Under the pieces are notes generated by a model. The model saw nothing but the letters and a program-made list of their open reading frames with translations. It ran no database searches and was not told the DNA's origin. Below, piece after piece: positions 1 through 64,000 of a DNA stretch of 64,000 nt. Made by a program: the position numbers and the translations under genes. The number at the start of each line of letters is the position of its first letter. Within the stretch, counting starts at the first letter, position 1. This DNA is from a virus, in IMG/VR virus record IMGVR_UViG_3300025102_007089, positions 16,614 through 80,613 of that record; one strand, given 5' to 3'.

Positions 1-690
1 AGTGGCTATGTATGTGAGTTTGGAGCTTGGGATGGCATTCATTGCAGTAATACATACAACCTTTATTCAGATGATTCTGATTTTATACCTATACTAATAG
101 AGAGTGATAAGGAAAAATATAAAGATCTAGAAGTTAATTTACAAGATATAAAACAAAAATATATAGCTAATAAGTTTTTAAATAAAGAATCTAATCATAA
201 AGATTCACTTAGTAATATAATTAAAGATTTTAAGATAAATGATATAAACAATAATAACTTTGTACTTTTAAGTATCGATGTTGATGGACCTGATTATGAG
301 ATTTGGAAAAATTTTACTGATTATAGGCCACGCGTAGTAGTTATAGAAGCTTCGAAGTTATTACACCCTGAAGAATTAGTTTACCCTACTGAAGATGGTG
401 GTGCTTCAGCAGGTATACTAGTACAATTAGGAAAAGAAAAGGGGTATGAATTAGTTTGTCATACAGGATCAAATTGTATTTTTGTACTTAATGAAGATTT
501 TCCAAAATTTAAAATAGAAGATAATTCCTTATCAAAATTATACATTTATACACAAAGTACAGCAGTATTAAGATTGGTTGAAAAGGGTGTTTATACTGAA
601 GAGCAGGGAGAGTATTGGATTGAATATATGTCAGCTATGGGCCAGGTGATACAACACTCAGATGGTTTTACACCTACTAAAATTTTCTAG
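1..690 (+). CDS. FkbM-like methyltransferase, 5' end missing
   Basis: The frame is open from base 1 to TAG at 688-690, giving 229 residues with the start outside the window. Early residues read YVCEFGAWDG, which looks like the glycine-rich SAM-binding motif I of FkbM-type methyltransferases. Later residues LLSIDVDGPDYEIW and RPRVVVIE fit the motif II/III strands of that family, which methylates sugars or other small acceptors. The phage role is unknown; two glycosyltransferases in the window suggest sugar decoration. The family call rests on motif pattern only. It ends 31 bases before gp43 on the same strand. Confidence 0.6.
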   Translation, partial: SGYVCEFGAWDGIHCSNTYNLYSDDSDFIPILIESDKEKYKDLEVNLQDIKQKYIANKFLNKESNHKDSLSNIIKDFKINDINNNNFVLLSIDVDGPDYEIWKNFTDYRPRVVVIEASKLLHPEELVYPTEDGGASAGILVQLGKEKGYELVCHTGSNCIFVLNEDFPKFKIEDNSLSKLYIYTQSTAVLRLVEKGVYTEEQGEYWIEYMSAMGQVIQHSDGFTPTKIF

Positions 691-721
691 CATTTAGGAA
701 CTTCATTATTATAATAAGACG

Positions 722-3289
722 ATGTCTTATAGAAATGTAGTATATGATGGCCGGAGAGGCTGCGTTAATTTGTTTACTTGGGATGGTGAAGGTAAGCGAG
801 TTATGCATGAGTGTTCTTTCGAGCCTTATCTATACGTTGAAGATAATAGAGGGGATAAGACGTCAATATTTGGAACTAAAGTTAAAAAGAAGTCATTTCA
901 CAATGCTTATAATAGATCTAGATTTGTAAATGATGCAGGTATAAAACGAGTTTTTGAAAACTGTCCTCCTGCACAGCAATTTTTGCTAGATATGTATTGG
1001 CAGCAAAATGAAAATGAAGAATTTTCGAGTAAGCCTCTTAAGTATTGTTTTTTAGATATTGAGACTTATAGCGTTGATCATTTTCCTGATATTGAAAATC
1101 CTACTCATGTTGTTAATGTTATAACTTGTTGGGATAATTTTAGTAAGAAGTTTCATACGTTTGGTATCAAGCCGTATACTGGTAAAGGAAGAGACGATCT
1201 TAATTATGTTTATTGTAAAGATGAAAGAGAGATGTTTATTAAGTTTCTTGAATATCTTGAAAATGACTTCCCGGATATCTTAAGTGGTTGGAACTCCGAA
1301 TTTTTCGATATACCTTATATTGTAAATAGAATGGAAAGGGTGTTAGGTCAAGAATTTGTAAATAGACTCTCCCCGCTTAAAAGAGTTCATTTTAGAGTTA
1401 TTAAAGGTAAGTTCGGTAGAGAACAAAAACGCTATTATATTGATGGTGTTGCATGTTTAGACTACCTCGATGTTTATAAACGATTTTGTTTGAAGTTAAG
1501 AGAGTCGTATAAGTTAGATGCTATTGGTCAAGTAGAACTAGGGGATAGAAAAATTGATTACGGAGGGGTAAGCTTAGCTACTCTATCAGATGAAGATTGG
1601 AATACCTTTATTGATTATAATATTCAAGACGTTAATTTGTTAGTACGTCTAGAAGAAAAATTACAGTATATACCTTTACTAAGAACCCTATCTTACGTAG
1701 GGTTAACTACTCTTGAAGGTGCAATGGGTACTATTCAAGTTATTAATGGTGCTCTAACTATTAGAGCTCGTAAGCGTAATGAGATTATTTCGACGTTTAT
1801 TCGTAATGCTGATACTGGTAAAAATCCTGGAGCGTATGTAGCTGAACCTAAAAGAGGGTTTAAGAAAAATGTAGTCTCTTTTGATGCTAACTCTCTATAC
1901 CCGAATGTGATGATCTCTTTGAATACTTCACCGGAAACTAAAGTGGGTAAAATAGAGAGAACCACTGATAAAAATGTAACGATACAGCATGTTACCGGTA
2001 AATTATTCGAACTTAGTAAACCTGACTTTGTAAAGTTTCTAAAAAATGAGCAATGCTCTATATCTAAAGCTGGATTTCTATTCAGTCAAAAGAAGAAGGG
2101 TATCATACCTGAATTCTTGGAATACTATTATAATAAACGGGTTGAGATAAAGAAAAAACTATTTAAGACTAAGCAAAAATTTAAGAAAGAACCTAATAAT
2201 TTAGATCTTAAATATGAAGTTGAGAGGCTTAATACTTCGCAGATGGTTATTAAGATTCTTATTAACTCTTGTTATGGATATATGGGCAATAAAAATGCCC
2301 CTATTGGTGATGATGATATTGCATCTTCAGTAACGTTAACCGGTCAAGCTGTAATTAAGTATTCGAATGAATTAATTAAAGAGTTTCTTAAGAAAGAAGT
2401 AGCAGATATATCTGATAGAGAGCTTGAAGAATGTGTTATTTATAATGATACTGATTCGTCATATATTTCGATCTCTCCTCTAGTAGATAAAGGTATTGTA
2501 AAATTTTGGGATAATGATATGGTCCACGAGGAGACGTATAGCAAGATTCAAGAGATTGAAGACTATCTAAATGAGGGTATAAGTAAATGGGCTGAAAAAG
2601 CTATTCTTACTAATAATAGTAGGTTTGTATTTAAGCGTGAATGTATAGCTGATATCGGTGTTTTCTTACAGAAAAAACGTTATGTTATGCATATACTTGA
2701 CGATGAGGGTATTAAGGAAAATAAATTTAAGTATACTGGTGTTGAAGTAGTTCGAACTACTATGCCTAATGCTATTAAACCTTATGCTAAAAAGATAATT
2801 GAAACTATGCTTTCAACTCAGTCTTTGAAAGAAACTAATAGTATACTTAATGAAACTTATGAGGTCTTTAAGAGCTTATCACCGGAAGAACTTGCTTTTG
2901 TAATGGGTGTAAAGGGATACGAAAAATACGCTTCGCAGAGTAATGAGTTTAATACTTGTAAGGGTATGCCTATACATGTAAAATCTGCTTATTACTATAA
3001 TGAGCTTCTAGATAAATTAAATACTGGTAACAAATATGAATCGATTAGTACGGGAGATAAAGTCCGTTATATGTATGTTGAGCAGCCTAATAAGTTTGGT
3101 CTGGATAGTATTGGCTTTAAATATGAGTATCCTGAGGAGTTTAATAGTATCTTTAAACCGGATTATGATAAGATGTTTCAAAAAATCTTATTTCAAGCTA
3201 TCGAACGTTTTTACGAAAATGTAAATTGGACTATTCGTAAGCCTTCAGAAAATGTTCAAGTTGAACTCTTTGACCTATTTGCTAAATAA
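722..3289 (+). CDS. 43: DNA polymerase, family B (gp43)
   Basis: This is the replicative polymerase with 3'-5' proofreading, 855 residues, close to T4 gp43. Exonuclease motifs are DIET (112-115), GWNSEFFDIP (from 189) and Y299-x3-D303. Polymerase motifs are DANSLYPNV (A, from 388), KILINSCYGYMGN (B, from 511) and YNDTDSS (C, catalytic D576 and D578). The last residues, VELFDLFAK, resemble the clamp-binding tail of T4 gp43 and would dock on gp45 (14321-15046). All catalytic residues are present, so it should be active. No late box is seen upstream, in keeping with an early or middle gene. Confidence 0.97.
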   Translation: MSYRNVVYDGRRGCVNLFTWDGEGKRVMHECSFEPYLYVEDNRGDKTSIFGTKVKKKSFHNAYNRSRFVNDAGIKRVFENCPPAQQFLLDMYWQQNENEEFSSKPLKYCFLDIETYSVDHFPDIENPTHVVNVITCWDNFSKKFHTFGIKPYTGKGRDDLNYVYCKDEREMFIKFLEYLENDFPDILSGWNSEFFDIPYIVNRMERVLGQEFVNRLSPLKRVHFRVIKGKFGREQKRYYIDGVACLDYLDVYKRFCLKLRESYKLDAIGQVELGDRKIDYGGVSLATLSDEDWNTFIDYNIQDVNLLVRLEEKLQYIPLLRTLSYVGLTTLEGAMGTIQVINGALTIRARKRNEIISTFIRNADTGKNPGAYVAEPKRGFKKNVVSFDANSLYPNVMISLNTSPETKVGKIERTTDKNVTIQHVTGKLFELSKPDFVKFLKNEQCSISKAGFLFSQKKKGIIPEFLEYYYNKRVEIKKKLFKTKQKFKKEPNNLDLKYEVERLNTSQMVIKILINSCYGYMGNKNAPIGDDDIASSVTLTGQAVIKYSNELIKEFLKKEVADISDRELEECVIYNDTDSSYISISPLVDKGIVKFWDNDMVHEETYSKIQEIEDYLNEGISKWAEKAILTNNSRFVFKRECIADIGVFLQKKRYVMHILDDEGIKENKFKYTGVEVVRTTMPNAIKPYAKKIIETMLSTQSLKETNSILNETYEVFKSLSPEELAFVMGVKGYEKYASQSNEFNTCKGMPIHVKSAYYYNELLDKLNTGNKYESISTGDKVRYMYVEQPNKFGLDSIGFKYEYPEEFNSIFKPDYDKMFQKILFQAIERFYENVNWTIRKPSENVQVELFDLFAK

Positions 3290-3293
3290 AAAC

Positions 3294-3605
3294 ATGGCAG
3301 TACAACCAGGTGGTTACTTAGATAAACCAGAAGATGATAATACCTCTAAAGCGCACCCAGCTTTTAATAGAGGTAAAATAAAAGGAATCCTTGAAACGTT
3401 AGCAATCTTACGTAAGGTAATTAACGGGGAGGATGACGGATCTGGTGTGATTAATTCACCAGAAATTGAAAAAATACGAAAATCTGTTTTTGTTATGAGA
3501 GACACTTTAGAGCATGCATCTGATAAATCTACTTATCTATCAAAACAGGCCAAAGAAGCTCTCGATACAGCTATTGAACATGCCAACTCTTTGAGATATC
3601 AGTAG
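3294..3605 (+). CDS. Small conserved-looking protein of unknown function
   Basis: A 103-residue protein beginning MAVQPGGYLDKPEDD, starting 5 bases after the gp43 stop. The frame is open further upstream (ATG at 3252), but that would overlap gp43 by 38 bases, so ATG 3294 is preferred. It has an acidic, flexible N-terminus followed by two likely helices (GKIKGILETLAILRKVI and KQAKEALDTAIEHANSL). I do not recognise the family. Tight spacing suggests co-expression with gp43. Confidence 0.6.
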   Translation: MAVQPGGYLDKPEDDNTSKAHPAFNRGKIKGILETLAILRKVINGEDDGSGVINSPEIEKIRKSVFVMRDTLEHASDKSTYLSKQAKEALDTAIEHANSLRYQ

Positions 3606-3640
3606 TTGCTTTTTAAAATTTTTTACTTAATATTATTATT

Positions 3641-3991
3641 ATGTCAGACATTAAAACTATCTCAGATCACATCGGTCGTACTGTTGTAGGCGTTGTAACA
3701 AAAGAAGATGACGAGACTATTACTATTAATAATCCTGTTATTATTCACGTGCAACCTAACCCGCAAAACGGTCAACTCCAAGTTCAGTCCTTTCCATACT
3801 TGTTTATGGAATTTATTAAAGGAGACAAAACACAAAATAATTGGACTTTTAATAAATCAGTTATCTCTATCTCTGATGTAGAGTTAGATGATAGAATTGT
3901 ACAGCAATACGAGAATATTAATTCTCCACAAGCTGCTGAAGGGGAAGCTGCTGAAGAAGATCCAGAAGTAATTAAGTTGTTCGATGATTAA
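3641..3991 (+). CDS. Small acidic protein, beta-rich N-terminus, unknown
   Basis: A 116-residue protein. Residues 1-85 are predicted beta-rich (TVVGVVTKEDDETITINNPVI and QVQSFPYLFMEFI), rather like a small Sm-type or SH3-type barrel. The tail is acidic and alanine-rich (AAEGEAAEEDPEV). It is followed 27 bases later by a strong terminator, so it ends the gp43 transcription unit. No function can be named. Confidence 0.65.
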   Translation: MSDIKTISDHIGRTVVGVVTKEDDETITINNPVIIHVQPNPQNGQLQVQSFPYLFMEFIKGDKTQNNWTFNKSVISISDVELDDRIVQQYENINSPQAAEGEAAEEDPEVIKLFDD

Positions 3992-4017
3992 AATCGACGA
4001 TAAGCAAAAATAGTAAA

Positions 4018-4050
4018 AACTCCCCTTCGGAAGTTGGGGAGTTTTTTTTG
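4018..4050 (+). terminator. Rho-independent terminator
   Basis: The stem AACTCCCC pairs with GGGGAGTT around a loop containing TTCGGAAGT, and a run of eight T follows. It closes the gp43 unit just before the late promoter of hsp20. Confidence 0.9.
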
Positions 4051-4068
4051 GTTTTTTTAACACTATAC

Positions 4069-4076
4069 TATAAATA
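4069..4076 (+). promoter_or_regulatory. Late promoter of hsp20, perfect TATAAATA
   Basis: TATAAATA followed by CTATT is identical to the T4 late consensus. It ends 8 bases before the ATG at 4085. By T4 geometry (start of transcription about 6 bases after the box) the leader would be 2-3 bases. Confidence 0.85.
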
Positions 4077-4084
4077 CTATTACT

Positions 4085-4495
4085 ATGAAACTAACTAAAT
4101 ATACACATAACCCAATTGCTGAAATCGAAAGAGCCTTTGATGGCTTCTTTAACCTAACACCTGTCTTTCATCAATTGGAAGAAGTTTACAAGACAGGTGA
4201 TCAAGTTCGTTTTTCGCAAGATGAAAACACGCTAAGCGTGCAAATTGACCTACCAGGTGTTGCAAAAGATGATCTAGATCTTTCTACAGATACAGATCAA
4301 CGTGAAGTTTATATAAAAGCTAAGCGAAAAATTAAAACTAATGACGGAGAAAAAGAACAGACTTACAATAGATCATTCTCCGTAGGTAGAGAGTTTGATT
4401 TGAATAAAATTAAGTTTACTTATATTAACGGGGTACTAGAGGTAGATGTACCAAGAAGAAAAAAGGAAGAATATATAAAAACATATACAGTCTAA
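4085..4495 (+). CDS. hsp20: Small heat shock protein Hsp20
   Basis: A 136-residue ATP-independent holdase chaperone. The alpha-crystallin domain covers about residues 40-125, with LPGV at 56-59 and the typical NGVLEVDVP signature near 115-123. C-terminal residues lack a clear I-x-I anchor. Hsp20 genes are common in marine T4-like phages. The perfect late promoter suggests it acts late, perhaps guarding virion assembly; that role is inference. A structured RNA and terminator follow in the same direction. Confidence 0.92.
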   Translation: MKLTKYTHNPIAEIERAFDGFFNLTPVFHQLEEVYKTGDQVRFSQDENTLSVQIDLPGVAKDDLDLSTDTDQREVYIKAKRKIKTNDGEKEQTYNRSFSVGREFDLNKIKFTYINGVLEVDVPRRKKEEYIKTYTV

Positions 4496-4503
4496 AATTT
4501 AAA

Positions 4504-4696
4504 TGGGCCTAGCTAGCCCAAACCCGGGTGTGCCTGAATAAACATTTTAAGCAAGAGTGTTAAAGGGACTGCTGACTTACATGGAGGGTCGACTGACTAT
4601 TAAATGTATAATGCGGGGTACAAGTAGGTAAAAAGATGAAACTGCATCTTGCCTAACTGAAAGTTGGAGGTAACCAGAAAATCCTCTCACCCACCT
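4504..4696 (+). ncRNA. Structured RNA of unknown class downstream of hsp20
   Basis: This gap has no convincing reading frame but has many nested complementary segments. TGGGC (4504-4508) pairs with GCCCA (4516-4520). GGGTG (4526-4530) pairs with CACCC (4688-4692) and would close a 165-base domain. Inside, TAGG/CCTA (4625-4628, 4652-4655) and AAGATG/CATCTT (4633-4638, 4645-4650) form one long hairpin. AACT/AGTT (4655-4665) forms a small one, and GGAGG/CCTCT (4666-4670, 4683-4687) stacks directly on the closing stem. A terminator follows. No promoter box lies between hsp20 and this RNA, so it may be cut from, or be the 3' end of, the hsp20 message. I cannot assign a known RNA family. Confidence 0.7.
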
Positions 4697-4724
4697 TAAA
4701 GCCCCCGAAAGGGGGCTTTTTTTA
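4697..4724 (+). terminator. Rho-independent terminator after the structured RNA
   Basis: AAAGCCCCC pairs with GGGGGCTTT around a GAAA tetraloop, followed by a T run. It defines the 3' end of the hsp20-RNA unit. Confidence 0.92.
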
Positions 4725-4737
4725 TCTAAATAATTAG

Positions 4738-5055
4738 GTGAATATAATTGTTATAGCTGATTTAACTACTAATGAAGGGCTATACTTTAGATATCTATCA
4801 ATGATGGTTCAAGCTGATGTTGTAGTGGAAACAAGCAAACCTTTAATTGATTATCATTATAGAAATCTTAAAAGCCAAGGTCTCTATGACTGTGTGTATG
4901 ATATGGTTACACCAGAATGTGGTGTAGAGGGTATTCGAATTGATACTGAATTGAATTACCCTATGACAATACAAACTGATACAATTAAAGGGGCTAATGT
5001 TTTGCATCTACTTAAACAAATAGAACAGTTGAAAAGTATAAAGAACTCTATATAA
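4738..5055 (+). CDS. Unknown 105-residue protein upstream of uvsX
   Basis: It begins with GTG at 4738 (MNIIVIADLTTNEGLYF) and ends 8 bases before uvsX. The first segment (NIIVIADL) looks like a beta strand of an alpha/beta fold, and the C-terminus is helical. I do not recognise it. Its place next to uvsX suggests co-expression with recombination functions, but that is position only. Confidence 0.6.
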   Translation: MNIIVIADLTTNEGLYFRYLSMMVQADVVVETSKPLIDYHYRNLKSQGLYDCVYDMVTPECGVEGIRIDTELNYPMTIQTDTIKGANVLHLLKQIEQLKSIKNSI

Positions 5056-5063
5056 TTGTTTAT

Positions 5064-6173
5064 ATGGATAAAGATGTTTTAAAAGCTTTAGATGATATTG
5101 ATAAGGTTAATCCTTTTGCTACGTATCTAAGTGATAGTACTTTAAGTAGAGTTGGTACTTGGATTGATACCGGATCCTACGTATTAAATGCTATTATTTC
5201 TGGATCAATTCACGGTGGTATACCTAAAGGTCGTGTAACTATGCTAGCAGGAGAATCTATGACGGGTAAGTCGTTATTCGTTCAAAAGATTCTAGCTAAA
5301 GCTCAAGAAGAAGGTTTAATTCCAGTAATTTTTGATACTGAAAATGCTATCGACCCTGAAGGTGCTGAAAGACTTGGCTTAGATATTAGTAAAGTAAAGT
5401 ATGTACCTTGTACTAGTATCGAGCAAGCTAGAAACTCTCTATATAAGTTCCTTATGTCTGTTAAAGAAAAGGGTCTTGAAGGTAAATTTATTGTAGCTAT
5501 TGATTCTTTAGCTAACTTGCAATCTGAATTGGAACTTTCTCGTATGAGCAAAGATAGTACTTCATCAGATATGGGTACTAAAGCTCGAGCTATGAAAACA
5601 TTAATGCAAACTTGTACTAATTTAGGTTCAGTAACTCAAACAACTATTCTTTGTACTAATCATGTTTATGATGATCCTACTGCTCTCTTTCCTTCTATTG
5701 AAAAGAATATGCCTGGTGGAAAGTCATGTATCTATTTACCTTCTGTAACTGTTCAACTAGCTCGTAAGCCTATTAAAGATGACGGAGGTAAAACTGTAGA
5801 TGGCGAACTAGCTGTAGGTCAGAAAAAGTACTCAGGTATTATTATTAGAGCCTTAACTCGTAAGAATAGATTTATTAAGCAATATTTAGAAGGTGAAATG
5901 TACTTATCATTTTCTTCTGGTCTAGATAGGTATTATGGATTAGTTGATTTAGCTGTTGGTGTTGGTGCTGTAATTCAAACTGGAGCTACTTATCAGCTTG
6001 AAGATGGTACTAAGTTAGGCTATTATAAGAATTGGAGAAAAGATACTAAGCTTTGGGAAGAGACTATCTTACCTAAAGTAGAAGAACGTATTAAAAATGA
6101 ATGGTCTTATAGTAATAACGAAGATGAAATCCCCGAAGAAGTAGAAGATGAAGAAATTAGTATTGACGCTTAG
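5064..6173 (+). CDS. uvsX: UvsX, RecA-like recombinase
   Basis: The phage strand-exchange ATPase that forms filaments on single-stranded DNA and drives recombination-dependent replication and repair. 369 residues, near T4 UvsX in size. Walker A is GESMTGKS (63-70), and Walker B is FIVAIDSL (about 142-149). A RecA-like linker and acidic C-terminal tail (EEVEDEEISIDA) are present; T4 UvsX also has an acidic tail. It overlaps queC by 26 bases. Confidence 0.93.
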   Translation: MDKDVLKALDDIDKVNPFATYLSDSTLSRVGTWIDTGSYVLNAIISGSIHGGIPKGRVTMLAGESMTGKSLFVQKILAKAQEEGLIPVIFDTENAIDPEGAERLGLDISKVKYVPCTSIEQARNSLYKFLMSVKEKGLEGKFIVAIDSLANLQSELELSRMSKDSTSSDMGTKARAMKTLMQTCTNLGSVTQTTILCTNHVYDDPTALFPSIEKNMPGGKSCIYLPSVTVQLARKPIKDDGGKTVDGELAVGQKKYSGIIIRALTRKNRFIKQYLEGEMYLSFSSGLDRYYGLVDLAVGVGAVIQTGATYQLEDGTKLGYYKNWRKDTKLWEETILPKVEERIKNEWSYSNNEDEIPEEVEDEEISIDA

Positions 6174-6903
6174 TGGCGGAATGGACTCGTCTGTGCTGTT
6201 GTATATGGCGCAGGATAGAGGTTTTGAAGAAGTACATACAGTAACTTTTGATTATGGTCAAAGGCATAAACGTGAACTTAGTTGTGTTGATAAACAACTA
6301 CATAACTTTGCTGAACGTTATGGTGATTGGGTAAACTTGAAAGTAACTAATAAAGTACTTGATGTAAAATATATTAAAGATATTGCACCTACTTCTTCTT
6401 TAACTAATAAGGATATAGATAATCCTGATATTAGTAAAATGGCAGGAGATGCGCAGCCCGTCTCATATGTACCGTTTAGAAACTTAATGTTTCTATCTAT
6501 TTGCTCTGCTTATGCAGAAAGCGTTGGTGCAGATACAGTATGGTATGGAGCTGCTCTGGTAGATTCTCTAGCTGGTTACTGGGATGGGAGTGAAGAGTTT
6601 GTTGATATGGTAAACAAAGTAACCGATCTTAATAGAGAGAATAGGATCAACATAGAAGCTCCTTTACTTGAAATGACAAAACCTGATATTATTAAAGAAG
6701 GTATTAGACTTGGTGTTAAGTATAAAGATACTTGGACTTGTTACTCTGATAGAGAGGATGGTTTAGCTGATGCTACTACACCTTCAAGTAGTATGAGAGT
6801 AAAAGGATTTGTAGACGCAGGTTATAAAGATCCTATTACTTACATTCAACAAGATAAGTTGAATAAGCTCTATGACGAGAATAATTGCAGAGAATGTGCT
6901 TAA
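6148..6903 (+). CDS. queC: QueC-like 7-cyano-7-deazaguanine synthase lacking the zinc cysteines
   Basis: QueC turns 7-carboxy-7-deazaguanine into preQ0 with ATP and ammonia. In phages preQ0 or derivatives are used to modify DNA and resist restriction. The PP-loop SGGMDS (9-14), DYGQRH (35-40) and VPFRN (108-112) match the family. The usual zinc signature C-x7or8-CGxC-x2-C is broken: C198 remains, but the CGxCxxC part aligns with ADATTPSSS before MRVKGF, so three ligands are Asp/Thr/Ser. A new pair, C247 and C250, sits at the extreme C-terminus (NNCRECA). A separate class II glutaminase is at 8563-9231. Either the zinc site is rebuilt or activity has changed. Confidence 0.88.
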   Translation: MKKLVLTLSGGMDSSVLLYMAQDRGFEEVHTVTFDYGQRHKRELSCVDKQLHNFAERYGDWVNLKVTNKVLDVKYIKDIAPTSSLTNKDIDNPDISKMAGDAQPVSYVPFRNLMFLSICSAYAESVGADTVWYGAALVDSLAGYWDGSEEFVDMVNKVTDLNRENRINIEAPLLEMTKPDIIKEGIRLGVKYKDTWTCYSDREDGLADATTPSSSMRVKGFVDAGYKDPITYIQQDKLNKLYDENNCRECA

Positions 6904-8063
6904 AGACCGTAACGTCTAAGTTCCTCTAACTGCCATTGAGTTTTAGGCTTATATCTTTCTTTAAAGGATTGATTTTTGACTTCAGTCTTTTTATTTCTTT
7001 TGTCTGAAGCTGTCTGCTCAGTCAAATAAGCAGCAGTTGAGGTTTCGGAAACTTCTAAATGGGGTTGAGCTACGTACTCTTTACTTTCTTTATTCATAGC
7101 TTGTTTAATTTTCTTTCTCCTATTTAAAAGGTATTCATCAGTCTTATCTTCATCTCCATCATTATCAATATCTCCGTCTTCTTTACCTACAGGATCCATT
7201 TCATCTTCTGCTACCGCGGCAGCAGCTAAAGCTTTTTGCTGCTCTTCATAATCATCACCCGTCACATCACTAGCATCTCTTGCCATGGCGGCAATATGTG
7301 GATCTTCTTGATCAGACTTTACAGCAACTTGCGCTTTTGCTGGTTTGATGATAGTTGATAAATAAGCTGCAATTTTTTCATAACCTGGCTCATTTGCTAT
7401 TTGTCTTACAAAACTCTCAAGCTGTTTAACTGTGTTAATTTTTTCTGCGTAATCAACAACTTGATCTAAAGCTTGATCACTAATATCAAATCCTTCATCT
7501 CCTAAGTTTTGCTTAATATCATTTAAAACTCTATTCATTAATCCCTTAACAAGCATTACTTCATCTATATCAGCACCAATTTCATCTGATAACTTATCCG
7601 CAAGTTCATCAGGATCAGCTGCTTTAATTTGCTCTACTTCTTGTGGAGTAAACTCCCCTCTCTTTTGATCGTTTTTTAATGCAAAGGCAATTAGAGCATC
7701 GCTTTCAGCTTCAATATACTTATCAAGCTTTTCAGCTCTATCATCTAAAAAATAATCCGGATCCTTATCACTTAAATATTTTATAATTTGAGTAGAAGAA
7801 GTACTCATACGATATAATTTTTCTGCTTCTGCATCATTTATAACATCTAAATTATATAACGCTCTAATCATCATACGATTTTTTAATCTTGACTGTGAAG
7901 GAGCTGGTCTACCCTCAGGGTCACGGTATGCTTTTAATTTAGGGCCTAACCCTTTACGCACCATTTGCTTATATCGAGAAAGAGCATCTTTTTCTTCGAG
8001 AATTTCTGCTCTGTTGATTAAATCATTAAAGCTATTAATATTAGTTATATCAAAGGAACTCAT
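6900..8063 (-). CDS. Late acidic protein with a calcium-loop-like motif, probably virion
   Basis: 387 residues, helical and acidic. The region near residues 300-312 reads DGDIDNDGDED, like the DxDxDG calcium loop of EF-hand or dockerin motifs, followed by a basic helix (LLNRRKKIKQAMNKES). The C-terminus is basic and low in complexity. A perfect late box lies 6 bases before the start. I believe similar loop-plus-basic-helix segments occur in hypothetical proteins of marine T4-like phages, but no function is known to me. Its stop overlaps that of queC through a shared TTAA. Confidence 0.7.
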   Translation of the reverse strand: MSSFDITNINSFNDLINRAEILEEKDALSRYKQMVRKGLGPKLKAYRDPEGRPAPSQSRLKNRMMIRALYNLDVINDAEAEKLYRMSTSSTQIIKYLSDKDPDYFLDDRAEKLDKYIEAESDALIAFALKNDQKRGEFTPQEVEQIKAADPDELADKLSDEIGADIDEVMLVKGLMNRVLNDIKQNLGDEGFDISDQALDQVVDYAEKINTVKQLESFVRQIANEPGYEKIAAYLSTIIKPAKAQVAVKSDQEDPHIAAMARDASDVTGDDYEEQQKALAAAAVAEDEMDPVGKEDGDIDNDGDEDKTDEYLLNRRKKIKQAMNKESKEYVAQPHLEVSETSTAAYLTEQTASDKRNKKTEVKNQSFKERYKPKTQWQLEELRRYGL

Positions 8064-8069
8064 ATAATA

Positions 8070-8077
8070 TATTTATA
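8070..8077 (-). promoter_or_regulatory. Late promoter, TATAAATA
   Basis: Read on the minus strand this is TATAAATA, ending 6 bases before the ATG of the 387-residue late protein. The message should be leaderless or nearly so. Confidence 0.8.
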
Positions 8078-8080
8078 CCT

Positions 8081-8533
8081 ATGAAGCTGAATTATAAGGA
8101 TTTTAATAAAATGACTGATAGGGAGTTGTTCAAACTTCCTGGAGTTGGTAGAACTACAGCTAAACGGATTATTGGTTTTAGACCGTTTAGAAATAATAAC
8201 GATTTATTCAAGGTTAAGGGGTTGGGTAAGAAGACCTTAAAGCAATTAGGTATTGAAAAAGCTAAGAAAAAGCAGAAAAAGTGGTATACAATTGATGGGG
8301 TTGAATATCCAGATAATGCTTTAGCTAAAGATAAAAGATTTGGAACTATTGATTTATTTTGGCGCATCCCTAAAGCTCATAGAGAGAGTATTAGTGAGCC
8401 ATCTCCTTGGATATTACGTATGCGAAGAATTAGTGAACGTATCAGAGATGAAGGACCTGAAGGTACTATGAGTAGATATGTTGATAATTCGTATATGTGG
8501 GAGCCAGGTTTCAAGTTTCCGTGGGAAGATTGA
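8081..8533 (+). CDS. Helix-hairpin-helix DNA-binding protein
   Basis: 150 residues. Two tandem helix-hairpin-helix motifs cover about residues 15-60: LPGVGRTTAKRI and VKGLGKKTLKQLG, as in ComEA-type non-specific DNA binders. A lysine-rich linker follows (KKKQKKW), then an unrecognised 85-residue domain with tryptophans and many arginines. The divergent neighbour starts only 17 bases away. It heads the replication cluster, so a role in DNA metabolism is likely; no catalytic residues can be named. Confidence 0.75.
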   Translation: MKLNYKDFNKMTDRELFKLPGVGRTTAKRIIGFRPFRNNNDLFKVKGLGKKTLKQLGIEKAKKKQKKWYTIDGVEYPDNALAKDKRFGTIDLFWRIPKAHRESISEPSPWILRMRRISERIRDEGPEGTMSRYVDNSYMWEPGFKFPWED

Positions 8534-8562
8534 AAAAGTAAAACCTTACTATAATTATTTTT

Positions 8563-9231
8563 ATGTGTGCAATTTTCGGATCTCCTGATACTACAATGGT
8601 AGAAATACTGTATCAAGCTAATAAAGAACGAGGCAATTTTGCTAGTAGTATAGTTCAATTAACAGATTTCGAGCAACATGTACTTAAGAAAGAAGGTGAT
8701 ATAGACTTTGAACAGGTTACATTAGATGAAAAAAATAATTATTATCTAGGACATGTCCAGGCTCCTACTTCATCACAAAGAAAATGGCATTACGATACGT
8801 CGCATCCGTTTGAGACTATGTCATGGATGGTATTTCATAATGGAGTTATAACAAATGAAGAATCTATTAGAAATAAAAAACTATCTCATATCTTAAATCC
8901 TGTAGATACTGCTTTAATAGTAAATCTTATACAACAATATATGGAAAGAGATAAGTCAAGTAAACCTAACCCTATAAAATATATTAAAAAAGCGCTTGAG
9001 GATCTCGATGGATCATTTGCATTATCAATATTAGATTGTGATACTAATGAACTATACTTAGCAAGAGTAGGCTCAGCTCTACACTATAATAATGATGGTT
9101 GTTTTTCTACTATGCCGGGTAATAATTATAAAGAAGTACCTGAGGGAGTTATTTTAAGACTCAATAGAAAGACTAACAACTTTAATAAAGTAGGTACGTT
9201 TAAACATACTTCACCCTTTTTGTTTATATGA
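8563..9231 (+). CDS. Class II glutamine amidotransferase (Ntn glutaminase)
   Basis: 222 residues forming only the glutaminase domain, which frees ammonia from glutamine for a partner enzyme. The start is clear: Met is followed by the nucleophile Cys2 in CAIFG. GHVQAPTS (63-70), HNG (92-94), the VDTALIV segment (about 114-120) and LDGSFAL (148-154) match PurF/GlmS/AsnB-type glutaminases. There is no synthetase domain, so a partner is needed. Fused Gat-QueC proteins are known in phage deazaguanine DNA modification, which makes the QueC at 6148-6903 the best candidate. It overlaps the next gene by 4 bases (ATGA). Confidence 0.85.
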   Translation: MCAIFGSPDTTMVEILYQANKERGNFASSIVQLTDFEQHVLKKEGDIDFEQVTLDEKNNYYLGHVQAPTSSQRKWHYDTSHPFETMSWMVFHNGVITNEESIRNKKLSHILNPVDTALIVNLIQQYMERDKSSKPNPIKYIKKALEDLDGSFALSILDCDTNELYLARVGSALHYNNDGCFSTMPGNNYKEVPEGVILRLNRKTNNFNKVGTFKHTSPFLFI

Positions 9232-9881
9232 GCGATTTATTTATATTTTCTGCTACTAAAGGTAAAAAAGAAGACACTCTACTATATCAAACATCTGATT
9301 ATAGAGATGAAATTTTCTTTAAGGAACATAATACAGATTCTTTACAATCTCTTTATAACAAAGCTATAGAATTTTCTATAAAAGAAAATATCGAATATAT
9401 AGTACTTGCTCACGACGATGTAATTTTAGAAAACTTTTCACATGAAAGAATGCTTGAAAATTTTGAGAATTATGATGTACTTGGTGTAGCAGGAGCTGCA
9501 GAAGTTAAACTTCAAGAACCCGCTCTTTGGCACTTAATGGGAGGAGGATTAGGTAGCGATAAACTACATGGGGCAGTTGCTCATCTACACGGCAAAGAAA
9601 AATTTATGACAAGTTTTGGCTCTTACCCTCATAGAGCTATTTTACTTGATGGTGTTTTCTTAGCTATAAAGAGAGAAGTATTTAAAAAGGTAAGATTTGA
9701 TGAAAAATGCCCTTCTAAATTTCACTTTTATGATTTAGATTATACTATATCTTCTCATAAAGCGGGGTTTAGAAATGGAGTTTCCGATATATACGTTACT
9801 CATGCTTCACCTGGTTTAACTAATTTTTCCGAAGAGTTTAAAGAGGGTCAAAAATGGTTCTTGAATAAGTGGAAGAAGTAA
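9228..9881 (+). CDS. Glycosyltransferase, GT-A fold (StrF-like)
   Basis: 217 residues. HDDV near residue 63 is the likely DxD-type metal and nucleotide-sugar site. LLDGVFLAIKREVF, then FDEKCPSKFHFYDLDY, matches the acceptor half of family 2-like StrF glycosyltransferases. Translationally coupled (ATGA overlap) to the glutaminase upstream, so the two may act together, for example in making or attaching a modified sugar or base. Substrate is unknown. Confidence 0.78.
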   Translation: MSDLFIFSATKGKKEDTLLYQTSDYRDEIFFKEHNTDSLQSLYNKAIEFSIKENIEYIVLAHDDVILENFSHERMLENFENYDVLGVAGAAEVKLQEPALWHLMGGGLGSDKLHGAVAHLHGKEKFMTSFGSYPHRAILLDGVFLAIKREVFKKVRFDEKCPSKFHFYDLDYTISSHKAGFRNGVSDIYVTHASPGLTNFSEEFKEGQKWFLNKWKK

Positions 9882-9894
9882 CTATACTACAGTT

Positions 9895-11202
9895 GTGAGT
9901 AAATTAGACTTAGATTATTTCGAAAATATTCTAATCTTTAAGTCTCTTACTGATAGTGGGTATCTAGCGAGTATAGCAGATATAGTACAACCGGCTTACT
10001 TTAAAAATAAAGCTATAGCTGATGTATTTTCTATTATTAAAGACTTTAGTGAGAAGCGAAATAAATTACCTACTACGACTGAGCTAAAGTCTTATTTAGT
10101 TACAGATGATCAAAAAGATTCATTTAAAGAGTTAGTTGGCTCTTTTTCTGATATAGATAAAAATTTAGATAAAGATGAGCTTTATGATAATACTGAGCAG
10201 TTCTTAAAAGAGAAAGCAGTATATCATACTATGCTTGATGTAGCAGAAGATGTTGCGAAAGGTACTGTAGATACTTCGATAGTATTAGATAAGTTTGAAA
10301 AATCTTGTAATATTAACTTAGTAACCGATTTAGGGTTAGATGTACAACAAGATATTGATAGTATTATTAATGATATTACATCTGTACAGAGACATATTCC
10401 TAGTAACTGGGAATGGTTAGATAATAACTTAGATGGTGGCTTCTTAGAAGCGGGTAAATCCTTATATGTATTTGCTGGTGAAACTAATATTGGTAAGTCA
10501 ATATTTTTAGGTAATATAGCGAGAAATATAGCAAGTCAAGGTAAGAATGTTCTTTTAGTAACTTTAGAGATGTCAGAGTTATTATATGCTCGACGTATAT
10601 GTACTAATATATCAAAGATTCCTATTAAAGAGATGAGTACTAATACTGCTTTGTTAAAGCAGGCTGTTGAAGAAGAACCAGGTAAAATCTTTATTAAAGA
10701 GTTTCCGCCTTCTACTATTACAGCTAATCAACTTAAAGCTTTTGTAAAGAAGTTTTCCGAGAAAGGTATTAAACTTGATGCTATAGTATTAGACTATCTT
10801 AATTTAATGCATTCTTCTATAGGTAATAATTCATATGAAAGAATAAAGCATGTAACGGAGCAAGTAAGAGCTATGAGTTATCTTTTTGAATGTCCTATTA
10901 TATCAGCAACGCAACTTAATAGAGCCGGATTCGATCAAGATAATCCTGACCTTGCTACTATATCTGAATCTATTGGTCTAGCTGCTACTGCTGATGTAAT
11001 TGCTTCTATATATCAAAATGAAGAAGATAGAGAGCTAGGTATTATTCGATTAGGTATGATGAAAAATCGTTATGGTCCTCGAGGTACTACTCAAGCTATG
11101 AGAATTGATTATTCTACTCTAACTATTGAGCAAGCAGATGATATAGAGCTAGAAGATGAAAGTAGCGAGACTCTAGGGGCTTTAGCCGCTCTTGCAAATT
11201 AA
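9895..11202 (+). CDS. 41: Replicative DNA helicase, DnaB family (gp41)
   Basis: 435-residue hexameric 5'-3' helicase that unwinds the fork and recruits primase. The start is GTG at 9895 (MSKLDLDYF). The N-terminal helical domain covers about 1-130 and the RecA-like ATPase about 170-410. Walker A is GETNIGKS (195-202), and Walker B is AIVLDYLNLMH with D300. SATQLNR near 338 fits the sensor region. Partner proteins gp61, gp32 and a gp59-like loader are in the same cluster. Confidence 0.93.
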   Translation: MSKLDLDYFENILIFKSLTDSGYLASIADIVQPAYFKNKAIADVFSIIKDFSEKRNKLPTTTELKSYLVTDDQKDSFKELVGSFSDIDKNLDKDELYDNTEQFLKEKAVYHTMLDVAEDVAKGTVDTSIVLDKFEKSCNINLVTDLGLDVQQDIDSIINDITSVQRHIPSNWEWLDNNLDGGFLEAGKSLYVFAGETNIGKSIFLGNIARNIASQGKNVLLVTLEMSELLYARRICTNISKIPIKEMSTNTALLKQAVEEEPGKIFIKEFPPSTITANQLKAFVKKFSEKGIKLDAIVLDYLNLMHSSIGNNSYERIKHVTEQVRAMSYLFECPIISATQLNRAGFDQDNPDLATISESIGLAATADVIASIYQNEEDRELGIIRLGMMKNRYGPRGTTQAMRIDYSTLTIEQADDIELEDESSETLGALAALAN

Positions 11203-11224
11203 CAAAAGGAACTAAATAGTTTGA

Positions 11225-12094
11225 GTGAATGTACTTATATACACTGATAGTGATCTAGATGGAGCTGGCTCTGCACTGTTGTTAAAGTGGTATTTTAAAG
11301 ATGCAAAAGACATAGTTATTGTTGAAACTGGAGAGTCTATTTTAACTTCTAATTTTAAAAGTAGAGAAGGTACGTTTGATCATTTTGATAAAATTTTTAT
11401 TTTAGATCTCTCTCTAACTAAAGATATAATTCCTTATATAGATAGAGAAAAAGTAATAGTTATAGACCATCACGCTGATCACTATGATTTAAAAGATTAT
11501 TATAAGAATGCTAAAGCTATTATCGAGCCAGGTTCTTCATGTGTAAAACTAATTAGTAAGATATTTAGTAAAAAACTTAATCTGACTGAAGATCAACAGA
11601 CTTTAATAGATCATATTGATAGCTACGATAGTTTTAATTTTAAAAGCAAAGACCCTCTTAAACTCAATGCGATTTTTAACTGTTATAACAGACCTAAGGT
11701 TGAGCAGTTTATAACTGCATTTTATGATGGGTTTAGAGAATATAGTATATATGAAAAAAATGCTATTAATTTACACTTTAAAAAATTAAAAGAACAAATA
11801 AAAAATGCTGAAATTTTTAAAGGTAAAATAAAGGAGTATGATGTGATAGCAACTTTTGCTGATTATGCTATAAATGAAGTAGCGCGTTATTTCATCAACA
11901 TACATAAAGCTGAGATTGGTATTGTTGTTAATAAAAAGGCTAAAGTAGTATCGTTTAGAAGAGCTAAAGAATCGAAAGTAGATGTAAGTATATTAGCTAA
12001 AACTTTATGTGAAGGAGGGGGATCGGTTGCAGCAGCTGGTGGCAAGCTCACAGAAAAATTCGGAGAACTAACCAAACAATTTAAACCATGCTAA
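11225..12094 (+). CDS. DHH-family phosphoesterase
   Basis: 289 residues, GTG start (MNVLIYTDSDLDG). DSDLDG (8-13) and DHH (81-83, within VIDHHADH) are the metal ligands of the DHH superfamily, and the C-terminal EGGGSVAAAGG segment fits a DHHA1 substrate-binding domain. Family members include RecJ single-strand exonuclease, NrnA nano-RNase and cyclic-dinucleotide phosphodiesterases. The small size favours an NrnA-like enzyme over RecJ, but the substrate cannot be told. It could recycle short oligonucleotides or degrade a defence signal. Confidence 0.85.
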   Translation: MNVLIYTDSDLDGAGSALLLKWYFKDAKDIVIVETGESILTSNFKSREGTFDHFDKIFILDLSLTKDIIPYIDREKVIVIDHHADHYDLKDYYKNAKAIIEPGSSCVKLISKIFSKKLNLTEDQQTLIDHIDSYDSFNFKSKDPLKLNAIFNCYNRPKVEQFITAFYDGFREYSIYEKNAINLHFKKLKEQIKNAEIFKGKIKEYDVIATFADYAINEVARYFINIHKAEIGIVVNKKAKVVSFRRAKESKVDVSILAKTLCEGGGSVAAAGGKLTEKFGELTKQFKPC

Positions 12095-12384
12095 AACCAG
12101 GAGGCGAATTAGGGCCATTTCATACAATACAAGGCAAAGAAACAGAACATCTTTTATTATGTTTTTGCACCTTTTGCTCACTTTTAAAAGGAAAGAAGCT
12201 ATCATATCAGAATATATTCTTACTGCTATTGAAAGAAAAAAGATTAAGGGAGTTATTTAAAGATCTTTTAACAGTTGATACTAATTTTGAAATGGTTAAA
12301 ATGTTTATAGATTTTGACCCGTTAATTACTAAATCAAAATACGTAACAAAGTTCCTTAACAATAATAAAAATTTAAAATTATGA
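12088..12384 (+). CDS. Unknown 98-residue protein before the gp59-like gene
   Basis: It overlaps the DHH gene by 7 bases and the next gene by 4, so it is translationally coupled. It has a cysteine-bearing hydrophobic segment (LLLCFCTFCSLLKGKK) and lysine-rich helices. In T4 the gene before 59-32 is the late co-activator gene 33, which is of similar size, but I see no convincing sequence likeness to gp33. Treat function as unknown. Confidence 0.6.
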   Translation: MLKPGGELGPFHTIQGKETEHLLLCFCTFCSLLKGKKLSYQNIFLLLLKEKRLRELFKDLLTVDTNFEMVKMFIDFDPLITKSKYVTKFLNNNKNLKL

Positions 12385-13034
12385 TTACAGAAAAAGAGAA
12401 GCAAATTTACAATAGTTATTTGTATGCTTCTCGATCTGTTAAAAATCAACCGGTTAAGTTAAGGCAAAATTTTGATAAAATAGATAGCAAGACTGAAGTA
12501 GCTCTTAAAAAATTATCTATATTCTTATCAAAATATAATTATATTAATTATAACGATTATTTTATATCTCCATATAAAGTGTATGGATCGGATAACTATT
12601 TCGATTTACAATTCTTTAATACCAGAAAAGCAATAAAATGCTATTCATTATATTGCAAAGAAAGGGAAGTTCAAAATCCTGATAGTGAAAATAGTATTGA
12701 AGCTCTTAAGGAGTGTTTAAGATTTGTATACAACTATTGTTGTGAACATAAGATAACTTTAAGTAAATACAAATCAAATATTGATACAGAGACTATACCT
12801 GTAGTATTCAAGCATCTTAAAAATCATAAGGTTAATTTCTATACCCTGCATGCTCTAAAGATGGATTCTATAATTAAAGAGCAAGATAAAGAGGTTATAG
12901 ACTGGCTTATAAACGATTTTACTCAACTCTATTCGAATACCCGTTTAAAGTATATCGCTTCAAAAGTGTTGAAGGATAAAGCTAGAAAGGGAATTAAATT
13001 AATAGAAGAACAGTTGAATAATAGATATCAGTAA
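12381..13034 (+). CDS. 59: Putative helicase loader (gp59-like)
   Basis: 217 residues, the same length as T4 gp59, and directly upstream of gp32 as in T4. The C-terminal half, for example VVFKHLKNHKVNFYTLHAL and the following KEVIDWLINDF, follows the spacing of hydrophobic residues in the gp59 C-terminal domain as I recall it. The N-terminal part is basic and helical, which would suit fork DNA binding. gp59 loads gp41 onto gp32-coated DNA, and all partners are here. Likeness is low, so order carries much of the weight. Confidence 0.6.
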   Translation: MITEKEKQIYNSYLYASRSVKNQPVKLRQNFDKIDSKTEVALKKLSIFLSKYNYINYNDYFISPYKVYGSDNYFDLQFFNTRKAIKCYSLYCKEREVQNPDSENSIEALKECLRFVYNYCCEHKITLSKYKSNIDTETIPVVFKHLKNHKVNFYTLHALKMDSIIKEQDKEVIDWLINDFTQLYSNTRLKYIASKVLKDKARKGIKLIEEQLNNRYQ

Positions 13035-13049
13035 CTAATATAAAGATAT

Positions 13050-13895
13050 ATGAGTACATTTAATTCATCGATGTTTCAATCAATAAAAGACGCTCTAGTA
13101 AGCGATACACAAAAAAGTAATACAAGTTACAATGAAATCATGTCTTGCCGACCTGGCAATACATATACGGTAAGGCTTTTGCCTTATGGTCCCGAACCGT
13201 CTAAGACGTTCTTCCATTATTATAATCACGGATGGACTTCTTTTGCGACTGGTCAGTATGTTCAAGCTCTTAGTCCTCAAACTTTCGGGGAACGAGATCC
13301 TATTGCTGAGGAACGATATAAAGTTCTAAGAACTGGAAATCAAGAAGAGAAAGAGAAGATGCAAGCTGTAAAGCGCTTAGAGAAATGGCTCGTTAATGTT
13401 TATGTTATTGACGATCCTACTAATCCAGATAATAATGGTAAAGTAAAAATGCTTAGATATGGTAAGCAGCTTCATAAGATTGTTACCGAAGCTATTGAAG
13501 GTGAGGATGCTGAAGAGTTTGGTCCTCGTATCTTTGATTTAGGTTCCGATGGAGCTAGTTTAAAGATTAAAGTAGAAGATCAAGGTGGATATCCTACTTA
13601 CGTATCTTCTAGATTTACTACTGTAGGTGCTCTTGATCTAAATGAAGACGAGCAGAAAGATATTTACGATAACGTATTTAAACTTGACGAAGTATTTACT
13701 CTTAAATCTAATGATGATTTAAAAGCTATGCTTAATGAGCATTACTATTGTAAAACTGAAGAAGATGCTGCTGAGGTAGTTAATACACAATCTGTAACTA
13801 ATGTAGTAGCTGAGCCTGCTACTGCTTCTGTTAGTACTGCTACGGAAGAGACTACTACAGAAGATGATATTGACGAACTCTTAAAAGATCTCTAA
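13050..13895 (+). CDS. 32: Single-stranded DNA-binding protein (gp32)
   Basis: 281 residues. The core contains RLLPYGPEPSKTFFHYYNHGW and NVYVIDDPTNPDNNGKVKMLRYGKQL-like segments typical of gp32 from marine T4 phages. The C-terminal tail is acidic (TTEDDIDELLKDL), as needed to bind partner replication proteins. The CxxC zinc ligands found in T4 gp32 are not visible, so this version probably folds without zinc. It coats single-stranded DNA in replication, repair and recombination. Confidence 0.92.
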   Translation: MSTFNSSMFQSIKDALVSDTQKSNTSYNEIMSCRPGNTYTVRLLPYGPEPSKTFFHYYNHGWTSFATGQYVQALSPQTFGERDPIAEERYKVLRTGNQEEKEKMQAVKRLEKWLVNVYVIDDPTNPDNNGKVKMLRYGKQLHKIVTEAIEGEDAEEFGPRIFDLGSDGASLKIKVEDQGGYPTYVSSRFTTVGALDLNEDEQKDIYDNVFKLDEVFTLKSNDDLKAMLNEHYYCKTEEDAAEVVNTQSVTNVVAEPATASVSTATEETTTEDDIDELLKDL

Positions 13896-13896
13896 A

Positions 13897-14361
13897 ATGA
13901 CTGAAGAGGAAAAAGCATTAATTATGAATTTTGTGGGACAGACTTATGGTCAATCCCACAAAAATGATCAAATGATAGTTGGTCAATCAAATAGCTTAGC
14001 TCCGCAATCTGAGGCAGTAAAACAACAGTTTGAAAATATAGCTCGAGCCCCTACACGACAGCAAATGCAGCATATGCAGCAACAACCGCCTGCTCCACCG
14101 CAAGAGCCGCAACCACAACCTGTACAAGAAGCTCCGCCTGTCTCTTATGAGCAAGCGGTAAAAGAATTACAAGAAGTAGAGCCGGCTCCTGCTGTTGTAG
14201 AGCAGGATAATAATCAGCTAGAATTTAATTTAAAAGATCCAGAAAAAATTGATATGCTTATTGATGCTATCAAGAGTAATGGGTTGCTATTAAAAGAAAT
14301 TATATTACTCTTAGAAAAGAATGGAAGAAGAAAGAAGCCTTCAGATAAAAAACCGGGATGA
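13897..14361 (+). CDS. Proline- and glutamine-rich protein of unknown function
   Basis: 154 residues, starting 1 base after the gp32 stop. The middle (about 55-95) is rich in Q, P and M, a likely disordered linker. The C-terminus is a predicted helical pair (DPEKIDMLIDAIKSNGLLL then KEIILLLEKNGRRKK). The gene lies between gp32 and the clamp gene and overlaps the latter by 41 bases, which suggests a replication accessory. I do not recognise a family. Confidence 0.6.
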   Translation: MTEEEKALIMNFVGQTYGQSHKNDQMIVGQSNSLAPQSEAVKQQFENIARAPTRQQMQHMQQQPPAPPQEPQPQPVQEAPPVSYEQAVKELQEVEPAPAVVEQDNNQLEFNLKDPEKIDMLIDAIKSNGLLLKEIILLLEKNGRRKKPSDKKPG

Positions 14362-15046
14362 ATTTTTAAAGTACTTAGATTCTTTATCAAAGATTAACGA
14401 AAGTGCTATTCTAACTATTAAAAAAGATAAGATTGAGAGTCTGGTAGCAAGCCCGGATAATACTCTTATATTATATTCCGAATATAATTCTAAATCAGAT
14501 TTTGAAGATAGTATCAATATCCCGGACTTAAAAAAGTTAGCTAGAGTAATAGATACTATTCCAACTAATGATATTAAGTTTAAAGTTAACTCTAATAATT
14601 TAGAATATAAGGGTAACGGTATTAAGTTTAAATACCATTTATTTGAAGAGGGGTTTCTAACTAAACCTAATCTTAATTTAGATAAAATTAATTCCTTTGA
14701 GTTTGATATTAAATTTAATTTAGATAAAAATCTTTTAAATCAAATTTTTAAAGGTAGTACTTTTGCTTCAGAAACTAATAAGATATATTTTTATACAGAA
14801 AATGATCAATTAATGGCTGAACTTACTGATAGAGCAAGACATAATACAGATAATTTTGCTCTTACATTGCAACCAGCTAAATTTGAGTTAAAGCCTACCC
14901 CTGTTAACTTTGATAATATAAGACTTCTTACTAATGTAAGTGATAGCTTTGCTGTAAAGATTAATACTCAATTTGGTGTTGTGGTATTTGATAATTCTTT
15001 AAACAATATTAAATTAAAGTATATTATATCTTCTTTAACGCAATGA
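14321..15046 (+). CDS. 45: Sliding clamp (gp45)
   Basis: 241 residues, near T4 gp45 (228). The alternating strands and the central segment IKFKYHLFEEGFLTKPNL resemble the two-domain processivity ring of T4. It holds gp43 on DNA, is loaded by gp44 (39888-40808), and in T4 also activates late transcription, which matters here because so many late boxes are present. The long overlap with the preceding frame suggests the true start may be ATG 14321 or slightly downstream. Confidence 0.85.
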   Translation: MEEERSLQIKNRDEFLKYLDSLSKINESAILTIKKDKIESLVASPDNTLILYSEYNSKSDFEDSINIPDLKKLARVIDTIPTNDIKFKVNSNNLEYKGNGIKFKYHLFEEGFLTKPNLNLDKINSFEFDIKFNLDKNLLNQIFKGSTFASETNKIYFYTENDQLMAELTDRARHNTDNFALTLQPAKFELKPTPVNFDNIRLLTNVSDSFAVKINTQFGVVVFDNSLNNIKLKYIISSLTQ

Positions 15047-15378
15047 ACAAACAAACTAAGAACAAATTACAGACAGCTAGTTATTTTATTAAACGTCTTA
15101 AAGATTCAGGCTTCGAAACATGGAAAATTTATAATGGGTACGAGGAACATGATCCAAGAAAATGGACTGTATTAGTAGATCCAGGTGGTAAGTCAGTTTT
15201 TATTACATGTTTCGAAAATACACCATTCAAAGGCGAGTATTTATTTTCCTTTGATGATGGTAACCGTGATTTTAGACCAGGTTTTAGTTTAAAGACCTTC
15301 TCTATCGAGGTTGTAGTTAGAAAATTAATCGAAAACGGTGTCAAACAAAGAGAAGATAAAGTAGATTTACATAAATAA
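15043..15378 (+). CDS. Unknown 111-residue protein
   Basis: It overlaps gp45 by 4 bases (ATGA). The sequence mixes short strands and aromatic residues (WKIYNGYEEHDPRKWTVLVDP), suggesting a small beta-rich domain with a C-terminal helix (VVVRKLIENGVKQRED). No family recognised. It is within the replication cluster and probably co-translated with the clamp. Confidence 0.62.
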   Translation: MNKQTKNKLQTASYFIKRLKDSGFETWKIYNGYEEHDPRKWTVLVDPGGKSVFITCFENTPFKGEYLFSFDDGNRDFRPGFSLKTFSIEVVVRKLIENGVKQREDKVDLHK

Positions 15379-15382
15379 CGTT

Positions 15383-15658
15383 ATGGATGCTGAAGACCCT
15401 AGAGATAAAGAACTAAGAGAGCTAATTGAAGAAGCTCTTAAGCTTAATGTAGGGGAAAGAAAGAAAATTAAAGGTCAGCGTGATATTGCAGATAGAGTTG
15501 TAGCTATATTACAGGAATATCTAGATAGTTTTATATTATTAGGGTATGATATGGAAGGTAACGCATTGCAACTTAAATCAGCTAGCTCATCACAACAGCA
15601 CGAAGCTTTAAACTCCATACTTATTAAGTACTTTTCTTCCGAAATAGGGAGAATGTAA
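15383..15658 (+). CDS. Unknown 91-residue helical protein
   Basis: Strongly helical and charged (ELRELIEEALKLNVGERKKI). Its TAA stop at 15656-15658 overlaps by one base the ATG of the next gene, indicating coupled translation. No family recognised. Confidence 0.6.
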   Translation: MDAEDPRDKELRELIEEALKLNVGERKKIKGQRDIADRVVAILQEYLDSFILLGYDMEGNALQLKSASSSQQHEALNSILIKYFSSEIGRM

Positions 15659-15921
15659 TGATTCGTAAAAAAATTCAAAAAAGAGACGTATACGCGTGCA
15701 AAACCGGTGATTACGCCGGACAAATGTTCATAATTATTAAAGAATCTAAGAATTCTATTGAATGTTTAAGTATTCCAGAAGTTAAAAACATTAAAATACC
15801 TATAGATTCGTTTGAAACCGGAAGGAACAGTAATATAATTGAATATGTAGAGACTATTCCTAAGTCTGTATATAAAATTAGTAAAGCGCAATACGAAAAA
15901 AATGAAAACTCTAATAATTGA
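15658..15921 (+). CDS. Unknown 87-residue beta-rich protein
   Basis: Begins MIRKKIQKRDVYACKTGDYAG. The alternating hydrophobic pattern (GQMFIIIKESKNSIECLSI) suggests a small SH3- or KOW-like barrel. It overlaps the RNase H gene by 20 bases. Function unknown. Confidence 0.6.
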   Translation: MIRKKIQKRDVYACKTGDYAGQMFIIIKESKNSIECLSIPEVKNIKIPIDSFETGRNSNIIEYVETIPKSVYKISKAQYEKNENSNN

Positions 15922-16765
15922 TGGTAATAATCTTATTCACCGTACTTTTCATACTGCTAATTTACAAAAAAAGCGATACGAAAATGCAGATGTAGCCGGT
16001 CTTCATATATATTTTAGTATAAATGCTATATATTCTTATGTAAAGCGTTTTTTACCTGAGAAAACTATCATTGTTTGGGATGAGAAGATAGATTATCAAA
16101 AGAATAAACGAAAAGAACTATCTAGTGAGTATAAAGGTAATAGATCAAGTGATAGTACCCCGCATCAAAATAATGAAGATATAAAGCTTATATGTAAAAC
16201 TCTTGGTATACCTTCTATATTCCCTAGAGAGCTGGAAGCTGATGATATAGTTGCTTATATTTGTAGAGAAACTAAGGGTAAAAAGGTAATTGTATCTGTA
16301 GATAGAGATTTTCTTCAACTAATTAATGAAGATACTATTTTATTTGATCCTATTAGAAAAAAATACTTTGAAAAAGAAAATTTCGAAGAAAATACCGGGT
16401 TTAAAGATATATATGATTGGTTTACAGCAAAATGCTTAACCGGAGATAAGTCAGATAATGTATCTGGTATACCTGGATTCGGTAAAGTCAAAGTTAAAAA
16501 GTTTCTTAGCGGAGAACTTAAACTTACTACTGAGCAGGAAGAGAAATACTTTAGTAATCGCGATTTATTTAGATTAGATCTATATGAAGACTTTATTAAT
16601 GAAAAAACTTATTATAAAAATCAATTAGATAGTACTGAACCCGGGGATTATAAGCTTTTTTTGAGTCTAGTTGAAAAATATAATATGGTTAATATTATAA
16701 AACGTAAAGATCATTGGTATGAAACGTTCTTTTTAAATACCTTTTTAGATTCTATAAATGATTAA
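15902..16765 (+). CDS. rnh: RNase H / 5'-3' flap exonuclease (T4 rnh type)
   Basis: 287 residues of the FEN family, which removes RNA primers and 5' flaps from lagging-strand fragments. Metal-binding acids are visible: D7 (IIDGNN), E112-A-D114-D115, VDRD (133-136) and TGDKSDN (180-186). The helix-3-turn-helix segment SGIPGFGKVKVKKFL follows. T4 RNase H is 305 residues, so length fits. It overlaps primase by 8 bases. Confidence 0.92.
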   Translation: MKTLIIDGNNLIHRTFHTANLQKKRYENADVAGLHIYFSINAIYSYVKRFLPEKTIIVWDEKIDYQKNKRKELSSEYKGNRSSDSTPHQNNEDIKLICKTLGIPSIFPRELEADDIVAYICRETKGKKVIVSVDRDFLQLINEDTILFDPIRKKYFEKENFEENTGFKDIYDWFTAKCLTGDKSDNVSGIPGFGKVKVKKFLSGELKLTTEQEEKYFSNRDLFRLDLYEDFINEKTYYKNQLDSTEPGDYKLFLSLVEKYNMVNIIKRKDHWYETFFLNTFLDSIND

Positions 16766-17807
16766 TCTACCTAGAGAATACGTTATACAAAAGTTTTATG
16801 AATATTCATTTAGCCCATTGTATAACAAGTTTAATAATGTATATCAAGGTGGGTGTTTTATTTGTAAAGAAGGTGGGTCATTTGGTAAAAAGCGACGGTT
16901 TTACTATATACCTGAAAATGATAACCTGTTTTGTCATAACTGCGGCTGGTCTAGTAGACCGTTAAAGTGGGTTAAGAAGGTTACCGGGTGTTCCGATACT
17001 GAAATAATTGAAGAGCTTAAAAATTACTCGGTTGAAGTAAAGATTGAAGATGAGGAAGCTAAGCCAACTATTAAAGTCGAGACCTTACCTACAGATAGTA
17101 TTAATCTGTTTGATGAGCTTCAGCGCGACTTTTATAATAGCAATGATATTGTTAGATCTGTTAGACATCTTATTAAAGAACGTAGATTAGACACTGCTGT
17201 AAATAGACCTGATAGTTTATATTTGTCTTTAACTGATAGAGTACATAAAAATAGATTGGTAATACCTTTTGTTAACGAGAAAAATAGTATAGAATTCTAT
17301 CAAACGAGAACTGTACTTAATCGTGATAATAAAATAAAGCCTAAGTATCTCGGTAAGGTTGGTTCAGAAAAAACTTTATTTAATATTGATAGAGTAACTA
17401 ATGATCATGATAAAGTTTATGTATTTGAAGGCCCTATCAACGCTTTCTTTACTAAAAATTCAATAGCCGTAGCAGGTATTACTGAAAGAGGTAAGTCTTT
17501 TACTCAACGACAGCAACAACAGTTTGATAATGTCTTAAAATTCTTTGAAAGAGTATGGATATTAGACTCTCAATGGATTGATAGAGCTTCTCTGATAAAA
17601 TCCGAAGTATTGCTTAAACAAATGGAGAAAGTCTTTATATGGCCGGAAAAATTTGGTAAAAGATTTAAAGACTTCAATGATATTGTTATGGCATGTAAGC
17701 TTGACGAGATAAAATGGGACTTTATACAAAATAATACCTTCGAGGGTATCGAAGGTATTATTAAATTGACAGAGATAAAAAAATACTCTAATCTTAAACG
17801 TACTTAA
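16758..17807 (+). CDS. 61: DNA primase (gp61)
   Basis: 349 residues; it makes RNA primers and works with gp41. The zinc site has C33-x2-C36 and C59-x2-C62 (CFIC and CHNC). The TOPRIM domain includes VFEGPINA (222-229, catalytic Glu) and ILDSQWID (268-275), where the usual DxD is spaced as D-x4-D, slightly unusual. It is the last gene of the replication cluster and converges with the next gene, overlapping by 14 bases. Confidence 0.9.
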   Translation: MINLPREYVIQKFYEYSFSPLYNKFNNVYQGGCFICKEGGSFGKKRRFYYIPENDNLFCHNCGWSSRPLKWVKKVTGCSDTEIIEELKNYSVEVKIEDEEAKPTIKVETLPTDSINLFDELQRDFYNSNDIVRSVRHLIKERRLDTAVNRPDSLYLSLTDRVHKNRLVIPFVNEKNSIEFYQTRTVLNRDNKIKPKYLGKVGSEKTLFNIDRVTNDHDKVYVFEGPINAFFTKNSIAVAGITERGKSFTQRQQQQFDNVLKFFERVWILDSQWIDRASLIKSEVLLKQMEKVFIWPEKFGKRFKDFNDIVMACKLDEIKWDFIQNNTFEGIEGIIKLTEIKKYSNLKRT

Positions 17808-18225
17808 ATTGAGGATTACCTGTCTGTGCTAAATACCCCTTAAAAGATTCTGTAACACCTGCAAGTTCAGTAGCTACCCTTGAAATTTTTCTCTGTTCTG
17901 ATTGTTTCATTCTATCAAAGACAGTATCTGGCTCTGCATTAGCTAATTTCTGTTGAATTGAATCAGGCTCTTCACCATTAAGATAATCTAAGAATTCTTC
18001 CATCTTACCAATCCATCCTCTCAATTCGTCCTTCATAGCCTCATTTCTCTCAGCTACAGCTGATGCTGCTCTTACAGAAGGATCATCTTCACTTACCTCT
18101 ACATCTAGATCAACGTCAAATTCTTCAGGGTTAGTATCCTGATCTAACGAATTTTCAAAAGCTTCTTTTTCATCATCATCTTGTTCTTTTAGTACAGTAA
18201 AAAATCTCTTTTCAAATTTAGTCAT
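17794..18225 (-). CDS. Late acidic protein of unknown function
   Basis: 143 residues, acidic in the first half (DQDTNPEEFDVDLDVEVSEDD) and helical in the second (RGWIGKMEEFLDYLNG). The opening MTKFEKRFFTVLKEQ is a motif I associate with small hypothetical proteins of marine T4-like phages. A late box ends 5 bases before the start and forms half of a 24-bp palindrome. Probably a minor head or core protein, by expression class only. Confidence 0.65.
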   Translation of the reverse strand: MTKFEKRFFTVLKEQDDDEKEAFENSLDQDTNPEEFDVDLDVEVSEDDPSVRAASAVAERNEAMKDELRGWIGKMEEFLDYLNGEEPDSIQQKLANAEPDTVFDRMKQSEQRKISRVATELAGVTESFKGYLAQTGNPQFKYV

Positions 18226-18229
18226 ACAT

Positions 18230-18253
18230 TTATTTATGCTCGAGCATAAATAA
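18230..18253. promoter_or_regulatory. Divergent late promoters in a 24-bp perfect palindrome
   Basis: The sequence is its own reverse complement, centred on CTCGAG. Each arm reads GCATAAATAA outward. One box ends 5 bases before the minus gene at 18225, the other ends 6 bases before the GTG at 18259. Confidence 0.82.
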
Positions 18254-18258
18254 TTTAT

Positions 18259-18591
18259 GTGGCTAACAACGGATATTACCCTTATTTTACAGGAATTGCT
18301 GATAAACAGTATTCACCTAACTTAAACACTGATGCACAAGTAAACAAGTATAAGGAGGATGAAGCTAATCAAAAAGCACCGCCCATACTTCCTTATGAAT
18401 TACAGCAGATACAGCAACTCATAGGAGATACCTTTGTCTCCCTAGCGGAACTAAGGGCTATGCTTACAGCAGCGTCTGATAAAAACGGTATAGATAGCAG
18501 TGTTATTGATAGTATTAATCAGAAAATAGATAAAGTTAATGAAATATTAACACTTGAAATTCCTGAAGATCTATCTAAAATATCTATATGA
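18259..18591 (+). CDS. Late protein of unknown function
   Basis: 110 residues from GTG 18259 (MANNGYYPYFTGIADKQYS). The late box spacing supports this start over the out-of-frame ATG at 18257. The first 50 residues are polar and likely extended; the rest is helical (LPYELQQIQQLIGDTFVSL). Overlaps the next gene by 4 bases. Likely a small structural protein; no family recognised. Confidence 0.65.
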   Translation: MANNGYYPYFTGIADKQYSPNLNTDAQVNKYKEDEANQKAPPILPYELQQIQQLIGDTFVSLAELRAMLTAASDKNGIDSSVIDSINQKIDKVNEILTLEIPEDLSKISI

Positions 18592-18995
18592 GAATAGGTA
18601 TCTCTCTTTTAATAGTTTTAATAATATCAGCAGCATTAGGCTATGCTTTTAGAAACGTACTAGGATTTTTTGAAACTGCTATATTAGCAGCATTTTTACA
18701 ACTAATAGCTCCTTCAGTCTGGAATGCTATTTTTAAGCATAAAGAAAAAGTACTTCAATTAGAGAGTGAAATTAATTACTTGGTAGAACTTAACACAGCA
18801 GAAGTCGACTGTCCTTGCGGTAATTACAAATTTAATGAAATTGTAGTTATAACAGATAGTACAGTTGAAAGTAAATGTCCTAAATGCGGAGGAGTTTATA
18901 GATTAGTACCTTCAGTTAAAGCAATACTTACTACTGAAGTGGTAGATGTAAATAAAAAGCCTTTCGATGATATAAAAATTGGAAAGGAAATATAA
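18588..18995 (+). CDS. Membrane protein with a zinc ribbon
   Basis: 135 residues. Two likely membrane helices occur in residues 4-20 and 25-47 (ISLLIVLIISAALGYAF; TAILAAFLQLIAPSVW). A soluble C-terminal part has a four-cysteine zinc ribbon, CPCG ... CPKCGG, with about 23 residues between pairs. This is a plausible inner-membrane protein with a cytoplasmic zinc domain. It could serve lysis or membrane takeover, but it is not a known holin. Translationally coupled to the upstream late gene. Confidence 0.65.
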   Translation: MRIGISLLIVLIISAALGYAFRNVLGFFETAILAAFLQLIAPSVWNAIFKHKEKVLQLESEINYLVELNTAEVDCPCGNYKFNEIVVITDSTVESKCPKCGGVYRLVPSVKAILTTEVVDVNKKPFDDIKIGKEI

Positions 18996-19007
18996 TATAA
19001 TATATAT

Positions 19008-19253
19008 ATGGAACGAGAATTTACTTTTAACTTAAAAGATGGTACTACTAAAAAAATGTTATTTAATGAGTTCGTTAGATGGGCTTGTTTGATAGAAGGC
19101 GTTGAAAAAGTTTCTGAGAAACTTGAAGAGGCTGGTGTTGATATGAATAAGAATGATTGGGTAAAACCTTTAGCTTTTCAAAAATATGTTGAAGAACGAT
19201 ATCATTCAATGAGGCATGATCTTACTGTTGAAGCTGGCTTAGGTAATATATAA
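19008..19253 (+). CDS. Unknown 81-residue protein
   Basis: Begins MEREFTFNLKDGTTKK: a short beta hairpin followed by helices (FNEFVRWACLIEGVEKVSEKL). It lies 12 bases after the membrane protein and 1 base before a glycosyltransferase. An AT-only spacer precedes it and no clear box is seen. Function unknown. Confidence 0.6.
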   Translation: MEREFTFNLKDGTTKKMLFNEFVRWACLIEGVEKVSEKLEEAGVDMNKNDWVKPLAFQKYVEERYHSMRHDLTVEAGLGNI

Positions 19254-19254
19254 G

Positions 19255-20094
19255 ATGAAAAAGCTTACCATAGGGTTATGTGTATACGATGATTTTGATG
19301 GTATATATTTTACATTACAATCTCTAAGACTTCATCATTCAGAGGTAATGAATGAGGTTGAATTTATTATTATAAATAATAATCCTAAATCTCATCAAGG
19401 GGGTGAAATTCAAAAGTATACTAGACATATTACTGAGCCTTTAACCTATGTTGAGTACAGCTCTTACAGTTCAACTGCATTAAGAGATAAAATTTTTACC
19501 TTAGCTAACACACCTTATGTACTGGTAATGGACTGTCATGTTCTGCTAGAAGGTGGTATTTTAAAAAAGCTTATTGAATTTTATGATCAAGAAGAAGATA
19601 AAGGTAATCTATTACAAGGTCCTTTAATTTATGATGATTTGAATAATTTAAGCACTCATTATGATCTAGATACTTGGGGAGCCTATATGTGGGGTACCTG
19701 GGGCACTGATAAAAGAGGAGAAAAAAGAGAAAATAAACCTTTTGAGATTCCAGCGCAAGGACTCGGTTTATTTAGTTGTCGTAAAGATGCTTGGTTAGGT
19801 TTTAACAATCAATTTAGAGGCTTTGGTGGGGAAGAAGGTTACATTCACGAAAAATTTAGACAAAATGGTAAAGTTACATTGTGCCTACCCTGGCTTAGAT
19901 GGTTACATCGGTTCCAACGACCGCATGGAGTACCATATAACTGCGATTTAAAAGATAGATTTAGAAATTATATGATAGGCTTTACTGAACTTAAGTTAGA
20001 TACTAGTGAAGTAATCAAACAATTTCAAGAAGTTATCTCTTCTAAGTATATAGCTCAAGTTAAAAAGGAGCTTGGTATTACTAAGAAAAAATAG
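19255..20094 (+). CDS. Glycosyltransferase family 2 (GT-A)
   Basis: 279 residues. The N-terminus (LTIGLCVYDDFDGIYFTLQSL) and VLVMDCHVLLEGG near residue 95-110 (DxH metal site) are typical of GT-A enzymes. GGEEGYIHEKFRQNG followed by WLRWLHRF resembles the acceptor region of polypeptide GalNAc-transferase-like enzymes. It probably decorates a virion or host glycan; the acceptor is unknown. It converges with the fibre gene and overlaps it by 14 bases. Confidence 0.82.
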   Translation: MKKLTIGLCVYDDFDGIYFTLQSLRLHHSEVMNEVEFIIINNNPKSHQGGEIQKYTRHITEPLTYVEYSSYSSTALRDKIFTLANTPYVLVMDCHVLLEGGILKKLIEFYDQEEDKGNLLQGPLIYDDLNNLSTHYDLDTWGAYMWGTWGTDKRGEKRENKPFEIPAQGLGLFSCRKDAWLGFNNQFRGFGGEEGYIHEKFRQNGKVTLCLPWLRWLHRFQRPHGVPYNCDLKDRFRNYMIGFTELKLDTSEVIKQFQEVISSKYIAQVKKELGITKKK

Positions 20095-21211
20095 ATAGGC
20101 TATTATCAGGTATTAAGAAAGGAAGGCCTCTATAGTCCCCTTCTATAGTAATATTATTATCGATAGCAAAATCATCCGCTCTTTCTTTAGGTATAATACC
20201 AATAGTTTGAATATTTAACCCTGTATCAACTAATATACCTTTAAATCTTATTGGTGTATCAACAGAAATATTGTTATCAGTTCTAAATATGGTAATATTT
20301 TGTTTAGCTGTTTCTAATAAACTAATATTAGCTTGATCAGCAATTGCTGAAATACCTACCGCGGTAGTAATGTTACTATTAGGGTTGAAACTATTACCTC
20401 TTGTAGTTAGAGTTTCAGTTATCACACTATCAGTAACTAAACCTTCAATATGTGGGTCTTTTAAGAAGAATTTACCTACTGATAAGGCGGGGCTTGATGT
20501 TGAGACTGGTGTAGTAAACGAATAACCTACAAAAACGTCTAAATTATCAAAGTTATCTAATTCTAAAGGTAAACTAACAGTAGTAAGTGTTTCAAATTTA
20601 GAGTTTACATTTCTATCTATAGATATTTTAGTACCTAAATTAGCGTATCTAAACCTTAAAGTTGTAAAATCGTCCGAAGTTAAAGGTATAGTAGGTGAAA
20701 AAGTAGATAACTCTTCATAAAAAACTAAGCTCTTATTAAAATCTCTAATACAGAGGGAATTTCTTCTTACTTCATGAGGTTTAACCCCGTCTCTACCATC
20801 TCTACCTGATAAACCATAAAGTCCAGTAGTATCAAAAACTATTTTAACTAGTTGACCGCTTAAGCTAGTAGAATCAATTACTAAATTTTCACTACTTTCA
20901 GTAAGAAGAGGTAAAGCTGCTTCAGAAAGCAATGAAACAGCTGATAAAGCAACACTAGGGTCTTGATCTCCGACATATTGACCCGGTAAAGAAGAAATTT
21001 CTGAGGTTAATGTAGTTAAGAACGTACCAAAAGCGTATTCAACAGCAGATTCAGGAGCTTGCCATGAATTACCTTCTAGACCTAGATCTCCAGGTACTTT
21101 AAAATCAAACGACCATACAATATCATAATTAGAATTATATCTAAAATCTTTTTCTACAAATTGATACGACCTCTCACCGGGTGGTAGCTTTATTTCGTTA
21201 GGTAGAGCCAT
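20081..21211 (-). CDS. Putative tail fibre-associated virion protein
   Basis: 376 residues, late box 6 bases before the start. The opening MALPNEIKLPPGERSYQF is followed by a domain with DIVWSFDFKVPG, then a glycine-rich turn LYGLSGRDGRDGVKP that resembles a short collagen-like stretch, and a beta-rich C-terminus. It is the most 3' gene of the fibre block. No named family; virion location inferred from position and promoter. Confidence 0.6.
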   Translation of the reverse strand: MALPNEIKLPPGERSYQFVEKDFRYNSNYDIVWSFDFKVPGDLGLEGNSWQAPESAVEYAFGTFLTTLTSEISSLPGQYVGDQDPSVALSAVSLLSEAALPLLTESSENLVIDSTSLSGQLVKIVFDTTGLYGLSGRDGRDGVKPHEVRRNSLCIRDFNKSLVFYEELSTFSPTIPLTSDDFTTLRFRYANLGTKISIDRNVNSKFETLTTVSLPLELDNFDNLDVFVGYSFTTPVSTSSPALSVGKFFLKDPHIEGLVTDSVITETLTTRGNSFNPNSNITTAVGISAIADQANISLLETAKQNITIFRTDNNISVDTPIRFKGILVDTGLNIQTIGIIPKERADDFAIDNNITIEGDYRGLPFLIPDNSLSIFS

Positions 21212-21217
21212 TATACA

Positions 21218-21225
21218 TATTTATT
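21218..21225 (-). promoter_or_regulatory. Late promoter, AATAAATA
   Basis: Minus-strand AATAAATA ends 6 bases before the ATG at 21211. Confidence 0.75.
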
Positions 21226-21236
21226 CCTGTATAATG

Positions 21237-21395
21237 TTAATCAAAAGCTTTTAAAATTTCATTTACCTTCTCAATTAAAATTTTACAGCTTCTGAAATCT
21301 TTTTCTTCTCCAGGTTTAAAAGAGGATTGCTCAGCTAGCTTTTTTATAAAGACAAAATCTTGGTAATCTAATCCCTCTACAACAATTTCTTTCAT
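21237..21395 (-). CDS. Small 52-residue protein between fibre genes
   Basis: This short frame fills the gap between two fibre genes. It begins MKEIVVEGLDYQDFVFIKKL and ends KVNEILKAFD, with sensible codon use and a helical, amphipathic pattern. The start lies 8 bases past the stop of the upstream gene. A TAAATA core is present but only 1 base before the ATG, so its expression may depend on the upstream gene. Possibly a fibre chaperone, by position only. Confidence 0.55.
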   Translation of the reverse strand: MKEIVVEGLDYQDFVFIKKLAEQSSFKPGEEKDFRSCKILIEKVNEILKAFD

Positions 21396-21403
21396 ATATT
21401 TAA

Positions 21404-22954
21404 TTATTCGCCGTAACCAATTATATCAACAAATACATTTGGTTGTAACCCAGGAGCTGTTCTATTTCCGTCGAGAGCAACAAATAGCTTTCTGGAAGTT
21501 CTGTTAAATCTAGCTGTAAATTGGCCTCCGTCTCCTTGTTGCGATCTACCTTGTACTGTACCACCACCGGCATCACCTAAAACAAACTTTTTAGAAGTAG
21601 CTGCAGGTAAGGCTGAATTATCAAAAGTAAAGTAGAAAGCAGCTCTATTAGGTATAGTATACTGACAATGAATAACCTTAGCAGCTACTGGTACTATGGT
21701 AGGTAAGTCAAAACCAGTCCATGAATTAACAACAAAATCAGTACCATCATTAATTAACTCTACCGGGGAGTCAAGGTAAACGTTTTTATAAATAGTAGCT
21801 TTAGAATCTGCGGGATATCCATCGTTATTTGATGAAAGACCTACCTCAATAGTACCACTTAAGAATTGAGTAGCTGTATTGTCTATACGTACTCCATTTT
21901 TAGCAGCAGAAAGTGGTGTATTAAATGATATAGTTGGAGCGCTTACCTTATCATCAACAGCTTTTATAATAAACGTGGTTGCTAAGGCAGATAATGGACT
22001 TGAACTTAAAGCACCACTAACACTAGCATTACCTTGCCCTAATCCTGAAACTACGTGGTACTCAGTACCTAAAAACGGGTCAGCTACTGCTGATCCGTAT
22101 AAAGTAGCTCTCGTAAAATCTGGAAGCACAAAATTATCACCAGTACCTCCATATCTATTTCCTATAACACCAGATAAATCAGGATAATTAGTACCTGTTA
22201 CAGTTGAACCATCACATTTTAACCACCCATATGGTACATCAGCAACTGCAGATATAAATGGTACTATTGATCCTACTGGTACTGCTCCAGCAGATGTATT
22301 TGGTACGATAGTTTCTACCACAGTAGGTAAAGCCCACCTTAATTGACCTGTAGGATCAGAAATTAATTGACTGTTATTAACTGAAGGCTTTACCGACGGA
22401 AAGTCATAATCAATTGCATTTATCTTTAACTTACTTGGTATCTCTAAATAACTTCCTGCATCTACTGTTCTTTGAGAAATACCATCTATATTAATAAAAC
22501 TACTTAATGCTACTTTTTGCGAACCATCAAGCTCTATACTACTACCTAAAGCATTTAAATCTATATTGCCAGCTGATAACTTACCTATAGTTATTCTTTG
22601 TGATGCATCAATGCTAATAGTATTATCTCCAGCTGAAGCTAAATTAGAAATAGTAACCCAGTCGTTAATACTACCACCGTTATTTTCGTTAATAAACTGT
22701 AATATATTATTGTCACTATCAAAAGCAATATCACCTATTACTCCTGTTTTATCAGTAATAGTTTCTGCTGTACCTAAAAACTTATTACCAACTAAAGTAC
22801 CACCTGGTGTAGTACCATCTCCAATAAAAACTCTTTTTGTATCTGTTGTATATCCAAATTCACCCTCATCAAGAGTTACTTCTTTTCTTTCTATATCAGT
22901 ACCTCTCCTTACAAGAAGTTTTAAAAGAGTATTTTCTAAAATTTCAATGGACAT
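21404..22954 (-). CDS. Tail fibre with Mtd-like N-terminus and collar domain
   Basis: 516 residues. The first 60 residues contain LLVRRGTDIERKEVTLDEGEF, then TTDTKRVFIGDG and a GG..VG turn, the pattern of the major tropism determinant N-terminal domain. Near 225-290, GSIVPFISAVADVPYGWLKC followed by DGS and LPDFTRATLYG is a phage tail collar domain. The C-terminus is beta-rich and would be the receptor-binding end. It is a tandem paralogue of the gene at 22963-24405. Late box TAAATA core 5 bases upstream. Confidence 0.82.
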   Translation of the reverse strand: MSIEILENTLLKLLVRRGTDIERKEVTLDEGEFGYTTDTKRVFIGDGTTPGGTLVGNKFLGTAETITDKTGVIGDIAFDSDNNILQFINENNGGSINDWVTISNLASAGDNTISIDASQRITIGKLSAGNIDLNALGSSIELDGSQKVALSSFINIDGISQRTVDAGSYLEIPSKLKINAIDYDFPSVKPSVNNSQLISDPTGQLRWALPTVVETIVPNTSAGAVPVGSIVPFISAVADVPYGWLKCDGSTVTGTNYPDLSGVIGNRYGGTGDNFVLPDFTRATLYGSAVADPFLGTEYHVVSGLGQGNASVSGALSSSPLSALATTFIIKAVDDKVSAPTISFNTPLSAAKNGVRIDNTATQFLSGTIEVGLSSNNDGYPADSKATIYKNVYLDSPVELINDGTDFVVNSWTGFDLPTIVPVAAKVIHCQYTIPNRAAFYFTFDNSALPAATSKKFVLGDAGGGTVQGRSQQGDGGQFTARFNRTSRKLFVALDGNRTAPGLQPNVFVDIIGYGE

Positions 22955-22962
22955 ATTTTTAT

Positions 22963-24405
22963 TTAATAGTTAAAAATAGGTATGGCGTACCTATCGAATG
23001 TTTGTGAATTATTTCTCGTTGTACCAGATAAAGCTAAAGTTAAAAATCCTGCTGAACTAAGTGTATTTATATTTCCGCTTGAATCTTTTGCTGTATATGT
23101 ACTGCCATCGTGTTGATAACTGTTACTAACTTGATTAGGCGCACCAGTAAATACACCTTTTACAACGCTAGTAGCTTTAATAATGAAAGTAGTATCAACT
23201 GCACTTAAATTAACAAATGCTGAATCATGTTGTCTAGCAGATAAGTAGTAGACTTTAGAACCAGCAGTACCAAAATCAGGATTCTGATTATTACCATATA
23301 AAAACTGCCCTCCGGTTAAATTAGGTACTCTAAAGTCTGTACCTCCCTCACCACCAGTATTATAATTAGTACCTATAGCATTATATAGATCACTATATTG
23401 ACCTGTTTGTGAATAAACAGCGCCATCACATAAAACAAACCCGTGGGGAACAGCTCCAATAGCCCGAGCATGAGGTAGTATCGTACCAACTGGTACAAAA
23501 TCAGCTCCAGTTAAGGATGTAGCTGTCATAGTATCAAAGAAAGTAGATTGAACATTTTCAACTATACCTTTACCATTAAGAGATAAAAATGGTGCTTCAT
23601 AATTACCAGATACAGGTTTATTAACTAAAGAAATAGTACTATTATTAACATTGAAACTCTCCCCATCTACTGAGCATAGAGTTGTATTAATTGTTTGTGT
23701 TTCTAAATTAACATTTAAACCGTCGCCAAATATATTTAAATCTAACGCACTAAATAAAACTGAAGAAGAATCAGCAGGGCCTGCAGCTAAACGATTCCCT
23801 TCAAATATTAATCCGGAGCCAATATTTACTTGAATTGGCTCTCCATTACCACCCGATAACCCAGCTGATAAAGCTGTATTTTTAATCTCTCTTTCAGTAA
23901 TTGAGTTACTTACAGGTGTTAAAAATCCTCCCGATAGTTCAAAATAATCAGTACTAAAATTAACATCTATAGCTTGCCCGTTTCTTACTAAAGCTTTACC
24001 AAAAGCTTCATTCATTAAATCATTACCATCTATAGAACTGAGTTTTATTGTAAGATGGTTACTACCATTAAATTCAATATTAGCATCATCAGGCACGGCA
24101 CCTATATAAGACCAACCAGAAAGAGCATTAGTATATTGTTCAGCTGATAAAGCATATAATTTATTATTTGCATAGCCAAAATCACCTATTTGTGCACCAA
24201 CATTACCACCTAATCCAGATTCAACATTAAAAGATCCAAAGTTTTTACTTCCTACAACATTACCACCTGAAAGAGCGCCATCCCCTACAAATAGTCTCTT
24301 TGTATCAATAGTATAACCTACTTCTCCTTGATCTAAAACTACACGCTCTCTTTCAGAGTCGGTTCCTCGTCTTACTTTAAATTTTACTATAGTAATATCT
24401 GCCAT
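22963..24405 (-). CDS. Tail fibre paralogue with Mtd-like N-terminus and collar domain
   Basis: 480 residues. The N-terminus (FKVRRGTDSERERVVLDQGE, then IDTKRLFVGDG) matches the neighbouring fibre at most positions. A collar domain occurs near 310-370 (VPVGTILPHARAIGAVPHGF, LCDGAVYS, FRVPNLTGGQFLYG). C-termini differ, suggesting duplication followed by receptor-driven divergence. No clear late box at the correct spacing is seen, so it may be read from the upstream gene. Confidence 0.82.
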   Translation of the reverse strand: MADITIVKFKVRRGTDSERERVVLDQGEVGYTIDTKRLFVGDGALSGGNVVGSKNFGSFNVESGLGGNVGAQIGDFGYANNKLYALSAEQYTNALSGWSYIGAVPDDANIEFNGSNHLTIKLSSIDGNDLMNEAFGKALVRNGQAIDVNFSTDYFELSGGFLTPVSNSITEREIKNTALSAGLSGGNGEPIQVNIGSGLIFEGNRLAAGPADSSSVLFSALDLNIFGDGLNVNLETQTINTTLCSVDGESFNVNNSTISLVNKPVSGNYEAPFLSLNGKGIVENVQSTFFDTMTATSLTGADFVPVGTILPHARAIGAVPHGFVLCDGAVYSQTGQYSDLYNAIGTNYNTGGEGGTDFRVPNLTGGQFLYGNNQNPDFGTAGSKVYYLSARQHDSAFVNLSAVDTTFIIKATSVVKGVFTGAPNQVSNSYQHDGSTYTAKDSSGNINTLSSAGFLTLALSGTTRNNSQTFDRYAIPIFNY

Positions 24406-24412
24406 AATTTAA

Positions 24413-25039
24413 TTAACTTATTCGTTTCCATACATATACCCCATAATATGGAGGTATATTATTATGTGCTTGGTTATCACCAACAAATGTTGTATCAGCT
24501 CTCAATTCTCTTGATGTATCAAAACCTGCACTATCTTTATTCGCACCATTCGTTCGTCCAAATCTATTTTTTCTTCCATGTACGTCATGCTGGTGGCTAG
24601 GCATTTCATCTATTGTTAATTCATGCTTATACTCACCTTCAGTACCTACATTTTCAGCTTCAATAATTTGAACATTGCCGTTTTTATCTGTACCAGTTCC
24701 AGCTCCTGCAAGAAAAAGTCCCTCAGAAACTAATTCCCATTCTGATCCAACCAATCTAGTACCAGGATTAACATTTTCAATTGATAAGAAAATACTATTA
24801 ATTGGATATATTAAATCTAACAGTGTAGTATCTGTCGAAGATTTAAGCATAGTTACATTATGAATTGAAACATCGCTTGTCGAAATTTCTATACCTGTAT
24901 AATTACCTTTACCGTCATATACACCATCAAAATCTTCAGTGAGATTATTACCACTTAAATGTATTAACGAAGTATACCTATCAGAAATAAACTGATTAGT
25001 AAAATCAGCGCCTGTTGAGGTAGAAGGTGGTGTCGACAT
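24413..25039 (-). CDS. Fibre/baseplate tip protein with collar-type C-terminus
   Basis: 208 residues. From about residue 78: YPINSIFLSIENVNPGTRLVG, then WELVSEGLFLAGAG, HELTIDEMPSHQHDVHG and NNIPPYYGVYVWKRIS. This is the common phage tail-tip arrangement (PGT, W-E, EMPxHxH and PPYxxVYxWKR). Histidines in SHQHDVH may bind metal, as in T4 gp12-like tips. Late box variant ACTAAATA 6 bases upstream. Confidence 0.78.
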   Translation of the reverse strand: MSTPPSTSTGADFTNQFISDRYTSLIHLSGNNLTEDFDGVYDGKGNYTGIEISTSDVSIHNVTMLKSSTDTTLLDLIYPINSIFLSIENVNPGTRLVGSEWELVSEGLFLAGAGTGTDKNGNVQIIEAENVGTEGEYKHELTIDEMPSHQHDVHGRKNRFGRTNGANKDSAGFDTSRELRADTTFVGDNQAHNNIPPYYGVYVWKRIS

Positions 25040-25053
25040 ATAATATATTTAGT

Positions 25054-27102
25054 TTAGGATGTTAAAATGCTATCATAAATTGCTTTCTGTAATTCAAATA
25101 ATTTAGAAAATACTCTATTTATTGAAAGATAATTAACACTTTCATTACTATGAAAGTAAAAATCACGTACATTAACGTCAATACTTTCAGGAAGCTTAGA
25201 ATCTAATAATAACTCTGTACCGTAAAACTTTTTACCCTTAGGTATCTTAGTGAAACCGTTATATATATTGAGAGTATCTCTTAGGATATCCTGTATAAGG
25301 GTGTTTAAATTAATACCTATTCCAGTTTCACATATATTATCAAATAAAGTTTCATCAAAAAGACATTCTAAATCCTTTTTTACTAAACTATCTGTTTTAT
25401 CTTTTAATTTTGTGTAATATAATCTACCCACATTATGAAGATATAGTATCACTTCATTTTTTATTGAATCAACTAATACATTTTTATATGCTACTCTATT
25501 AGATTCAAGTAAATTTGTATTCCACTTCCATTGATTATTATCAAATAGATACTCTGTATTATCAAATAGTAAATCCGGAGGTAGATTTAAATCATTTCTA
25601 TTTAAAACTGAAATAGTTGGATCAGGATTAGATAGTAAGCGTTGGGAAATATTAGAATTATCATTAATAGTAAATAAATTACTATCAAACTCTGAAAATA
25701 TTACATCTAAATCAACTGTAGTATCAGTATCTCTATATATAAAGTAACCTACAGGTCTATTTTCTTTAAAAAATAGGTAATCAGGAGTAAAATAAAAAAC
25801 AGTATTAGGAAATTCTGGAAAAGTAAGCGTACTTATAGCTCCACTTTTACTTATTTTTTGAGCATCATCTTTTTCTTTAAAAAGTGGGTAAAAGAACCCT
25901 GTTCTGTTATTATTTGTACCAAAAACTGTATAAGATGAATTAGTTTTTTTAGGTGATTTATATCTAAATTGATTATCGTAATTTATTCTAGTACTTTTTT
26001 GAGGATCAGGTATAATATTAGTTTCAAAATAATTTTCTAAATCAATTTTATAAATTAAAAATTCAGATACATTACTTACTGGCTTAGTTACTATTAAAAG
26101 TAAGTCGTCATGACCTCTTAATGCAATTTTTACATACTCTGGCTCATTTAAATCAGATAATTGTATAGTTTTCAACACCTCAGTCTCATTTTTTAAGGAT
26201 AACTCAATTAATATATCACCTGCATTATTAGAAACTAATGCTCCTTTATATTTTTTACTATAACCTATATTATTATTAACTAATTTATTATCTGATACTT
26301 TTATTCTATCAATTAATTTAAGAGTTTGGCATGATCGGTATATACTTTCATCAAATATATTAACAAATGGTACAGAACTTTCTATATCTAAAGAATATAT
26401 TAAATGATTTGCTTTATCTACATAAATGTCTAAAAGTCTATTGTTGTTATCAAAAGTAACTAAGCTTAAATTTTTAATATCACTACCAAATGCACCTGAA
26501 AATGCTAGAGTTTTTGAATCTGTACTTATAGTATATATAAATCCATCTTCGTAAGTTTCAACAAAACTCTCCGTAGTGTTATCTAATTCAAAAAGTTCAG
26601 GAAATGTATTTTTATCTGCACCAGCAAATGGATCAATTTGATAGGGCTCTTGTAAGTTCTTTATAGTAACCCTATCATCATTACGACTATCTATTGTTGT
26701 TGATGATAATCCAAAAAATGCACATGAGCTTAAGTTATCACTACTAGTAGCCGAATTATATAAAGAAGGATTATATACTTGACTTAAACTAAAAAGAGAT
26801 AAATTATTTTCAAATAATGTTCTAAAGTTTCTCTTTAAAAAATCATTACTTAATATATTTCTAGGTGAATAATTTAAACTGCTAACTAAATTTGTAGTTG
26901 TTGATGTAACATTATTGTCGAATTCTCTCTTATCTAAAAAAGCAAAAGTAATAAAATTATTTTTAGCGCTTAGCGCTTGCGAGGTTTCAGTTTTAGTTCT
27001 ACCGGTATACGCTTCACCTTCTTCTACATTAAAAAAGCCTTCATAATCTTTTCCATCTAATGTAAAAGCATTACCGTCAGTAAATTTATAATAGGATATC
27101 AT
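25054..27102 (-). CDS. Large virion protein, possible beta-propeller, unknown
   Basis: 682 residues, beta-rich, with repeated strand-turn units such as NRLLDIYVDKANHLIYSLDI and HDDLLLIVTKPVSNVSEFLI, which suggest a propeller. The C-terminal 80 residues are helical. Overlaps the upstream gene by 4 bases (ATGA). Position between fibres and baseplate indicates a tail fibre, baseplate periphery or adhesin component. Not recognised by family. Confidence 0.6.
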   Translation of the reverse strand: MISYYKFTDGNAFTLDGKDYEGFFNVEEGEAYTGRTKTETSQALSAKNNFITFAFLDKREFDNNVTSTTTNLVSSLNYSPRNILSNDFLKRNFRTLFENNLSLFSLSQVYNPSLYNSATSSDNLSSCAFFGLSSTTIDSRNDDRVTIKNLQEPYQIDPFAGADKNTFPELFELDNTTESFVETYEDGFIYTISTDSKTLAFSGAFGSDIKNLSLVTFDNNNRLLDIYVDKANHLIYSLDIESSVPFVNIFDESIYRSCQTLKLIDRIKVSDNKLVNNNIGYSKKYKGALVSNNAGDILIELSLKNETEVLKTIQLSDLNEPEYVKIALRGHDDLLLIVTKPVSNVSEFLIYKIDLENYFETNIIPDPQKSTRINYDNQFRYKSPKKTNSSYTVFGTNNNRTGFFYPLFKEKDDAQKISKSGAISTLTFPEFPNTVFYFTPDYLFFKENRPVGYFIYRDTDTTVDLDVIFSEFDSNLFTINDNSNISQRLLSNPDPTISVLNRNDLNLPPDLLFDNTEYLFDNNQWKWNTNLLESNRVAYKNVLVDSIKNEVILYLHNVGRLYYTKLKDKTDSLVKKDLECLFDETLFDNICETGIGINLNTLIQDILRDTLNIYNGFTKIPKGKKFYGTELLLDSKLPESIDVNVRDFYFHSNESVNYLSINRVFSKLFELQKAIYDSILTS

Positions 27103-29417
27103 AGGTAGTTCTTAAAGTTTAGCTTGTTAATTACAGTAGTAGCGGGTAAGTCTTTTGATAACACGGCTATTAAATTATCTTTAACATCATTTAAAATATC
27201 AGTGTTACTTATATTTAAATTATTAACATTTATATCAACTACATTTGATTTTGACTTTAAGTTTGTAGCGAGTGTATTAAGCACCTCAATATTATCAGTA
27301 TAATTCTTCATACCGCAAGGTAAACTTACAATTAAATCGTCAATCTTAGTTATAGCTCTACTAAAAACAGTTAGTAGTTCATCTTCTTGTGAAAGAGGCT
27401 TAAGAGATAAAAATATATTAGTAAGAGTATCAAGTCTATCTAAAGAAGCTCTTAATATATCACCTTTAAATTCACTGCTTTCTAACTTTATATTACCAAA
27501 AATAATTTGTTTATTCGAATATCTAAAGCTGTTAGTATTAAAAGAAAATATTTTTACTGAATTTAAATATACATTACCCTTACCTATTTGATTATTAAAT
27601 GAAACTACTAAATCATTATCATTAGTTTCAGTCAAGGTATGGTCTGTATTAAAAAATTCGTATGTTTCATTAGCATTATCAAAAAAAGTAAAGTTTAACG
27701 ATAAATTATTTTTACTTTTAACTATACTAAAACCTGCTTCAATTTCATTAAAATGTGAAAAAACTTTAAAATCTTTATCAAAAAACTTAAACGCGATGGC
27801 GTAACCACCATTATTATTAATATCTTTATAATATGTAGGTGTTTCTCTTTCCGCTTTAGGTAAATCGCAAAATCTTACCCGTATATCTTCTTTTACTTTA
27901 TCTATATCTATTCTCTCGTAAGTATATTCTTTTTTAGGTTCGAAGGTTAAGTCACTTTTTTTATCAAAGAAGAATTCTTTTTTAACATCATTTTTTAGAG
28001 CAGTATTATCGTTAATAAGTTTTTCAATAGCATCTAAGTAGGTAACTTGATATATCGGCTTACCGTTTAGCGCATCTTCTTTAGTAGTGTAATCAGGATA
28101 ATAATATCTATCAACCCATAATCCCTCTTCTCCTGGAGCTCCTGATAACCAAGTACACAAATATTGCTCTTCTGTATCAGGCATATTTTTTATTTTTTTA
28201 TAAACACGATCAGAAAAATATGGATATGGGTAAGCAAATGACCCACTCTCTGTAAACTTTGTATCATTAATGTTAAGCTTTGTAAATGGATCTAATGATG
28301 ATGGTGCTGTAAAAATATTTGTACCTGGGGTAAATTTATAATTTATATTATAAGTTACATAGTTAAGCTCTAATGTAGAATCTCTTTCAGATGGAATATC
28401 GTTAAATATACTAGTATAGTTTCTAATTTTTCTAGCAAAAACAGCATTATCTTCTGAACTAATTAAACTATTAGATGAAGTAAAGGTGTCAAAGTTATCA
28501 CTTATGTTTTTAAGATTTAATATATTAAAGCTATTTTGTGATAAATTACCAGACTTGTAAAATAGATAATTAGAATCTAAATTAAAGGCGCTTCTATCAT
28601 TATTAATAAGATAATCTGTATCAGTATACTCTACAAACGATGTGTCTAGAGGATCTGATATAGTAGTAGAAAGATTAAACGTAATTTTAGCTGATATAGA
28701 GTTTATAAAAAACTCATTTGTATTTTTATCTGAAATATCTTCACCTATTAATTTAGTATCTTCAGGTTTTATAGCATACTTTTTATTATTCTTTCTAGTA
28801 AAAAAAGCTAAAAACTGATTATTGCTATGCTTAGTTAATATGTACTCTATTTTTTTACCTTCCTCGGTTAAAGTATTTTCTGCTGCAAAAAATACTTCTA
28901 TCTTACCATCCACTTCTTCGTTATCTGAACCTACTAAATAATATCTTATGTTATTATCTACGTAAGATAAAGTACAGTAAAAATCATCTATAAACTCAAC
29001 TAAAAATAATTCCTTAGAAGAGGTTTGAAAGTTAGTAATACCAGTAGCTCCATAATTTTGATAGTTGTTATAGTTAAGTGTATCCTTAAAAAACTCTCTC
29101 TTAATCTCTTTTACAAATTTTAAAAAAGTACCCTTCTTTCCTGGTAGGCGTGAAAAATTTAGCGATGTATAAATACTCGGTGGTTTTATATTTGTAGAGT
29201 TAAATTTAACAATTTTAGTTAAATCTGTTCTTTTTGTAAGATAAAAATTACTAAAGTTTTTATTTTTAAAATCTCTTGAACCAGATAGAGCATCAATAAA
29301 GTTAAACGAATAACCACCTGCGTATGTTCTAGAAAATTGTTCTAGATTTAAAGAATCTATGCATAAAGAACCCTCATTGAATTTAAGGGTACTTAAACTA
29401 GGAATACGACTACTCAT
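27099..29417 (-). CDS. Large virion protein with a lectin-like region, unknown
   Basis: 772 residues. Region about 530-670 (GGYAIAFKFFDKDFKVFSHF, NLSLNFTFFDNANETYEFF, NDNDLVVSFNNQIGKGNVYL) has the strand pattern of a concanavalin/LamG jelly roll. N-terminal part is beta-rich, C-terminal part helical. A CTTAAATA box ends 9 bases upstream. Likely tail fibre or baseplate arm in contact with host glycans; this is inference from fold pattern and place. Confidence 0.6.
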   Translation of the reverse strand: MSSRIPSLSTLKFNEGSLCIDSLNLEQFSRTYAGGYSFNFIDALSGSRDFKNKNFSNFYLTKRTDLTKIVKFNSTNIKPPSIYTSLNFSRLPGKKGTFLKFVKEIKREFFKDTLNYNNYQNYGATGITNFQTSSKELFLVEFIDDFYCTLSYVDNNIRYYLVGSDNEEVDGKIEVFFAAENTLTEEGKKIEYILTKHSNNQFLAFFTRKNNKKYAIKPEDTKLIGEDISDKNTNEFFINSISAKITFNLSTTISDPLDTSFVEYTDTDYLINNDRSAFNLDSNYLFYKSGNLSQNSFNILNLKNISDNFDTFTSSNSLISSEDNAVFARKIRNYTSIFNDIPSERDSTLELNYVTYNINYKFTPGTNIFTAPSSLDPFTKLNINDTKFTESGSFAYPYPYFSDRVYKKIKNMPDTEEQYLCTWLSGAPGEEGLWVDRYYYPDYTTKEDALNGKPIYQVTYLDAIEKLINDNTALKNDVKKEFFFDKKSDLTFEPKKEYTYERIDIDKVKEDIRVRFCDLPKAERETPTYYKDINNNGGYAIAFKFFDKDFKVFSHFNEIEAGFSIVKSKNNLSLNFTFFDNANETYEFFNTDHTLTETNDNDLVVSFNNQIGKGNVYLNSVKIFSFNTNSFRYSNKQIIFGNIKLESSEFKGDILRASLDRLDTLTNIFLSLKPLSQEDELLTVFSRAITKIDDLIVSLPCGMKNYTDNIEVLNTLATNLKSKSNVVDINVNNLNISNTDILNDVKDNLIAVLSKDLPATTVINKLNFKNYL

Positions 29418-29447
29418 TTACATATATATTTAAGCTGTAAATTAAAT

Positions 29448-30086
29448 TCACTTTACAATTTTTATAATATCATCTTCCTTATCAATAATTACATCACCAC
29501 CACCTTCTTCTGCTTTTTCGAAGTTTTTACCTACATCATTTACAATAAAAGATATTTCTTCATCTCCTTCTGTTTGGTTATTAACTTCTAAAACATAATC
29601 ATCAACCTCACCTCTAAATACAAAATTTGAAGAGTAATTTACATCTTGTAATATATTACTGTCTATTAATTCTAAGTCACCAATATTTTCATAGTAACCT
29701 TCAGTTCTTACTTTTATAGGGTATGTTATTTCGGTAATATTCCCATTTATATACTGAATACCTATTTTTAAATCCATGGATTTTATTAACGCAGTAGCAG
29801 AAGGTTTGTAGACATGTTTGTATGTTTTAGATAAAAATACTGGTGCTAACCCTTTAGTAATTTCATCAAAAATACTATCAGTTCTATAAGTTCTAAAGGT
29901 AGTCAATTCAGGTTCTTCAATATCAGTACCATCACCCCAATCAATACTTATATACGAGGGAAAAATATTTTTATAGATGTTTACAATATCTAAACTTACT
30001 TCAGTTAAATCAAATAAATTTAACTGCTCACCTGTTGCAGTTAGTGCAGATTGCGATGTAGATAATGCAAGAGAAAACGTATTCAT
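29448..30086 (-). CDS. PKD-like baseplate/fibre protein
   Basis: 212 residues. YISIDWGDGTDIEEPEL followed by SKTYKHVYKPS is a PKD-type signature (WGDGT ... HxY), a beta-sandwich common in surface and tail proteins. Overlaps the upstream gene by 4 bases. Likely structural in the tail. Confidence 0.65.
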   Translation of the reverse strand: MNTFSLALSTSQSALTATGEQLNLFDLTEVSLDIVNIYKNIFPSYISIDWGDGTDIEEPELTTFRTYRTDSIFDEITKGLAPVFLSKTYKHVYKPSATALIKSMDLKIGIQYINGNITEITYPIKVRTEGYYENIGDLELIDSNILQDVNYSSNFVFRGEVDDYVLEVNNQTEGDEEISFIVNDVGKNFEKAEEGGGDVIIDKEDDIIKIVK

Positions 30087-32893
30087 AATATAAGTGAGTT
30101 GCTTTCACTTCCCGGAGGAACTGAACTAATGTTAAAGTTAAAAGATGTTAAGGTTCTAGATATGTTTTCAAAGGTATAAGTCTTATTATCATATACAGCT
30201 CGTAAATTTTCATCTCTCATAAACAATACATTATCGTTAGAGTCTATATTAACTATATAATTTACTAGCAGTGGCGACTTATTTTGATCTTTTAACAGGT
30301 AACTAATATTAAACATATCAATATCACTACGATATGAAATAACAGGTGTATCTGCTTCATTGTATCTAATATCTATTCCCGATAAAACAAAAAGATTTCT
30401 TCGTTCAACTAATTCAGAAGTACTTTTTGGAAATATTTTATTTGTCTTTTTATCAGTATAGCTATATTTGTAAATTTCTGGATATACAGATAACGCTTTT
30501 GTATCTGTACTGTTTGATAAAGATTTTAATTGATAGTAGTATACGCTATTATTAGTTGAATATCTATTACTAATCTTATCAAAACTATCAGTATTAATTG
30601 AAAGTGAAATATTATTAGTAAACGGGTCAACATATTTATTGTTTTCAAATCTTAAAGGCTCAATAACAAAAAATGAACTAGTCTCAATAAACAATGTATC
30701 ATATAATAGATCAAAATTAACAACTCTACTACTTAAATCATTTTTAATATTAGGCGAATGCTTTGAACTTAAGTAGTTAACAGCAGTAAATAAATGGGAA
30801 CCAACATTTGTTGATTTGTTATTAACAAATATTTGACCTGATAATTTTTCTGCATTATATCTACCTTCTTTAGATGATATGTCTGATAAAAGAATTGAAG
30901 GTTCTAGAACTGTACTATCATAAAAATATTCTTCTTTTTGTGGTGAATAATCAAACAATAATGTATCAGTAAATTTACCTCCTTCCATTCTAGTAAAGTC
31001 ATCTTGTATACCAGATAAAAAGTAGTTAACAAAAAACGTACCTGATGTTGTAGGTACAGCACTATCGCAGAGTGCTCGCTGCAGCGTGTTCCAGTTTGTA
31101 GGGTTATATCGACCGCTTACCCCAGCTATACCAGCATCAATTAACTCAGAATAATAATATTGTAATCCACTATCAAAAGCAGCGCTTAAATCCGATGATC
31201 TCGGTTCCGGTAAAAACTCATCACACCTTTTCATGAAAAAGGCACCATCTTTAACGCTAGCTGTCTCTACATTATTATCGATTATATCAGTATTATTAGT
31301 AGTAGGCTTTATTAGTTCTTCATAGGGGGCAAAATATCTAAAGAATATATTATAAGCTGAACTTGGTAACTGTGGTGAGTTGTCGCCTATAGTAGTTAAT
31401 CCATTTGTAAAAGAAGTAATCCCTGACCTCTTTGTTTCTAAAAATGTTGTTTTATCAGTTACTGAATAATCAAAACTAAATTCAGAATCAAAAAGAGAAT
31501 CATAGAATTGATAACCATTTAAAACTAAATTAAGAATTTTTTTAGTTTCAATAGTAGTTAGATTTTCTCTAAATAAATTATCGTCTTTTACTAGTCCAAA
31601 AGTATTACTATATATGTCAGTTTTGCTATCAAAAATATATCCTTTATTAAAAAGAAACGACATGTCTGCATCTTCATCTCTCTCAAAAAAAGTTGAACTA
31701 TATCCAAGATAAGAAGTATCGTCTTTATCAGTTAGTGGCTGTAATTTAGCTAATCCACTAGTAAGATTTTTTACAAATTCTGCTGGTTCAATATTAAAGA
31801 CAAGAATATTTTGATTATTGGTATATATACTTGGATCGGGAAAAATATATAAACTATCTGGCTCATATGATTCTTTAAACCCAAACTCTATAGCGTTGGC
31901 TTGTATTACATTAATTCCAGTTTTAGTAGGTTTAAAGAAGCCGGCCTCTCTTTCAGTTTCAATAGAGTTAGCAAACACCGACGCAGTAGTAGGGTAATCT
32001 TGATTTAAAAAATTACGGTAAGGCGCTTCTGCTTCTATTAATTTTTCATATACAAACTCACCTGTACTATTAGAAGATATATAGTAAAAATCTGTACCAA
32101 TATATTTTTCAGTTAAATCTTTTTTATTTTTAAAAAGTTCATTTACTTCTAATATATCTCTTAACTCATCTCCTAACCCTTGAAAAACTTCTTCTATTAA
32201 TTTTGTATTATTACTTAGAAATATATTATCAGTAGGGAGCTCACTAGGATCATAGCTTTTAAAATGCTTACCATACTCTTCTACATCTGGCTCTTGATTA
32301 AAATAAGAAGTAAAAGTATCAAAATACTCAGTTAGATCGACTTGTATATTACTTTTTATAGTTTCTATATCGTAAGTAAATTTAGCATCTTCTCTATTTT
32401 CTAAAAAATCTAATATTATCTCAGTAGATCTTTTTTTAATGTTAAAATTACTACCCTTAGTCTTATACTTAATAGCTACATTTTGTAAATTTTCTCTTTC
32501 ACCTTTATAGTAACTAGCTACTTCTCTAAGTTTTTTACTATAGAACGAAATAGCAATAGATAAATCATTCGGATCATTAAAATCAATTACTGATAAAAAC
32601 TTTTTCTCTGTTTCATTACTATAAAAAATTGAAAGTTCTTTTAAGAAGTCTCTATATCTATCTATAATTATTTTTTTATTATCTGCACTCTTATCGTTAG
32701 TGGCTCTATTCCAATTATTAAGATAATGCGTATAGTAATTCTGTAAGGTATCCGGTTCAAACGAAACCTTAACAACTTTCATAAAATCTATAAAAGATAA
32801 AGCTTGATTTCTATCTAACGCATTTTCCCTCTCAACATTAGGATTAGTAATAGATTGAGGTACTGGCGGAAATCCTTTCTGAACACTTTCCAT
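30083..32893 (-). CDS. Largest baseplate-region protein, possibly gp7-like
   Basis: 936 residues, late box AATAAATA 6 bases before the start. The first 200 residues are helical (RDFLKELSIFYSNETEKKFL), the rest mixed and beta-rich. T4 places the 1032-residue wedge protein gp7 after gp6; size and order here are similar, but I see no diagnostic motif. Call it a baseplate wedge or arm protein. Confidence 0.55.
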   Translation of the reverse strand: MESVQKGFPPVPQSITNPNVERENALDRNQALSFIDFMKVVKVSFEPDTLQNYYTHYLNNWNRATNDKSADNKKIIIDRYRDFLKELSIFYSNETEKKFLSVIDFNDPNDLSIAISFYSKKLREVASYYKGERENLQNVAIKYKTKGSNFNIKKRSTEIILDFLENREDAKFTYDIETIKSNIQVDLTEYFDTFTSYFNQEPDVEEYGKHFKSYDPSELPTDNIFLSNNTKLIEEVFQGLGDELRDILEVNELFKNKKDLTEKYIGTDFYYISSNSTGEFVYEKLIEAEAPYRNFLNQDYPTTASVFANSIETEREAGFFKPTKTGINVIQANAIEFGFKESYEPDSLYIFPDPSIYTNNQNILVFNIEPAEFVKNLTSGLAKLQPLTDKDDTSYLGYSSTFFERDEDADMSFLFNKGYIFDSKTDIYSNTFGLVKDDNLFRENLTTIETKKILNLVLNGYQFYDSLFDSEFSFDYSVTDKTTFLETKRSGITSFTNGLTTIGDNSPQLPSSAYNIFFRYFAPYEELIKPTTNNTDIIDNNVETASVKDGAFFMKRCDEFLPEPRSSDLSAAFDSGLQYYYSELIDAGIAGVSGRYNPTNWNTLQRALCDSAVPTTSGTFFVNYFLSGIQDDFTRMEGGKFTDTLLFDYSPQKEEYFYDSTVLEPSILLSDISSKEGRYNAEKLSGQIFVNNKSTNVGSHLFTAVNYLSSKHSPNIKNDLSSRVVNFDLLYDTLFIETSSFFVIEPLRFENNKYVDPFTNNISLSINTDSFDKISNRYSTNNSVYYYQLKSLSNSTDTKALSVYPEIYKYSYTDKKTNKIFPKSTSELVERRNLFVLSGIDIRYNEADTPVISYRSDIDMFNISYLLKDQNKSPLLVNYIVNIDSNDNVLFMRDENLRAVYDNKTYTFENISRTLTSFNFNISSVPPGSESNSLIL

Positions 32894-32899
32894 TTAATA

Positions 32900-32907
32900 T
32901 ATTTATT
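32900..32907 (-). promoter_or_regulatory. Late promoter, AATAAATA
   Basis: Minus-strand AATAAATA, 6 bases before the ATG at 32893. It overlaps the last base pair or two of the upstream gene region. Confidence 0.75.
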
Positions 32908-35032
32908 AGTCAAACAGAGATAGACTACTAAATAAAGAATTACGAAATACTATATCTTCTATTTTATTATCTCCAGAGAACGCACTTAACGGGGTATCAA
33001 AATCAAACGTGTTTTTAGGATCAGTAAAGTCAAGTAATCCGTCAGTTACAGAACCTTCTACACCTGATGTATAGCTATAAAAAGTATAAAAACTAGTTAA
33101 ATCTTCAGTAGAAAAACTTTCAGGTAATACTAAAGGCCAAGCCCAATTAGTACTATAGGTACTTAAACTATATTCAGTAGTAGTACCATTTAAAAATGAT
33201 ACAGCGCACAATGGTTGAAAGGAATTTAAAAGTATACACTGCTTACTAAATTTTTCTTTAGCAACTATATCTGTACCAGCTGTAACTATATATGAAAGTG
33301 TATCAATTTTATCACCAAGATTAGTACCATATACTGTTGGATTACCACCTCCTTTATCATCTAAATTTTGACTAAATTTATTTCTTGTACCCTTTAATTT
33401 ATTATATTCAGTAGAGAATAAAGAAATAAATCTAGCTACACTAGGTGGAAAATTAAAAAGTGATTGATCGTATATATTAGCTTCTTCATTAACTAACTTA
33501 CTTAAAGATATAATTGATCTTATATCACATGAATCAAGATCAATTTTATTATCTACAAAATTAAAAATTTTAGAATTGATAGTTTTGCCTAATGAAGAAG
33601 AAGAACTACTTAAATCACCAAAAATAGAACCTATAAAATCATCAAATAAAACATTTTTATCTAATAAAATTTCTTGAAATCTTAAACTTTTAAAAATATC
33701 TGTATAATCAACATTTTCGTTTTGCTTTGAAAATCCATAAAAATCTTTAGGAAATGCAGTCAGTGGGACTGCATTACTTGTCAAAGCTAAGTTAACAGAG
33801 CCATTAGTAAATAAACTGCTTACTGTAAGGGTTAAAGAAGTTGTTTCAGTAGAAAGACTGTCATTAAAAGTAAGACCCCCATAATACCAAAAATTAGTAT
33901 CTACACCATCAATAGATCCTGATAAGCTTTCAATAGTAAAGTTACTACTACTTACATTTACACCGTCTTTTTGTAAGGTAAATGTTGGGGTTCCTATAGC
34001 AGATAAATTTTTAACTGTAAAATTTTGTATACTTTTAGGTTTTACTAAAAATGGTATCTGAACACCTTTGAATTGAACTGGGCTTATACCAAATATAGTT
34101 GCTTCTTCTAATCCTTCACTATCTAATCCATTTGAAGTAGCATTTAAACTTGATATTTTAAATGTTGATGAAGCTACGGCATCTACATTAGCAGTTAAAG
34201 TTATACCTAAATTATTATTATTATCGTTTACTGAAAAATTACCAGACTTATCTCTACTAAAAATCTTTTTTCTATCTTTAAATAATTCTATACTTATAGG
34301 GCTACTTACTGAATTATCAGTACTAAAATAAAAATTATTAATACCGGATGAACCTACATATAAACTACCTTTATCAGTACTTTTAGCTGGTACTATTATA
34401 GGAGGATTTACTCCAGAAAGTTTAACATAAACATTTTCCGAGCTTAATGTTAATTTAGATACTTCATTGTATTCATGAGCACTTAAATTATCAATAAAGG
34501 CTCTTTCATAAAAAGAATGATACCGTTTTAAGTGATTAAATTTATATGGTAGTAAGTCAAAATAGTTAGGTAGTCCTGTTCCGGAAATACTAAAAAATAT
34601 ATCATTGTTAGTATTATAAAAAGGAGAATTATTTGTAATAGTAATAGCTTCTGAAAAATGACCTGCAGATAGAGTTAAAGTATTGTTTGGTATACTTATA
34701 GAAAAAGTATTTTCTATATAATCTTTAATATCAACGTTAGCAGAGTAGGAACCTAATACATTGTTATTTTGACAATCTCTTAATACCATTCTCACCTTAT
34801 ACCTACCAGGTAGTTCATAAGTATGAACAGCAGTAGTTGAATGAATTATTGTACCATCTCCTAAATCAAAAGTAGCAGTAGTGTTATTTAGATCTTGTAA
34901 AATTGTACAACCTGCTGGAATGTCTGCTACAAATGTTAAAGGAGTAAGAGATAGATTATAGGAAGATAAAACGTTATCTTGTTTATAATCTTCTACTCTA
35001 AATAAGGCATAGGTTGTATTAATATTACTCAT
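32906..35032 (-). CDS. Baseplate-region protein with a PKD domain
   Basis: 708 residues. Residues about 45-105 hold a PKD domain (TATFDLGDGTIIHSTTAVHTY, then GRYKVRMVLRD). The rest is rich in serine, threonine and asparagine strands, as in tail fibre and baseplate proteins. It overlaps gp6 by 8 bases. Two PKD genes in one baseplate block suggest modular surface-binding arms. Confidence 0.65.
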   Translation of the reverse strand: MSNINTTYALFRVEDYKQDNVLSSYNLSLTPLTFVADIPAGCTILQDLNNTTATFDLGDGTIIHSTTAVHTYELPGRYKVRMVLRDCQNNNVLGSYSANVDIKDYIENTFSISIPNNTLTLSAGHFSEAITITNNSPFYNTNNDIFFSISGTGLPNYFDLLPYKFNHLKRYHSFYERAFIDNLSAHEYNEVSKLTLSSENVYVKLSGVNPPIIVPAKSTDKGSLYVGSSGINNFYFSTDNSVSSPISIELFKDRKKIFSRDKSGNFSVNDNNNNLGITLTANVDAVASSTFKISSLNATSNGLDSEGLEEATIFGISPVQFKGVQIPFLVKPKSIQNFTVKNLSAIGTPTFTLQKDGVNVSSSNFTIESLSGSIDGVDTNFWYYGGLTFNDSLSTETTSLTLTVSSLFTNGSVNLALTSNAVPLTAFPKDFYGFSKQNENVDYTDIFKSLRFQEILLDKNVLFDDFIGSIFGDLSSSSSSLGKTINSKIFNFVDNKIDLDSCDIRSIISLSKLVNEEANIYDQSLFNFPPSVARFISLFSTEYNKLKGTRNKFSQNLDDKGGGNPTVYGTNLGDKIDTLSYIVTAGTDIVAKEKFSKQCILLNSFQPLCAVSFLNGTTTEYSLSTYSTNWAWPLVLPESFSTEDLTSFYTFYSYTSGVEGSVTDGLLDFTDPKNTFDFDTPLSAFSGDNKIEDIVFRNSLFSSLSLFD

Positions 35033-36857
35033 CTATTACTGTTAATTTAGCAGCTAACGAATTAGGGTTTATTAAGAACGGAAATTTAAAAAATGGTAAA
35101 GATACGTCTTGGTTAACTAAACTTATATCAGCAGATGGATAAAGAGGATTATAAGATATAAATGATATGCCACTAAAAGATATATTTTCGTTATTATTTC
35201 TAGTTTCTATTCTTTTTACACCTTCAACACTTAGTATTTCAGATACAAGAGTAGAGAGAGATAATTGCTGACCTAAGTTATTATTAGTAGGACCAAAAAA
35301 CTTTGTTATAATAGCTAAAATTCTTGATTTTAAAATTTCTTTATTAATTTTATTATTAGATTCTCTAACTATAACTAACTTTGTATTTTTAGATACTTCA
35401 GGTTCTAAGTCAACTTGATTAGAAAATCCTAAATCAAAAGCCATATAAATAGGGTCTCTTGGAACTACTTCATGACTAATAGTTTTTCTTTCTAAAGAAG
35501 AATCAACTATAAGCTTTTTAATTGAATTACTTAAAAATGGAGGATAGTCACCGTCTTTAGCTATATTAAATCTAGGTACTGTAAATATATTAATATTATT
35601 AAAATCACAACTATCAGAAAAGTTGACTTGATTAAGTAATACTCGATTTGATTTATCAGGATCTACACATATATTATAAAAATACTGTATATAATCATTA
35701 ATAAAGGTCTGATTACTAACAACTTTATTATCTATTAATATATTAGAGAAATTTTTACTTATAAAACCTTCGTAATCAGTTACACTAACAAGTCTTTGTT
35801 GAGAGCTAAATAATTTAGGTGCGTTTTCTCTTATTTCATCTACTGTTTCTTCTGTAGTTATAGGAGAAGACGGTTGTGGATTTTTAAAAGTTAAATTAGA
35901 ATTATTTGCTGATGATATAAATGTCGTAGAATCTTTGTTGGTATATGTATCATCAAATATTTCTCTTTGTCTAGAGCTATCATAAACGAAAAGCTTATTA
36001 CCGTTTATAGCATTTGTACTTACTATACCCCTTTGCCCGTCTGATAAAATATAATTTATAGATACAACGTCGCCCTTTGAAAGCTTTCTACCTGAAGTAC
36101 CATCACCAAATTTTATTTCAAAGTGACCATTTTCGTTCAACCGTTTTTCATAACACCTTGAATTATTATCTTTAATATATAAACTATCTACTTCGCTATA
36201 TTCATAATATAAACCAGAACTAGCTTCTTTAACATAAACACTAACAGTATCATCTGCTATAAATCTCCCACTATCTCCAGGGTCTAGAATATTATCAACA
36301 ACAAGAGTAACCTTTTCAAAATCAGTACCCTGTGCAGTATAATCAGGATATTCACTTACAGATCCTTGATATAGTATTACATTGTTATCAAGTTCAGTTA
36401 ATTTTTGCTCTTTTTGATCAGCTATAGTAAAGCTATAATCACTATTAAAGGTAAAAGGAATACTATCTACTAAGAAGAAAGAATATTTTTTAATAGTATA
36501 ATTACCTACTGCTAAGTCTGCATTTGCAGTAGCGTTTATTGAAGCGAGAGAAGTTTTTTTTCCAACAGGTTTATATCCTATAACCTTAACAATTTTATTC
36601 ATGTTTTCGTATAAGGTCGCCTGGTCGAAAGTAGATTCGGAAGCTGTATTATTTAAATAAAATAACAAAACATGATATGAATAAGCAATTATATCTATAA
36701 TAGCAGCTAAATTACTACCTTCAAAATTTTGATCAGTAAATTTTTCATTTTCATTTAAACGTTGAATAATGAAATCTTTCAAACTTACCGCGTCAAATGC
36801 TGCATATGCATCTTGCGGTAAGTTAAAATCTAAAAAATTATTGTTTTTATCAGCCAT
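35025..36857 (-). CDS. 6: Baseplate wedge protein gp6 (J-like)
   Basis: 610 residues, near T4 gp6 (660). The N-terminus (FEGSNLAAIIDIIAYSYHVL, LFYLNNTASESTFDQATL) and a later FKNPQPSSPITTEETVDEIR segment fit the gp6/J family, which forms the inner ring of the baseplate. In T4 it binds gp25 and gp53. The gp25 gene lies 2 bases upstream, as expected. Confidence 0.9.
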   Translation of the reverse strand: MADKNNNFLDFNLPQDAYAAFDAVSLKDFIIQRLNENEKFTDQNFEGSNLAAIIDIIAYSYHVLLFYLNNTASESTFDQATLYENMNKIVKVIGYKPVGKKTSLASINATANADLAVGNYTIKKYSFFLVDSIPFTFNSDYSFTIADQKEQKLTELDNNVILYQGSVSEYPDYTAQGTDFEKVTLVVDNILDPGDSGRFIADDTVSVYVKEASSGLYYEYSEVDSLYIKDNNSRCYEKRLNENGHFEIKFGDGTSGRKLSKGDVVSINYILSDGQRGIVSTNAINGNKLFVYDSSRQREIFDDTYTNKDSTTFISSANNSNLTFKNPQPSSPITTEETVDEIRENAPKLFSSQQRLVSVTDYEGFISKNFSNILIDNKVVSNQTFINDYIQYFYNICVDPDKSNRVLLNQVNFSDSCDFNNINIFTVPRFNIAKDGDYPPFLSNSIKKLIVDSSLERKTISHEVVPRDPIYMAFDLGFSNQVDLEPEVSKNTKLVIVRESNNKINKEILKSRILAIITKFFGPTNNNLGQQLSLSTLVSEILSVEGVKRIETRNNNENISFSGISFISYNPLYPSADISLVNQDVSLPFFKFPFLINPNSLAAKLTVIDE

Positions 36858-36859
36858 TT

Positions 36860-37348
36860 TTATATAAAGTTATATCCATTACTATTTAATACAGATCTAA
36901 GTGATAGTCCATATACATTAAGAGACGGTACGTTTATTTGTAGTGTAATATTATATTCCTGTTGATCCTCATTAGCACTTACTTCTACTTTTTCTAATTC
37001 TATTCGTGGTTCGAAGTTAGGTAAATTTTCTTCTATATCAGATTGTATCTCTAATTCAGTAAAAGGACTTACAGGATCGAAAATAAATCTTCTTAAATCT
37101 ATTCCAAATTCAGGGTTTAGAATTTTTTCTCCTGGTGATGTAAGTAAAGCATTTGCTATACTATTTTGTATTGACTCTATATCGTATAAACCTTGTACGT
37201 CTTTAAGCTCCTCTTTACGATTTAACTGACGATTAAAGGAGACTCTATTCTCAATATCAAGAAATAAGTCTTTATATAGATATTGCTGCTTAAGAGCTGC
37301 GTCTTCTGCCTCAGTAACTGATACTGAATCTATCTTAATTAAAGCCAT
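36860..37348 (-). CDS. 25: Baseplate wedge protein gp25
   Basis: 162 residues. SIANALLTSPGEKILNPEFG, then IDLRRFIFDP, is the hallmark of the gp25/W lysozyme-like baseplate family (a fold name only; no lysozyme activity is expected). It joins the wedge to the sheath. An ATTAAATA box lies 8 bases upstream. Confidence 0.92.
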   Translation of the reverse strand: MALIKIDSVSVTEAEDAALKQQYLYKDLFLDIENRVSFNRQLNRKEELKDVQGLYDIESIQNSIANALLTSPGEKILNPEFGIDLRRFIFDPVSPFTELEIQSDIEENLPNFEPRIELEKVEVSANEDQQEYNITLQINVPSLNVYGLSLRSVLNSNGYNFI

Positions 37349-37376
37349 TACTTATATATTTAATAAGAAACCTCTT

Positions 37377-37607
37377 TTAGACTTCCTCTTCATATTTTAA
37401 CTCTCTCTCACTATCATCTTGATATATATTTTTTAATATTTCAGCAGCTAAATCATCAAAGCTTTCTTCTTCCTCTTCCTTATCTGCTATATGTAATGCT
37501 GCAAGATATTTATTTTTAGCATCCTTTGTACCTTTTGTGCACCCAACCTTCTTTGTACCCTTATATACACAATACTTATTACCTTCTTTTTTAGCTTTAT
37601 ATGGCAT
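37377..37607 (-). CDS. Small late protein, basic head and acidic tail
   Basis: 76 residues. The N-terminus (KYCVYKGTKKVGCTKGTKD) is basic with two cysteines in a repeated KxVGC-like turn; the C-terminus is acidic (DSERELKYEEEV). I recall similar short proteins in marine T4-like phages. A TATAAATA box lies 12 bases upstream, giving a slightly longer leader than neighbours. Possibly DNA-binding in the head. Confidence 0.65.
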   Translation of the reverse strand: MPYKAKKEGNKYCVYKGTKKVGCTKGTKDAKNKYLAALHIADKEEEEESFDDLAAEILKNIYQDDSERELKYEEEV

Positions 37608-37619
37608 TTTTACTGTAAA

Positions 37620-37640
37620 TATTTATAGATTTAATAAATA
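37620..37640. promoter_or_regulatory. Divergent pair of late promoters
   Basis: Minus-strand TATAAATA (37620-37627) serves the 76-residue gene. Plus-strand AATAAATA (37633-37640) ends 5 bases before the ATG at 37646. Confidence 0.75.
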
Positions 37641-37645
37641 ATTAT

Positions 37646-37981
37646 ATGTCTAAACAACACAGAAATTTCGGTAAAGATATTCACCAACTAAACGAGACGT
37701 ACAACGAGATGTTGAACGGAGCGCATATGTTTCAAAATACAGGTAATCCTCAAGCTGCAGCTGATAGTATGAAGGAAGAAGATAGACCATTTTCTCCTAG
37801 TCACGGTGCACAAGATAAGATTCCATTTGAAGATAACGAAGATGATAAAGGTATTGATCATCTTAAGCATGCTTTAAAGATGCTCGGTAAGGCTAAGCTT
37901 ATGAAGCATCTCGAAGAGATGGAAGAGGATATCGAAGATGAAGAGTTTAATTTTAAAGGTGGTGATATTGAACACGACTGA
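37646..37981 (+). CDS. Late protein, apparently interrupted by in-frame TGA
   Basis: 111 residues up to TGA at 37979-37981. It begins MSKQHRNFGKDIHQLNETYN and has an acidic helical C-terminus (KHLEEMEEDIEDEEFNFKGG). The same frame stays open past the TGA for 64 more codons with normal composition and no usable ATG, GTG or TTG start, so the full protein would be 176 residues. The opening is like the 299-residue protein at 54668 (MSKKNDLYSLGEAYGNIL), a hint of kinship. Function unknown. Confidence 0.72.
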   Translation: MSKQHRNFGKDIHQLNETYNEMLNGAHMFQNTGNPQAAADSMKEEDRPFSPSHGAQDKIPFEDNEDDKGIDHLKHALKMLGKAKLMKHLEEMEEDIEDEEFNFKGGDIEHD

Positions 37982-38176
37982 GCTTCTCACATTAAACATC
38001 CTCAGTTTGGGGAGTCAGTCAAGAAAGTCCTTCACCATAGCTTAACTTCAGCAGGCGTTATTGAAGAATATTATGTTGAACATAACGGTAAATTAGCAAA
38101 AGTACTTGCTGAAGAAGTTACAGTAGTTCAATTAAATGAGCATGGTGGTAGCGGTAAGAAGAAGAAAAAGAAATAG
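37982..38176 (+). other. In-frame 64-codon extension after TGA
   Basis: Translation of this stretch in the frame of the gene before it gives ASHIKHPQFGESVKKVLHHS and so on, ending in a lysine run (GGSGKKKKKK) and TAG at 38174. It looks like coding sequence: hydrophobic helices, synonymous use like neighbours and no stop. Possible readings are readthrough, TGA in place of Trp TGG, a recent nonsense mutation, or a sequencing error. It is not a gene on its own as no start codon is present. Confidence 0.7.
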
Positions 38177-38196
38177 CGCAATTACGGCCGATCTGG

Positions 38197-38204
38197 CATA
38201 AATA
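38197..38204 (+). promoter_or_regulatory. Late promoter, CATAAATA
   Basis: CATAAATA ends 5 bases before ATG 38210; a second overlapping AATAAATA is too close to the start to be the functional one. Confidence 0.72.
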
Positions 38205-38209
38205 AATAT

Positions 38210-38788
38210 ATGGCTAAAGAAAAGAAGTTTGTAAAGCTCTTTGAAAATTATATGCGTAGATTTGAACGCGGCGGCTTTTTAGTAGGCGACGTTTTTAAGT
38301 TTAATGATGACTTTAAGAGTCATGACGCATATAAAGGTTTAGGAGATAACATTAAAGAGCTTATAGATGACATGATTGAATCAGGTCTTCATATTAGAGT
38401 TGTTAATATAAAAGATACAGACCCAGCTCGTTATCCTTCAAATGATCAAACTTCTTCTCTTAAAACAGTTTTAGACATAGCCTTAGATACCGGTGGAGGT
38501 CGTTTTTCTCATTATTGTTCTGTACCCTGTGGGTTAGGTCAACCTGTTCAATATGCTCCAAATTTATTACCTATTCCTGACGCTATGAGACGTAAGGATA
38601 ATGTTAATATTAAACCTGAAGAAGCAGAAGAGGATAAAGATAATATTCAAAATAAGACAGACAGGGGTAATGGTGAGCTGAGTAATACTGAAAGATCTTT
38701 ACCTAAGGACAATACCCAAATTCCATCACAGCCAGCTACCCCATCTCAAGAAGTAAATTCTTATACTAAGCAGTATATCCCTAGTTAG
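38210..38788 (+). CDS. Late protein of unknown function
   Basis: 192 residues. A folded N-terminal part (about 1-130) begins MAKEKKFVKLFENYMRRFERGG and includes LDTGGGRFSHYCSVPCGLGQ with two cysteines; the last 60 residues are polar and probably disordered (NIQNKTDRGNGELSNTER). Late box upstream. Converges with the secreted-protein gene, overlapping by 8 bases. No family recognised. Confidence 0.65.
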   Translation: MAKEKKFVKLFENYMRRFERGGFLVGDVFKFNDDFKSHDAYKGLGDNIKELIDDMIESGLHIRVVNIKDTDPARYPSNDQTSSLKTVLDIALDTGGGRFSHYCSVPCGLGQPVQYAPNLLPIPDAMRRKDNVNIKPEEAEEDKDNIQNKTDRGNGELSNTERSLPKDNTQIPSQPATPSQEVNSYTKQYIPS

Positions 38789-39878
38789 ACCAGTTAGAGG
38801 TAACTCTAGCTACTCCCCATGGTAGATTATTAACTACAGCATAATTAAAGAGTAATTCTGGACCTCCTGTCCCTTCTCTAGTTGCTAAGACATTCCAGCC
38901 AGTGAATGTATCATAATACTCAGATGTATAGCTTATACCGGCTTTACCAGGCCATGTAATTACAAAATAGAGATTATTTAGATTTTGCCCAAATCCCCAT
39001 TCAAGCATATTGTTGACCATAGCTGCTGGAGGTTCATTAGGATCAGTCGCTTTTTTAATTCTCTTAAATCCCGCAGGAGGCCAGGTAGTTATTATGCGCT
39101 GCGCCGGTAGCATATTGTTTGTAACAGACCATTTAGGAGCTTGTAAAAAGATAGCAGAAGATGATATTAACGTATAGCTATGATCTGTATTACCATCGCC
39201 TACCTTCTTCCACCCTTCAGTTAAAGGAGGAAATTGTTGCTTTAAAGTATAATAATATCCTTCCCATTTGCCTTCTCTTTGTATCCAAAATATATCACCC
39301 CTCGACTCATCTCCTTTTAACAGACCAGGTGAACTACTAATGTTAGCTTCAGCAAATGAAATCGGCACAGGTGTTCCTCTGTTTATAAGAGTCCAACTCT
39401 TATTTGAAATAATATTATTGTTTGCTCTATTTACGAAGCCTCCTATAGCTAATCCCCAATCTTCATTTCTTTTTGATTCATAAAAGAATCCTCGTTTTAC
39501 CATTGTTCCAGAGACGTCTTGGTCGCCATAACCTACAGCTCTCCAACCTCGAGTTATAGGAGGAAATACATCTCCTCCCGGACTCCAAAAAATTTGTAAC
39601 CATGTACCGTCTTCATTTGGCACCCATATAATGTCAGCATTTGCTGGGTTAGTATTACCTAGTACATAAGCAGCAGAAGATGGTCCAAATATTTTACCTA
39701 TTGATCTAGATACACTTCCATTAGGATTGACTGATGTGTTAAGGCCTATAAGTGTTAAAGAGTTAGCTCTTATTCTCTCAACTTCAAAACCTGATAAGTT
39801 AGAGACAGTCTGGGCTCCTAAAGGGGATACTATTGCTAATAATAATATTAAGAGCCTTATTAATAATAAAGGCTTCAT
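38781..39878 (-). CDS. Secreted repeat protein of bacterial type
   Basis: 365 residues with a clear signal peptide (MKPLLLIRLLILLLAIVSPL, likely cut after GA at 22). Two repeats are visible at about 81-133 and 194-245, sharing DI-x-W, a G-x-W, FPPxTxGW, VGxGxxD and a serine/threonine strand. The tryptophan-rich pattern resembles TIGR02597-type proteins that I associate with Verrucomicrobiota; that link is from memory and weak. A phage gene with an export signal is uncommon. CATAAATA lies 6 bases upstream, so it is expressed late. Confidence 0.7.
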   Translation of the reverse strand: MKPLLLIRLLILLLAIVSPLGAQTVSNLSGFEVERIRANSLTLIGLNTSVNPNGSVSRSIGKIFGPSSAAYVLGNTNPANADIIWVPNEDGTWLQIFWSPGGDVFPPITRGWRAVGYGDQDVSGTMVKRGFFYESKRNEDWGLAIGGFVNRANNNIISNKSWTLINRGTPVPISFAEANISSSPGLLKGDESRGDIFWIQREGKWEGYYYTLKQQFPPLTEGWKKVGDGNTDHSYTLISSSAIFLQAPKWSVTNNMLPAQRIITTWPPAGFKRIKKATDPNEPPAAMVNNMLEWGFGQNLNNLYFVITWPGKAGISYTSEYYDTFTGWNVLATREGTGGPELLFNYAVVNNLPWGVARVTSNWSN

Positions 39879-39884
39879 ATATTA

Positions 39885-39892
39885 TATTTATG
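39885..39892 (-). promoter_or_regulatory. Late promoter overlapping the gp44 stop codon
   Basis: Minus-strand CATAAATA includes the TAA of gp44 (39888-39890) and ends 6 bases before the start of the secreted protein. This switches an early gene's end into a late gene's start. Confidence 0.75.
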
Positions 39893-40808
39893 CTTTTTCT
39901 AAATTTATTAAACAGGCAAATGCATTAATTTCTTTATCTACAACGAAAGCGCTCTTATAAAGATGATCTGCTATAGTAGCTATCATAGCTTTCTTTTTAA
40001 TATCTTCCATTTTTTGATCATAGATATAATCTAAAAGATTCGCTAACAACGTATCATAATCACCTTGAAATCTATCTTCATTTTCTATCAAGTACTTTCT
40101 TAATTCGAGAGACTTACCCGCGGCTAGTCCTTCGAAGCACTTAGATAACAACTCGTTATCAGACACGTTACTATCAATAGAGAGGACTGAATCAATAACG
40201 CTTTTTTGAAGCTCGTTAATCGTTTTCCGTAGATCGGGGAAGTAACGCTTGACGAGTTGTATAAACTTTTTCTTTTGCTCATCACTTATATTTACATTTT
40301 CTTGTTTTAGAATACTATAACATCTTTTAACAGCTTGCTCAAGAACAGGTTTAAGATCTAATGACTGACATCTTGATTGTATAGCAGGTATAATTTTATG
40401 CTTATAATTAGCTGTAATAATGAATCTACAATACTTAGCATACGTTTCCATAGTATTACGTAACGCAGCTTGTGCTTGTGCTGTTAATCCATCTCCCTCA
40501 TCTAATATAACTACTTTTACACCACCATCAAATGACTTAGTTTGAGCAAAATTAGTGATATTATGTCTAATAGTATCGATACCAGACTCATCAGAAGCAT
40601 TAATATAAAGGTAATTACATCCGAGAATATCGTTAACAATAACTCTAGCAAGGGTGGTCTTACCAGTACCAGGATTACCAACAAAAAGAAGATTAGGTAT
40701 TTCATTTTTAAACCCTTTAATAATATTAAGAGTACGCTCATCTAGAATAATATCATCTAGCTTAGAAGGTCGATATTTTTCGACCCATATTTTATCAAAT
40801 TCAATCAT
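39888..40808 (-). CDS. 44: Clamp loader large subunit (gp44)
   Basis: 306-residue AAA+ ATPase that opens gp45 and sets it on primer ends. Walker A GNPGTGKT (44-51), Walker B DEGD (103-106), and arginine-finger SRC (145-147) are intact. It begins WVEKYRPSKLDDII, typical of RFC/gp44 proteins. The small subunit gp62 was not identified in the window. It follows dUTPase by 2 bases on the same strand. Confidence 0.93.
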   Translation of the reverse strand: MIEFDKIWVEKYRPSKLDDIILDERTLNIIKGFKNEIPNLLFVGNPGTGKTTLARVIVNDILGCNYLYINASDESGIDTIRHNITNFAQTKSFDGGVKVVILDEGDGLTAQAQAALRNTMETYAKYCRFIITANYKHKIIPAIQSRCQSLDLKPVLEQAVKRCYSILKQENVNISDEQKKKFIQLVKRYFPDLRKTINELQKSVIDSVLSIDSNVSDNELLSKCFEGLAAGKSLELRKYLIENEDRFQGDYDTLLANLLDYIYDQKMEDIKKKAMIATIADHLYKSAFVVDKEINAFACLINLEKA

Positions 40809-40810
40809 AA

Positions 40811-41239
40811 TTAACGACCAGATGAACCAAATCCTTTTTCACCTCTCTGACTTTCAATAATTTCACTTTCACTAGTCTCTACAGTATAGTTTCTATACAC
40901 AACAAATTGAGCAATACGATCACCTGCCTTAACCTCATAATCTTTATCAGTAAAATTATATAATTTAATTCCAGCATCTCCACGGTAGCCTTGATCTATA
41001 ATACCGGGATGAGGAAAGATACCATGCTTAAATCCTAAACCCGATCTACCTTCAACCTTTACCCAAAATCCAAAAGATATATAAGCAAATTTTAAACCTA
41101 CATCTACTACAGCAGAGCCTTTAGCAGGAATAGTAATATCCACTACCGAAGAAACATCTAATCCAGTATCGTTATCATGATTCTTACGGGGTAGAACTGC
41201 TTTATCGTTCGTTTTCTTAAACTTAAGTTCCATACTCAT
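40811..41239 (-). CDS. dut: dUTPase
   Basis: 142 residues, trimeric dUTP pyrophosphatase that keeps uracil out of DNA and feeds dTMP synthesis. All five motifs are visible: DTGLD, GRSGLG, PGIIDQGYRGDAG, GDRIAQ and RGEKGFGSSG. The start may be ATG 41239 or 41233. The upstream box does not have the late spacing, consistent with early expression. Confidence 0.94.
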   Translation of the reverse strand: MSMELKFKKTNDKAVLPRKNHDNDTGLDVSSVVDITIPAKGSAVVDVGLKFAYISFGFWVKVEGRSGLGFKHGIFPHPGIIDQGYRGDAGIKLYNFTDKDYEVKAGDRIAQFVVYRNYTVETSESEIIESQRGEKGFGSSGR

Positions 41240-41270
41240 ATTATATAAATACTAAAAAATATATCAACTG

Positions 41271-41278
41271 AATAAATA
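41271..41278 (+). promoter_or_regulatory. Late promoter, AATAAATA
   Basis: Ends 5 bases before GTG 41284, so it also supports that non-ATG start. Confidence 0.75.
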
Positions 41279-41283
41279 TATAC

Positions 41284-41727
41284 GTGGACGAAGATCTTAA
41301 TGATGCTGTTGATGATATTATTACCCAGTTAAAGGGTAATAAAAAGGTATCTCATAAGATTGAGGAGGAAGTTTTAAGTAAAGAAGATTTAGAGGATTTT
41401 TTAATTGAAAAGAGTAGTAAACTTATTAATAAATCTCTTAATATAGTGGATAATGTAAACGATTATATTAGTTCTGCTCCAGAAAATCGTGATGTTGCAG
41501 CTATGGCTGAACTTATTAAAGCTACTTCTTCTTCTATAGAAACATTAAACAAGTTACATACTGCTAAAGAGCGAAATGAGACTCAATTAGAAGTTAAAAA
41601 GATAGATGTTCAGAGTAAAGAACGAATTAGTATAGCAGACAATCAAACTAAAGTTCTACTTTCTAGAGAAGATATTATGTCAGCTCTAATAGAGGGCGAT
41701 GATAAGAGCGATGTTATAGATGTTTAA
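41284..41727 (+). CDS. Putative terminase small subunit (gp16-like)
   Basis: 147 residues from GTG. The central region (NKSLNIVDNVNDYISSAPEN, then AAMAELIKATSSSIETLNKL) is a long helical hairpin, and the segment after it (KKIDVQSKERISIADNQTKV) is coiled-coil-like, as in gp16 ring-forming subunits from marine T4 phages. The late promoter fits packaging. It is far from gp17 and this assignment is by pattern recall, so moderate. Confidence 0.5.
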   Translation: MDEDLNDAVDDIITQLKGNKKVSHKIEEEVLSKEDLEDFLIEKSSKLINKSLNIVDNVNDYISSAPENRDVAAMAELIKATSSSIETLNKLHTAKERNETQLEVKKIDVQSKERISIADNQTKVLLSREDIMSALIEGDDKSDVIDV

Positions 41728-42749
41728 TCGGTAATAGGTTCTTCTTTAACTTCTTCCCCACTACCTAATTGACCTTCAACAGTGTTAACTGTAAATATCT
41801 TATCATCATCACCTTCTATCTTAAACGTAAACTCCTTACGCTTATCTGATTCATATTGATTACCTATAAGATCAGTCTCTATTTCTGTTTCTTTAATTTC
41901 AATCTCTTCTATACCCTCTTCAGTATAAGATCTAGACATATAAATTAATTTTTTATCTACTGCAGCTCTTCTTGATTTAGCTTTATTCTTTTCGCTATCA
42001 AAATAATTTATTAAGCGATAAAACTTATAAACTTCAAAATCTTCTTCTCCTAAAAATTCTTTAACCTTATCAAAAATATCCTCACTTATTTCTTGGGCTA
42101 CTTTAAAGAATTCTACATCTGCTACCCCATAACACCCATGTGATCTAGTATTAAAACCATCAACTTGTTCTTCTTCTTTTCTTAAATCTTGAGATTTATC
42201 AATAAATGGTAAAGTATTATCAATATCAGTTAAATGTAAAGATGCATTATTAACTACATCTGATGTACTAGCAGTAGCAATACTTATTAAACCGTTTATA
42301 AAGGAAGTAGATTTATTAGAAGTTAAAAGGGCGTTATTAAAAGCTACCCCACCATCTTTAAAAAGTGGAACTGTAGTATTAGATCTTGCAAGATTACCAT
42401 TAGTACCTAAGGTATCGCTGTTTACCTTAAAGAACCTTTTTACTTCTCCAGGAGGCCTAGCTAACGAAATAGCATTAGCTGCTAAAGGTCCTGTAAAGAG
42501 TAATGATTTGTAATATTCAATAGATTCTATACTTATTTCTTTACCCTCTTTATCTATTTTATTAATAAATTTTTCTAATTGACTAATACCTATGTGATAG
42601 ATTTTTTTAAACTCTTCCATGAATTCCTTATCTTTATCTGAAAAAGCTTCTACTACTTCTTTCTCAATAAGTTCATCAAATTGTTCCTTAGTTCTTAATA
42701 AAGCTCTAAGAATTTCTACATTTTTAGTTATTTGTGGTTCGTCAGCCAT
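41724..42749 (-). CDS. Baseplate hub-region protein, unknown
   Basis: 341 residues. N-terminal half helical (EQFDELIEKEVVEAFSDKDK), a polar middle (about 105-200), and a beta-rich acidic C-terminus. Overlaps the gp27-like gene by 1 base, so it is probably part of the hub. No lysozyme or cell-wall enzyme motif is seen, so it is not an obvious gp5. Shares a TTAA at the stop with the convergent gene. Confidence 0.55.
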   Translation of the reverse strand: MADEPQITKNVEILRALLRTKEQFDELIEKEVVEAFSDKDKEFMEEFKKIYHIGISQLEKFINKIDKEGKEISIESIEYYKSLLFTGPLAANAISLARPPGEVKRFFKVNSDTLGTNGNLARSNTTVPLFKDGGVAFNNALLTSNKSTSFINGLISIATASTSDVVNNASLHLTDIDNTLPFIDKSQDLRKEEEQVDGFNTRSHGCYGVADVEFFKVAQEISEDIFDKVKEFLGEEDFEVYKFYRLINYFDSEKNKAKSRRAAVDKKLIYMSRSYTEEGIEEIEIKETEIETDLIGNQYESDKRKEFTFKIEGDDDKIFTVNTVEGQLGSGEEVKEEPITD

Positions 42750-44074
42750 TAGTCTATATCATCATCTATTTCAGTTCCAGGTCCTACATAAGTCTTTACA
42801 CATTGTATACTATTATGATATGTATCTCCTAAAAATTTATGCCTACACTTAGTAACTAGCCACCGACCAAGTAATTTTTTATCTACATCTACAGGATCAT
42901 CTGTTCTATAAATATCAATAAATTTACCAGCCGATCTATCAGTATCACCTAAAACTCCTATATTAAGAGTTAAATTATAAAATACTAAATTTGAAGTCAT
43001 TTCTGCTTCTGAAAGATTAGAAGTTTTTTGAAGAGAAAAAGGAGTACTTATAGTTCTAAACATTTCTTCTTTCTTATGCTTGTTTAAAGGTAAGAAAGGT
43101 TTGGGCTTACCACCTGTACTCTTAAAAACATCTACAAAGCTCTTAGTCCATTTCTCTTTTACCTCTTTTATTCTTTTTTCTCTCATTCCATGTTCTCCTA
43201 AAATTGGATCATAGCCTACAGATAAAAAATTCATAAAAAATTCATTGCTATAATCAAGCATAGGTGTAGTAAAATTTGTTTGAGGTAACTGAGTTTTATA
43301 TACATTTACCTCTGCGTCTGGAGGGGGATTATTCTTGTTAGGTTTTATCTTATCAACTAAGTCATTAGCTGCAAACCCTTCTAAAATATTGTCTTTATTT
43401 TCTTTAAATATTTTCGTTAACGGAGTTAAATTATATTTTTTAGCTTCTCTATCGAATCGTAAAAAAGATCTTGTAACTATATCTTCATCTTCAAAGTAAT
43501 AAATTTGAAGAAGATATTTTATAAGATCTGAATATCTAAAAGATGTAGGGGGTAAAATATGCTCAGGGAATATATCAATAGAATGAGAGCCTGGTTCAAA
43601 GTTTTCTTCATCTATTATATCTTCCCCTAAAATATCTTTTAATATTTGTTTAATTATATCACCTACCAATCCTCTAAATCTAGTACCATAAGGTATAACT
43701 TCATTTAGTTTAAAATACTTATCATCTAACAAGCTATATATTTTATAATTACCACCTCTATCTCTCTTAGCTGGGCTATTAACTTCATCGTTTAAAACAA
43801 AATTATATTCGAGCTTTTTACCACCCTGTTTATTTTTGAGTGAAAATGTAAACGTATCACGCCCATCACCTCTTGTTACTATATTATTATCAATAAAATC
43901 GTAAGGATTATTAATCATAATTTGAGCATTTTGAAAAGGCTCAAGTAAATTCTCACTCAAATCAAGAAGCTTTATCGCTGATTTAGTAAAACTTTGCTTA
44001 GTTTCTCCTTCAGCATCCTTTAAAAGAAACTCACACTCATAATCAGCTCCATTAATTTTAAAAACTTCACTCAT
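42749..44074 (-). CDS. Putative baseplate hub protein (gp27-like)
   Basis: 441 residues. The early segment SAIKLLDLSENLLEPFQNAQ followed by a long beta-rich middle and WLVTKCRHKFLGDTYHNSIQ near the C-terminus resembles hub proteins (gp27/gpD class), with a start of hub-like strands and a terminal tube-contacting barrel. It lies between gp53-like and another hub gene. No exact motif decides it. Confidence 0.5.
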   Translation of the reverse strand: MSEVFKINGADYECEFLLKDAEGETKQSFTKSAIKLLDLSENLLEPFQNAQIMINNPYDFIDNNIVTRGDGRDTFTFSLKNKQGGKKLEYNFVLNDEVNSPAKRDRGGNYKIYSLLDDKYFKLNEVIPYGTRFRGLVGDIIKQILKDILGEDIIDEENFEPGSHSIDIFPEHILPPTSFRYSDLIKYLLQIYYFEDEDIVTRSFLRFDREAKKYNLTPLTKIFKENKDNILEGFAANDLVDKIKPNKNNPPPDAEVNVYKTQLPQTNFTTPMLDYSNEFFMNFLSVGYDPILGEHGMREKRIKEVKEKWTKSFVDVFKSTGGKPKPFLPLNKHKKEEMFRTISTPFSLQKTSNLSEAEMTSNLVFYNLTLNIGVLGDTDRSAGKFIDIYRTDDPVDVDKKLLGRWLVTKCRHKFLGDTYHNSIQCVKTYVGPGTEIDDDID

Positions 44075-44484
44075 TAGAAATGTCTATTATCGAAGACAGT
44101 ACTTTCAGTAATATTATTATACACTAGTGTTCTGAATTCTGGTTTAATAAATGATACTTGTGTACCTCCTTTTAGAAAGAAACTCTTACCTATAGTTTTC
44201 TTATTCACGAGATATATTAACCACCAGCTATCTATATCACCGTAAATATTAAAGGAAGCAGTAGTAAGAGGTTCATTAGACTTAGCTGTATAAAGATCGA
44301 GTAAATCAGCTTGAAGATTTTCAGGAAATTCTATCTTATTTAAAATATTATAAAAATAAAATTGTTTATCTTTTGAAGCAGCAGTATGAACTTTGAATAT
44401 ACGCTCGTACCTTTCGATTGGTAAGCTAGATAAAGCTGGTATATCTTCTTGATACTCTCCTAATTTTCCAGTTAATTTTTTCAT
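44074..44484 (-). CDS. 53: Baseplate wedge protein gp53-like (LysM-type motif)
   Basis: 136 residues. PLTTASFNIYGDIDSWWLIY, then LVNKKT, matches the LysM-like segment of gp53, where IYG and WWLI are the hallmark. YFYNILNKIEFPENLQ is the other conserved-looking patch. In T4 gp53 binds gp6 and gp25 to complete the wedge. It overlaps both neighbours by 1-4 bases. Confidence 0.65.
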   Translation of the reverse strand: MKKLTGKLGEYQEDIPALSSLPIERYERIFKVHTAASKDKQFYFYNILNKIEFPENLQADLLDLYTAKSNEPLTTASFNIYGDIDSWWLIYLVNKKTIGKSFFLKGGTQVSFIKPEFRTLVYNNITESTVFDNRHF

Positions 44485-45269
44485 ACTTTTTCTAAGAAGT
44501 TTGCAACTTCCACGGTTAGTGATCTAAATGTCATGCTACAATTAAAACCTTCAGGTACTATTTCATCTCCTATTTTTCTTCTAGTACCCAATAAATCAAA
44601 TGATAAATCTTGTAAATAAGCCCATTCTATGAATCTTAACCCTGGTACTTTTATTTTATAAATAGCTGGAAAACTCATAGCAATAGCATTTTCTCTCTCA
44701 GGTCTATTTATTTCTATAAATTTTTTAATAAACTCTATATTCTTATCTTTATCTCCTTCATCTATAGTATTAAGTAAGGGGAATTGAATTTGAAGTGGTG
44801 CATCAGTATTAGCGTACTGGTAAAATTTAGGCGTTTCAATATACGAGCCCGGTGTTTCAGACTGTCCTCCTTCAAGTGTACCTTGAAGCTCTCTTATAGT
44901 AGCTGCTACACCCATTATGTTTTCCGCTACATCCTTAAGTTTTTCTAGAGCGGCTCTTCCAACAGTAGCTTGCCCTCTATCAGTAACGTTAGATAATGTA
45001 TCAGCGTACTCATTACTAAAAGATCTAAAATTATCATTAAAGTAAGGGAAGTGATAGTCTTCTAATTTTTCTCCTTTGTATAAATTTTTATAAAACTCAT
45101 CAGCACTACCACCTTTCTTTACAACATTCATATAACCATCTACAGTTTGTTTGAGCTGTGAAGTTTTAAGTTTGTAAGCCCTAACATAAGCTAACGGGGC
45201 TTCATTACGAAGCTGTGAACCTTTAGGTGACGAGGTCCACGAGTAATCCTTTACTATATTAACGGCCAT
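44481..45269 (-). CDS. Baseplate tube-cap-like protein (gp48/gp54 class)
   Basis: 262 residues. DAPLQIQFPLLNTIDEGDKD, then AIAMSFPAIYKIKVPGLRFI and LRFIEWAYLQDLSFDLLGTR, look like the tube-fold C-terminal domain of tube initiators. In T4 gp48 and gp54 sit between the hub and tube. The gene follows the tape measure on the same strand. A late box AATAAATA (45275-45282) ends 5 bases before the start. Confidence 0.5.
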   Translation of the reverse strand: MAVNIVKDYSWTSSPKGSQLRNEAPLAYVRAYKLKTSQLKQTVDGYMNVVKKGGSADEFYKNLYKGEKLEDYHFPYFNDNFRSFSNEYADTLSNVTDRGQATVGRAALEKLKDVAENIMGVAATIRELQGTLEGGQSETPGSYIETPKFYQYANTDAPLQIQFPLLNTIDEGDKDKNIEFIKKFIEINRPERENAIAMSFPAIYKIKVPGLRFIEWAYLQDLSFDLLGTRRKIGDEIVPEGFNCSMTFRSLTVEVANFLEKV

Positions 45270-45280
45270 ATATATATTTA

Positions 45281-47098
45281 TTACGCGACGCTAATACTAT
45301 ACGGAGATAAACTGTAATCTGCTCGAGAATCAGGTATTTCTCCATCGTTATTAATAGGTGATCTATTATTACCCGAATTCATAGTCATCGGCGAAGAGGA
45401 TTGTGTTTGTTTTTTAGCTGTTTCTAAATTTAAAATTTTCATTTCTGAATGAATAGCTTTTAAAAATGAGGCTTGCTGCTTATTAACTGACAACATTAGT
45501 TCATTAACGTGAACTAGTTTTTCCATTAACTTAGTTGAAAAATCAGGTAAAGTAATCTCTCGCGTTATATTAATATCCTTACCTTCTATTTCTACTGCAT
45601 CACTCTCATCATCATCTCCCTTAAAGAAATCAACTATACCACCTATAAACTTCTTTGCTCCACCTGCTATACCTTTTGCTATATCTAGAATTTTTCCAGG
45701 TATACCAAAAAGCATATCTTTAACAAAACCAAATATATTTTTTATTGTATCGAACGACGGAAAAGGTATATTTTCTCCTAGCCACGAACCTAAGTTTTTT
45801 ACAGCATTAAATACACCGTCAATGACACTTGTTATAGCGTTACCTACAAAACTAAAAGCATTTTTAGCAGTTTCTAGTATTTTTTCAAAACTAAAATTAC
45901 TAAACCATTCTTCAAAGAATTCAAAGATTGAATCTTTTATATTAATAAAAAACTGACCTATTTTGGATCCTATATCACTAATAAATTTCTTGATAGTACC
46001 AAAGCTTGGAAAGCTTATATTTGGTGGTTTTTCTACACCCTTTAAAAAATCAATTATAAATCCTACGCCATTAATCACCATATCAGCGCCTTTAGCTCCT
46101 AACCCGTATGCTAAAATAGATCTACCGAATAAAGTAAATCCTTCCTTAAAGTCACCTCTAAAAAAGGCTTGTAAAGACTCGTAACCTAATACTAAACCTC
46201 CAAATATTGGTAAGTTTCTTAAATTTTTGCTTATAAAGCCCCCTATCTTACTCGCTATATCTTTTAAGAACCCGCCTACCCCTTTTATTTTATTATCGAA
46301 TTTTTTACTACCATCTTCTTCAGTACCCATCAAATCTCTTGCAAGAATAATACCTTCTAGAGCCATACCTATTAAGAAGAATGGTGGTGGTAATATTCCC
46401 CCTAATCCTGCAAGTATCTCTAAAATACCTCCAAAGATATCACCCTCTTTAAACCGCATTATTGCAAAACCAAAGTTTATTAAAGAGCCTATAAAAGGAA
46501 TAAATTTTAAAACTTTAAATATTTTACCACCAACTTTACCAGCTATACCCATTAAAAATTTAGCTCCAGGCATTTTAGCTATTAATTTAGCTATTTTACC
46601 TTTACTAAAAAACTTGACTATATCATCTCCAACTTTAAACAGAAAATCAAAAACCGGTCCTAAAAATTTAAATGCTGCTAAAAGACGTTCTTGTAAAGGA
46701 GATAATTTATCTTTTAAGAACATAGCTAATGCTATAACTCCTGCTATTATTAATCCTATAGTACCTATTAAACCTAAACTAGCCTTTTTACCTGCTTTAG
46801 TCTGAGCTGCAGCTTTACCTGCAGGTGTGGAAGCATCTTGTTGAACATCTGTCTTTAAAGCGGTATCATCTTCATTAGCTTCTTTTACCTTCTGAAAAGT
46901 TTCGGCAAATATAGTAGCTACTTTTGTATAAAAAATCTTGTTAGTACCGGAATTTGGATCAGGTCTTTTTTGCCTTTTCCCGAAAGTAGATGCTTCACTT
47001 CTTATAACTTTTTCGCTAGTTTCCTCACCACTAACTTTAGCTGCGTCGTTTAAAGCACCTATTGCATCTCCTAAAAGCTCGTCATCGATTTCTGCCAT
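45281..47098 (-). CDS. 29: Tail tape measure protein (gp29-like)
   Basis: 605 residues, close to T4 gp29 (590). The N-terminal 100 residues are charged, then there are several strongly hydrophobic segments (GLIGTIGLIIAGVIALAMFL; IFGGILEILAGLGGILPPPF) and many phenylalanine-lysine-glycine amphipathic repeats. That pattern is typical of tape measures that set tail length and are ejected into the membrane. Two chaperone-like genes sit upstream, as expected. The box CCTAAATA is 11 bases before the start. Confidence 0.8.
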   Translation of the reverse strand: MAEIDDELLGDAIGALNDAAKVSGEETSEKVIRSEASTFGKRQKRPDPNSGTNKIFYTKVATIFAETFQKVKEANEDDTALKTDVQQDASTPAGKAAAQTKAGKKASLGLIGTIGLIIAGVIALAMFLKDKLSPLQERLLAAFKFLGPVFDFLFKVGDDIVKFFSKGKIAKLIAKMPGAKFLMGIAGKVGGKIFKVLKFIPFIGSLINFGFAIMRFKEGDIFGGILEILAGLGGILPPPFFLIGMALEGIILARDLMGTEEDGSKKFDNKIKGVGGFLKDIASKIGGFISKNLRNLPIFGGLVLGYESLQAFFRGDFKEGFTLFGRSILAYGLGAKGADMVINGVGFIIDFLKGVEKPPNISFPSFGTIKKFISDIGSKIGQFFINIKDSIFEFFEEWFSNFSFEKILETAKNAFSFVGNAITSVIDGVFNAVKNLGSWLGENIPFPSFDTIKNIFGFVKDMLFGIPGKILDIAKGIAGGAKKFIGGIVDFFKGDDDESDAVEIEGKDINITREITLPDFSTKLMEKLVHVNELMLSVNKQQASFLKAIHSEMKILNLETAKKQTQSSSPMTMNSGNNRSPINNDGEIPDSRADYSLSPYSISVA

Positions 47099-47112
47099 TT
47101 ACCTACATATAT

Positions 47113-47850
47113 TTAGGTAGTAGCATCGAAAAAGGAGGGGTCTAAGGTAATAGTTTTATCGTTAACAGTTAATACACTCTTAATGTAGCTATCGATACTG
47201 TTAAAAAATTTAGATAATTCTTTATAAACTGAAAGGGGTAAATTTTCCACCACTTTAGTTCTATCAGCTATTTTTAAATCTTCAAATTTTAATGAATAGT
47301 CTTCTCCAATATCTACTTCTTCAATATACTTTATAAGTTCAAAGAGATAAATTATACCGAAACTATCACTAGTAGAGGCGGTTTTTTTCTTTTCAACATC
47401 TGCAATACATTTTGCTAAGATAGTTGATTCTTCTTTAAGGGTAGGTATTTTAAGCTTTAAGACAATATTACCATTTTTAACTACATGTTTAGTTTTAAAA
47501 TTAACTTTAACTTTTTTTATGTTATCTATAAAATCATTTATATTCAACTTTTCCTCTTCAACTACTATATCATCACCGAGAGATAACTGACGCAGTTTAA
47601 GCAGGATTGCTGGTTTATCAACTATAGAAAGGTTTTTCTTATCAGAGTTTGCAAGAATAATATCATTTATAATTTTAGCAAACTCTACTGCACCCTTAAT
47701 TCCATCAACTGCAGTAGATAAGATATCTTTTTGTTGTTTAAGGGTAAGTTGTTTTACTGTTACTTTACCGTCTTTAAAACTATCGTAACTAATAGTATCA
47801 ATATTATCCTCTTTTAACTTATTTAAAAACCCCTCTGGTAAGCTTGACAT
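47113..47850 (-). CDS. Baseplate hub / tape-measure chaperone-like protein (gp26 class)
   Basis: 245 residues, soluble and lysine-rich with LPEGFLNKLKEDNIDTISYD at the start and VTVKQLTLKQQKDILSTAVD soon after. That layout (a short binding arm and then VKxLTLKxQKxIL) is what I recall for gp26/gp51-type baseplate factors. Its place just before the tape measure supports this. TAAATA core 5 bases upstream. Confidence 0.55.
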   Translation of the reverse strand: MSSLPEGFLNKLKEDNIDTISYDSFKDGKVTVKQLTLKQQKDILSTAVDGIKGAVEFAKIINDIILANSDKKNLSIVDKPAILLKLRQLSLGDDIVVEEEKLNINDFIDNIKKVKVNFKTKHVVKNGNIVLKLKIPTLKEESTILAKCIADVEKKKTASTSDSFGIIYLFELIKYIEEVDIGEDYSLKFEDLKIADRTKVVENLPLSVYKELSKFFNSIDSYIKSVLTVNDKTITLDPSFFDATT

Positions 47851-47872
47851 GTCTATATTTACTTAGTAAATT

Positions 47873-48640
47873 TTAAAATCCATCTAAAGTAGGATCATTA
47901 GCACCCTTACTTTCTTCTGTTTCTTTAACATATAAATTAATATAGTCTTCAATATCGACTAATGTACATTGCGTAGTAATGTATGATATATCGTGCATTC
48001 GTTTACTTAATGTAAAAACATGCTGTCGATAAGTATGGGGAGTTAAAACTGTAAAAATATTTTTTAAAAACATTATAAGATCTGTAGATAGATATCTAAC
48101 GATGTTATTATTTCCCTTAGCTAGAAAGCTGATCTGTAAGTTATTTTGATTACTTGTTCTAAAGTTTTTAACTTCTTTTAATATATTTTGAGGTATATAA
48201 TTAAGTAAAACATCTTTTGAATTTTTATCTAAACTATCTAAGATAACCTTTTCTGAATCTATTTGAATACTTTTAATTAAAGATGTTTCATCATTATCAT
48301 AGTAACAAAAATTAGTAGGGTAGTCTAATTCAATTATTAAATCATTTTTTACAATTTGCTTTTCAATATCTATAACTTCTTCAAGCTCAGATAGAAATAT
48401 ATTAATATCTAAAGCATAATCTGATAAATTTATTAAGCTACCTAAGCATGTCTCCCTAAGATAGAAAAGCGAATAAAGCTTTTCAATTAAATTTAAATTT
48501 TTTGTAATAATAAAACTTTCAAGTTTTTTAACTATAGTTTTTAAATCATTACCTAAATGATAAAAGTCTAAAGTATCTTTTAAAGTAACAGGTTTAAGTT
48601 CTACTATTTTTTTATTAAAAGGTAAAACTAAATGATACAT
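47873..48640 (-). CDS. Baseplate hub assembly factor-like protein (gp51/gp26 class)
   Basis: 255 residues beginning MYHLVLPFNKKIVELKPVTL, again with the ELKPVTLKD-like arm of the next gene, so the two may be distant paralogues. Mostly helical, with a single CxxxxxL patch and a C-terminal acidic tail (VKETEESKGANDPTLDG). No late box is visible at the usual place, so it may be read with the tube genes. Confidence 0.5.
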   Translation of the reverse strand: MYHLVLPFNKKIVELKPVTLKDTLDFYHLGNDLKTIVKKLESFIITKNLNLIEKLYSLFYLRETCLGSLINLSDYALDINIFLSELEEVIDIEKQIVKNDLIIELDYPTNFCYYDNDETSLIKSIQIDSEKVILDSLDKNSKDVLLNYIPQNILKEVKNFRTSNQNNLQISFLAKGNNNIVRYLSTDLIMFLKNIFTVLTPHTYRQHVFTLSKRMHDISYITTQCTLVDIEDYINLYVKETEESKGANDPTLDGF

Positions 48641-48649
48641 CTAAAATAA

Positions 48650-49240
48650 TTATAATTGTTTATAATTTTTACAAGCAAACGTTACCGACTTTTCAATGAA
48701 GTCATCACTATCATGACTAACTGTATAGCCCTCTACAGCTGTAGGAAAAGCATCTTCAAATATATAACCTTTCCTCATAGAACCCTGATTATTATATTGT
48801 TTGACTACTATATTAGTTTTTAAGCCAAAGTTAATTAACCCATCTATTCCTAATGCAATCATCCATGGTCTCATAAAACCATGTTCAATATCATCTTCAG
48901 TTTCTAAAAAATTTATACTAAATGATCTAGTTAAAAAATCGTTTCTTTCAATTAATGAATACCCCGGTAAAAAACCTCCTCTATTGTTTACACTTTGTGG
49001 AGCAAATACACTTGATTCTTGAGGAGTAGTTACCGATCTTGCTACTAATATAGCTCCTCCTTTTGTTAGTAAGCTTGGTTGAACGTTAGCTGACCAATTT
49101 TCATTACCCTTTTGTAGAGCAGAATTAATAGCTCCAGATAAATCACCATCTATAGATACTTTCCATAGAAAGGGGTTAGATACGAAATATCGACTTTCAG
49201 AACTAAATGCCTGAAGAAAGTCTGAAGAGCCATTTGCCAT
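48650..49240 (-). CDS. Tail tube-fold protein (gp19 paralogue)
   Basis: 196 residues. DFLTRSFSINFLETEDDIEH, FMRPWMIALGIDGLINFG and VEGYTVSHDSDDFIEKSVTF follow the strand order of the gp19/gp48/gp54 tube fold. It follows the main tube gene. It could be a tube initiator or terminator rather than the main tube subunit. CATAAATA lies 5 bases upstream (49246-49253). Confidence 0.6.
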   Translation of the reverse strand: MANGSSDFLQAFSSESRYFVSNPFLWKVSIDGDLSGAINSALQKGNENWSANVQPSLLTKGGAILVARSVTTPQESSVFAPQSVNNRGGFLPGYSLIERNDFLTRSFSINFLETEDDIEHGFMRPWMIALGIDGLINFGLKTNIVVKQYNNQGSMRKGYIFEDAFPTAVEGYTVSHDSDDFIEKSVTFACKNYKQL

Positions 49241-49271
49241 AATAATATTTATGGCTAAAAGCTAAGAACGT

Positions 49272-49805
49272 TTAGCTAAAGTTTCTATAGAAGTGATAAG
49301 CGAATGTTACTGAGAAGTTTAAAATCTCTCCAGTACCTTCAGCGATAGAATAATCAACAGCATTAATATCTCTTAAAGATGCTCCAACTAATTCAATTGA
49401 TTGGATTACGTTTAACTCTTTGTTAATTACATCAAGGTTAATAACTGACTCATCACCGGGCATACCATACTGACCTGTAGAAGTCTCGTTATCAAATACA
49501 TTTCGCGACGCTAGTTCGAACTTAGATCTAAGATCAATTCCTTCATCATGATAAAACTCTATAGAATAAGCTTCTGATCCCGGGTAAGTTGATTTACCAG
49601 GAATATTAAATGCTTGACCATAATAATTAACAACTTTATTTTCAATGTTTCTACCTGGGAGTTGAGCTGATCTAGCATAAACTAAATCAGTATCTCCGTC
49701 AAATGTTACACCTTCAATATTAATTTGTTTTACTCTAAATAGAAAATCTCGAGCAAATTGCTTATCTGCTGCCCTTGAAAAGAAGTTTTGAATTGTTGTC
49801 GCCAT
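49272..49805 (-). CDS. 19: Tail tube protein gp19
   Basis: 177 residues (T4 gp19 163). Segments NFFSRAADKQFARDFLFRVK, ARSAQLPGRNIENKVVNYYG and AYSIEFYHDEGIDLRSKFEL match tube subunits. The gene immediately follows the sheath gene, as in T4. Hexamers form the inner channel for DNA. Box ATTAAATA 5 bases upstream (49811-49818). Confidence 0.88.
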   Translation of the reverse strand: MATTIQNFFSRAADKQFARDFLFRVKQINIEGVTFDGDTDLVYARSAQLPGRNIENKVVNYYGQAFNIPGKSTYPGSEAYSIEFYHDEGIDLRSKFELASRNVFDNETSTGQYGMPGDESVINLDVINKELNVIQSIELVGASLRDINAVDYSIAEGTGEILNFSVTFAYHFYRNFS

Positions 49806-49828
49806 AATAGTATTTAATTAAAAAAGTG

Positions 49829-52318
49829 TTAAGCACCTATAATTTCTTCAAAATTAGCATCAGTGCGAGTTGCAATGAAGTTAACTAAGATAAATTCTGC
49901 TGTTCGTGTCGGCTTAAGGTAAATATCAACCACTAACTCGTTAGCATCTATAACTTCCGGGGTGTTGTTTCTTTCGTCACAAACTATCAGATAGTCGAAT
50001 AGACCCTCGTTATTTTTAGCTCTCTCAAACAATGGCGTAAGAACGTTAATAAGTCTCTGTCTAGTAAACTCAGTATTTTGTTCAAATACAAAGAATCTAG
50101 AAGCTTTCTTAGTAGGTCGCTCAAGTGATAAAAACAACCTTCTAACGTTAATTCTATCAAACGCACTAGGTTTCTTACTTAAAGTTTTCTGACCGAATAT
50201 AACTTGGCCTTGACTTGGGAAGAATGCTACTGGGTTAATATTAGCTTTATAAAGCTCGTCTCTCTGTTTTTGGTTAGGATTAATAGCTAGATCATTAGCA
50301 AAGCGAACTAACCCTCTCGTAAAGCCTGCTGGGGCAAACCATGGGAAGAAGTTAGCATCTGTCTGTGCCATAGCAGCTCCAGCAAATCCAGAGAACGGTA
50401 CAAATACATTTCTACCAGAGTATTCATCATATATTTCTGGCCACTGTGCATATACTGCAGCGTATGAAGTATTTTCATTCTCAAACTGGTGTCTGATTGG
50501 CCAGTAAATATCCTTTTGGAAGTTTCTACTCTTGTTATCAAGAGTTCTACTCTTTTCACCTGAAACTAGGATCTGACGTAAGACATCTGCAATAAACAGA
50601 CAGTCTCCTCTATCCCCGCCTAAGAATGGTGGAGTGCAGAACTTCTCAAATCTATTAAAGATAGTTGAGTAATCATTTCGCAAAGTCCTAGCAGAATCAA
50701 CAATATCATTTGATGTTCTTAACCCATTAACAGCAGTAACTAAATTGCCATCCATTGCATATTCATCATAATATGTAGTACCTGAAGCATTAGAAGCAGC
50801 GTGTATTGTTCCTAAGCCACCTTCTACAACAACATCTATATCATAGATTTCATCGTTCTTTATTCTTTCTAACGCTCTATCAATCTTAAGAGGTATATCA
50901 CCTAAAATTTTCTCTTTAACTTGTTGATCATTAAATGCTCCTAGAGGGTAAAGAGCATCTGCTCTTTCAGGTGCCGAAGCACTTCCGCCTAACGCTAGAC
51001 CTAATTTCTCTACCATTTGCTTACCACCTCCTGAAAGACCTAACTTAGCAGATGTCAGACCACCATCCGTACCTGCGCCACCTGAAAGGCTCTCTAATTC
51101 TGTAGCAAGATTTTTAGTAAATACTCTGATTTTCTTACTTGCTACCTTATCCCCTATAGTTTCCGGATTAGGATTATCAATCTGACCATCTGTACCTTTA
51201 AAGTAGTTAGAAATATAAGGATTAACAAGTACTTCAACGTTTCTAGATTTAGTATCTTGATTTTCAATGAAGAAGTTAACTTCAGGTCCTCCTGTAGGAT
51301 TAAGCTGCTTTCTATAGTAGTTAATAGAACCAACAACTGCATCTTCAAGCAAGTAATCTAACTTAAATGCTTCAGAAGCATATGTTGATTTACGCAATTT
51401 AAACACTCCGATGTTAAGCACATCATCATCTTCTCTACCATCAATATCGTAATCAGTAAGATTTTCTAATATCTCAGAAATACTACCATTTTCCCCTCTA
51501 GGTTCTGCAGAAAGAGAAAACTGTCTTATACCATCAGGTACTGTTGTATAAGCAGTACCAGATCCTTGCCCTCTACCATCACCAGCAGTTCCACCACTAT
51601 TAACAGTTTTTAATCTTGTTACTGCATTAAAGTTTGAATCGGGATTAAGGTTAGTATTGTCAGCAACACCAACATAATAACCTTCAAAATCATCATTAAT
51701 AGTAGTTTGACCTTTGTTTAAAATAACCATTCCAGCTCCTGCAAAGCTTGATACAGTACCAAAATCTGTACCGGTAAGCGACTGGGAGTGGAAAGTAAAT
51801 CCTGAACCATCTAAGCAACTTAAATATTGCTCATTAGTAAGTATTTGTTGTTGAGGCTCTCCTAACACGTACGTTGCGTCAATTGTCAAATCGGGTACTT
51901 TTTGGTCAAGTTGGTTAGTTACATAGTTTCTGTTAGAAAGGGCATCAACAGCAGTGGTGACCCCGCTACCTGTGAGTGTAGAATTTACTGCAACTACAGG
52001 GTATACCAATGCTGTATAAACTGAACCAAATCCATCTCCTTTAGCAGCACCGTAAGGTAATCTGGATGCATAAACCGTTCCTGGAGAATTAAGTAACTCG
52101 CTGATAGAATGGTAAAAATAACGTTCAGCTGAGTTAGTAGGCGTACCAAAAGTATTATCTAATTCTTGTTTAGAAGAAATAAGTAAAACCTCGTCAAGAG
52201 GTCCTTCCTGAGCAAACCCAGTAATATAAAAATTTGTACCTACGTTTTGTGGTGCGATGAGAGATAAGTCTGATTCTCTGATTTCAACACCTGGAGAATT
52301 AATAGTTCGTTGAGCCAT
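49829..52318 (-). CDS. 18: Tail sheath protein gp18
   Basis: 829 residues; T4 gp18 is 659, so this one has about 170 extra residues, probably in the outer domains. The C-terminal region holds FAPAGFTRGLVRFANDLAIN, NPVAFFPSQGQVIFGQKTL and the sheath handshake end LKPTRTAEFILVNFIATRTD. It contracts to drive the tube into the cell. Late box AATAAATA at 52324-52331, 5 bases before the start. Confidence 0.95.
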   Translation of the reverse strand: MAQRTINSPGVEIRESDLSLIAPQNVGTNFYITGFAQEGPLDEVLLISSKQELDNTFGTPTNSAERYFYHSISELLNSPGTVYASRLPYGAAKGDGFGSVYTALVYPVVAVNSTLTGSGVTTAVDALSNRNYVTNQLDQKVPDLTIDATYVLGEPQQQILTNEQYLSCLDGSGFTFHSQSLTGTDFGTVSSFAGAGMVILNKGQTTINDDFEGYYVGVADNTNLNPDSNFNAVTRLKTVNSGGTAGDGRGQGSGTAYTTVPDGIRQFSLSAEPRGENGSISEILENLTDYDIDGREDDDVLNIGVFKLRKSTYASEAFKLDYLLEDAVVGSINYYRKQLNPTGGPEVNFFIENQDTKSRNVEVLVNPYISNYFKGTDGQIDNPNPETIGDKVASKKIRVFTKNLATELESLSGGAGTDGGLTSAKLGLSGGGKQMVEKLGLALGGSASAPERADALYPLGAFNDQQVKEKILGDIPLKIDRALERIKNDEIYDIDVVVEGGLGTIHAASNASGTTYYDEYAMDGNLVTAVNGLRTSNDIVDSARTLRNDYSTIFNRFEKFCTPPFLGGDRGDCLFIADVLRQILVSGEKSRTLDNKSRNFQKDIYWPIRHQFENENTSYAAVYAQWPEIYDEYSGRNVFVPFSGFAGAAMAQTDANFFPWFAPAGFTRGLVRFANDLAINPNQKQRDELYKANINPVAFFPSQGQVIFGQKTLSKKPSAFDRINVRRLFLSLERPTKKASRFFVFEQNTEFTRQRLINVLTPLFERAKNNEGLFDYLIVCDERNNTPEVIDANELVVDIYLKPTRTAEFILVNFIATRTDANFEEIIGA

Positions 52319-52349
52319 AAAATTATTTATTTAATTCCGACCTAAAAAG

Positions 52350-52928
52350 TCAAAAATCGACAACTTCTGTATGAAGTTGCGAGTAAACGAACGTAAACCC
52401 TGAAATAATCTCGTCTGTATTTTGATAATCGTAGTCTATCGTATCAATTGATACAGGAAACGCCTTAGTATATGTAAATTTTATTCGACTATTATTAAAC
52501 TCATCTTTACCAAAAATAGTAAGATTTACCTGGTAATCTTGAAAATTTTTATCGATTTGAATTTCTCTTGCATTATACTTACCCTCACGCTGATCATGAA
52601 GTAAGTTGAGCCAGTTATACATCACCCAGTAGTTTTTATATTCATTATCGATTTTAAATTTTACACTTACCGGAGGGTATGAGTTTTTAGAATGAGAACT
52701 TACATAGAGCGTATTACCAGCGTATCTATTTTCAATAGCAGGTACTGTAATCTCAGGTACCGCAGTACCAAAAATAGAAAATTGAACAGAATCAGGTATA
52801 ATATGCTTATTATCTTGATTAAACTTTTTACTAAACTCTTTTAATATAGGCGGTACATCAAAAACTAGTAAAAACTTATCAGCTCTAGATTTATTAAGAA
52901 CTGATTGCTGTAAATTGTTACGTGCCAT
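52350..52928 (-). CDS. Tube-fold virion protein between terminase and sheath
   Basis: 192 residues. DKFLLVFDVPPILKEFSKKF, then EITVPAIENRYAGNTLYVSS and YWVMYNWLNLLHDQREGKYN, fit the strand-helix-strand order of the gp19 tube fold. T4 has no gene here, but marine relatives may have an extra tube-like protein. It could be a tail terminator or an alternate tube subunit. Late box 6 bases upstream (52935-52942). Confidence 0.6.
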   Translation of the reverse strand: MARNNLQQSVLNKSRADKFLLVFDVPPILKEFSKKFNQDNKHIIPDSVQFSIFGTAVPEITVPAIENRYAGNTLYVSSHSKNSYPPVSVKFKIDNEYKNYWVMYNWLNLLHDQREGKYNAREIQIDKNFQDYQVNLTIFGKDEFNNSRIKFTYTKAFPVSIDTIDYDYQNTDEIISGFTFVYSQLHTEVVDF

Positions 52929-52937
52929 TATCTATAT

Positions 52938-54635
52938 TTATTGCAAAGGCATAAAGCCATTGTCTAATAATTCACCCATATCTTCTTCAACCTCATCCCC
53001 CATACCCCAAACTATAGGATTTAAGTTATAATTACCTTCACCAACAACAGTGTTATCCAGATATATTGACGTGTTATCTTCAAATAAAGTTACACCGAAA
53101 TCCATAGGTTCAATCACTAGAGGTTGACCGGTAGAATCAAACTCTACAATATCAAAATATCTTTGAGCTAATTCTTGATCTAATATATACAATGCATATA
53201 AAAGAGACATAACCCTATCATCATGCTCTCCGCTTCTTGCCTTCCAGGTACCATTAGGGTAACGAACAAAGTCTTTCAACTCTTTTAAGGTATCGATATC
53301 TCTCAAAGTAACAACTCTTAAATCATTGAGCCAGTATCTCATATTCAATACACCTTTATGTTTAGTATTTGTATGAGCTATCATACCTAACATTATATTT
53401 TTTCTATGAGCTTTTTGATTACCATATGATACTATTTTTTCATAACCTAAATCATTAGCTAATCTATCTACTACCTGAGCTCCACAATTATTTCGTTCAA
53501 TTAACGCTAAAGGTGATCCATAATTTCTTAAAATAGAATGAACCTTGTTAGTGTACTCTAAAGGAGGCATCTTATTATTGTGGTAAGTAGCTACTTGCCG
53601 TATATCAGTTGGATCAGTTATATCTAAAATTTGCATTACAGCTGCATCTTTCCCCACCCCTTCAGATGTATCAACCCCTGCAACATATATTCTAGATGGA
53701 TCTGGTTCTTCCCATATTTTATAATGCCCATCCTCTAAAACAATTTTGGGTTCTATAATTTTAGAGCTTAGCAATTCATATAATTCTTCATCAATAGAAG
53801 ATTCACCAAAATTTACAAACTCACATTCAAACTCTTGTATCCAAGCATCGTATGATCCTATAGCGTGTCTAGTAGCTTTAGCCCACTCTTCGTCTCTTCC
53901 TGGTACTTCATTCCACATTATCTTATCATGAGCCCAGTTATTAATACCGTCAACTGCTCCTGAATATATTTTATGAAAAAGATTACCTGTACCATTTGCA
54001 GTAGAACATACAAACACTTTAGAATTTTTAGAAGAAGTAATGATCGGAAAGACCGACTTCCAAAACTCTTCAACTAAATGAGGTTCAATAAATGCCATCT
54101 CATCAATAACTAAACAGTTAACAGATTGACCACGTGCAGCTGTACCGGTCGTAGTTGTAATACCTATACGGCTACCATTTTCTAAGGTCATTGACGTTTT
54201 AGCATATTCCTTAACCGGTGGCTTTAACCAGTTAGGTAATTCCTCATAAGCCATTCTTACTCTTTGAAATATTTCAATAGCGGTAGCTTCTTTGTTAGCT
54301 ACAAGGAGTATACGTTGATCACTATTGAAGCATGCTTGCCACAAAATATAGATAGTCATCATAGTGGACTTACCAATCTGTCTAGAAGCTAATAGACAAA
54401 AAAATCTATTATCTCTCATTTTTCTTAAAGCGCCTTTTTGAGCTTTATAAAGCTTTATTTTTTCTTTACCTCTATCTAGATTAATGATATGAAAGAAGTT
54501 TTCAGCAAAAAATAATATATTTTGCGAAGCTTTTTTTAACTGTTTAACTTGATCTTTTGTGTATTCTCCACGCCATTTAGTGTTGGGTAAATTTTTATTA
54601 CCCATGTAATACATGTTATTATTATTGTCAGGCAT
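52938..54635 (-). CDS. 17: Terminase large subunit (gp17)
   Basis: 565-residue packaging motor. ATPase: Walker A SRQIGKST (84-91), Walker B CLVIDEMA with D178-E179, coupling motif VCSTANG near 209. RNase H-like nuclease: D322 (GVDTSEG), E380 (LIERN) and H471-D472-D473. All catalytic residues are present. The start is set by a GATAAATA late box 6 bases upstream. Confidence 0.96.
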   Translation of the reverse strand: MPDNNNNMYYMGNKNLPNTKWRGEYTKDQVKQLKKASQNILFFAENFFHIINLDRGKEKIKLYKAQKGALRKMRDNRFFCLLASRQIGKSTMMTIYILWQACFNSDQRILLVANKEATAIEIFQRVRMAYEELPNWLKPPVKEYAKTSMTLENGSRIGITTTTGTAARGQSVNCLVIDEMAFIEPHLVEEFWKSVFPIITSSKNSKVFVCSTANGTGNLFHKIYSGAVDGINNWAHDKIMWNEVPGRDEEWAKATRHAIGSYDAWIQEFECEFVNFGESSIDEELYELLSSKIIEPKIVLEDGHYKIWEEPDPSRIYVAGVDTSEGVGKDAAVMQILDITDPTDIRQVATYHNNKMPPLEYTNKVHSILRNYGSPLALIERNNCGAQVVDRLANDLGYEKIVSYGNQKAHRKNIMLGMIAHTNTKHKGVLNMRYWLNDLRVVTLRDIDTLKELKDFVRYPNGTWKARSGEHDDRVMSLLYALYILDQELAQRYFDIVEFDSTGQPLVIEPMDFGVTLFEDNTSIYLDNTVVGEGNYNLNPIVWGMGDEVEEDMGELLDNGFMPLQ

Positions 54636-54641
54636 CGAAAA

Positions 54642-54662
54642 TATTTATCAATAGTATAAATA
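54642..54662. promoter_or_regulatory. Divergent late promoters between gp17 and a head gene
   Basis: Minus-strand GATAAATA (54642-54649) ends 6 bases before gp17. Plus-strand TATAAATA (54655-54662) ends 5 bases before ATG 54668. The two start codons are only 32 bases apart. Confidence 0.82.
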
Positions 54663-54667
54663 ATTAC

Positions 54668-55567
54668 ATGTCTAAAAAGAACGACTTGTATAGCCTAGGA
54701 GAAGCATACGGAAATATCCTAGATGGTGTTAATGTAGTTGAAGAGCAGGTACCTGTTGGTGAAATCGGAGAAGCTGATTTAGTAACCAAGGATACCGGTC
54801 CAACAGAAAAGGGAGGGTTCAAAGAAGCGGAAGTGGATATAACCAAAGCGGGCGATAAAGAAAACAAGTATAATATTAAAGGTCTTTCTTATGGAGATAA
54901 AAACGATCCTGGTACAGAATATGAAGGTCCAGAGCCTACAGGGAAAGGTAATGCTTATTCTGGTATTGTAGGTAAATCCGAAGAAGATGAGGAAGAGTTA
55001 GAAGAAAATGAAGAAAATTCTGAAGAAACAGAGAAAATTGCTCATGAGAGCCTAAATAATTTTATGGCTAAAAAATCTGTATTTGATCGACTTTATGATA
55101 AAGTAATGGTTAACGAAACTTATGAAATGGAAGAAGGTGATGATTCCATGGAAGAACTTGATGCTCTTGGATTAGATGATGCTGATCCTGATGGAGCTGA
55201 AGGTGAAGTTACTATTACACTAGACAAGGACACCGCTAAAACGTTACATGATATGATTGCTCAGCAATTAGAAGATGATGTTGAAGACGTTGAAGACGGG
55301 GAAATGGAAGAATTTGAAGATGAGGAGGCACCAGATAGTGAAGAAGCTCTTCCTGAAGAAGATGAAGAGGGCTACACTCCAATGAATACTCATTACAACG
55401 ATGGTAAGAATAACAAAGTTGGTAATTTGAAAGCTAAAGGAGGTGCCTCTGAAAAAGGTGCAGGTAAAAAGGGAGTTGATCCTGGCTCACCTATGAACAC
55501 TCATTACAACGACGGTAAGAATAACAAAGTCGGTAATCTCAAGACCGGTCAAAGCGCATACGAGTAA
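54668..55567 (+). CDS. Acidic late protein with a C-terminal repeat
   Basis: 299 residues. N-terminal LYSLGEAYGNILDGV is like the opening of the gene at 37646. The middle is very acidic (about 100-245), and the C-terminus holds two copies of PMNTHYNDGKNNKVGNLK at about 238-255 and 277-294. It could be a head core or decoration protein. A terminator follows, so it forms its own unit. Confidence 0.65.
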   Translation: MSKKNDLYSLGEAYGNILDGVNVVEEQVPVGEIGEADLVTKDTGPTEKGGFKEAEVDITKAGDKENKYNIKGLSYGDKNDPGTEYEGPEPTGKGNAYSGIVGKSEEDEEELEENEENSEETEKIAHESLNNFMAKKSVFDRLYDKVMVNETYEMEEGDDSMEELDALGLDDADPDGAEGEVTITLDKDTAKTLHDMIAQQLEDDVEDVEDGEMEEFEDEEAPDSEEALPEEDEEGYTPMNTHYNDGKNNKVGNLKAKGGASEKGAGKKGVDPGSPMNTHYNDGKNNKVGNLKTGQSAYE

Positions 55568-55586
55568 GATTAAAATTAAAGCTAAG

Positions 55587-55624
55587 AAAAGCCTGTTGAC
55601 TTAGGTCATCAGGCTTTTTTTATA
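55587..55624 (+). terminator. Rho-independent terminator
   Basis: AAGCCTG pairs with CAGGCTT, extended inside by TGAC/GTCA, followed by a T run. It separates the acidic late gene from the nucleotidyltransferase. Confidence 0.9.
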
Positions 55625-55630
55625 TAAATA
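55623..55630 (+). promoter_or_regulatory. Late promoter, TATAAATA, overlapping a terminator tail
   Basis: Perfect TATAAATA beginning in the T tract of the terminator and ending 8 bases before GTG 55639. Termination and re-initiation are nearly back to back. Confidence 0.8.
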
Positions 55631-55638
55631 TAATTGCT

Positions 55639-56679
55639 GTGAAGTTCTATAACAAAACTCTAAATAAAAAGTTTTGGTCTGAGGATAAAAAATTTGACCC
55701 AGACATACGAAAAAAGCTTTTAGCCATTACAGATGATTTTTTAGATAAGCTTAATTTAGAAGATGTAAATATATATGATATTACCTTAACTGGTAGTAAT
55801 AGTAATTATAATTATAATAAATTTTCAGATCTTGATGTTCATGTACTAATTGATTATAAAGATATTAATGATGATGAAGAATTAGTTAAAAAGGCATTAG
55901 ATGGTCAAAGATTTATGTGGAATCTAAGACATAATATAAGTCTGAAGGATCATGGTGTAGAAATGTATATGCAAGATAAGGATGAGCCTCATGTTGCATC
56001 AGGACTATACTCATTAAAAGATAATAAATGGATAACCGAGCCTAGTTATAATCCTCCAACTATAGATAAAAGAGATGTCTATAAAAAAGCTGAAACATTT
56101 GAAAACGATGTAAAGATATTAAAAGAAAGAGTTGATAAAGTTAAAGGAGTATCAGCTAAAGATTTACATGAAAAAGCTAATAACTTAAAAAAGAAAATTT
56201 CTAAGATGCGAAGAAGTGGCTTAGATAGAGAGGGTGAATTTAGTATTGAAAATCTAGCTTTTAAAATTTTACGTAATAAAGATGTTATAGGTGATCTTAT
56301 AGATATAATAGCTAGATCTTATGATAAAATTTATACCGAGAACTTTAAAACTTATTTTGAATATTTTCAAGGTGACAAATATTTAAAATTTAATGTTGGT
56401 AATAAGAATCCTAACAGAGTGGGATTAACTAAAAAACATCTAACTACAACACGAAAAGATTACAAGCATAAAAATCAACATGTTAAGAACTTAATGAACG
56501 GGGCTGCAGCTCAAATAAAGCTTATGGGTATGCCTATGTTTAATATGCTTAAAGATTATAATATGGCTTTTGAGCCTGGAAAGTCTAAAATGTTAGGTAA
56601 TTCAGATGTTGAATGTAAAATGTATGAAGATGAAGAAGGTAACAAATGTGCAAATATAAGTAGGAGAAATGGGATGTAA
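55639..56679 (+). CDS. Nucleotidyltransferase-fold protein among head genes
   Basis: 346 residues from GTG. The N-terminal domain has TGSNSNYNYNKFSDLDVHVL: G52-S53 and D64-x-D66 are the signature of polymerase-beta-type nucleotidyltransferases. The C-terminal 200 residues are helical and lysine-rich (NNLKKKISKMRRSGLDREGE). This fold can transfer AMP or other nucleotides to proteins, RNA or drugs. Late expression and its place before gp14 suggest that it is packaged or acts in assembly. It overlaps gp14 by 11 bases. Confidence 0.8.
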   Translation: MKFYNKTLNKKFWSEDKKFDPDIRKKLLAITDDFLDKLNLEDVNIYDITLTGSNSNYNYNKFSDLDVHVLIDYKDINDDEELVKKALDGQRFMWNLRHNISLKDHGVEMYMQDKDEPHVASGLYSLKDNKWITEPSYNPPTIDKRDVYKKAETFENDVKILKERVDKVKGVSAKDLHEKANNLKKKISKMRRSGLDREGEFSIENLAFKILRNKDVIGDLIDIIARSYDKIYTENFKTYFEYFQGDKYLKFNVGNKNPNRVGLTKKHLTTTRKDYKHKNQHVKNLMNGAAAQIKLMGMPMFNMLKDYNMAFEPGKSKMLGNSDVECKMYEDEEGNKCANISRRNGM

Positions 56680-57508
56680 TGAAAATAGATTGAATTGTAC
56701 TCCAGATGAAGTACTAGCTGCAACTGCTATAAAACAATGTAGCAAGTTAGTAGACCCTTCTGTTCTTCAAGCTGAACAATTAGTTTTTGATAAAGCTTAT
56801 GAAGATATAATTAACAGTTTTGGAGTAGAAATAGACTATTACGTTAATTCATTTTCATTATTATCAGCTGATTTACTATATGGTGAGCAACCAGCATCTG
56901 TATTTTTAGGTCCTACTAATTTAATGATGTATATCGAGTTATCTCAAGATGCTCTACAATTATCTAAATTTGGTTTTGATCCCGGAGATGAATTTACTGG
57001 TTATGTACATATTGATACATTCTCTGACGTGCTTTCTGCTAATACGTATTATGTACCAACTAATCAGGGTCTATTAAGTTCAGCTTTATCAGGTAGTGGA
57101 TTTGATAGTTCAGTAATATCTGAACTTAGTTCTATTGAACCTAAAGCAGGTGACTTAGTACAAGTAACTCCTCTAGGTTGTGATAGACCTGGACAAAGAG
57201 GGGCTAAAGTATACGAAATAACTGAAAAAATGGATGAAGATGTTTCAGCCCTTAACCCAGTTTTAGGACACTATGTTTTTAGAATAAGAGCTAAGCGCTT
57301 TGATTTCTCTTTCCAGGCTGAAGCTCCGCGTGAAAGAGTAGATAGTAATATATTTGAAAATTCATTCTCTGGTACTCTTTCAACTCAATTGTCGGGCGAT
57401 GAAGTATCAAGAGATAAAGGTTACACTTGGGATATAGATGACGAGAGCAAAGAGACTGTTTTCGATATGAGTACTAATAATACCGACATTTACGGTGATT
57501 ATTACTAA
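56669..57508 (+). CDS. 14: Neck protein gp14
   Basis: 279 residues (T4 gp14 256). LLYGEQPASVFLGPTNLMMY and KFGFDPGDEFTGYVHIDTF, with the terminal DIYGDYY, fit neck proteins of the gp14 family. With gp13 it forms the collar that seals the head and joins the tail. It lies next to the portal, in keeping with head-neck genes. Confidence 0.75.
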   Translation: MGCNENRLNCTPDEVLAATAIKQCSKLVDPSVLQAEQLVFDKAYEDIINSFGVEIDYYVNSFSLLSADLLYGEQPASVFLGPTNLMMYIELSQDALQLSKFGFDPGDEFTGYVHIDTFSDVLSANTYYVPTNQGLLSSALSGSGFDSSVISELSSIEPKAGDLVQVTPLGCDRPGQRGAKVYEITEKMDEDVSALNPVLGHYVFRIRAKRFDFSFQAEAPRERVDSNIFENSFSGTLSTQLSGDEVSRDKGYTWDIDDESKETVFDMSTNNTDIYGDYY

Positions 57509-57528
57509 AAGGTAAATAAATATGTATA

Positions 57529-59304
57529 ATGGCTGATCAAAATAAATCGTATGTGTCAAACGATGGAAGAGCATCTACGTTTGGTAGAAGTTTAGTTCAA
57601 TACATACAGAATAGATTACCCTATGCTGCAGGTGGGGAAGATGACTCGTTAAATCCAAAGTATAAAATTTTTAGAAATACGGGTATGAGAAGAGCTGATG
57701 CTCTTGCTAAAACTTCTGTTTCATCATCTAACCCTTATAATGCTACTCCTATAGGAGATTTTGGTAAAGATAATTCATTTGGTGATGTAATGTATGCAGC
57801 TTTATCACCTGATAAACCTGGTCGCTTAAAAGATTATAGAATTATGGCTGCAGCATCTGAAGTAGCTGATGCTTTAGATGAAATATGCGATGAGGTAATA
57901 AATGTTGATGATAATGGAGATGTATGCAAATTATCATACGATAATATAGATCTATCTGTAGATGAAAAAACTGAACTAGATAGAGAGTTCGGTAAATTTA
58001 CTGACTTTTTCGATCTTAAAAATAAAGGCTGGACATTTTTTAGACAGCTATTAGTTGAAGGTGAAGTATACTTTGAACTTATAGTACATGAAAGTTATAC
58101 TAATGAAGGTATATTAGGTGTTATTAATATACCTTCGGATATTATAGATCCTGTTTATAATAATATTCAAAATATGCTAGTTAAAGGATTTATTTATAAA
58201 AAACCTATTTTTAGTCCTTCTAATCCAGCAAAAGTTGAAAAAACTGAAATGATTCCTATGGAAGAGAATCAAATAGTTTACGTAAATTCTGGGGTTTATA
58301 ATGAAACTAAAAACTTTGTAATACCATTTTTAGAAAATGCTAGAAGACCTTATAGACAGCTGTCATTAATTGAAGATGCTATAGTAATTTATAGGTTGGT
58401 AAGAGCGCCTGAACGATTAGTATTTAACGTCGATGTAGGTAATATGGCACCTCCTAAAGCTGAAGCTTATCTACGTAAACTTATTCAAAATTATTGGTCA
58501 AGAAAAACTTTTGATAATAATCAAACTGATATAGTTAAAAAGTTTGAGCCACAATCTATGCTTGATGCTTTTTGGTTTGCTAAGCGCCAAGGATCTGAAG
58601 GTACTTCTGTTACACAATTGCCCGGTGGAGCTAATTTAGGTGAGTTGGCAGATCTAATGTATTTTATAAAGAAACTATATAGAGCTTTAAAAGTGCCTGG
58701 TGCTAGATTAGATCCACAAGATCAAGCTTCTGCAGACGGTTCAACTATGCTTAGAGAAGAACTTAAATTTGCTAAATTTGTTATTAGACAGCAACAGAGA
58801 TTTGCAGCAGGTATAAAGAGGGGATTCTTTACTCATCTTAAGATGAAGGGTCTTATAGACAAGTATGATATAAAAGAAAATAATTTAGAAGTTACTTTTA
58901 ATGTTCCTACTAATTTTTATGAGCTAAGAGAAAATCAAAAATTAGAAATTAAAGCTTCTAACTATAATAATCTAGCAGGAAATGAGTTTGTTTCTGCAAC
59001 ATACGCGCAGAAAAAATACTTAGGTTGGAAAGATAGAGATATTCTTGCAAATAGAGAGTTCTTAAGAAAGGATGCAGAGATGCAATGGGAGCTAGCTCAG
59101 ATTCAAAATGCTGGTCCTTCATGGAAAGAACAAGCAGCTATAGGTGAGCTACAAGCTGATGCAGCTGGCGGGGAAGGTGCTGGTGTAGGAGATGTAGGCG
59201 GCGGAGCTATACCAGAATTTGGAGGCGGTGAAGCTCAAGTAGATGAACCTGCAGACGCAGAAGCACCAGCTGGTGCAGAAGCTGAAGCAGATGTAACTAC
59301 TTAG
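57529..59304 (+). CDS. 20: Portal protein gp20
   Basis: 591 residues (T4 gp20 524). SSNPYNATPIGDFGKDNSFG, YRIMAAASEVADALDEICDE and DVGNMAPPKAEAYLRKLIQN, with RKTFDNNQTDI, are characteristic. It is the dodecameric vertex for packaging and ejection. The C-terminal 60 residues are glycine-, alanine- and glutamate-rich and probably disordered. Late box AATAAATA at 57515-57522, 6 bases upstream. Confidence 0.95.
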   Translation: MADQNKSYVSNDGRASTFGRSLVQYIQNRLPYAAGGEDDSLNPKYKIFRNTGMRRADALAKTSVSSSNPYNATPIGDFGKDNSFGDVMYAALSPDKPGRLKDYRIMAAASEVADALDEICDEVINVDDNGDVCKLSYDNIDLSVDEKTELDREFGKFTDFFDLKNKGWTFFRQLLVEGEVYFELIVHESYTNEGILGVINIPSDIIDPVYNNIQNMLVKGFIYKKPIFSPSNPAKVEKTEMIPMEENQIVYVNSGVYNETKNFVIPFLENARRPYRQLSLIEDAIVIYRLVRAPERLVFNVDVGNMAPPKAEAYLRKLIQNYWSRKTFDNNQTDIVKKFEPQSMLDAFWFAKRQGSEGTSVTQLPGGANLGELADLMYFIKKLYRALKVPGARLDPQDQASADGSTMLREELKFAKFVIRQQQRFAAGIKRGFFTHLKMKGLIDKYDIKENNLEVTFNVPTNFYELRENQKLEIKASNYNNLAGNEFVSATYAQKKYLGWKDRDILANREFLRKDAEMQWELAQIQNAGPSWKEQAAIGELQADAAGGEGAGVGDVGGGAIPEFGGGEAQVDEPADAEAPAGAEAEADVTT

Positions 59305-59710
59305 ACGGGTTATTACTAAAGAATTGAGTTCTATAATATATCATAGAACCAGCAGAACCATTAGCTGCTTTTTTAGCTGATACTTGATCACTGTTAGTCA
59401 ATCCTCTAATAGTTATTTCATGTAAATGATCAGCAGTTGACTTGAGTAATAATACACCTCTTGCTGCGTCAGAATACTTTGCAAACTCCCCGGTAACATT
59501 AATTGCAGCATTATCGCCTGGTCCTACAAAAATTAACACGCTTTGATCAGCATGATTCCATATAGTAACCTCAGAACATGGTTGGGAGCTTAACTGAACT
59601 AGTGCCTGACTACCAGGCATATGTGAATTAAAAGAAAAGCATTGGTTGGTGTTAAAGTATTGACTAGTACCATTTTCATTACTAGTAGGTATATTATAGT
59701 TTGAAGCCAT
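59297..59710 (-). CDS. Small late protein, possible head decoration
   Basis: 137 residues from ATG 59710 (MASNYNIPTSNENGTSQYFN). The frame is open further upstream, but the late box at 59716-59723 ends 5 bases before this ATG and decides the start. Beta-rich, with VTIWNHADQSVLIFVGPGDN, a jelly-roll-like pattern. It is inserted against the flow of the head genes between gp20 and gp13. Unknown family; surface decoration is a guess. Confidence 0.62.
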   Translation of the reverse strand: MASNYNIPTSNENGTSQYFNTNQCFSFNSHMPGSQALVQLSSQPCSEVTIWNHADQSVLIFVGPGDNAAINVTGEFAKYSDAARGVLLLKSTADHLHEITIRGLTNSDQVSAKKAANGSAGSMIYYRTQFFSNNPSK

Positions 59711-59715
59711 GTAAT

Positions 59716-59736
59716 TATTTATTAGAAGAATAAATA
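59716..59736. promoter_or_regulatory. Divergent late promoters, both 5 bases from start codons
   Basis: Minus AATAAATA (59716-59723) and plus AATAAATA (59729-59736) lie 5 bases apart. Each ends 5 bases before its ATG (59710 and 59742). Confidence 0.82.
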
Positions 59737-59741
59737 TTTTC

Positions 59742-60944
59742 ATGGCCTTAGCATGTGAAATTTCTCCATTATCAGCATTCCTTTCAACAAATCTTAATAA
59801 TAAGATTGAAACATATGATAGATTGGGTGATAGAATTAAGAGAGCGTTAGGATATCCATTAGTATCTTTAGAAATACATACTGATCAGTTAAGAGAAAAT
59901 ATTCAGATAGCTGCAGAATATTTTACAAAATACGCCGGCTTTACAAGAGAGTTTTTAATCTTTGACTCTAATATGTATGAAACAAATAAAGGTATAAGAT
60001 TAGATTTTTTATATACTTTAGCTAATCAAGATCTAGATTCAAATGAGAAAAAGCAGGCTGGTACTAATCCATCAGGACCTGGTCCAGAGTTTTATGGTGA
60101 AGCACCAGATAGCGTTTTTGTTGCAACTTCTACTCTTAGTTCTAGTGTTTTCGAAAATATATCATTTGCTACTGAACCTTCTTTATCAGGATCATTATCA
60201 GCTGACTTTGGTACTGATATTGTTAAGGGGGAGATAATTGATCAAACAATTTATTCAGCTATAACATCTTTAAGCTCAGCAACAGGAGCTAATTACGGTA
60301 CCTCGCTTAGTGGTCATTTCGATAATACAATAAAGCATACATATACAATTAAAGGGGCAGAAACTGAAACTACAATATTTCAGAATGCATTTGATTATGA
60401 TGTAATGGATTATAGAAAAGTAGTTGATGTAGTCGACTTCGAAGAAGGTTCATCTGAAGGTATTAATACTTTATTTACACTAGAACAAACTCTAGCTCAG
60501 CAAACTTATTTCAGTTACGCTCTAGGAAACTATGGATTTGATTTACTTTCATGGTATACTATGAAGGAGTTTCTAGATATGAGAGAAAAATTATTAGCTA
60601 TTCATAGAGATGTACAATTTGATCCAAGAACCCAGTACTTGAGAATGTATCCGCAGCCAGGTACTGATAGATTTTATGGGGTAGTTTCATGTTACTTAGA
60701 ACGGCCATTAAGAGATGTAATAAAAGAGCAATGGGTATATGAATATGCATTAGCATTATCTATGATTACTATAGGAAGAGTTAGAGGTAAGTTTGGCAAT
60801 GTAAATTTATTAGGTGGAGGATCTTTAAATTATGATATGATACAAGAAGGTACTACAAAGAAGGAAGAGCTAGAGAAAAAATTAATGGAAGGAGCTGCTC
60901 CAGGATTAGGTGACGGTGAACCTTCTATGTTCTTTGTAGGCTAA
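59742..60944 (+). CDS. 13: Neck protein gp13
   Basis: 400 residues (T4 gp13 309). KIETYDRLGDRIKRALGYPL, ALGNYGFDLLSWYTMKEFLD and FDPRTQYLRMYPQPG are typical. It works with gp14 in head completion. About 90 extra residues lie in a serine-rich insert (about 105-200). The start codon of gp4 overlaps its stop by one base. Confidence 0.88.
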   Translation: MALACEISPLSAFLSTNLNNKIETYDRLGDRIKRALGYPLVSLEIHTDQLRENIQIAAEYFTKYAGFTREFLIFDSNMYETNKGIRLDFLYTLANQDLDSNEKKQAGTNPSGPGPEFYGEAPDSVFVATSTLSSSVFENISFATEPSLSGSLSADFGTDIVKGEIIDQTIYSAITSLSSATGANYGTSLSGHFDNTIKHTYTIKGAETETTIFQNAFDYDVMDYRKVVDVVDFEEGSSEGINTLFTLEQTLAQQTYFSYALGNYGFDLLSWYTMKEFLDMREKLLAIHRDVQFDPRTQYLRMYPQPGTDRFYGVVSCYLERPLRDVIKEQWVYEYALALSMITIGRVRGKFGNVNLLGGGSLNYDMIQEGTTKKEELEKKLMEGAAPGLGDGEPSMFFVG

Positions 60945-61387
60945 TGAGAAGAAAGAAAAAATGGAGGCAGGGAGTATTTGTTCCACAAAACCAAAAAAAA
61001 TTTATAGGGGAGAGAGCAGTTTATAGATCAGGTCTTGAATTAAAGTTTTTTAGATTTTGCGATCAAAATAAAAATATAGTCCGGTGGGGTAGTGAGAATA
61101 TAATTATACCATATCGTAGTCCTCTTGATGATAGAATGCATAGATACTACGTTGATAATTATGTAGTTATCAAAGAAAAGAACGTCTTAAAAAAATACTG
61201 TGTTGAAATAAAACCATCAGCTCAAACTAAAAAACCACAAACAAAATACCGTAAAAAGCAACATCTTATTTACGAGCAAAAAATGTACGTTACTAACGTT
61301 GCTAAGTGGAAAGCAGCTAGAGAGTATTGTAAAAAAAGGGGTTATACCTTTCTTATTTTAACTGAGAAGGAGCTTTTTAGTCGCTAG
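60944..61387 (+). CDS. 4: Head completion protein gp4
   Basis: 147 residues (T4 gp4 150). KWRQGVFVPQNQKKFIGERA, YRSGLELKFFRFCDQNKN, YYVDNYVV, CVEIKPSAQTKKP and VAKWKAAREYCKKRGYTFLI line up with T4 gp4. D-x(n)-E-x-K in a PD-(D/E)XK layout suggests a nuclease-like fold. It acts after packaging, before tail joining. Confidence 0.92.
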   Translation: MRRKKKWRQGVFVPQNQKKFIGERAVYRSGLELKFFRFCDQNKNIVRWGSENIIIPYRSPLDDRMHRYYVDNYVVIKEKNVLKKYCVEIKPSAQTKKPQTKYRKKQHLIYEQKMYVTNVAKWKAAREYCKKRGYTFLILTEKELFSR

Positions 61388-61389
61388 CG

Positions 61390-61397
61390 CATAAATA
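61390..61397 (+). promoter_or_regulatory. Late promoter, CATAAATA
   Basis: GCGCATAAATA ends 6 bases before the ATG of gp21; the box starts 3 bases after the gp4 stop. Confidence 0.78.
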
Positions 61398-61403
61398 ACT
61401 TAT

Positions 61404-62069
61404 ATGGCTTTAAAATTGAATCTTGTAGTAGAGAACCCAGATGTAGCTGATGAGTTTGAGTACATTGAAGAAGAGACTAATAGAAATGAACCATCTAACC
61501 TTTACATTAAAGGTCCTTACATGATGGCTGAAGGGGTAAATAGAAATAATCGATTATATCCTCTAAACGAGCTTAAAAGAGAAGTTAAGCGCTATAATGA
61601 AGAAATGGTTATACCGGGTAGAGCCATGGGTGAGTTAAATCACCCTACTAGTGCTGATGTAGACCTTGAAAGAGCTTGTCATATGGTAACTGAAATAACG
61701 CAAGACGGTAATATTTTTTACGGTAAATCAAAAGTTTTAACAACACCATGTGGACAAATTGTACGTTCATTAATAAATGACGGTGTTAAAGTTGGTATGT
61801 CCTCTAGAGCATTAGGTACATTAGAAGAAGGAGCTGAGCATAATACTGTTAAAAATATGAAATTGGTTGCTGTAGATTGTGTAGCTGATCCTTCATATCC
61901 CAAAGCTTTTGTAAATGGAATTTTAGAATCTAAGCAATGGGTGTTAGCTGAAGACGGCAAATATGAGGAACATTACGATAATTTTGCAGCTAGTTTAGTT
62001 AATTTACCAAAAAAAGATGTAGAATCTTTTTTAACTAGTAGAATTTTAAGCTTTATCAAAAATTTGTAA
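61404..62069 (+). CDS. 21: Prohead protease gp21
   Basis: 221-residue serine protease that matures the prohead by cutting scaffold and capsid precursors. H80 in ELNHPTSADVDL and the SSRALG segment with S133/S134 are the expected catalytic residues; LERACHMV is also conserved-looking. The next genes are a small core-like protein, gp22 and gp23, as in T4. Confidence 0.93.
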   Translation: MALKLNLVVENPDVADEFEYIEEETNRNEPSNLYIKGPYMMAEGVNRNNRLYPLNELKREVKRYNEEMVIPGRAMGELNHPTSADVDLERACHMVTEITQDGNIFYGKSKVLTTPCGQIVRSLINDGVKVGMSSRALGTLEEGAEHNTVKNMKLVAVDCVADPSYPKAFVNGILESKQWVLAEDGKYEEHYDNFAASLVNLPKKDVESFLTSRILSFIKNL

Positions 62070-62080
62070 TAAATAATAAT

Positions 62081-62227
62081 ATGTCAGAAGAAAAAAAGAA
62101 CATTACTAAGTTTATAGAACGACTTTCTTCTAAAAATTATGCCAAGGCGCATAAATATTTAAAGCAGGTTGTTGAAGATAAAATCTTAAAAAGAATTAAC
62201 AAAGCAACCGAAAAACCACTCTTTTAA
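62081..62227 (+). CDS. 48-residue basic protein, probably prohead core
   Basis: A short frame from ATG 62081: MSEEKKNITKFIERLSSKNY and on to KINKATEKPLF-like lysine-rich end. It is one long amphipathic helix. The box AATAAATA (62068-62075), which overlaps the gp21 stop, ends 5 bases before its start. Position between protease and scaffold is where T4 keeps small core proteins such as gp67/gp68, and it is the right kind of sequence. Function by position. Confidence 0.7.
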   Translation: MSEEKKNITKFIERLSSKNYAKAHKYLKQVVEDKILKRINKATEKPLF

Positions 62228-62229
62228 TT

Positions 62230-63075
62230 ATGAACCAAGAATTATTACCTGAAAGCTTAAAAGAAGTATTAACAGAAGAAAATGTTAGTGCTATTGAAAC
62301 AGCTATTAAACAAAAAGTTGAATTAACAGTTGAAGCGGCATTAGCTAATCAAGACGAATTATATTCGGAGAAGCTTGAAACATTAGTTGCTGCTATTGAT
62401 AAAGATCATACTTCTAAATTAAAAAGAGTGGTAGAAGCTGTTGATACTAATAACGCCAATAAGCTTATTAAGGTAGTTAAAAAATATGAAAAGGATTTAA
62501 ACGAAAGTGCTAGTGATTTTAAAGAGACATTAGTTGAATCTATTTCAGATTACCTTGAAGAGTATATTGATGAGAGTATTCCTCAGCAAGCTATTGAAGA
62601 GGCAACACAAAACAGAACTGCTACCGAAGTATTAAGTAATTTAAGAAAGGTTCTTGCAGTTGATTCTTCTTTAATGTCAGAATCAGTTAAAGCTGCAGTA
62701 GTTGACGGTAAGACACAAATTGATAATCTTACAGAGCAACTTAACGAGCTTAAGAAAGAGAATGAAGTTCTTAAAGAAGGATTTATGGAAACTAAAGCTA
62801 ACTTGTTCTTAGAGCAAAAAACAGCTAAACTTCCAGCACAAAAAAGAGACTATCTAGTCAAAGTTTTAGGTGATAAGTCACCTTCATTCATTGAAGAGAA
62901 CTTTGAATATACGGCTAGACTTTTTGATAAAAAGGAGCAAGAGAGGTTAGAGGTTATAAAAGAGGAAGCTTTTGATAATCGTCAAGTAAAAGCAGATGCT
63001 CCTGTTGAAACAATTTCGGAAGAAAAAAGTGAAGTACGTAATCCTTATTTAGAGGAATTACATCGTATGAAATAA
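62230..63075 (+). CDS. 22: Prohead core scaffold protein gp22
   Basis: 281 residues (T4 gp22 269), almost wholly helical and charged: SLKEVLTEENVSAIETAIKQ, TLVAAIDKDHTSKLKRVVEA and DYLEEYIDESIPQQAIEEAT. It forms the inner scaffold that gp21 later digests. The start lies 2 bases after the stop of the small core gene, so it is probably coupled. Confidence 0.88.
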   Translation: MNQELLPESLKEVLTEENVSAIETAIKQKVELTVEAALANQDELYSEKLETLVAAIDKDHTSKLKRVVEAVDTNNANKLIKVVKKYEKDLNESASDFKETLVESISDYLEEYIDESIPQQAIEEATQNRTATEVLSNLRKVLAVDSSLMSESVKAAVVDGKTQIDNLTEQLNELKKENEVLKEGFMETKANLFLEQKTAKLPAQKRDYLVKVLGDKSPSFIEENFEYTARLFDKKEQERLEVIKEEAFDNRQVKADAPVETISEEKSEVRNPYLEELHRMK

Positions 63076-63159
63076 TTTATCGCCCCGAACAATGAGGTGC
63101 TAGCCACCTGAGTAGCATGGGATATATCCCATGAGGTTACAATAAGAAAGGAAACGATT
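63076..63159 (+). promoter_or_regulatory. Capsid gene leader with two hairpins and a ribosome binding site
   Basis: This 84-base gap holds AGGTG/CACCT (63095-63109, 5-base loop) and an 18-base perfect palindrome, CATGGG-ATATAT-CCCATG (63116-63133). The sequence AAGAAAGGAAACG lies just before the ATG and contains AAGGAA, a plausible ribosome binding site. No TAAATA core is placed close to the ATG, unlike most late genes. Confidence 0.8.
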
Positions 63160-64000
63160 ATGAACAAACCACAATCATTTATCGATAGAGATAGAGCCGA
63201 TGCACTACTTGAAAAGTGGGCACCTGTTCTTGACTACACTTCTGATAGTATTAAGCCTATTGAAGACGATCACACTCGTTTAAATACAGCAGTTCTCTTG
63301 GAAAACCAGGAGAGATGGTGTATTGAGGAAGATAACTCTGGCGGCGCTGGCGGCGGCGGAGCTTTCGGTGGTGGTGCTACTGTTGGAGGGGTTTATAACC
63401 CTAACCACGGTGGAGGAAATGCAGGAGACACTCTTGTAAATTCTCAAGACACCTACGCTACTGGTGATGCACGTCTTCCAAAAGTGCTTATTCCGATGAT
63501 TCGTCGTACGTTCCCTGAGCTTATCACCAATGAAATCGTTGGTGTCCAGCCTATGTCAGGTCCTGTTGGACTTGCATTTGCGCTTCGTTATGCCTACCAG
63601 TCCTCTGCCTTAGGTACAGGAACTGATGGTACTTCGGATCGCAATACTAACACTGGTCCTGGTAACATTCCTGCTCCTGATGGTGCAGCGGGTGCTGTCG
63701 GACAAGTGTACAATGGTGCTACTGGACTCAACGACGACGAGCTTGGTTATCAATTACTTGATACCAGGTTCACTGGTTCATCCTCCCAGAGACTCTCTGG
63801 AAGTTCTGACTGGTCATTTGCCGATCAGGACAGAGGTGTTGCTCAGATTCTTTCTGCTTTTGAGATTACTGGAAACATTCCTCAGGTTGAGGTTAAGTTC
63901 GAGAAGACCGCTGTTGAGGCCGGCACACGCCGCCTTGGCGCACGTTGGTCCGTCGAGCTTGAGCAAGACCTTAAGAACATGAACGGTATCGATATTGATG
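63160..64000 (+). CDS. 23: Major capsid protein gp23, 3' end outside window
   Basis: 280 residues are seen. It begins MNKPQSFIDRDRADALLEKW, AVLLENQERW and later RLPKVLIPMIRRTFPELITN, GVQPMSGPVGLAFALRYAY and VEVKFEKTAVEAGTRRLGAR, all typical of gp23. A glycine-rich insert (SGGAGGGGAFGGGATVGG) lies near residues 60-80, in the region removed or remodelled by the protease. Codons here use far more C and G in third positions (ATC, TTC, AAC, GGC) than neighbours, as expected for the most abundant protein. The start is set by the ribosome binding site. Confidence 0.95.
   Translation, partial: MNKPQSFIDRDRADALLEKWAPVLDYTSDSIKPIEDDHTRLNTAVLLENQERWCIEEDNSGGAGGGGAFGGGATVGGVYNPNHGGGNAGDTLVNSQDTYATGDARLPKVLIPMIRRTFPELITNEIVGVQPMSGPVGLAFALRYAYQSSALGTGTDGTSDRNTNTGPGNIPAPDGAAGAVGQVYNGATGLNDDELGYQLLDTRFTGSSSQRLSGSSDWSFADQDRGVAQILSAFEITGNIPQVEVKFEKTAVEAGTRRLGARWSVELEQDLKNMNGIDID

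What the first reader, a model, noticed from the sequence alone, without database searches (positions are those of the whole stretch)
8041..62090. Late box TAAATA fixed 5-6 bases before start codons: most late mRNAs predicted to be leaderless
Sequence shows a TAAATA core ending 5 or 6 bases before the start codon of about 27 genes, e.g. 8063, 18225, 18259, 21211, 22954, 32893, 37646, 38210, 39878, 41284, 45269, 47850, 49240, 49805, 52318, 52928, 54635, 54668, 57529, 59710, 59742, 61404 and 62081. In T4 the TATAAATA box lies about -13 to -6. That puts +1 at or beside the A of ATG. There is no room for a Shine-Dalgarno sequence in any of these. The genes are those for head, tail and packaging. 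Leaderless translation of a whole late programme would be unusual for a T4-like phage. The fixed spacing also decides several GTG starts.
Basis: partly seen in the sequence, partly recalled or inferred. Interest (0 to 1): 0.78.

Follow-up and report, generated by a model that had tools for sequence, protein, structure and literature searches.

The report
Promoters fused to phage start codons
A group of uncultured marine T4-like viruses of bacteria places its promoters exactly 5 to 7 bases before its genes, for early as well as late genes, so that most of its messenger RNAs should begin at or next to the start codon with no ribosome-binding leader, unlike T4 itself.

Summary
All 23 listed sites, and 27 of 69 hand-called gene starts, have TAAATA ending exactly 5 or 6 bases before the start codon, against 5 of 2580 other ATG/GTG (p about 1e-40; shuffled upstream sequence gives a mean of 0.5, maximum 4). 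The spacing holds in 242 IMG/VR loci from relatives and in three long related genomes, even where the protein start shifts. Base -1 is a pyrimidine in 133 of 139 gap-5 starts, an initiator signature that puts +1 on the A of ATG. Shine-Dalgarno (SD) signals are absent genome-wide.

Early genes carry TTGA-N17-TATAAT ending 6-7 bases before the start codon, also conserved, so early mRNAs should be leaderless too. Most unboxed genes overlap or abut the upstream stop codon; no boxed gene does. The major capsid gene gp23 is the clear exception: conserved structured leader plus SD.

T4, KVP40, cyanophages, a Vibrio and a Caulobacter phage lack this arrangement. Cultured pelagimyophages are mixed: HTVC008M has 17 tight boxes mostly without SD and 21 more distant ones mostly with SD. 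That makes the idea testable in culture. No 5' ends have been mapped, and the host is unknown.

The parts
8070..8075 (-). late box, gap 6 before ATG 8063 (unknown gene 6900-8063)
   Evidence: gap 6 in 13/13 orthologues down to 29% identity
4071..4076 (+). late box, gap 8 before ATG 4085 (Hsp20)
   Evidence: 14/14 orthologues at gap 8
4727..4732 (+). late box, gap 5 before GTG 4738, with 242 bases of free space upstream
   Evidence: 9/9
11213..11218 (+). late box, gap 6 before GTG 11225 (DHH phosphoesterase)
   Evidence: (39/52 gap 6, rest 5-8), GTG in 52/52
15372..15377 (+). late box, gap 5 before ATG 15383
   Evidence: 5/5
18231..18252 (.). 22-bp perfect palindrome TATTTATGCTCGAGCATAAATA: two divergent late boxes serving ATG 18225 (-) and GTG 18259 (+)
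   Evidence: sequence; gap 5 in 22/22 orthologues of 17794-18225
21218..21223 (-). late box, gap 6 before ATG 21211
22960..22965 (-). late box, gap 5 before ATG 22954 (tail fibre)
25046..25051 (-). late box, gap 6 before ATG 25039 (tail protein)
29427..29432 (-). late box, gap 9 before ATG 29417
32900..32905 (-). late box, gap 6 before ATG 32893
37357..37362 (-). late box, gap 8 before ATG 37348 (baseplate wedge gp25-like)
37635..37640 (+). late box, gap 5 before ATG 37646
38199..38204 (+). late box, gap 5 before ATG 38210, with 228 bases free upstream
39885..39890 (-). late box, gap 6 before ATG 39878
41273..41278 (+). late box, gap 5 before GTG 41284
45275..45280 (-). late box, gap 5 before ATG 45269
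   Evidence: 4/4
47856..47861 (-). late box, gap 5 before ATG 47850 (baseplate hub)
   Evidence: 23/23
49246..49251 (-). late box, gap 5 before ATG 49240 (tail tube)
   Evidence: 34/34 at 5 or 6
49811..49816 (-). late box, gap 5 before ATG 49805 (tail tube)
   Evidence: 31/33 gap 5
52324..52329 (-). late box, gap 5 before ATG 52318 (tail sheath)
   Evidence: 33/33 at 5 or 6
52935..52940 (-). late box, gap 6 before ATG 52928 (tail tube); its TAA is also the stop codon of the upstream terminase gene
   Evidence: 25/29 at 5 or 6
54642..54647 (-). late box, gap 6 before ATG 54635 (large terminase)
   Evidence: 6/6
54657..54662 (+). divergent partner box, gap 5 before ATG 54668
   Evidence: 15/15
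55625..55630 (+). late box, gap 8 before GTG 55639
   Evidence: 8/10 orthologues gap 5, 2/10 gap 8
57517..57522 (+). late box, gap 6 before ATG 57529 (portal)
   Evidence: in relatives with a longer N-terminus the box lies upstream of the shifted start
59716..59721 (-). late box, gap 5 before ATG 59710 (start 59710, not 59743)
   Evidence: 8/8 at 5 or 6
59731..59736 (+). late box, gap 5 before ATG 59742 (neck protein Ad2)
   Evidence: 44/44
61392..61397 (+). late box, gap 6 before ATG 61404 (head maturation protease)
   Evidence: 41/42 at 5 or 6
62070..62075 (+). late box, gap 5 before ATG 62081
   Evidence: 29/29 at 5 or 6
710..715 (+). early sigma-70-like -10 (TATAAT), gap 6 before ATG 722 (DNA polymerase)
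   Evidence: 10/10 at 6-8
5051..5056 (+). early -10 (TATAAT), gap 7 before ATG 5064 (UvsX-like), with TTGAAA 16 bases upstream
   Evidence: 18/18 at 6-7
8550..8555 (+). early -10 (TATAAT), gap 7 before ATG 8563; its orthologues vary
9883..9888 (+). early -10 (TATACT), gap 6 before GTG 9895 (gp41-like helicase)
   Evidence: GTG in 44/45 orthologues
13039..13044 (+). early -10 (TATAAA in the window; TATAAT at gap 6 in 41/50 orthologues) before ATG 13050 (gp32 SSB)
18576..18581 (+). early -10 (TAAAAT), gap 6 before ATG 18588
   Evidence: 18/18
63076..63159 (+). exception: structured leader of major capsid gene gp23 (two hairpins) with SD AAGGAAA at 63148-63154, no box

Best explanation
TAAATA is the late promoter TATA box, read by the phage's own gp55 sigma factor with host RNA polymerase. 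In this clade it has been moved so that transcription starts on the A of the start codon (gap 5) or within one base of it (gap 6), and each boxed late gene makes its own leaderless mRNA. Early genes are served by ordinary sigma-70 promoters (TTGA-N17-TATAAT) placed the same way. Genes without a promoter mostly overlap or abut the stop codon of the gene before them and are translated by coupling. Shown here: the fixed spacing, its conservation, the missing SD, the pyrimidine at -1, the gp55 gene, the overlap dichotomy. Inferred: the actual 5' ends, gp55 binding to this box, and initiation by 70S ribosomes on a 5'-terminal AUG.
For: Spacing. Conservation at a fixed gap while flanks diverge. Pooled over four clade genomes, TAAATA at gap 5 = 128 and gap 6 = 49 against 3.4 per gap in the background; TATAAT at gap 6 = 33 and gap 7 = 25 against 3.9. 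Pyrimidine at -1 in 133/139 gap-5 starts over five genomes and 63/63 in the orthologue sample. Anti-SD pairing upstream of starts is weaker than at random ATGs. No boxed gene overlaps its upstream neighbour, 23 of 31 unclassified genes do (p = 3e-10). The gap is held even where 190-240 bases of free space lie upstream (4738, 20081-21211, 38210), so it is not mere compaction. gp55 is present, 37-41% identical to S-PM2 and HTVC008M gp55. HTVC008M carries the same box in two geometries: 17 tight (mean anti-SD -1.7) and 21 more distant (mean -6.5, 86% with SD), which fits a DNA element whose position decides whether a leader exists. T4 late promoters lie about one helical turn upstream of +1 (PMC2988020). 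A -10-like signal about 10 bp before the start is the accepted in-silico mark of leaderless bacterial genes (PMC3160421).
Against: No RNA 5' end is known for any member. Gap 6 and the few boxes at 8-12 would leave leaders of 1-7 bases. gp33 was not detected (a search with no positive control), and gp45 only in G010. gp23 contradicts a wholly leaderless late programme. The host is unknown, so its ability to translate leaderless mRNA is untested. Exact TAAATA was used, so degenerate boxes are missed.
Confidence: 0.86

Rival explanations
1. The TAAATA motif acts in the mRNA, as an A/T-rich ribosome-recruiting element of an SD-less host (as in Bacteroidota), and the real promoters lie further upstream.
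For: SD is absent genome-wide; A/T-rich sequence before starts is a known non-SD signal; the nearest bacterial homologues of the phage FolE2 include many Flavobacteriales at 61-68%.
Against: Unboxed genes lack SD too but do not carry the motif; they overlap the upstream stop instead. Early genes replace TAAATA by TATAAT with a TTGA about 17 bases upstream. The distant boxes of HTVC008M, far from the ribosome-binding region, carry SDs. The -1 pyrimidine marks an RNA start. The Bacteroidota promoter TAnnTTTG is not enriched before phage genes. No other late-box position is in excess (gap 15-32 counts are at background).
Confidence: 0.07
2. The annotated starts are wrong: true starts lie downstream behind real leaders with SDs.
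For: Starts were chosen by hand from ORFs.
Against: Orthologue alignments begin at the same ATG; in portal genes with shifted N-termini the box lies just upstream of the new start; GTG is conserved in 52/52 orthologues of 11225.
Confidence: 0.02
3. Simple compaction: short intergenic spaces force promoters close to genes and leaderlessness is a by-product without function.
For: Many boxed genes follow the previous gene by 9-31 bases; in 52928 the box contains the upstream stop codon.
Against: The gap is the same where there are 190-240 free bases; compact T4, cyanophage and Vibrio phage genomes do not do this.
Confidence: 0.05

Closest known systems
T4 late promoters (TATAAATA, gp55/gp33/gp45), T4, KVP40, cyanophages S-PM2, Syn9
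   Same: same box core; gp55 homologue present; late structural genes; promoters on both strands
   Different: in T4 and the cyanophages the box lies 12-30 or more bases upstream and T4 genes have strong SDs; here 5-6 bases and no SD; gp33 not detected
Pelagimyophages HTVC008M and Mosig, and the related methylophage Melnitz
   Same: a minority of genes with TAAATA exactly 5 bases before ATG: 11, 5 and 4 long-ORF starts
   Different: mixed: most genes there keep SDs and many boxes are at 15-32; not described in the paper read, whose late-promoter prediction 'was unsuccessful in PMP genomes' (PMC7029224)
Leaderless genes of Actinobacteria and Deinococcus-Thermus
   Same: -10 element about 10 bp before the start codon, no SD
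   Different: about 20-40% of genes in those bacteria (PMC3160421); here a lytic T4-like phage with both promoter classes so placed
SD-less translation of Bacteroidota and cyanobacteria
   Same: no SD
   Different: PMC3160421 finds neither SD-led nor leaderless genes in many such genomes; promoter type differs

Membership tests
T4-type late promoter | TATAAATA-like box with no -35 element | tested here: met
   TAAATA core; the two preceding columns are mostly A,A rather than T,A; no strong information peak near -35 in late genes at gap 5
T4-type late promoter | gp55 sigma homologue | tested here: met
   E 7e-25, 37-41% identity to S-PM2 and HTVC008M
T4-type late promoter | gp33 co-activator and gp45 sliding clamp | tested here: inconclusive
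   gp45 found in relative G010 only; gp33 not found, no positive control; clamp loader present at 39888
T4-type late promoter | transcription starts about one turn downstream of the box | not testable with these tools
   no RNA data; the -1 pyrimidine agrees
Leaderless genes | -10-like element about 10 bp before the start codon | tested here: met
Leaderless genes | no SD upstream | tested here: met
   no boxed gene keeps a strong SD across orthologues
Leaderless genes | mRNA 5' end at the start codon | not testable with these tools
   needs 5'-end mapping
T4-like phage | portal, terminase, sheath, gp21, gp23, gp32, gp41, gp43, gp44 homologues | tested here: met
   PHROG matches; portal about 31% identical to cyanophages and Vibrio phages
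Bacteroidota-type initiation | TAnnTTTG promoter element before genes | tested here: not met
   not enriched in four clade genomes

The most novel reading that the evidence does not exclude
This globally distributed marine T4-like clade has a two-mode genome: nearly every gene is either leaderless with its own promoter fused to the start codon, early and late alike, or coupled to the upstream gene by overlap; the one large exception is the capsid gene, with its own structured RNA leader. That would mean the phage runs its cycle on start-codon recognition without SD, either because its host does so naturally or because infection shifts ribosomes to that mode.
Probability: 0.7. Interest if true: 0.85.

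Novelty: new variant of a known kind. Interest (0 to 1): 0.76.

Why it matters
Leaderless mRNAs are usually a minority class in bacteria and isolated cases in phages. Here a whole abundant virus clade appears to have converted both its promoter classes to leaderless output while T4 relatives keep leaders and SDs, and cultured pelagimyophages hold both states in one genome. That gives a natural series for asking how leaderless translation evolves and whether it can carry a full lytic cycle. It also explains why late-promoter searches can fail in such phages, and it offers a rule for placing start codons in many marine viral genomes.

Tried and rejected
A link to phage-borne translation factors: bS21, S1 domain and IF3 were not found (bS21 was searched in ten records, S1 and IF3 in four), so no phage factor is proposed. 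Host by relatives in bacterial genomes: the portal found none. Host by FolE2: closest are three Planctomycetaceae MAG contigs (82-84%), then Flavobacteriales (61-68%); those three contigs match no other clade protein, so this is one possibly transferred gene and not a host call. tRNAs: none in G000 or G001. Rfam: nothing at gathering score. DNA similarity to named phages: none at megablast level. The idea that the box alone marks late genes was dropped: Hsp20 and a DHH phosphoesterase in the early region are boxed as well. The candidate gp45 at L092:9422-10150 did not match the gp45 of G010.
Full report
What the window is. The window is bases 16614-80613 of an 80.6-kb IMG/VR virus record, 32% GC. 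It encodes a divergent T4-like phage: PHROG matches to gp43, gp32, gp41, gp44, baseplate, tube, sheath, terminase, portal, gp21 and gp23. The portal is about 31% identical to cyanophage and Vibrio phage portals, with no named relative at DNA level. The portal finds 276 related stretches in IMG/VR viral contigs; long relatives are G001 (155 kb), G011 (171 kb) and G010 (197 kb).

The observation. All 23 coordinates in the finding check out, and 27 of 69 hand-called starts have TAAATA ending 5 (16) or 6 (11) bases before the start codon. Against other ATG/GTG in the same sequence (5 of 2580) p is about 1e-40, and dinucleotide shuffles give a mean of 0.47. Without any annotation, 33 of 173 TAAATA in the whole record precede a long ORF at gap 5 or 6.

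Conservation. Window proteins were mapped to 242 loci from relatives and only distinct start regions counted. The gap is kept gene by gene: neck 59742 44/44 at 5, sheath 52318 33/33 at 5 or 6, protease 61404 41/42, hub 47850 23/23, 18225 22/22, terminase 6/6, and 8063 13/13 down to 29% protein identity. In the alignments of 59742 and 61404 the six box letters are the most conserved upstream block while most flanking columns vary. In portal genes with a different N-terminus the box lies just upstream of the new start.

Where transcription should start. T4 late boxes lie about one helical turn upstream of +1 (PMC2988020), so a gap of 5 puts +1 on the A of ATG. Independent support: at gap 5 the base before ATG is T or C in 133 of 139 cases in five genomes, the usual pyrimidine(-1)/purine(+1) initiator pattern. 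At gap 6 it is often A, so the leader is 0 or 1 base.

Not only late genes. Early genes lacking TAAATA show TTGA, about 17 bases, then TATAAT ending 6-7 bases before the start: UvsX 18/18, gp32 42/50, primase 24/26, 18588 18/18 in orthologues. Pooled over four genomes TATAAT peaks at gaps 6 and 7 (33 and 25 against 3.9 per gap). This is the spacing expected of sigma-70 promoters whose +1 is the start codon.

The rest of the genes. Of 31 genes assigned to neither promoter class, 23 overlap or abut (3 bases or fewer) the upstream gene; none of 31 late-boxed genes does. SD signals are weaker than at random ATGs. The strong exception is gp23: an 84-base leader with two hairpins (5 of 10 pairs with compensatory changes) and a conserved AAGGAAA.

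Comparison. Counting long-ORF starts at gap 5/6: G000 32, G001 43, G010 49, G011 53; HTVC008M 11, Mosig 5, Melnitz 4; P-RSM1 2, P-SSM2 1, T4 2; S-SKS1, S-PM2, Syn9, KVP40, Vibrio D490 and Caulobacter Cr30 zero. In T4, the cyanophages and the Vibrio phages the boxes instead lie mainly 15-32 bases upstream. HTVC008M holds both states: 17 tight boxes mostly without SD and 21 more distant ones with SD. That argues that the box is a promoter and its position decides whether a leader exists. Published late-promoter prediction in pelagimyophages failed (PMC7029224). I found no report of leaderless late genes in T4-like phages in the open-access library searched; subscription papers are not covered. 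The AR9 paper remarks that phage transcripts are 'often leaderless' but finds leaders of 26-491 nt in AR9 itself.

Mechanism. gp55 is present in the record, upstream of the window (G000:12042-12413). gp45 was found only in G010 and gp33 not at all, so the activator set is not proven. No phage-encoded bS21, S1 or IF3 was found, so translation most likely relies on the host's capacity to start on a 5'-terminal start codon. The host is unknown; FolE2 is 82-84% identical to Planctomycetaceae MAG genes and 61-68% to Flavobacteriales, which is a lead only.

Verdict. It remains a prediction until 5' ends are mapped, which the cultured HTVC008M system allows.

Noticed in passing
63076-63159: Conserved two-hairpin RNA leader with SD before the major capsid gene, covarying in 28 aligned sequences (window plus relatives), no Rfam family: candidate new structured RNA.
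   Followed up: partly
L092:727-1767 (record G000, upstream of the window) and window 6148-6903: FolE2 (GTP cyclohydrolase) and a QueC-like protein: part of a preQ0/7-deazaguanine pathway, possibly DNA guanine modification. FolE2 is 82-84% identical to Planctomycetaceae MAG genes.
   Followed up: partly
48650-49240, 49272-49805, 52350-52928: Three separate genes match the T4 tail-tube family (phrog_45), each with its own late box.
   Followed up: no
18231-18252: Perfect 22-bp palindrome made of two back-to-back late boxes between divergent start codons 33 bases apart.
   Followed up: no
9895 and 11225: GTG start codons of the gp41-like helicase and the adjacent DHH phosphoesterase are kept in 44/45 and 52/52 orthologues, suggesting selection for GTG.
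   Followed up: no
L084, L086, L087 (HTVC008M): A cultured Pelagibacter phage carries two geometries of the same late box, tight ones mostly without SD and more distant ones with SD.
   Followed up: yes
49829-52318: Tail sheath protein of 829 aa; its strongest family match lies in the C-terminal third, the large N-terminal part is divergent.
   Followed up: no
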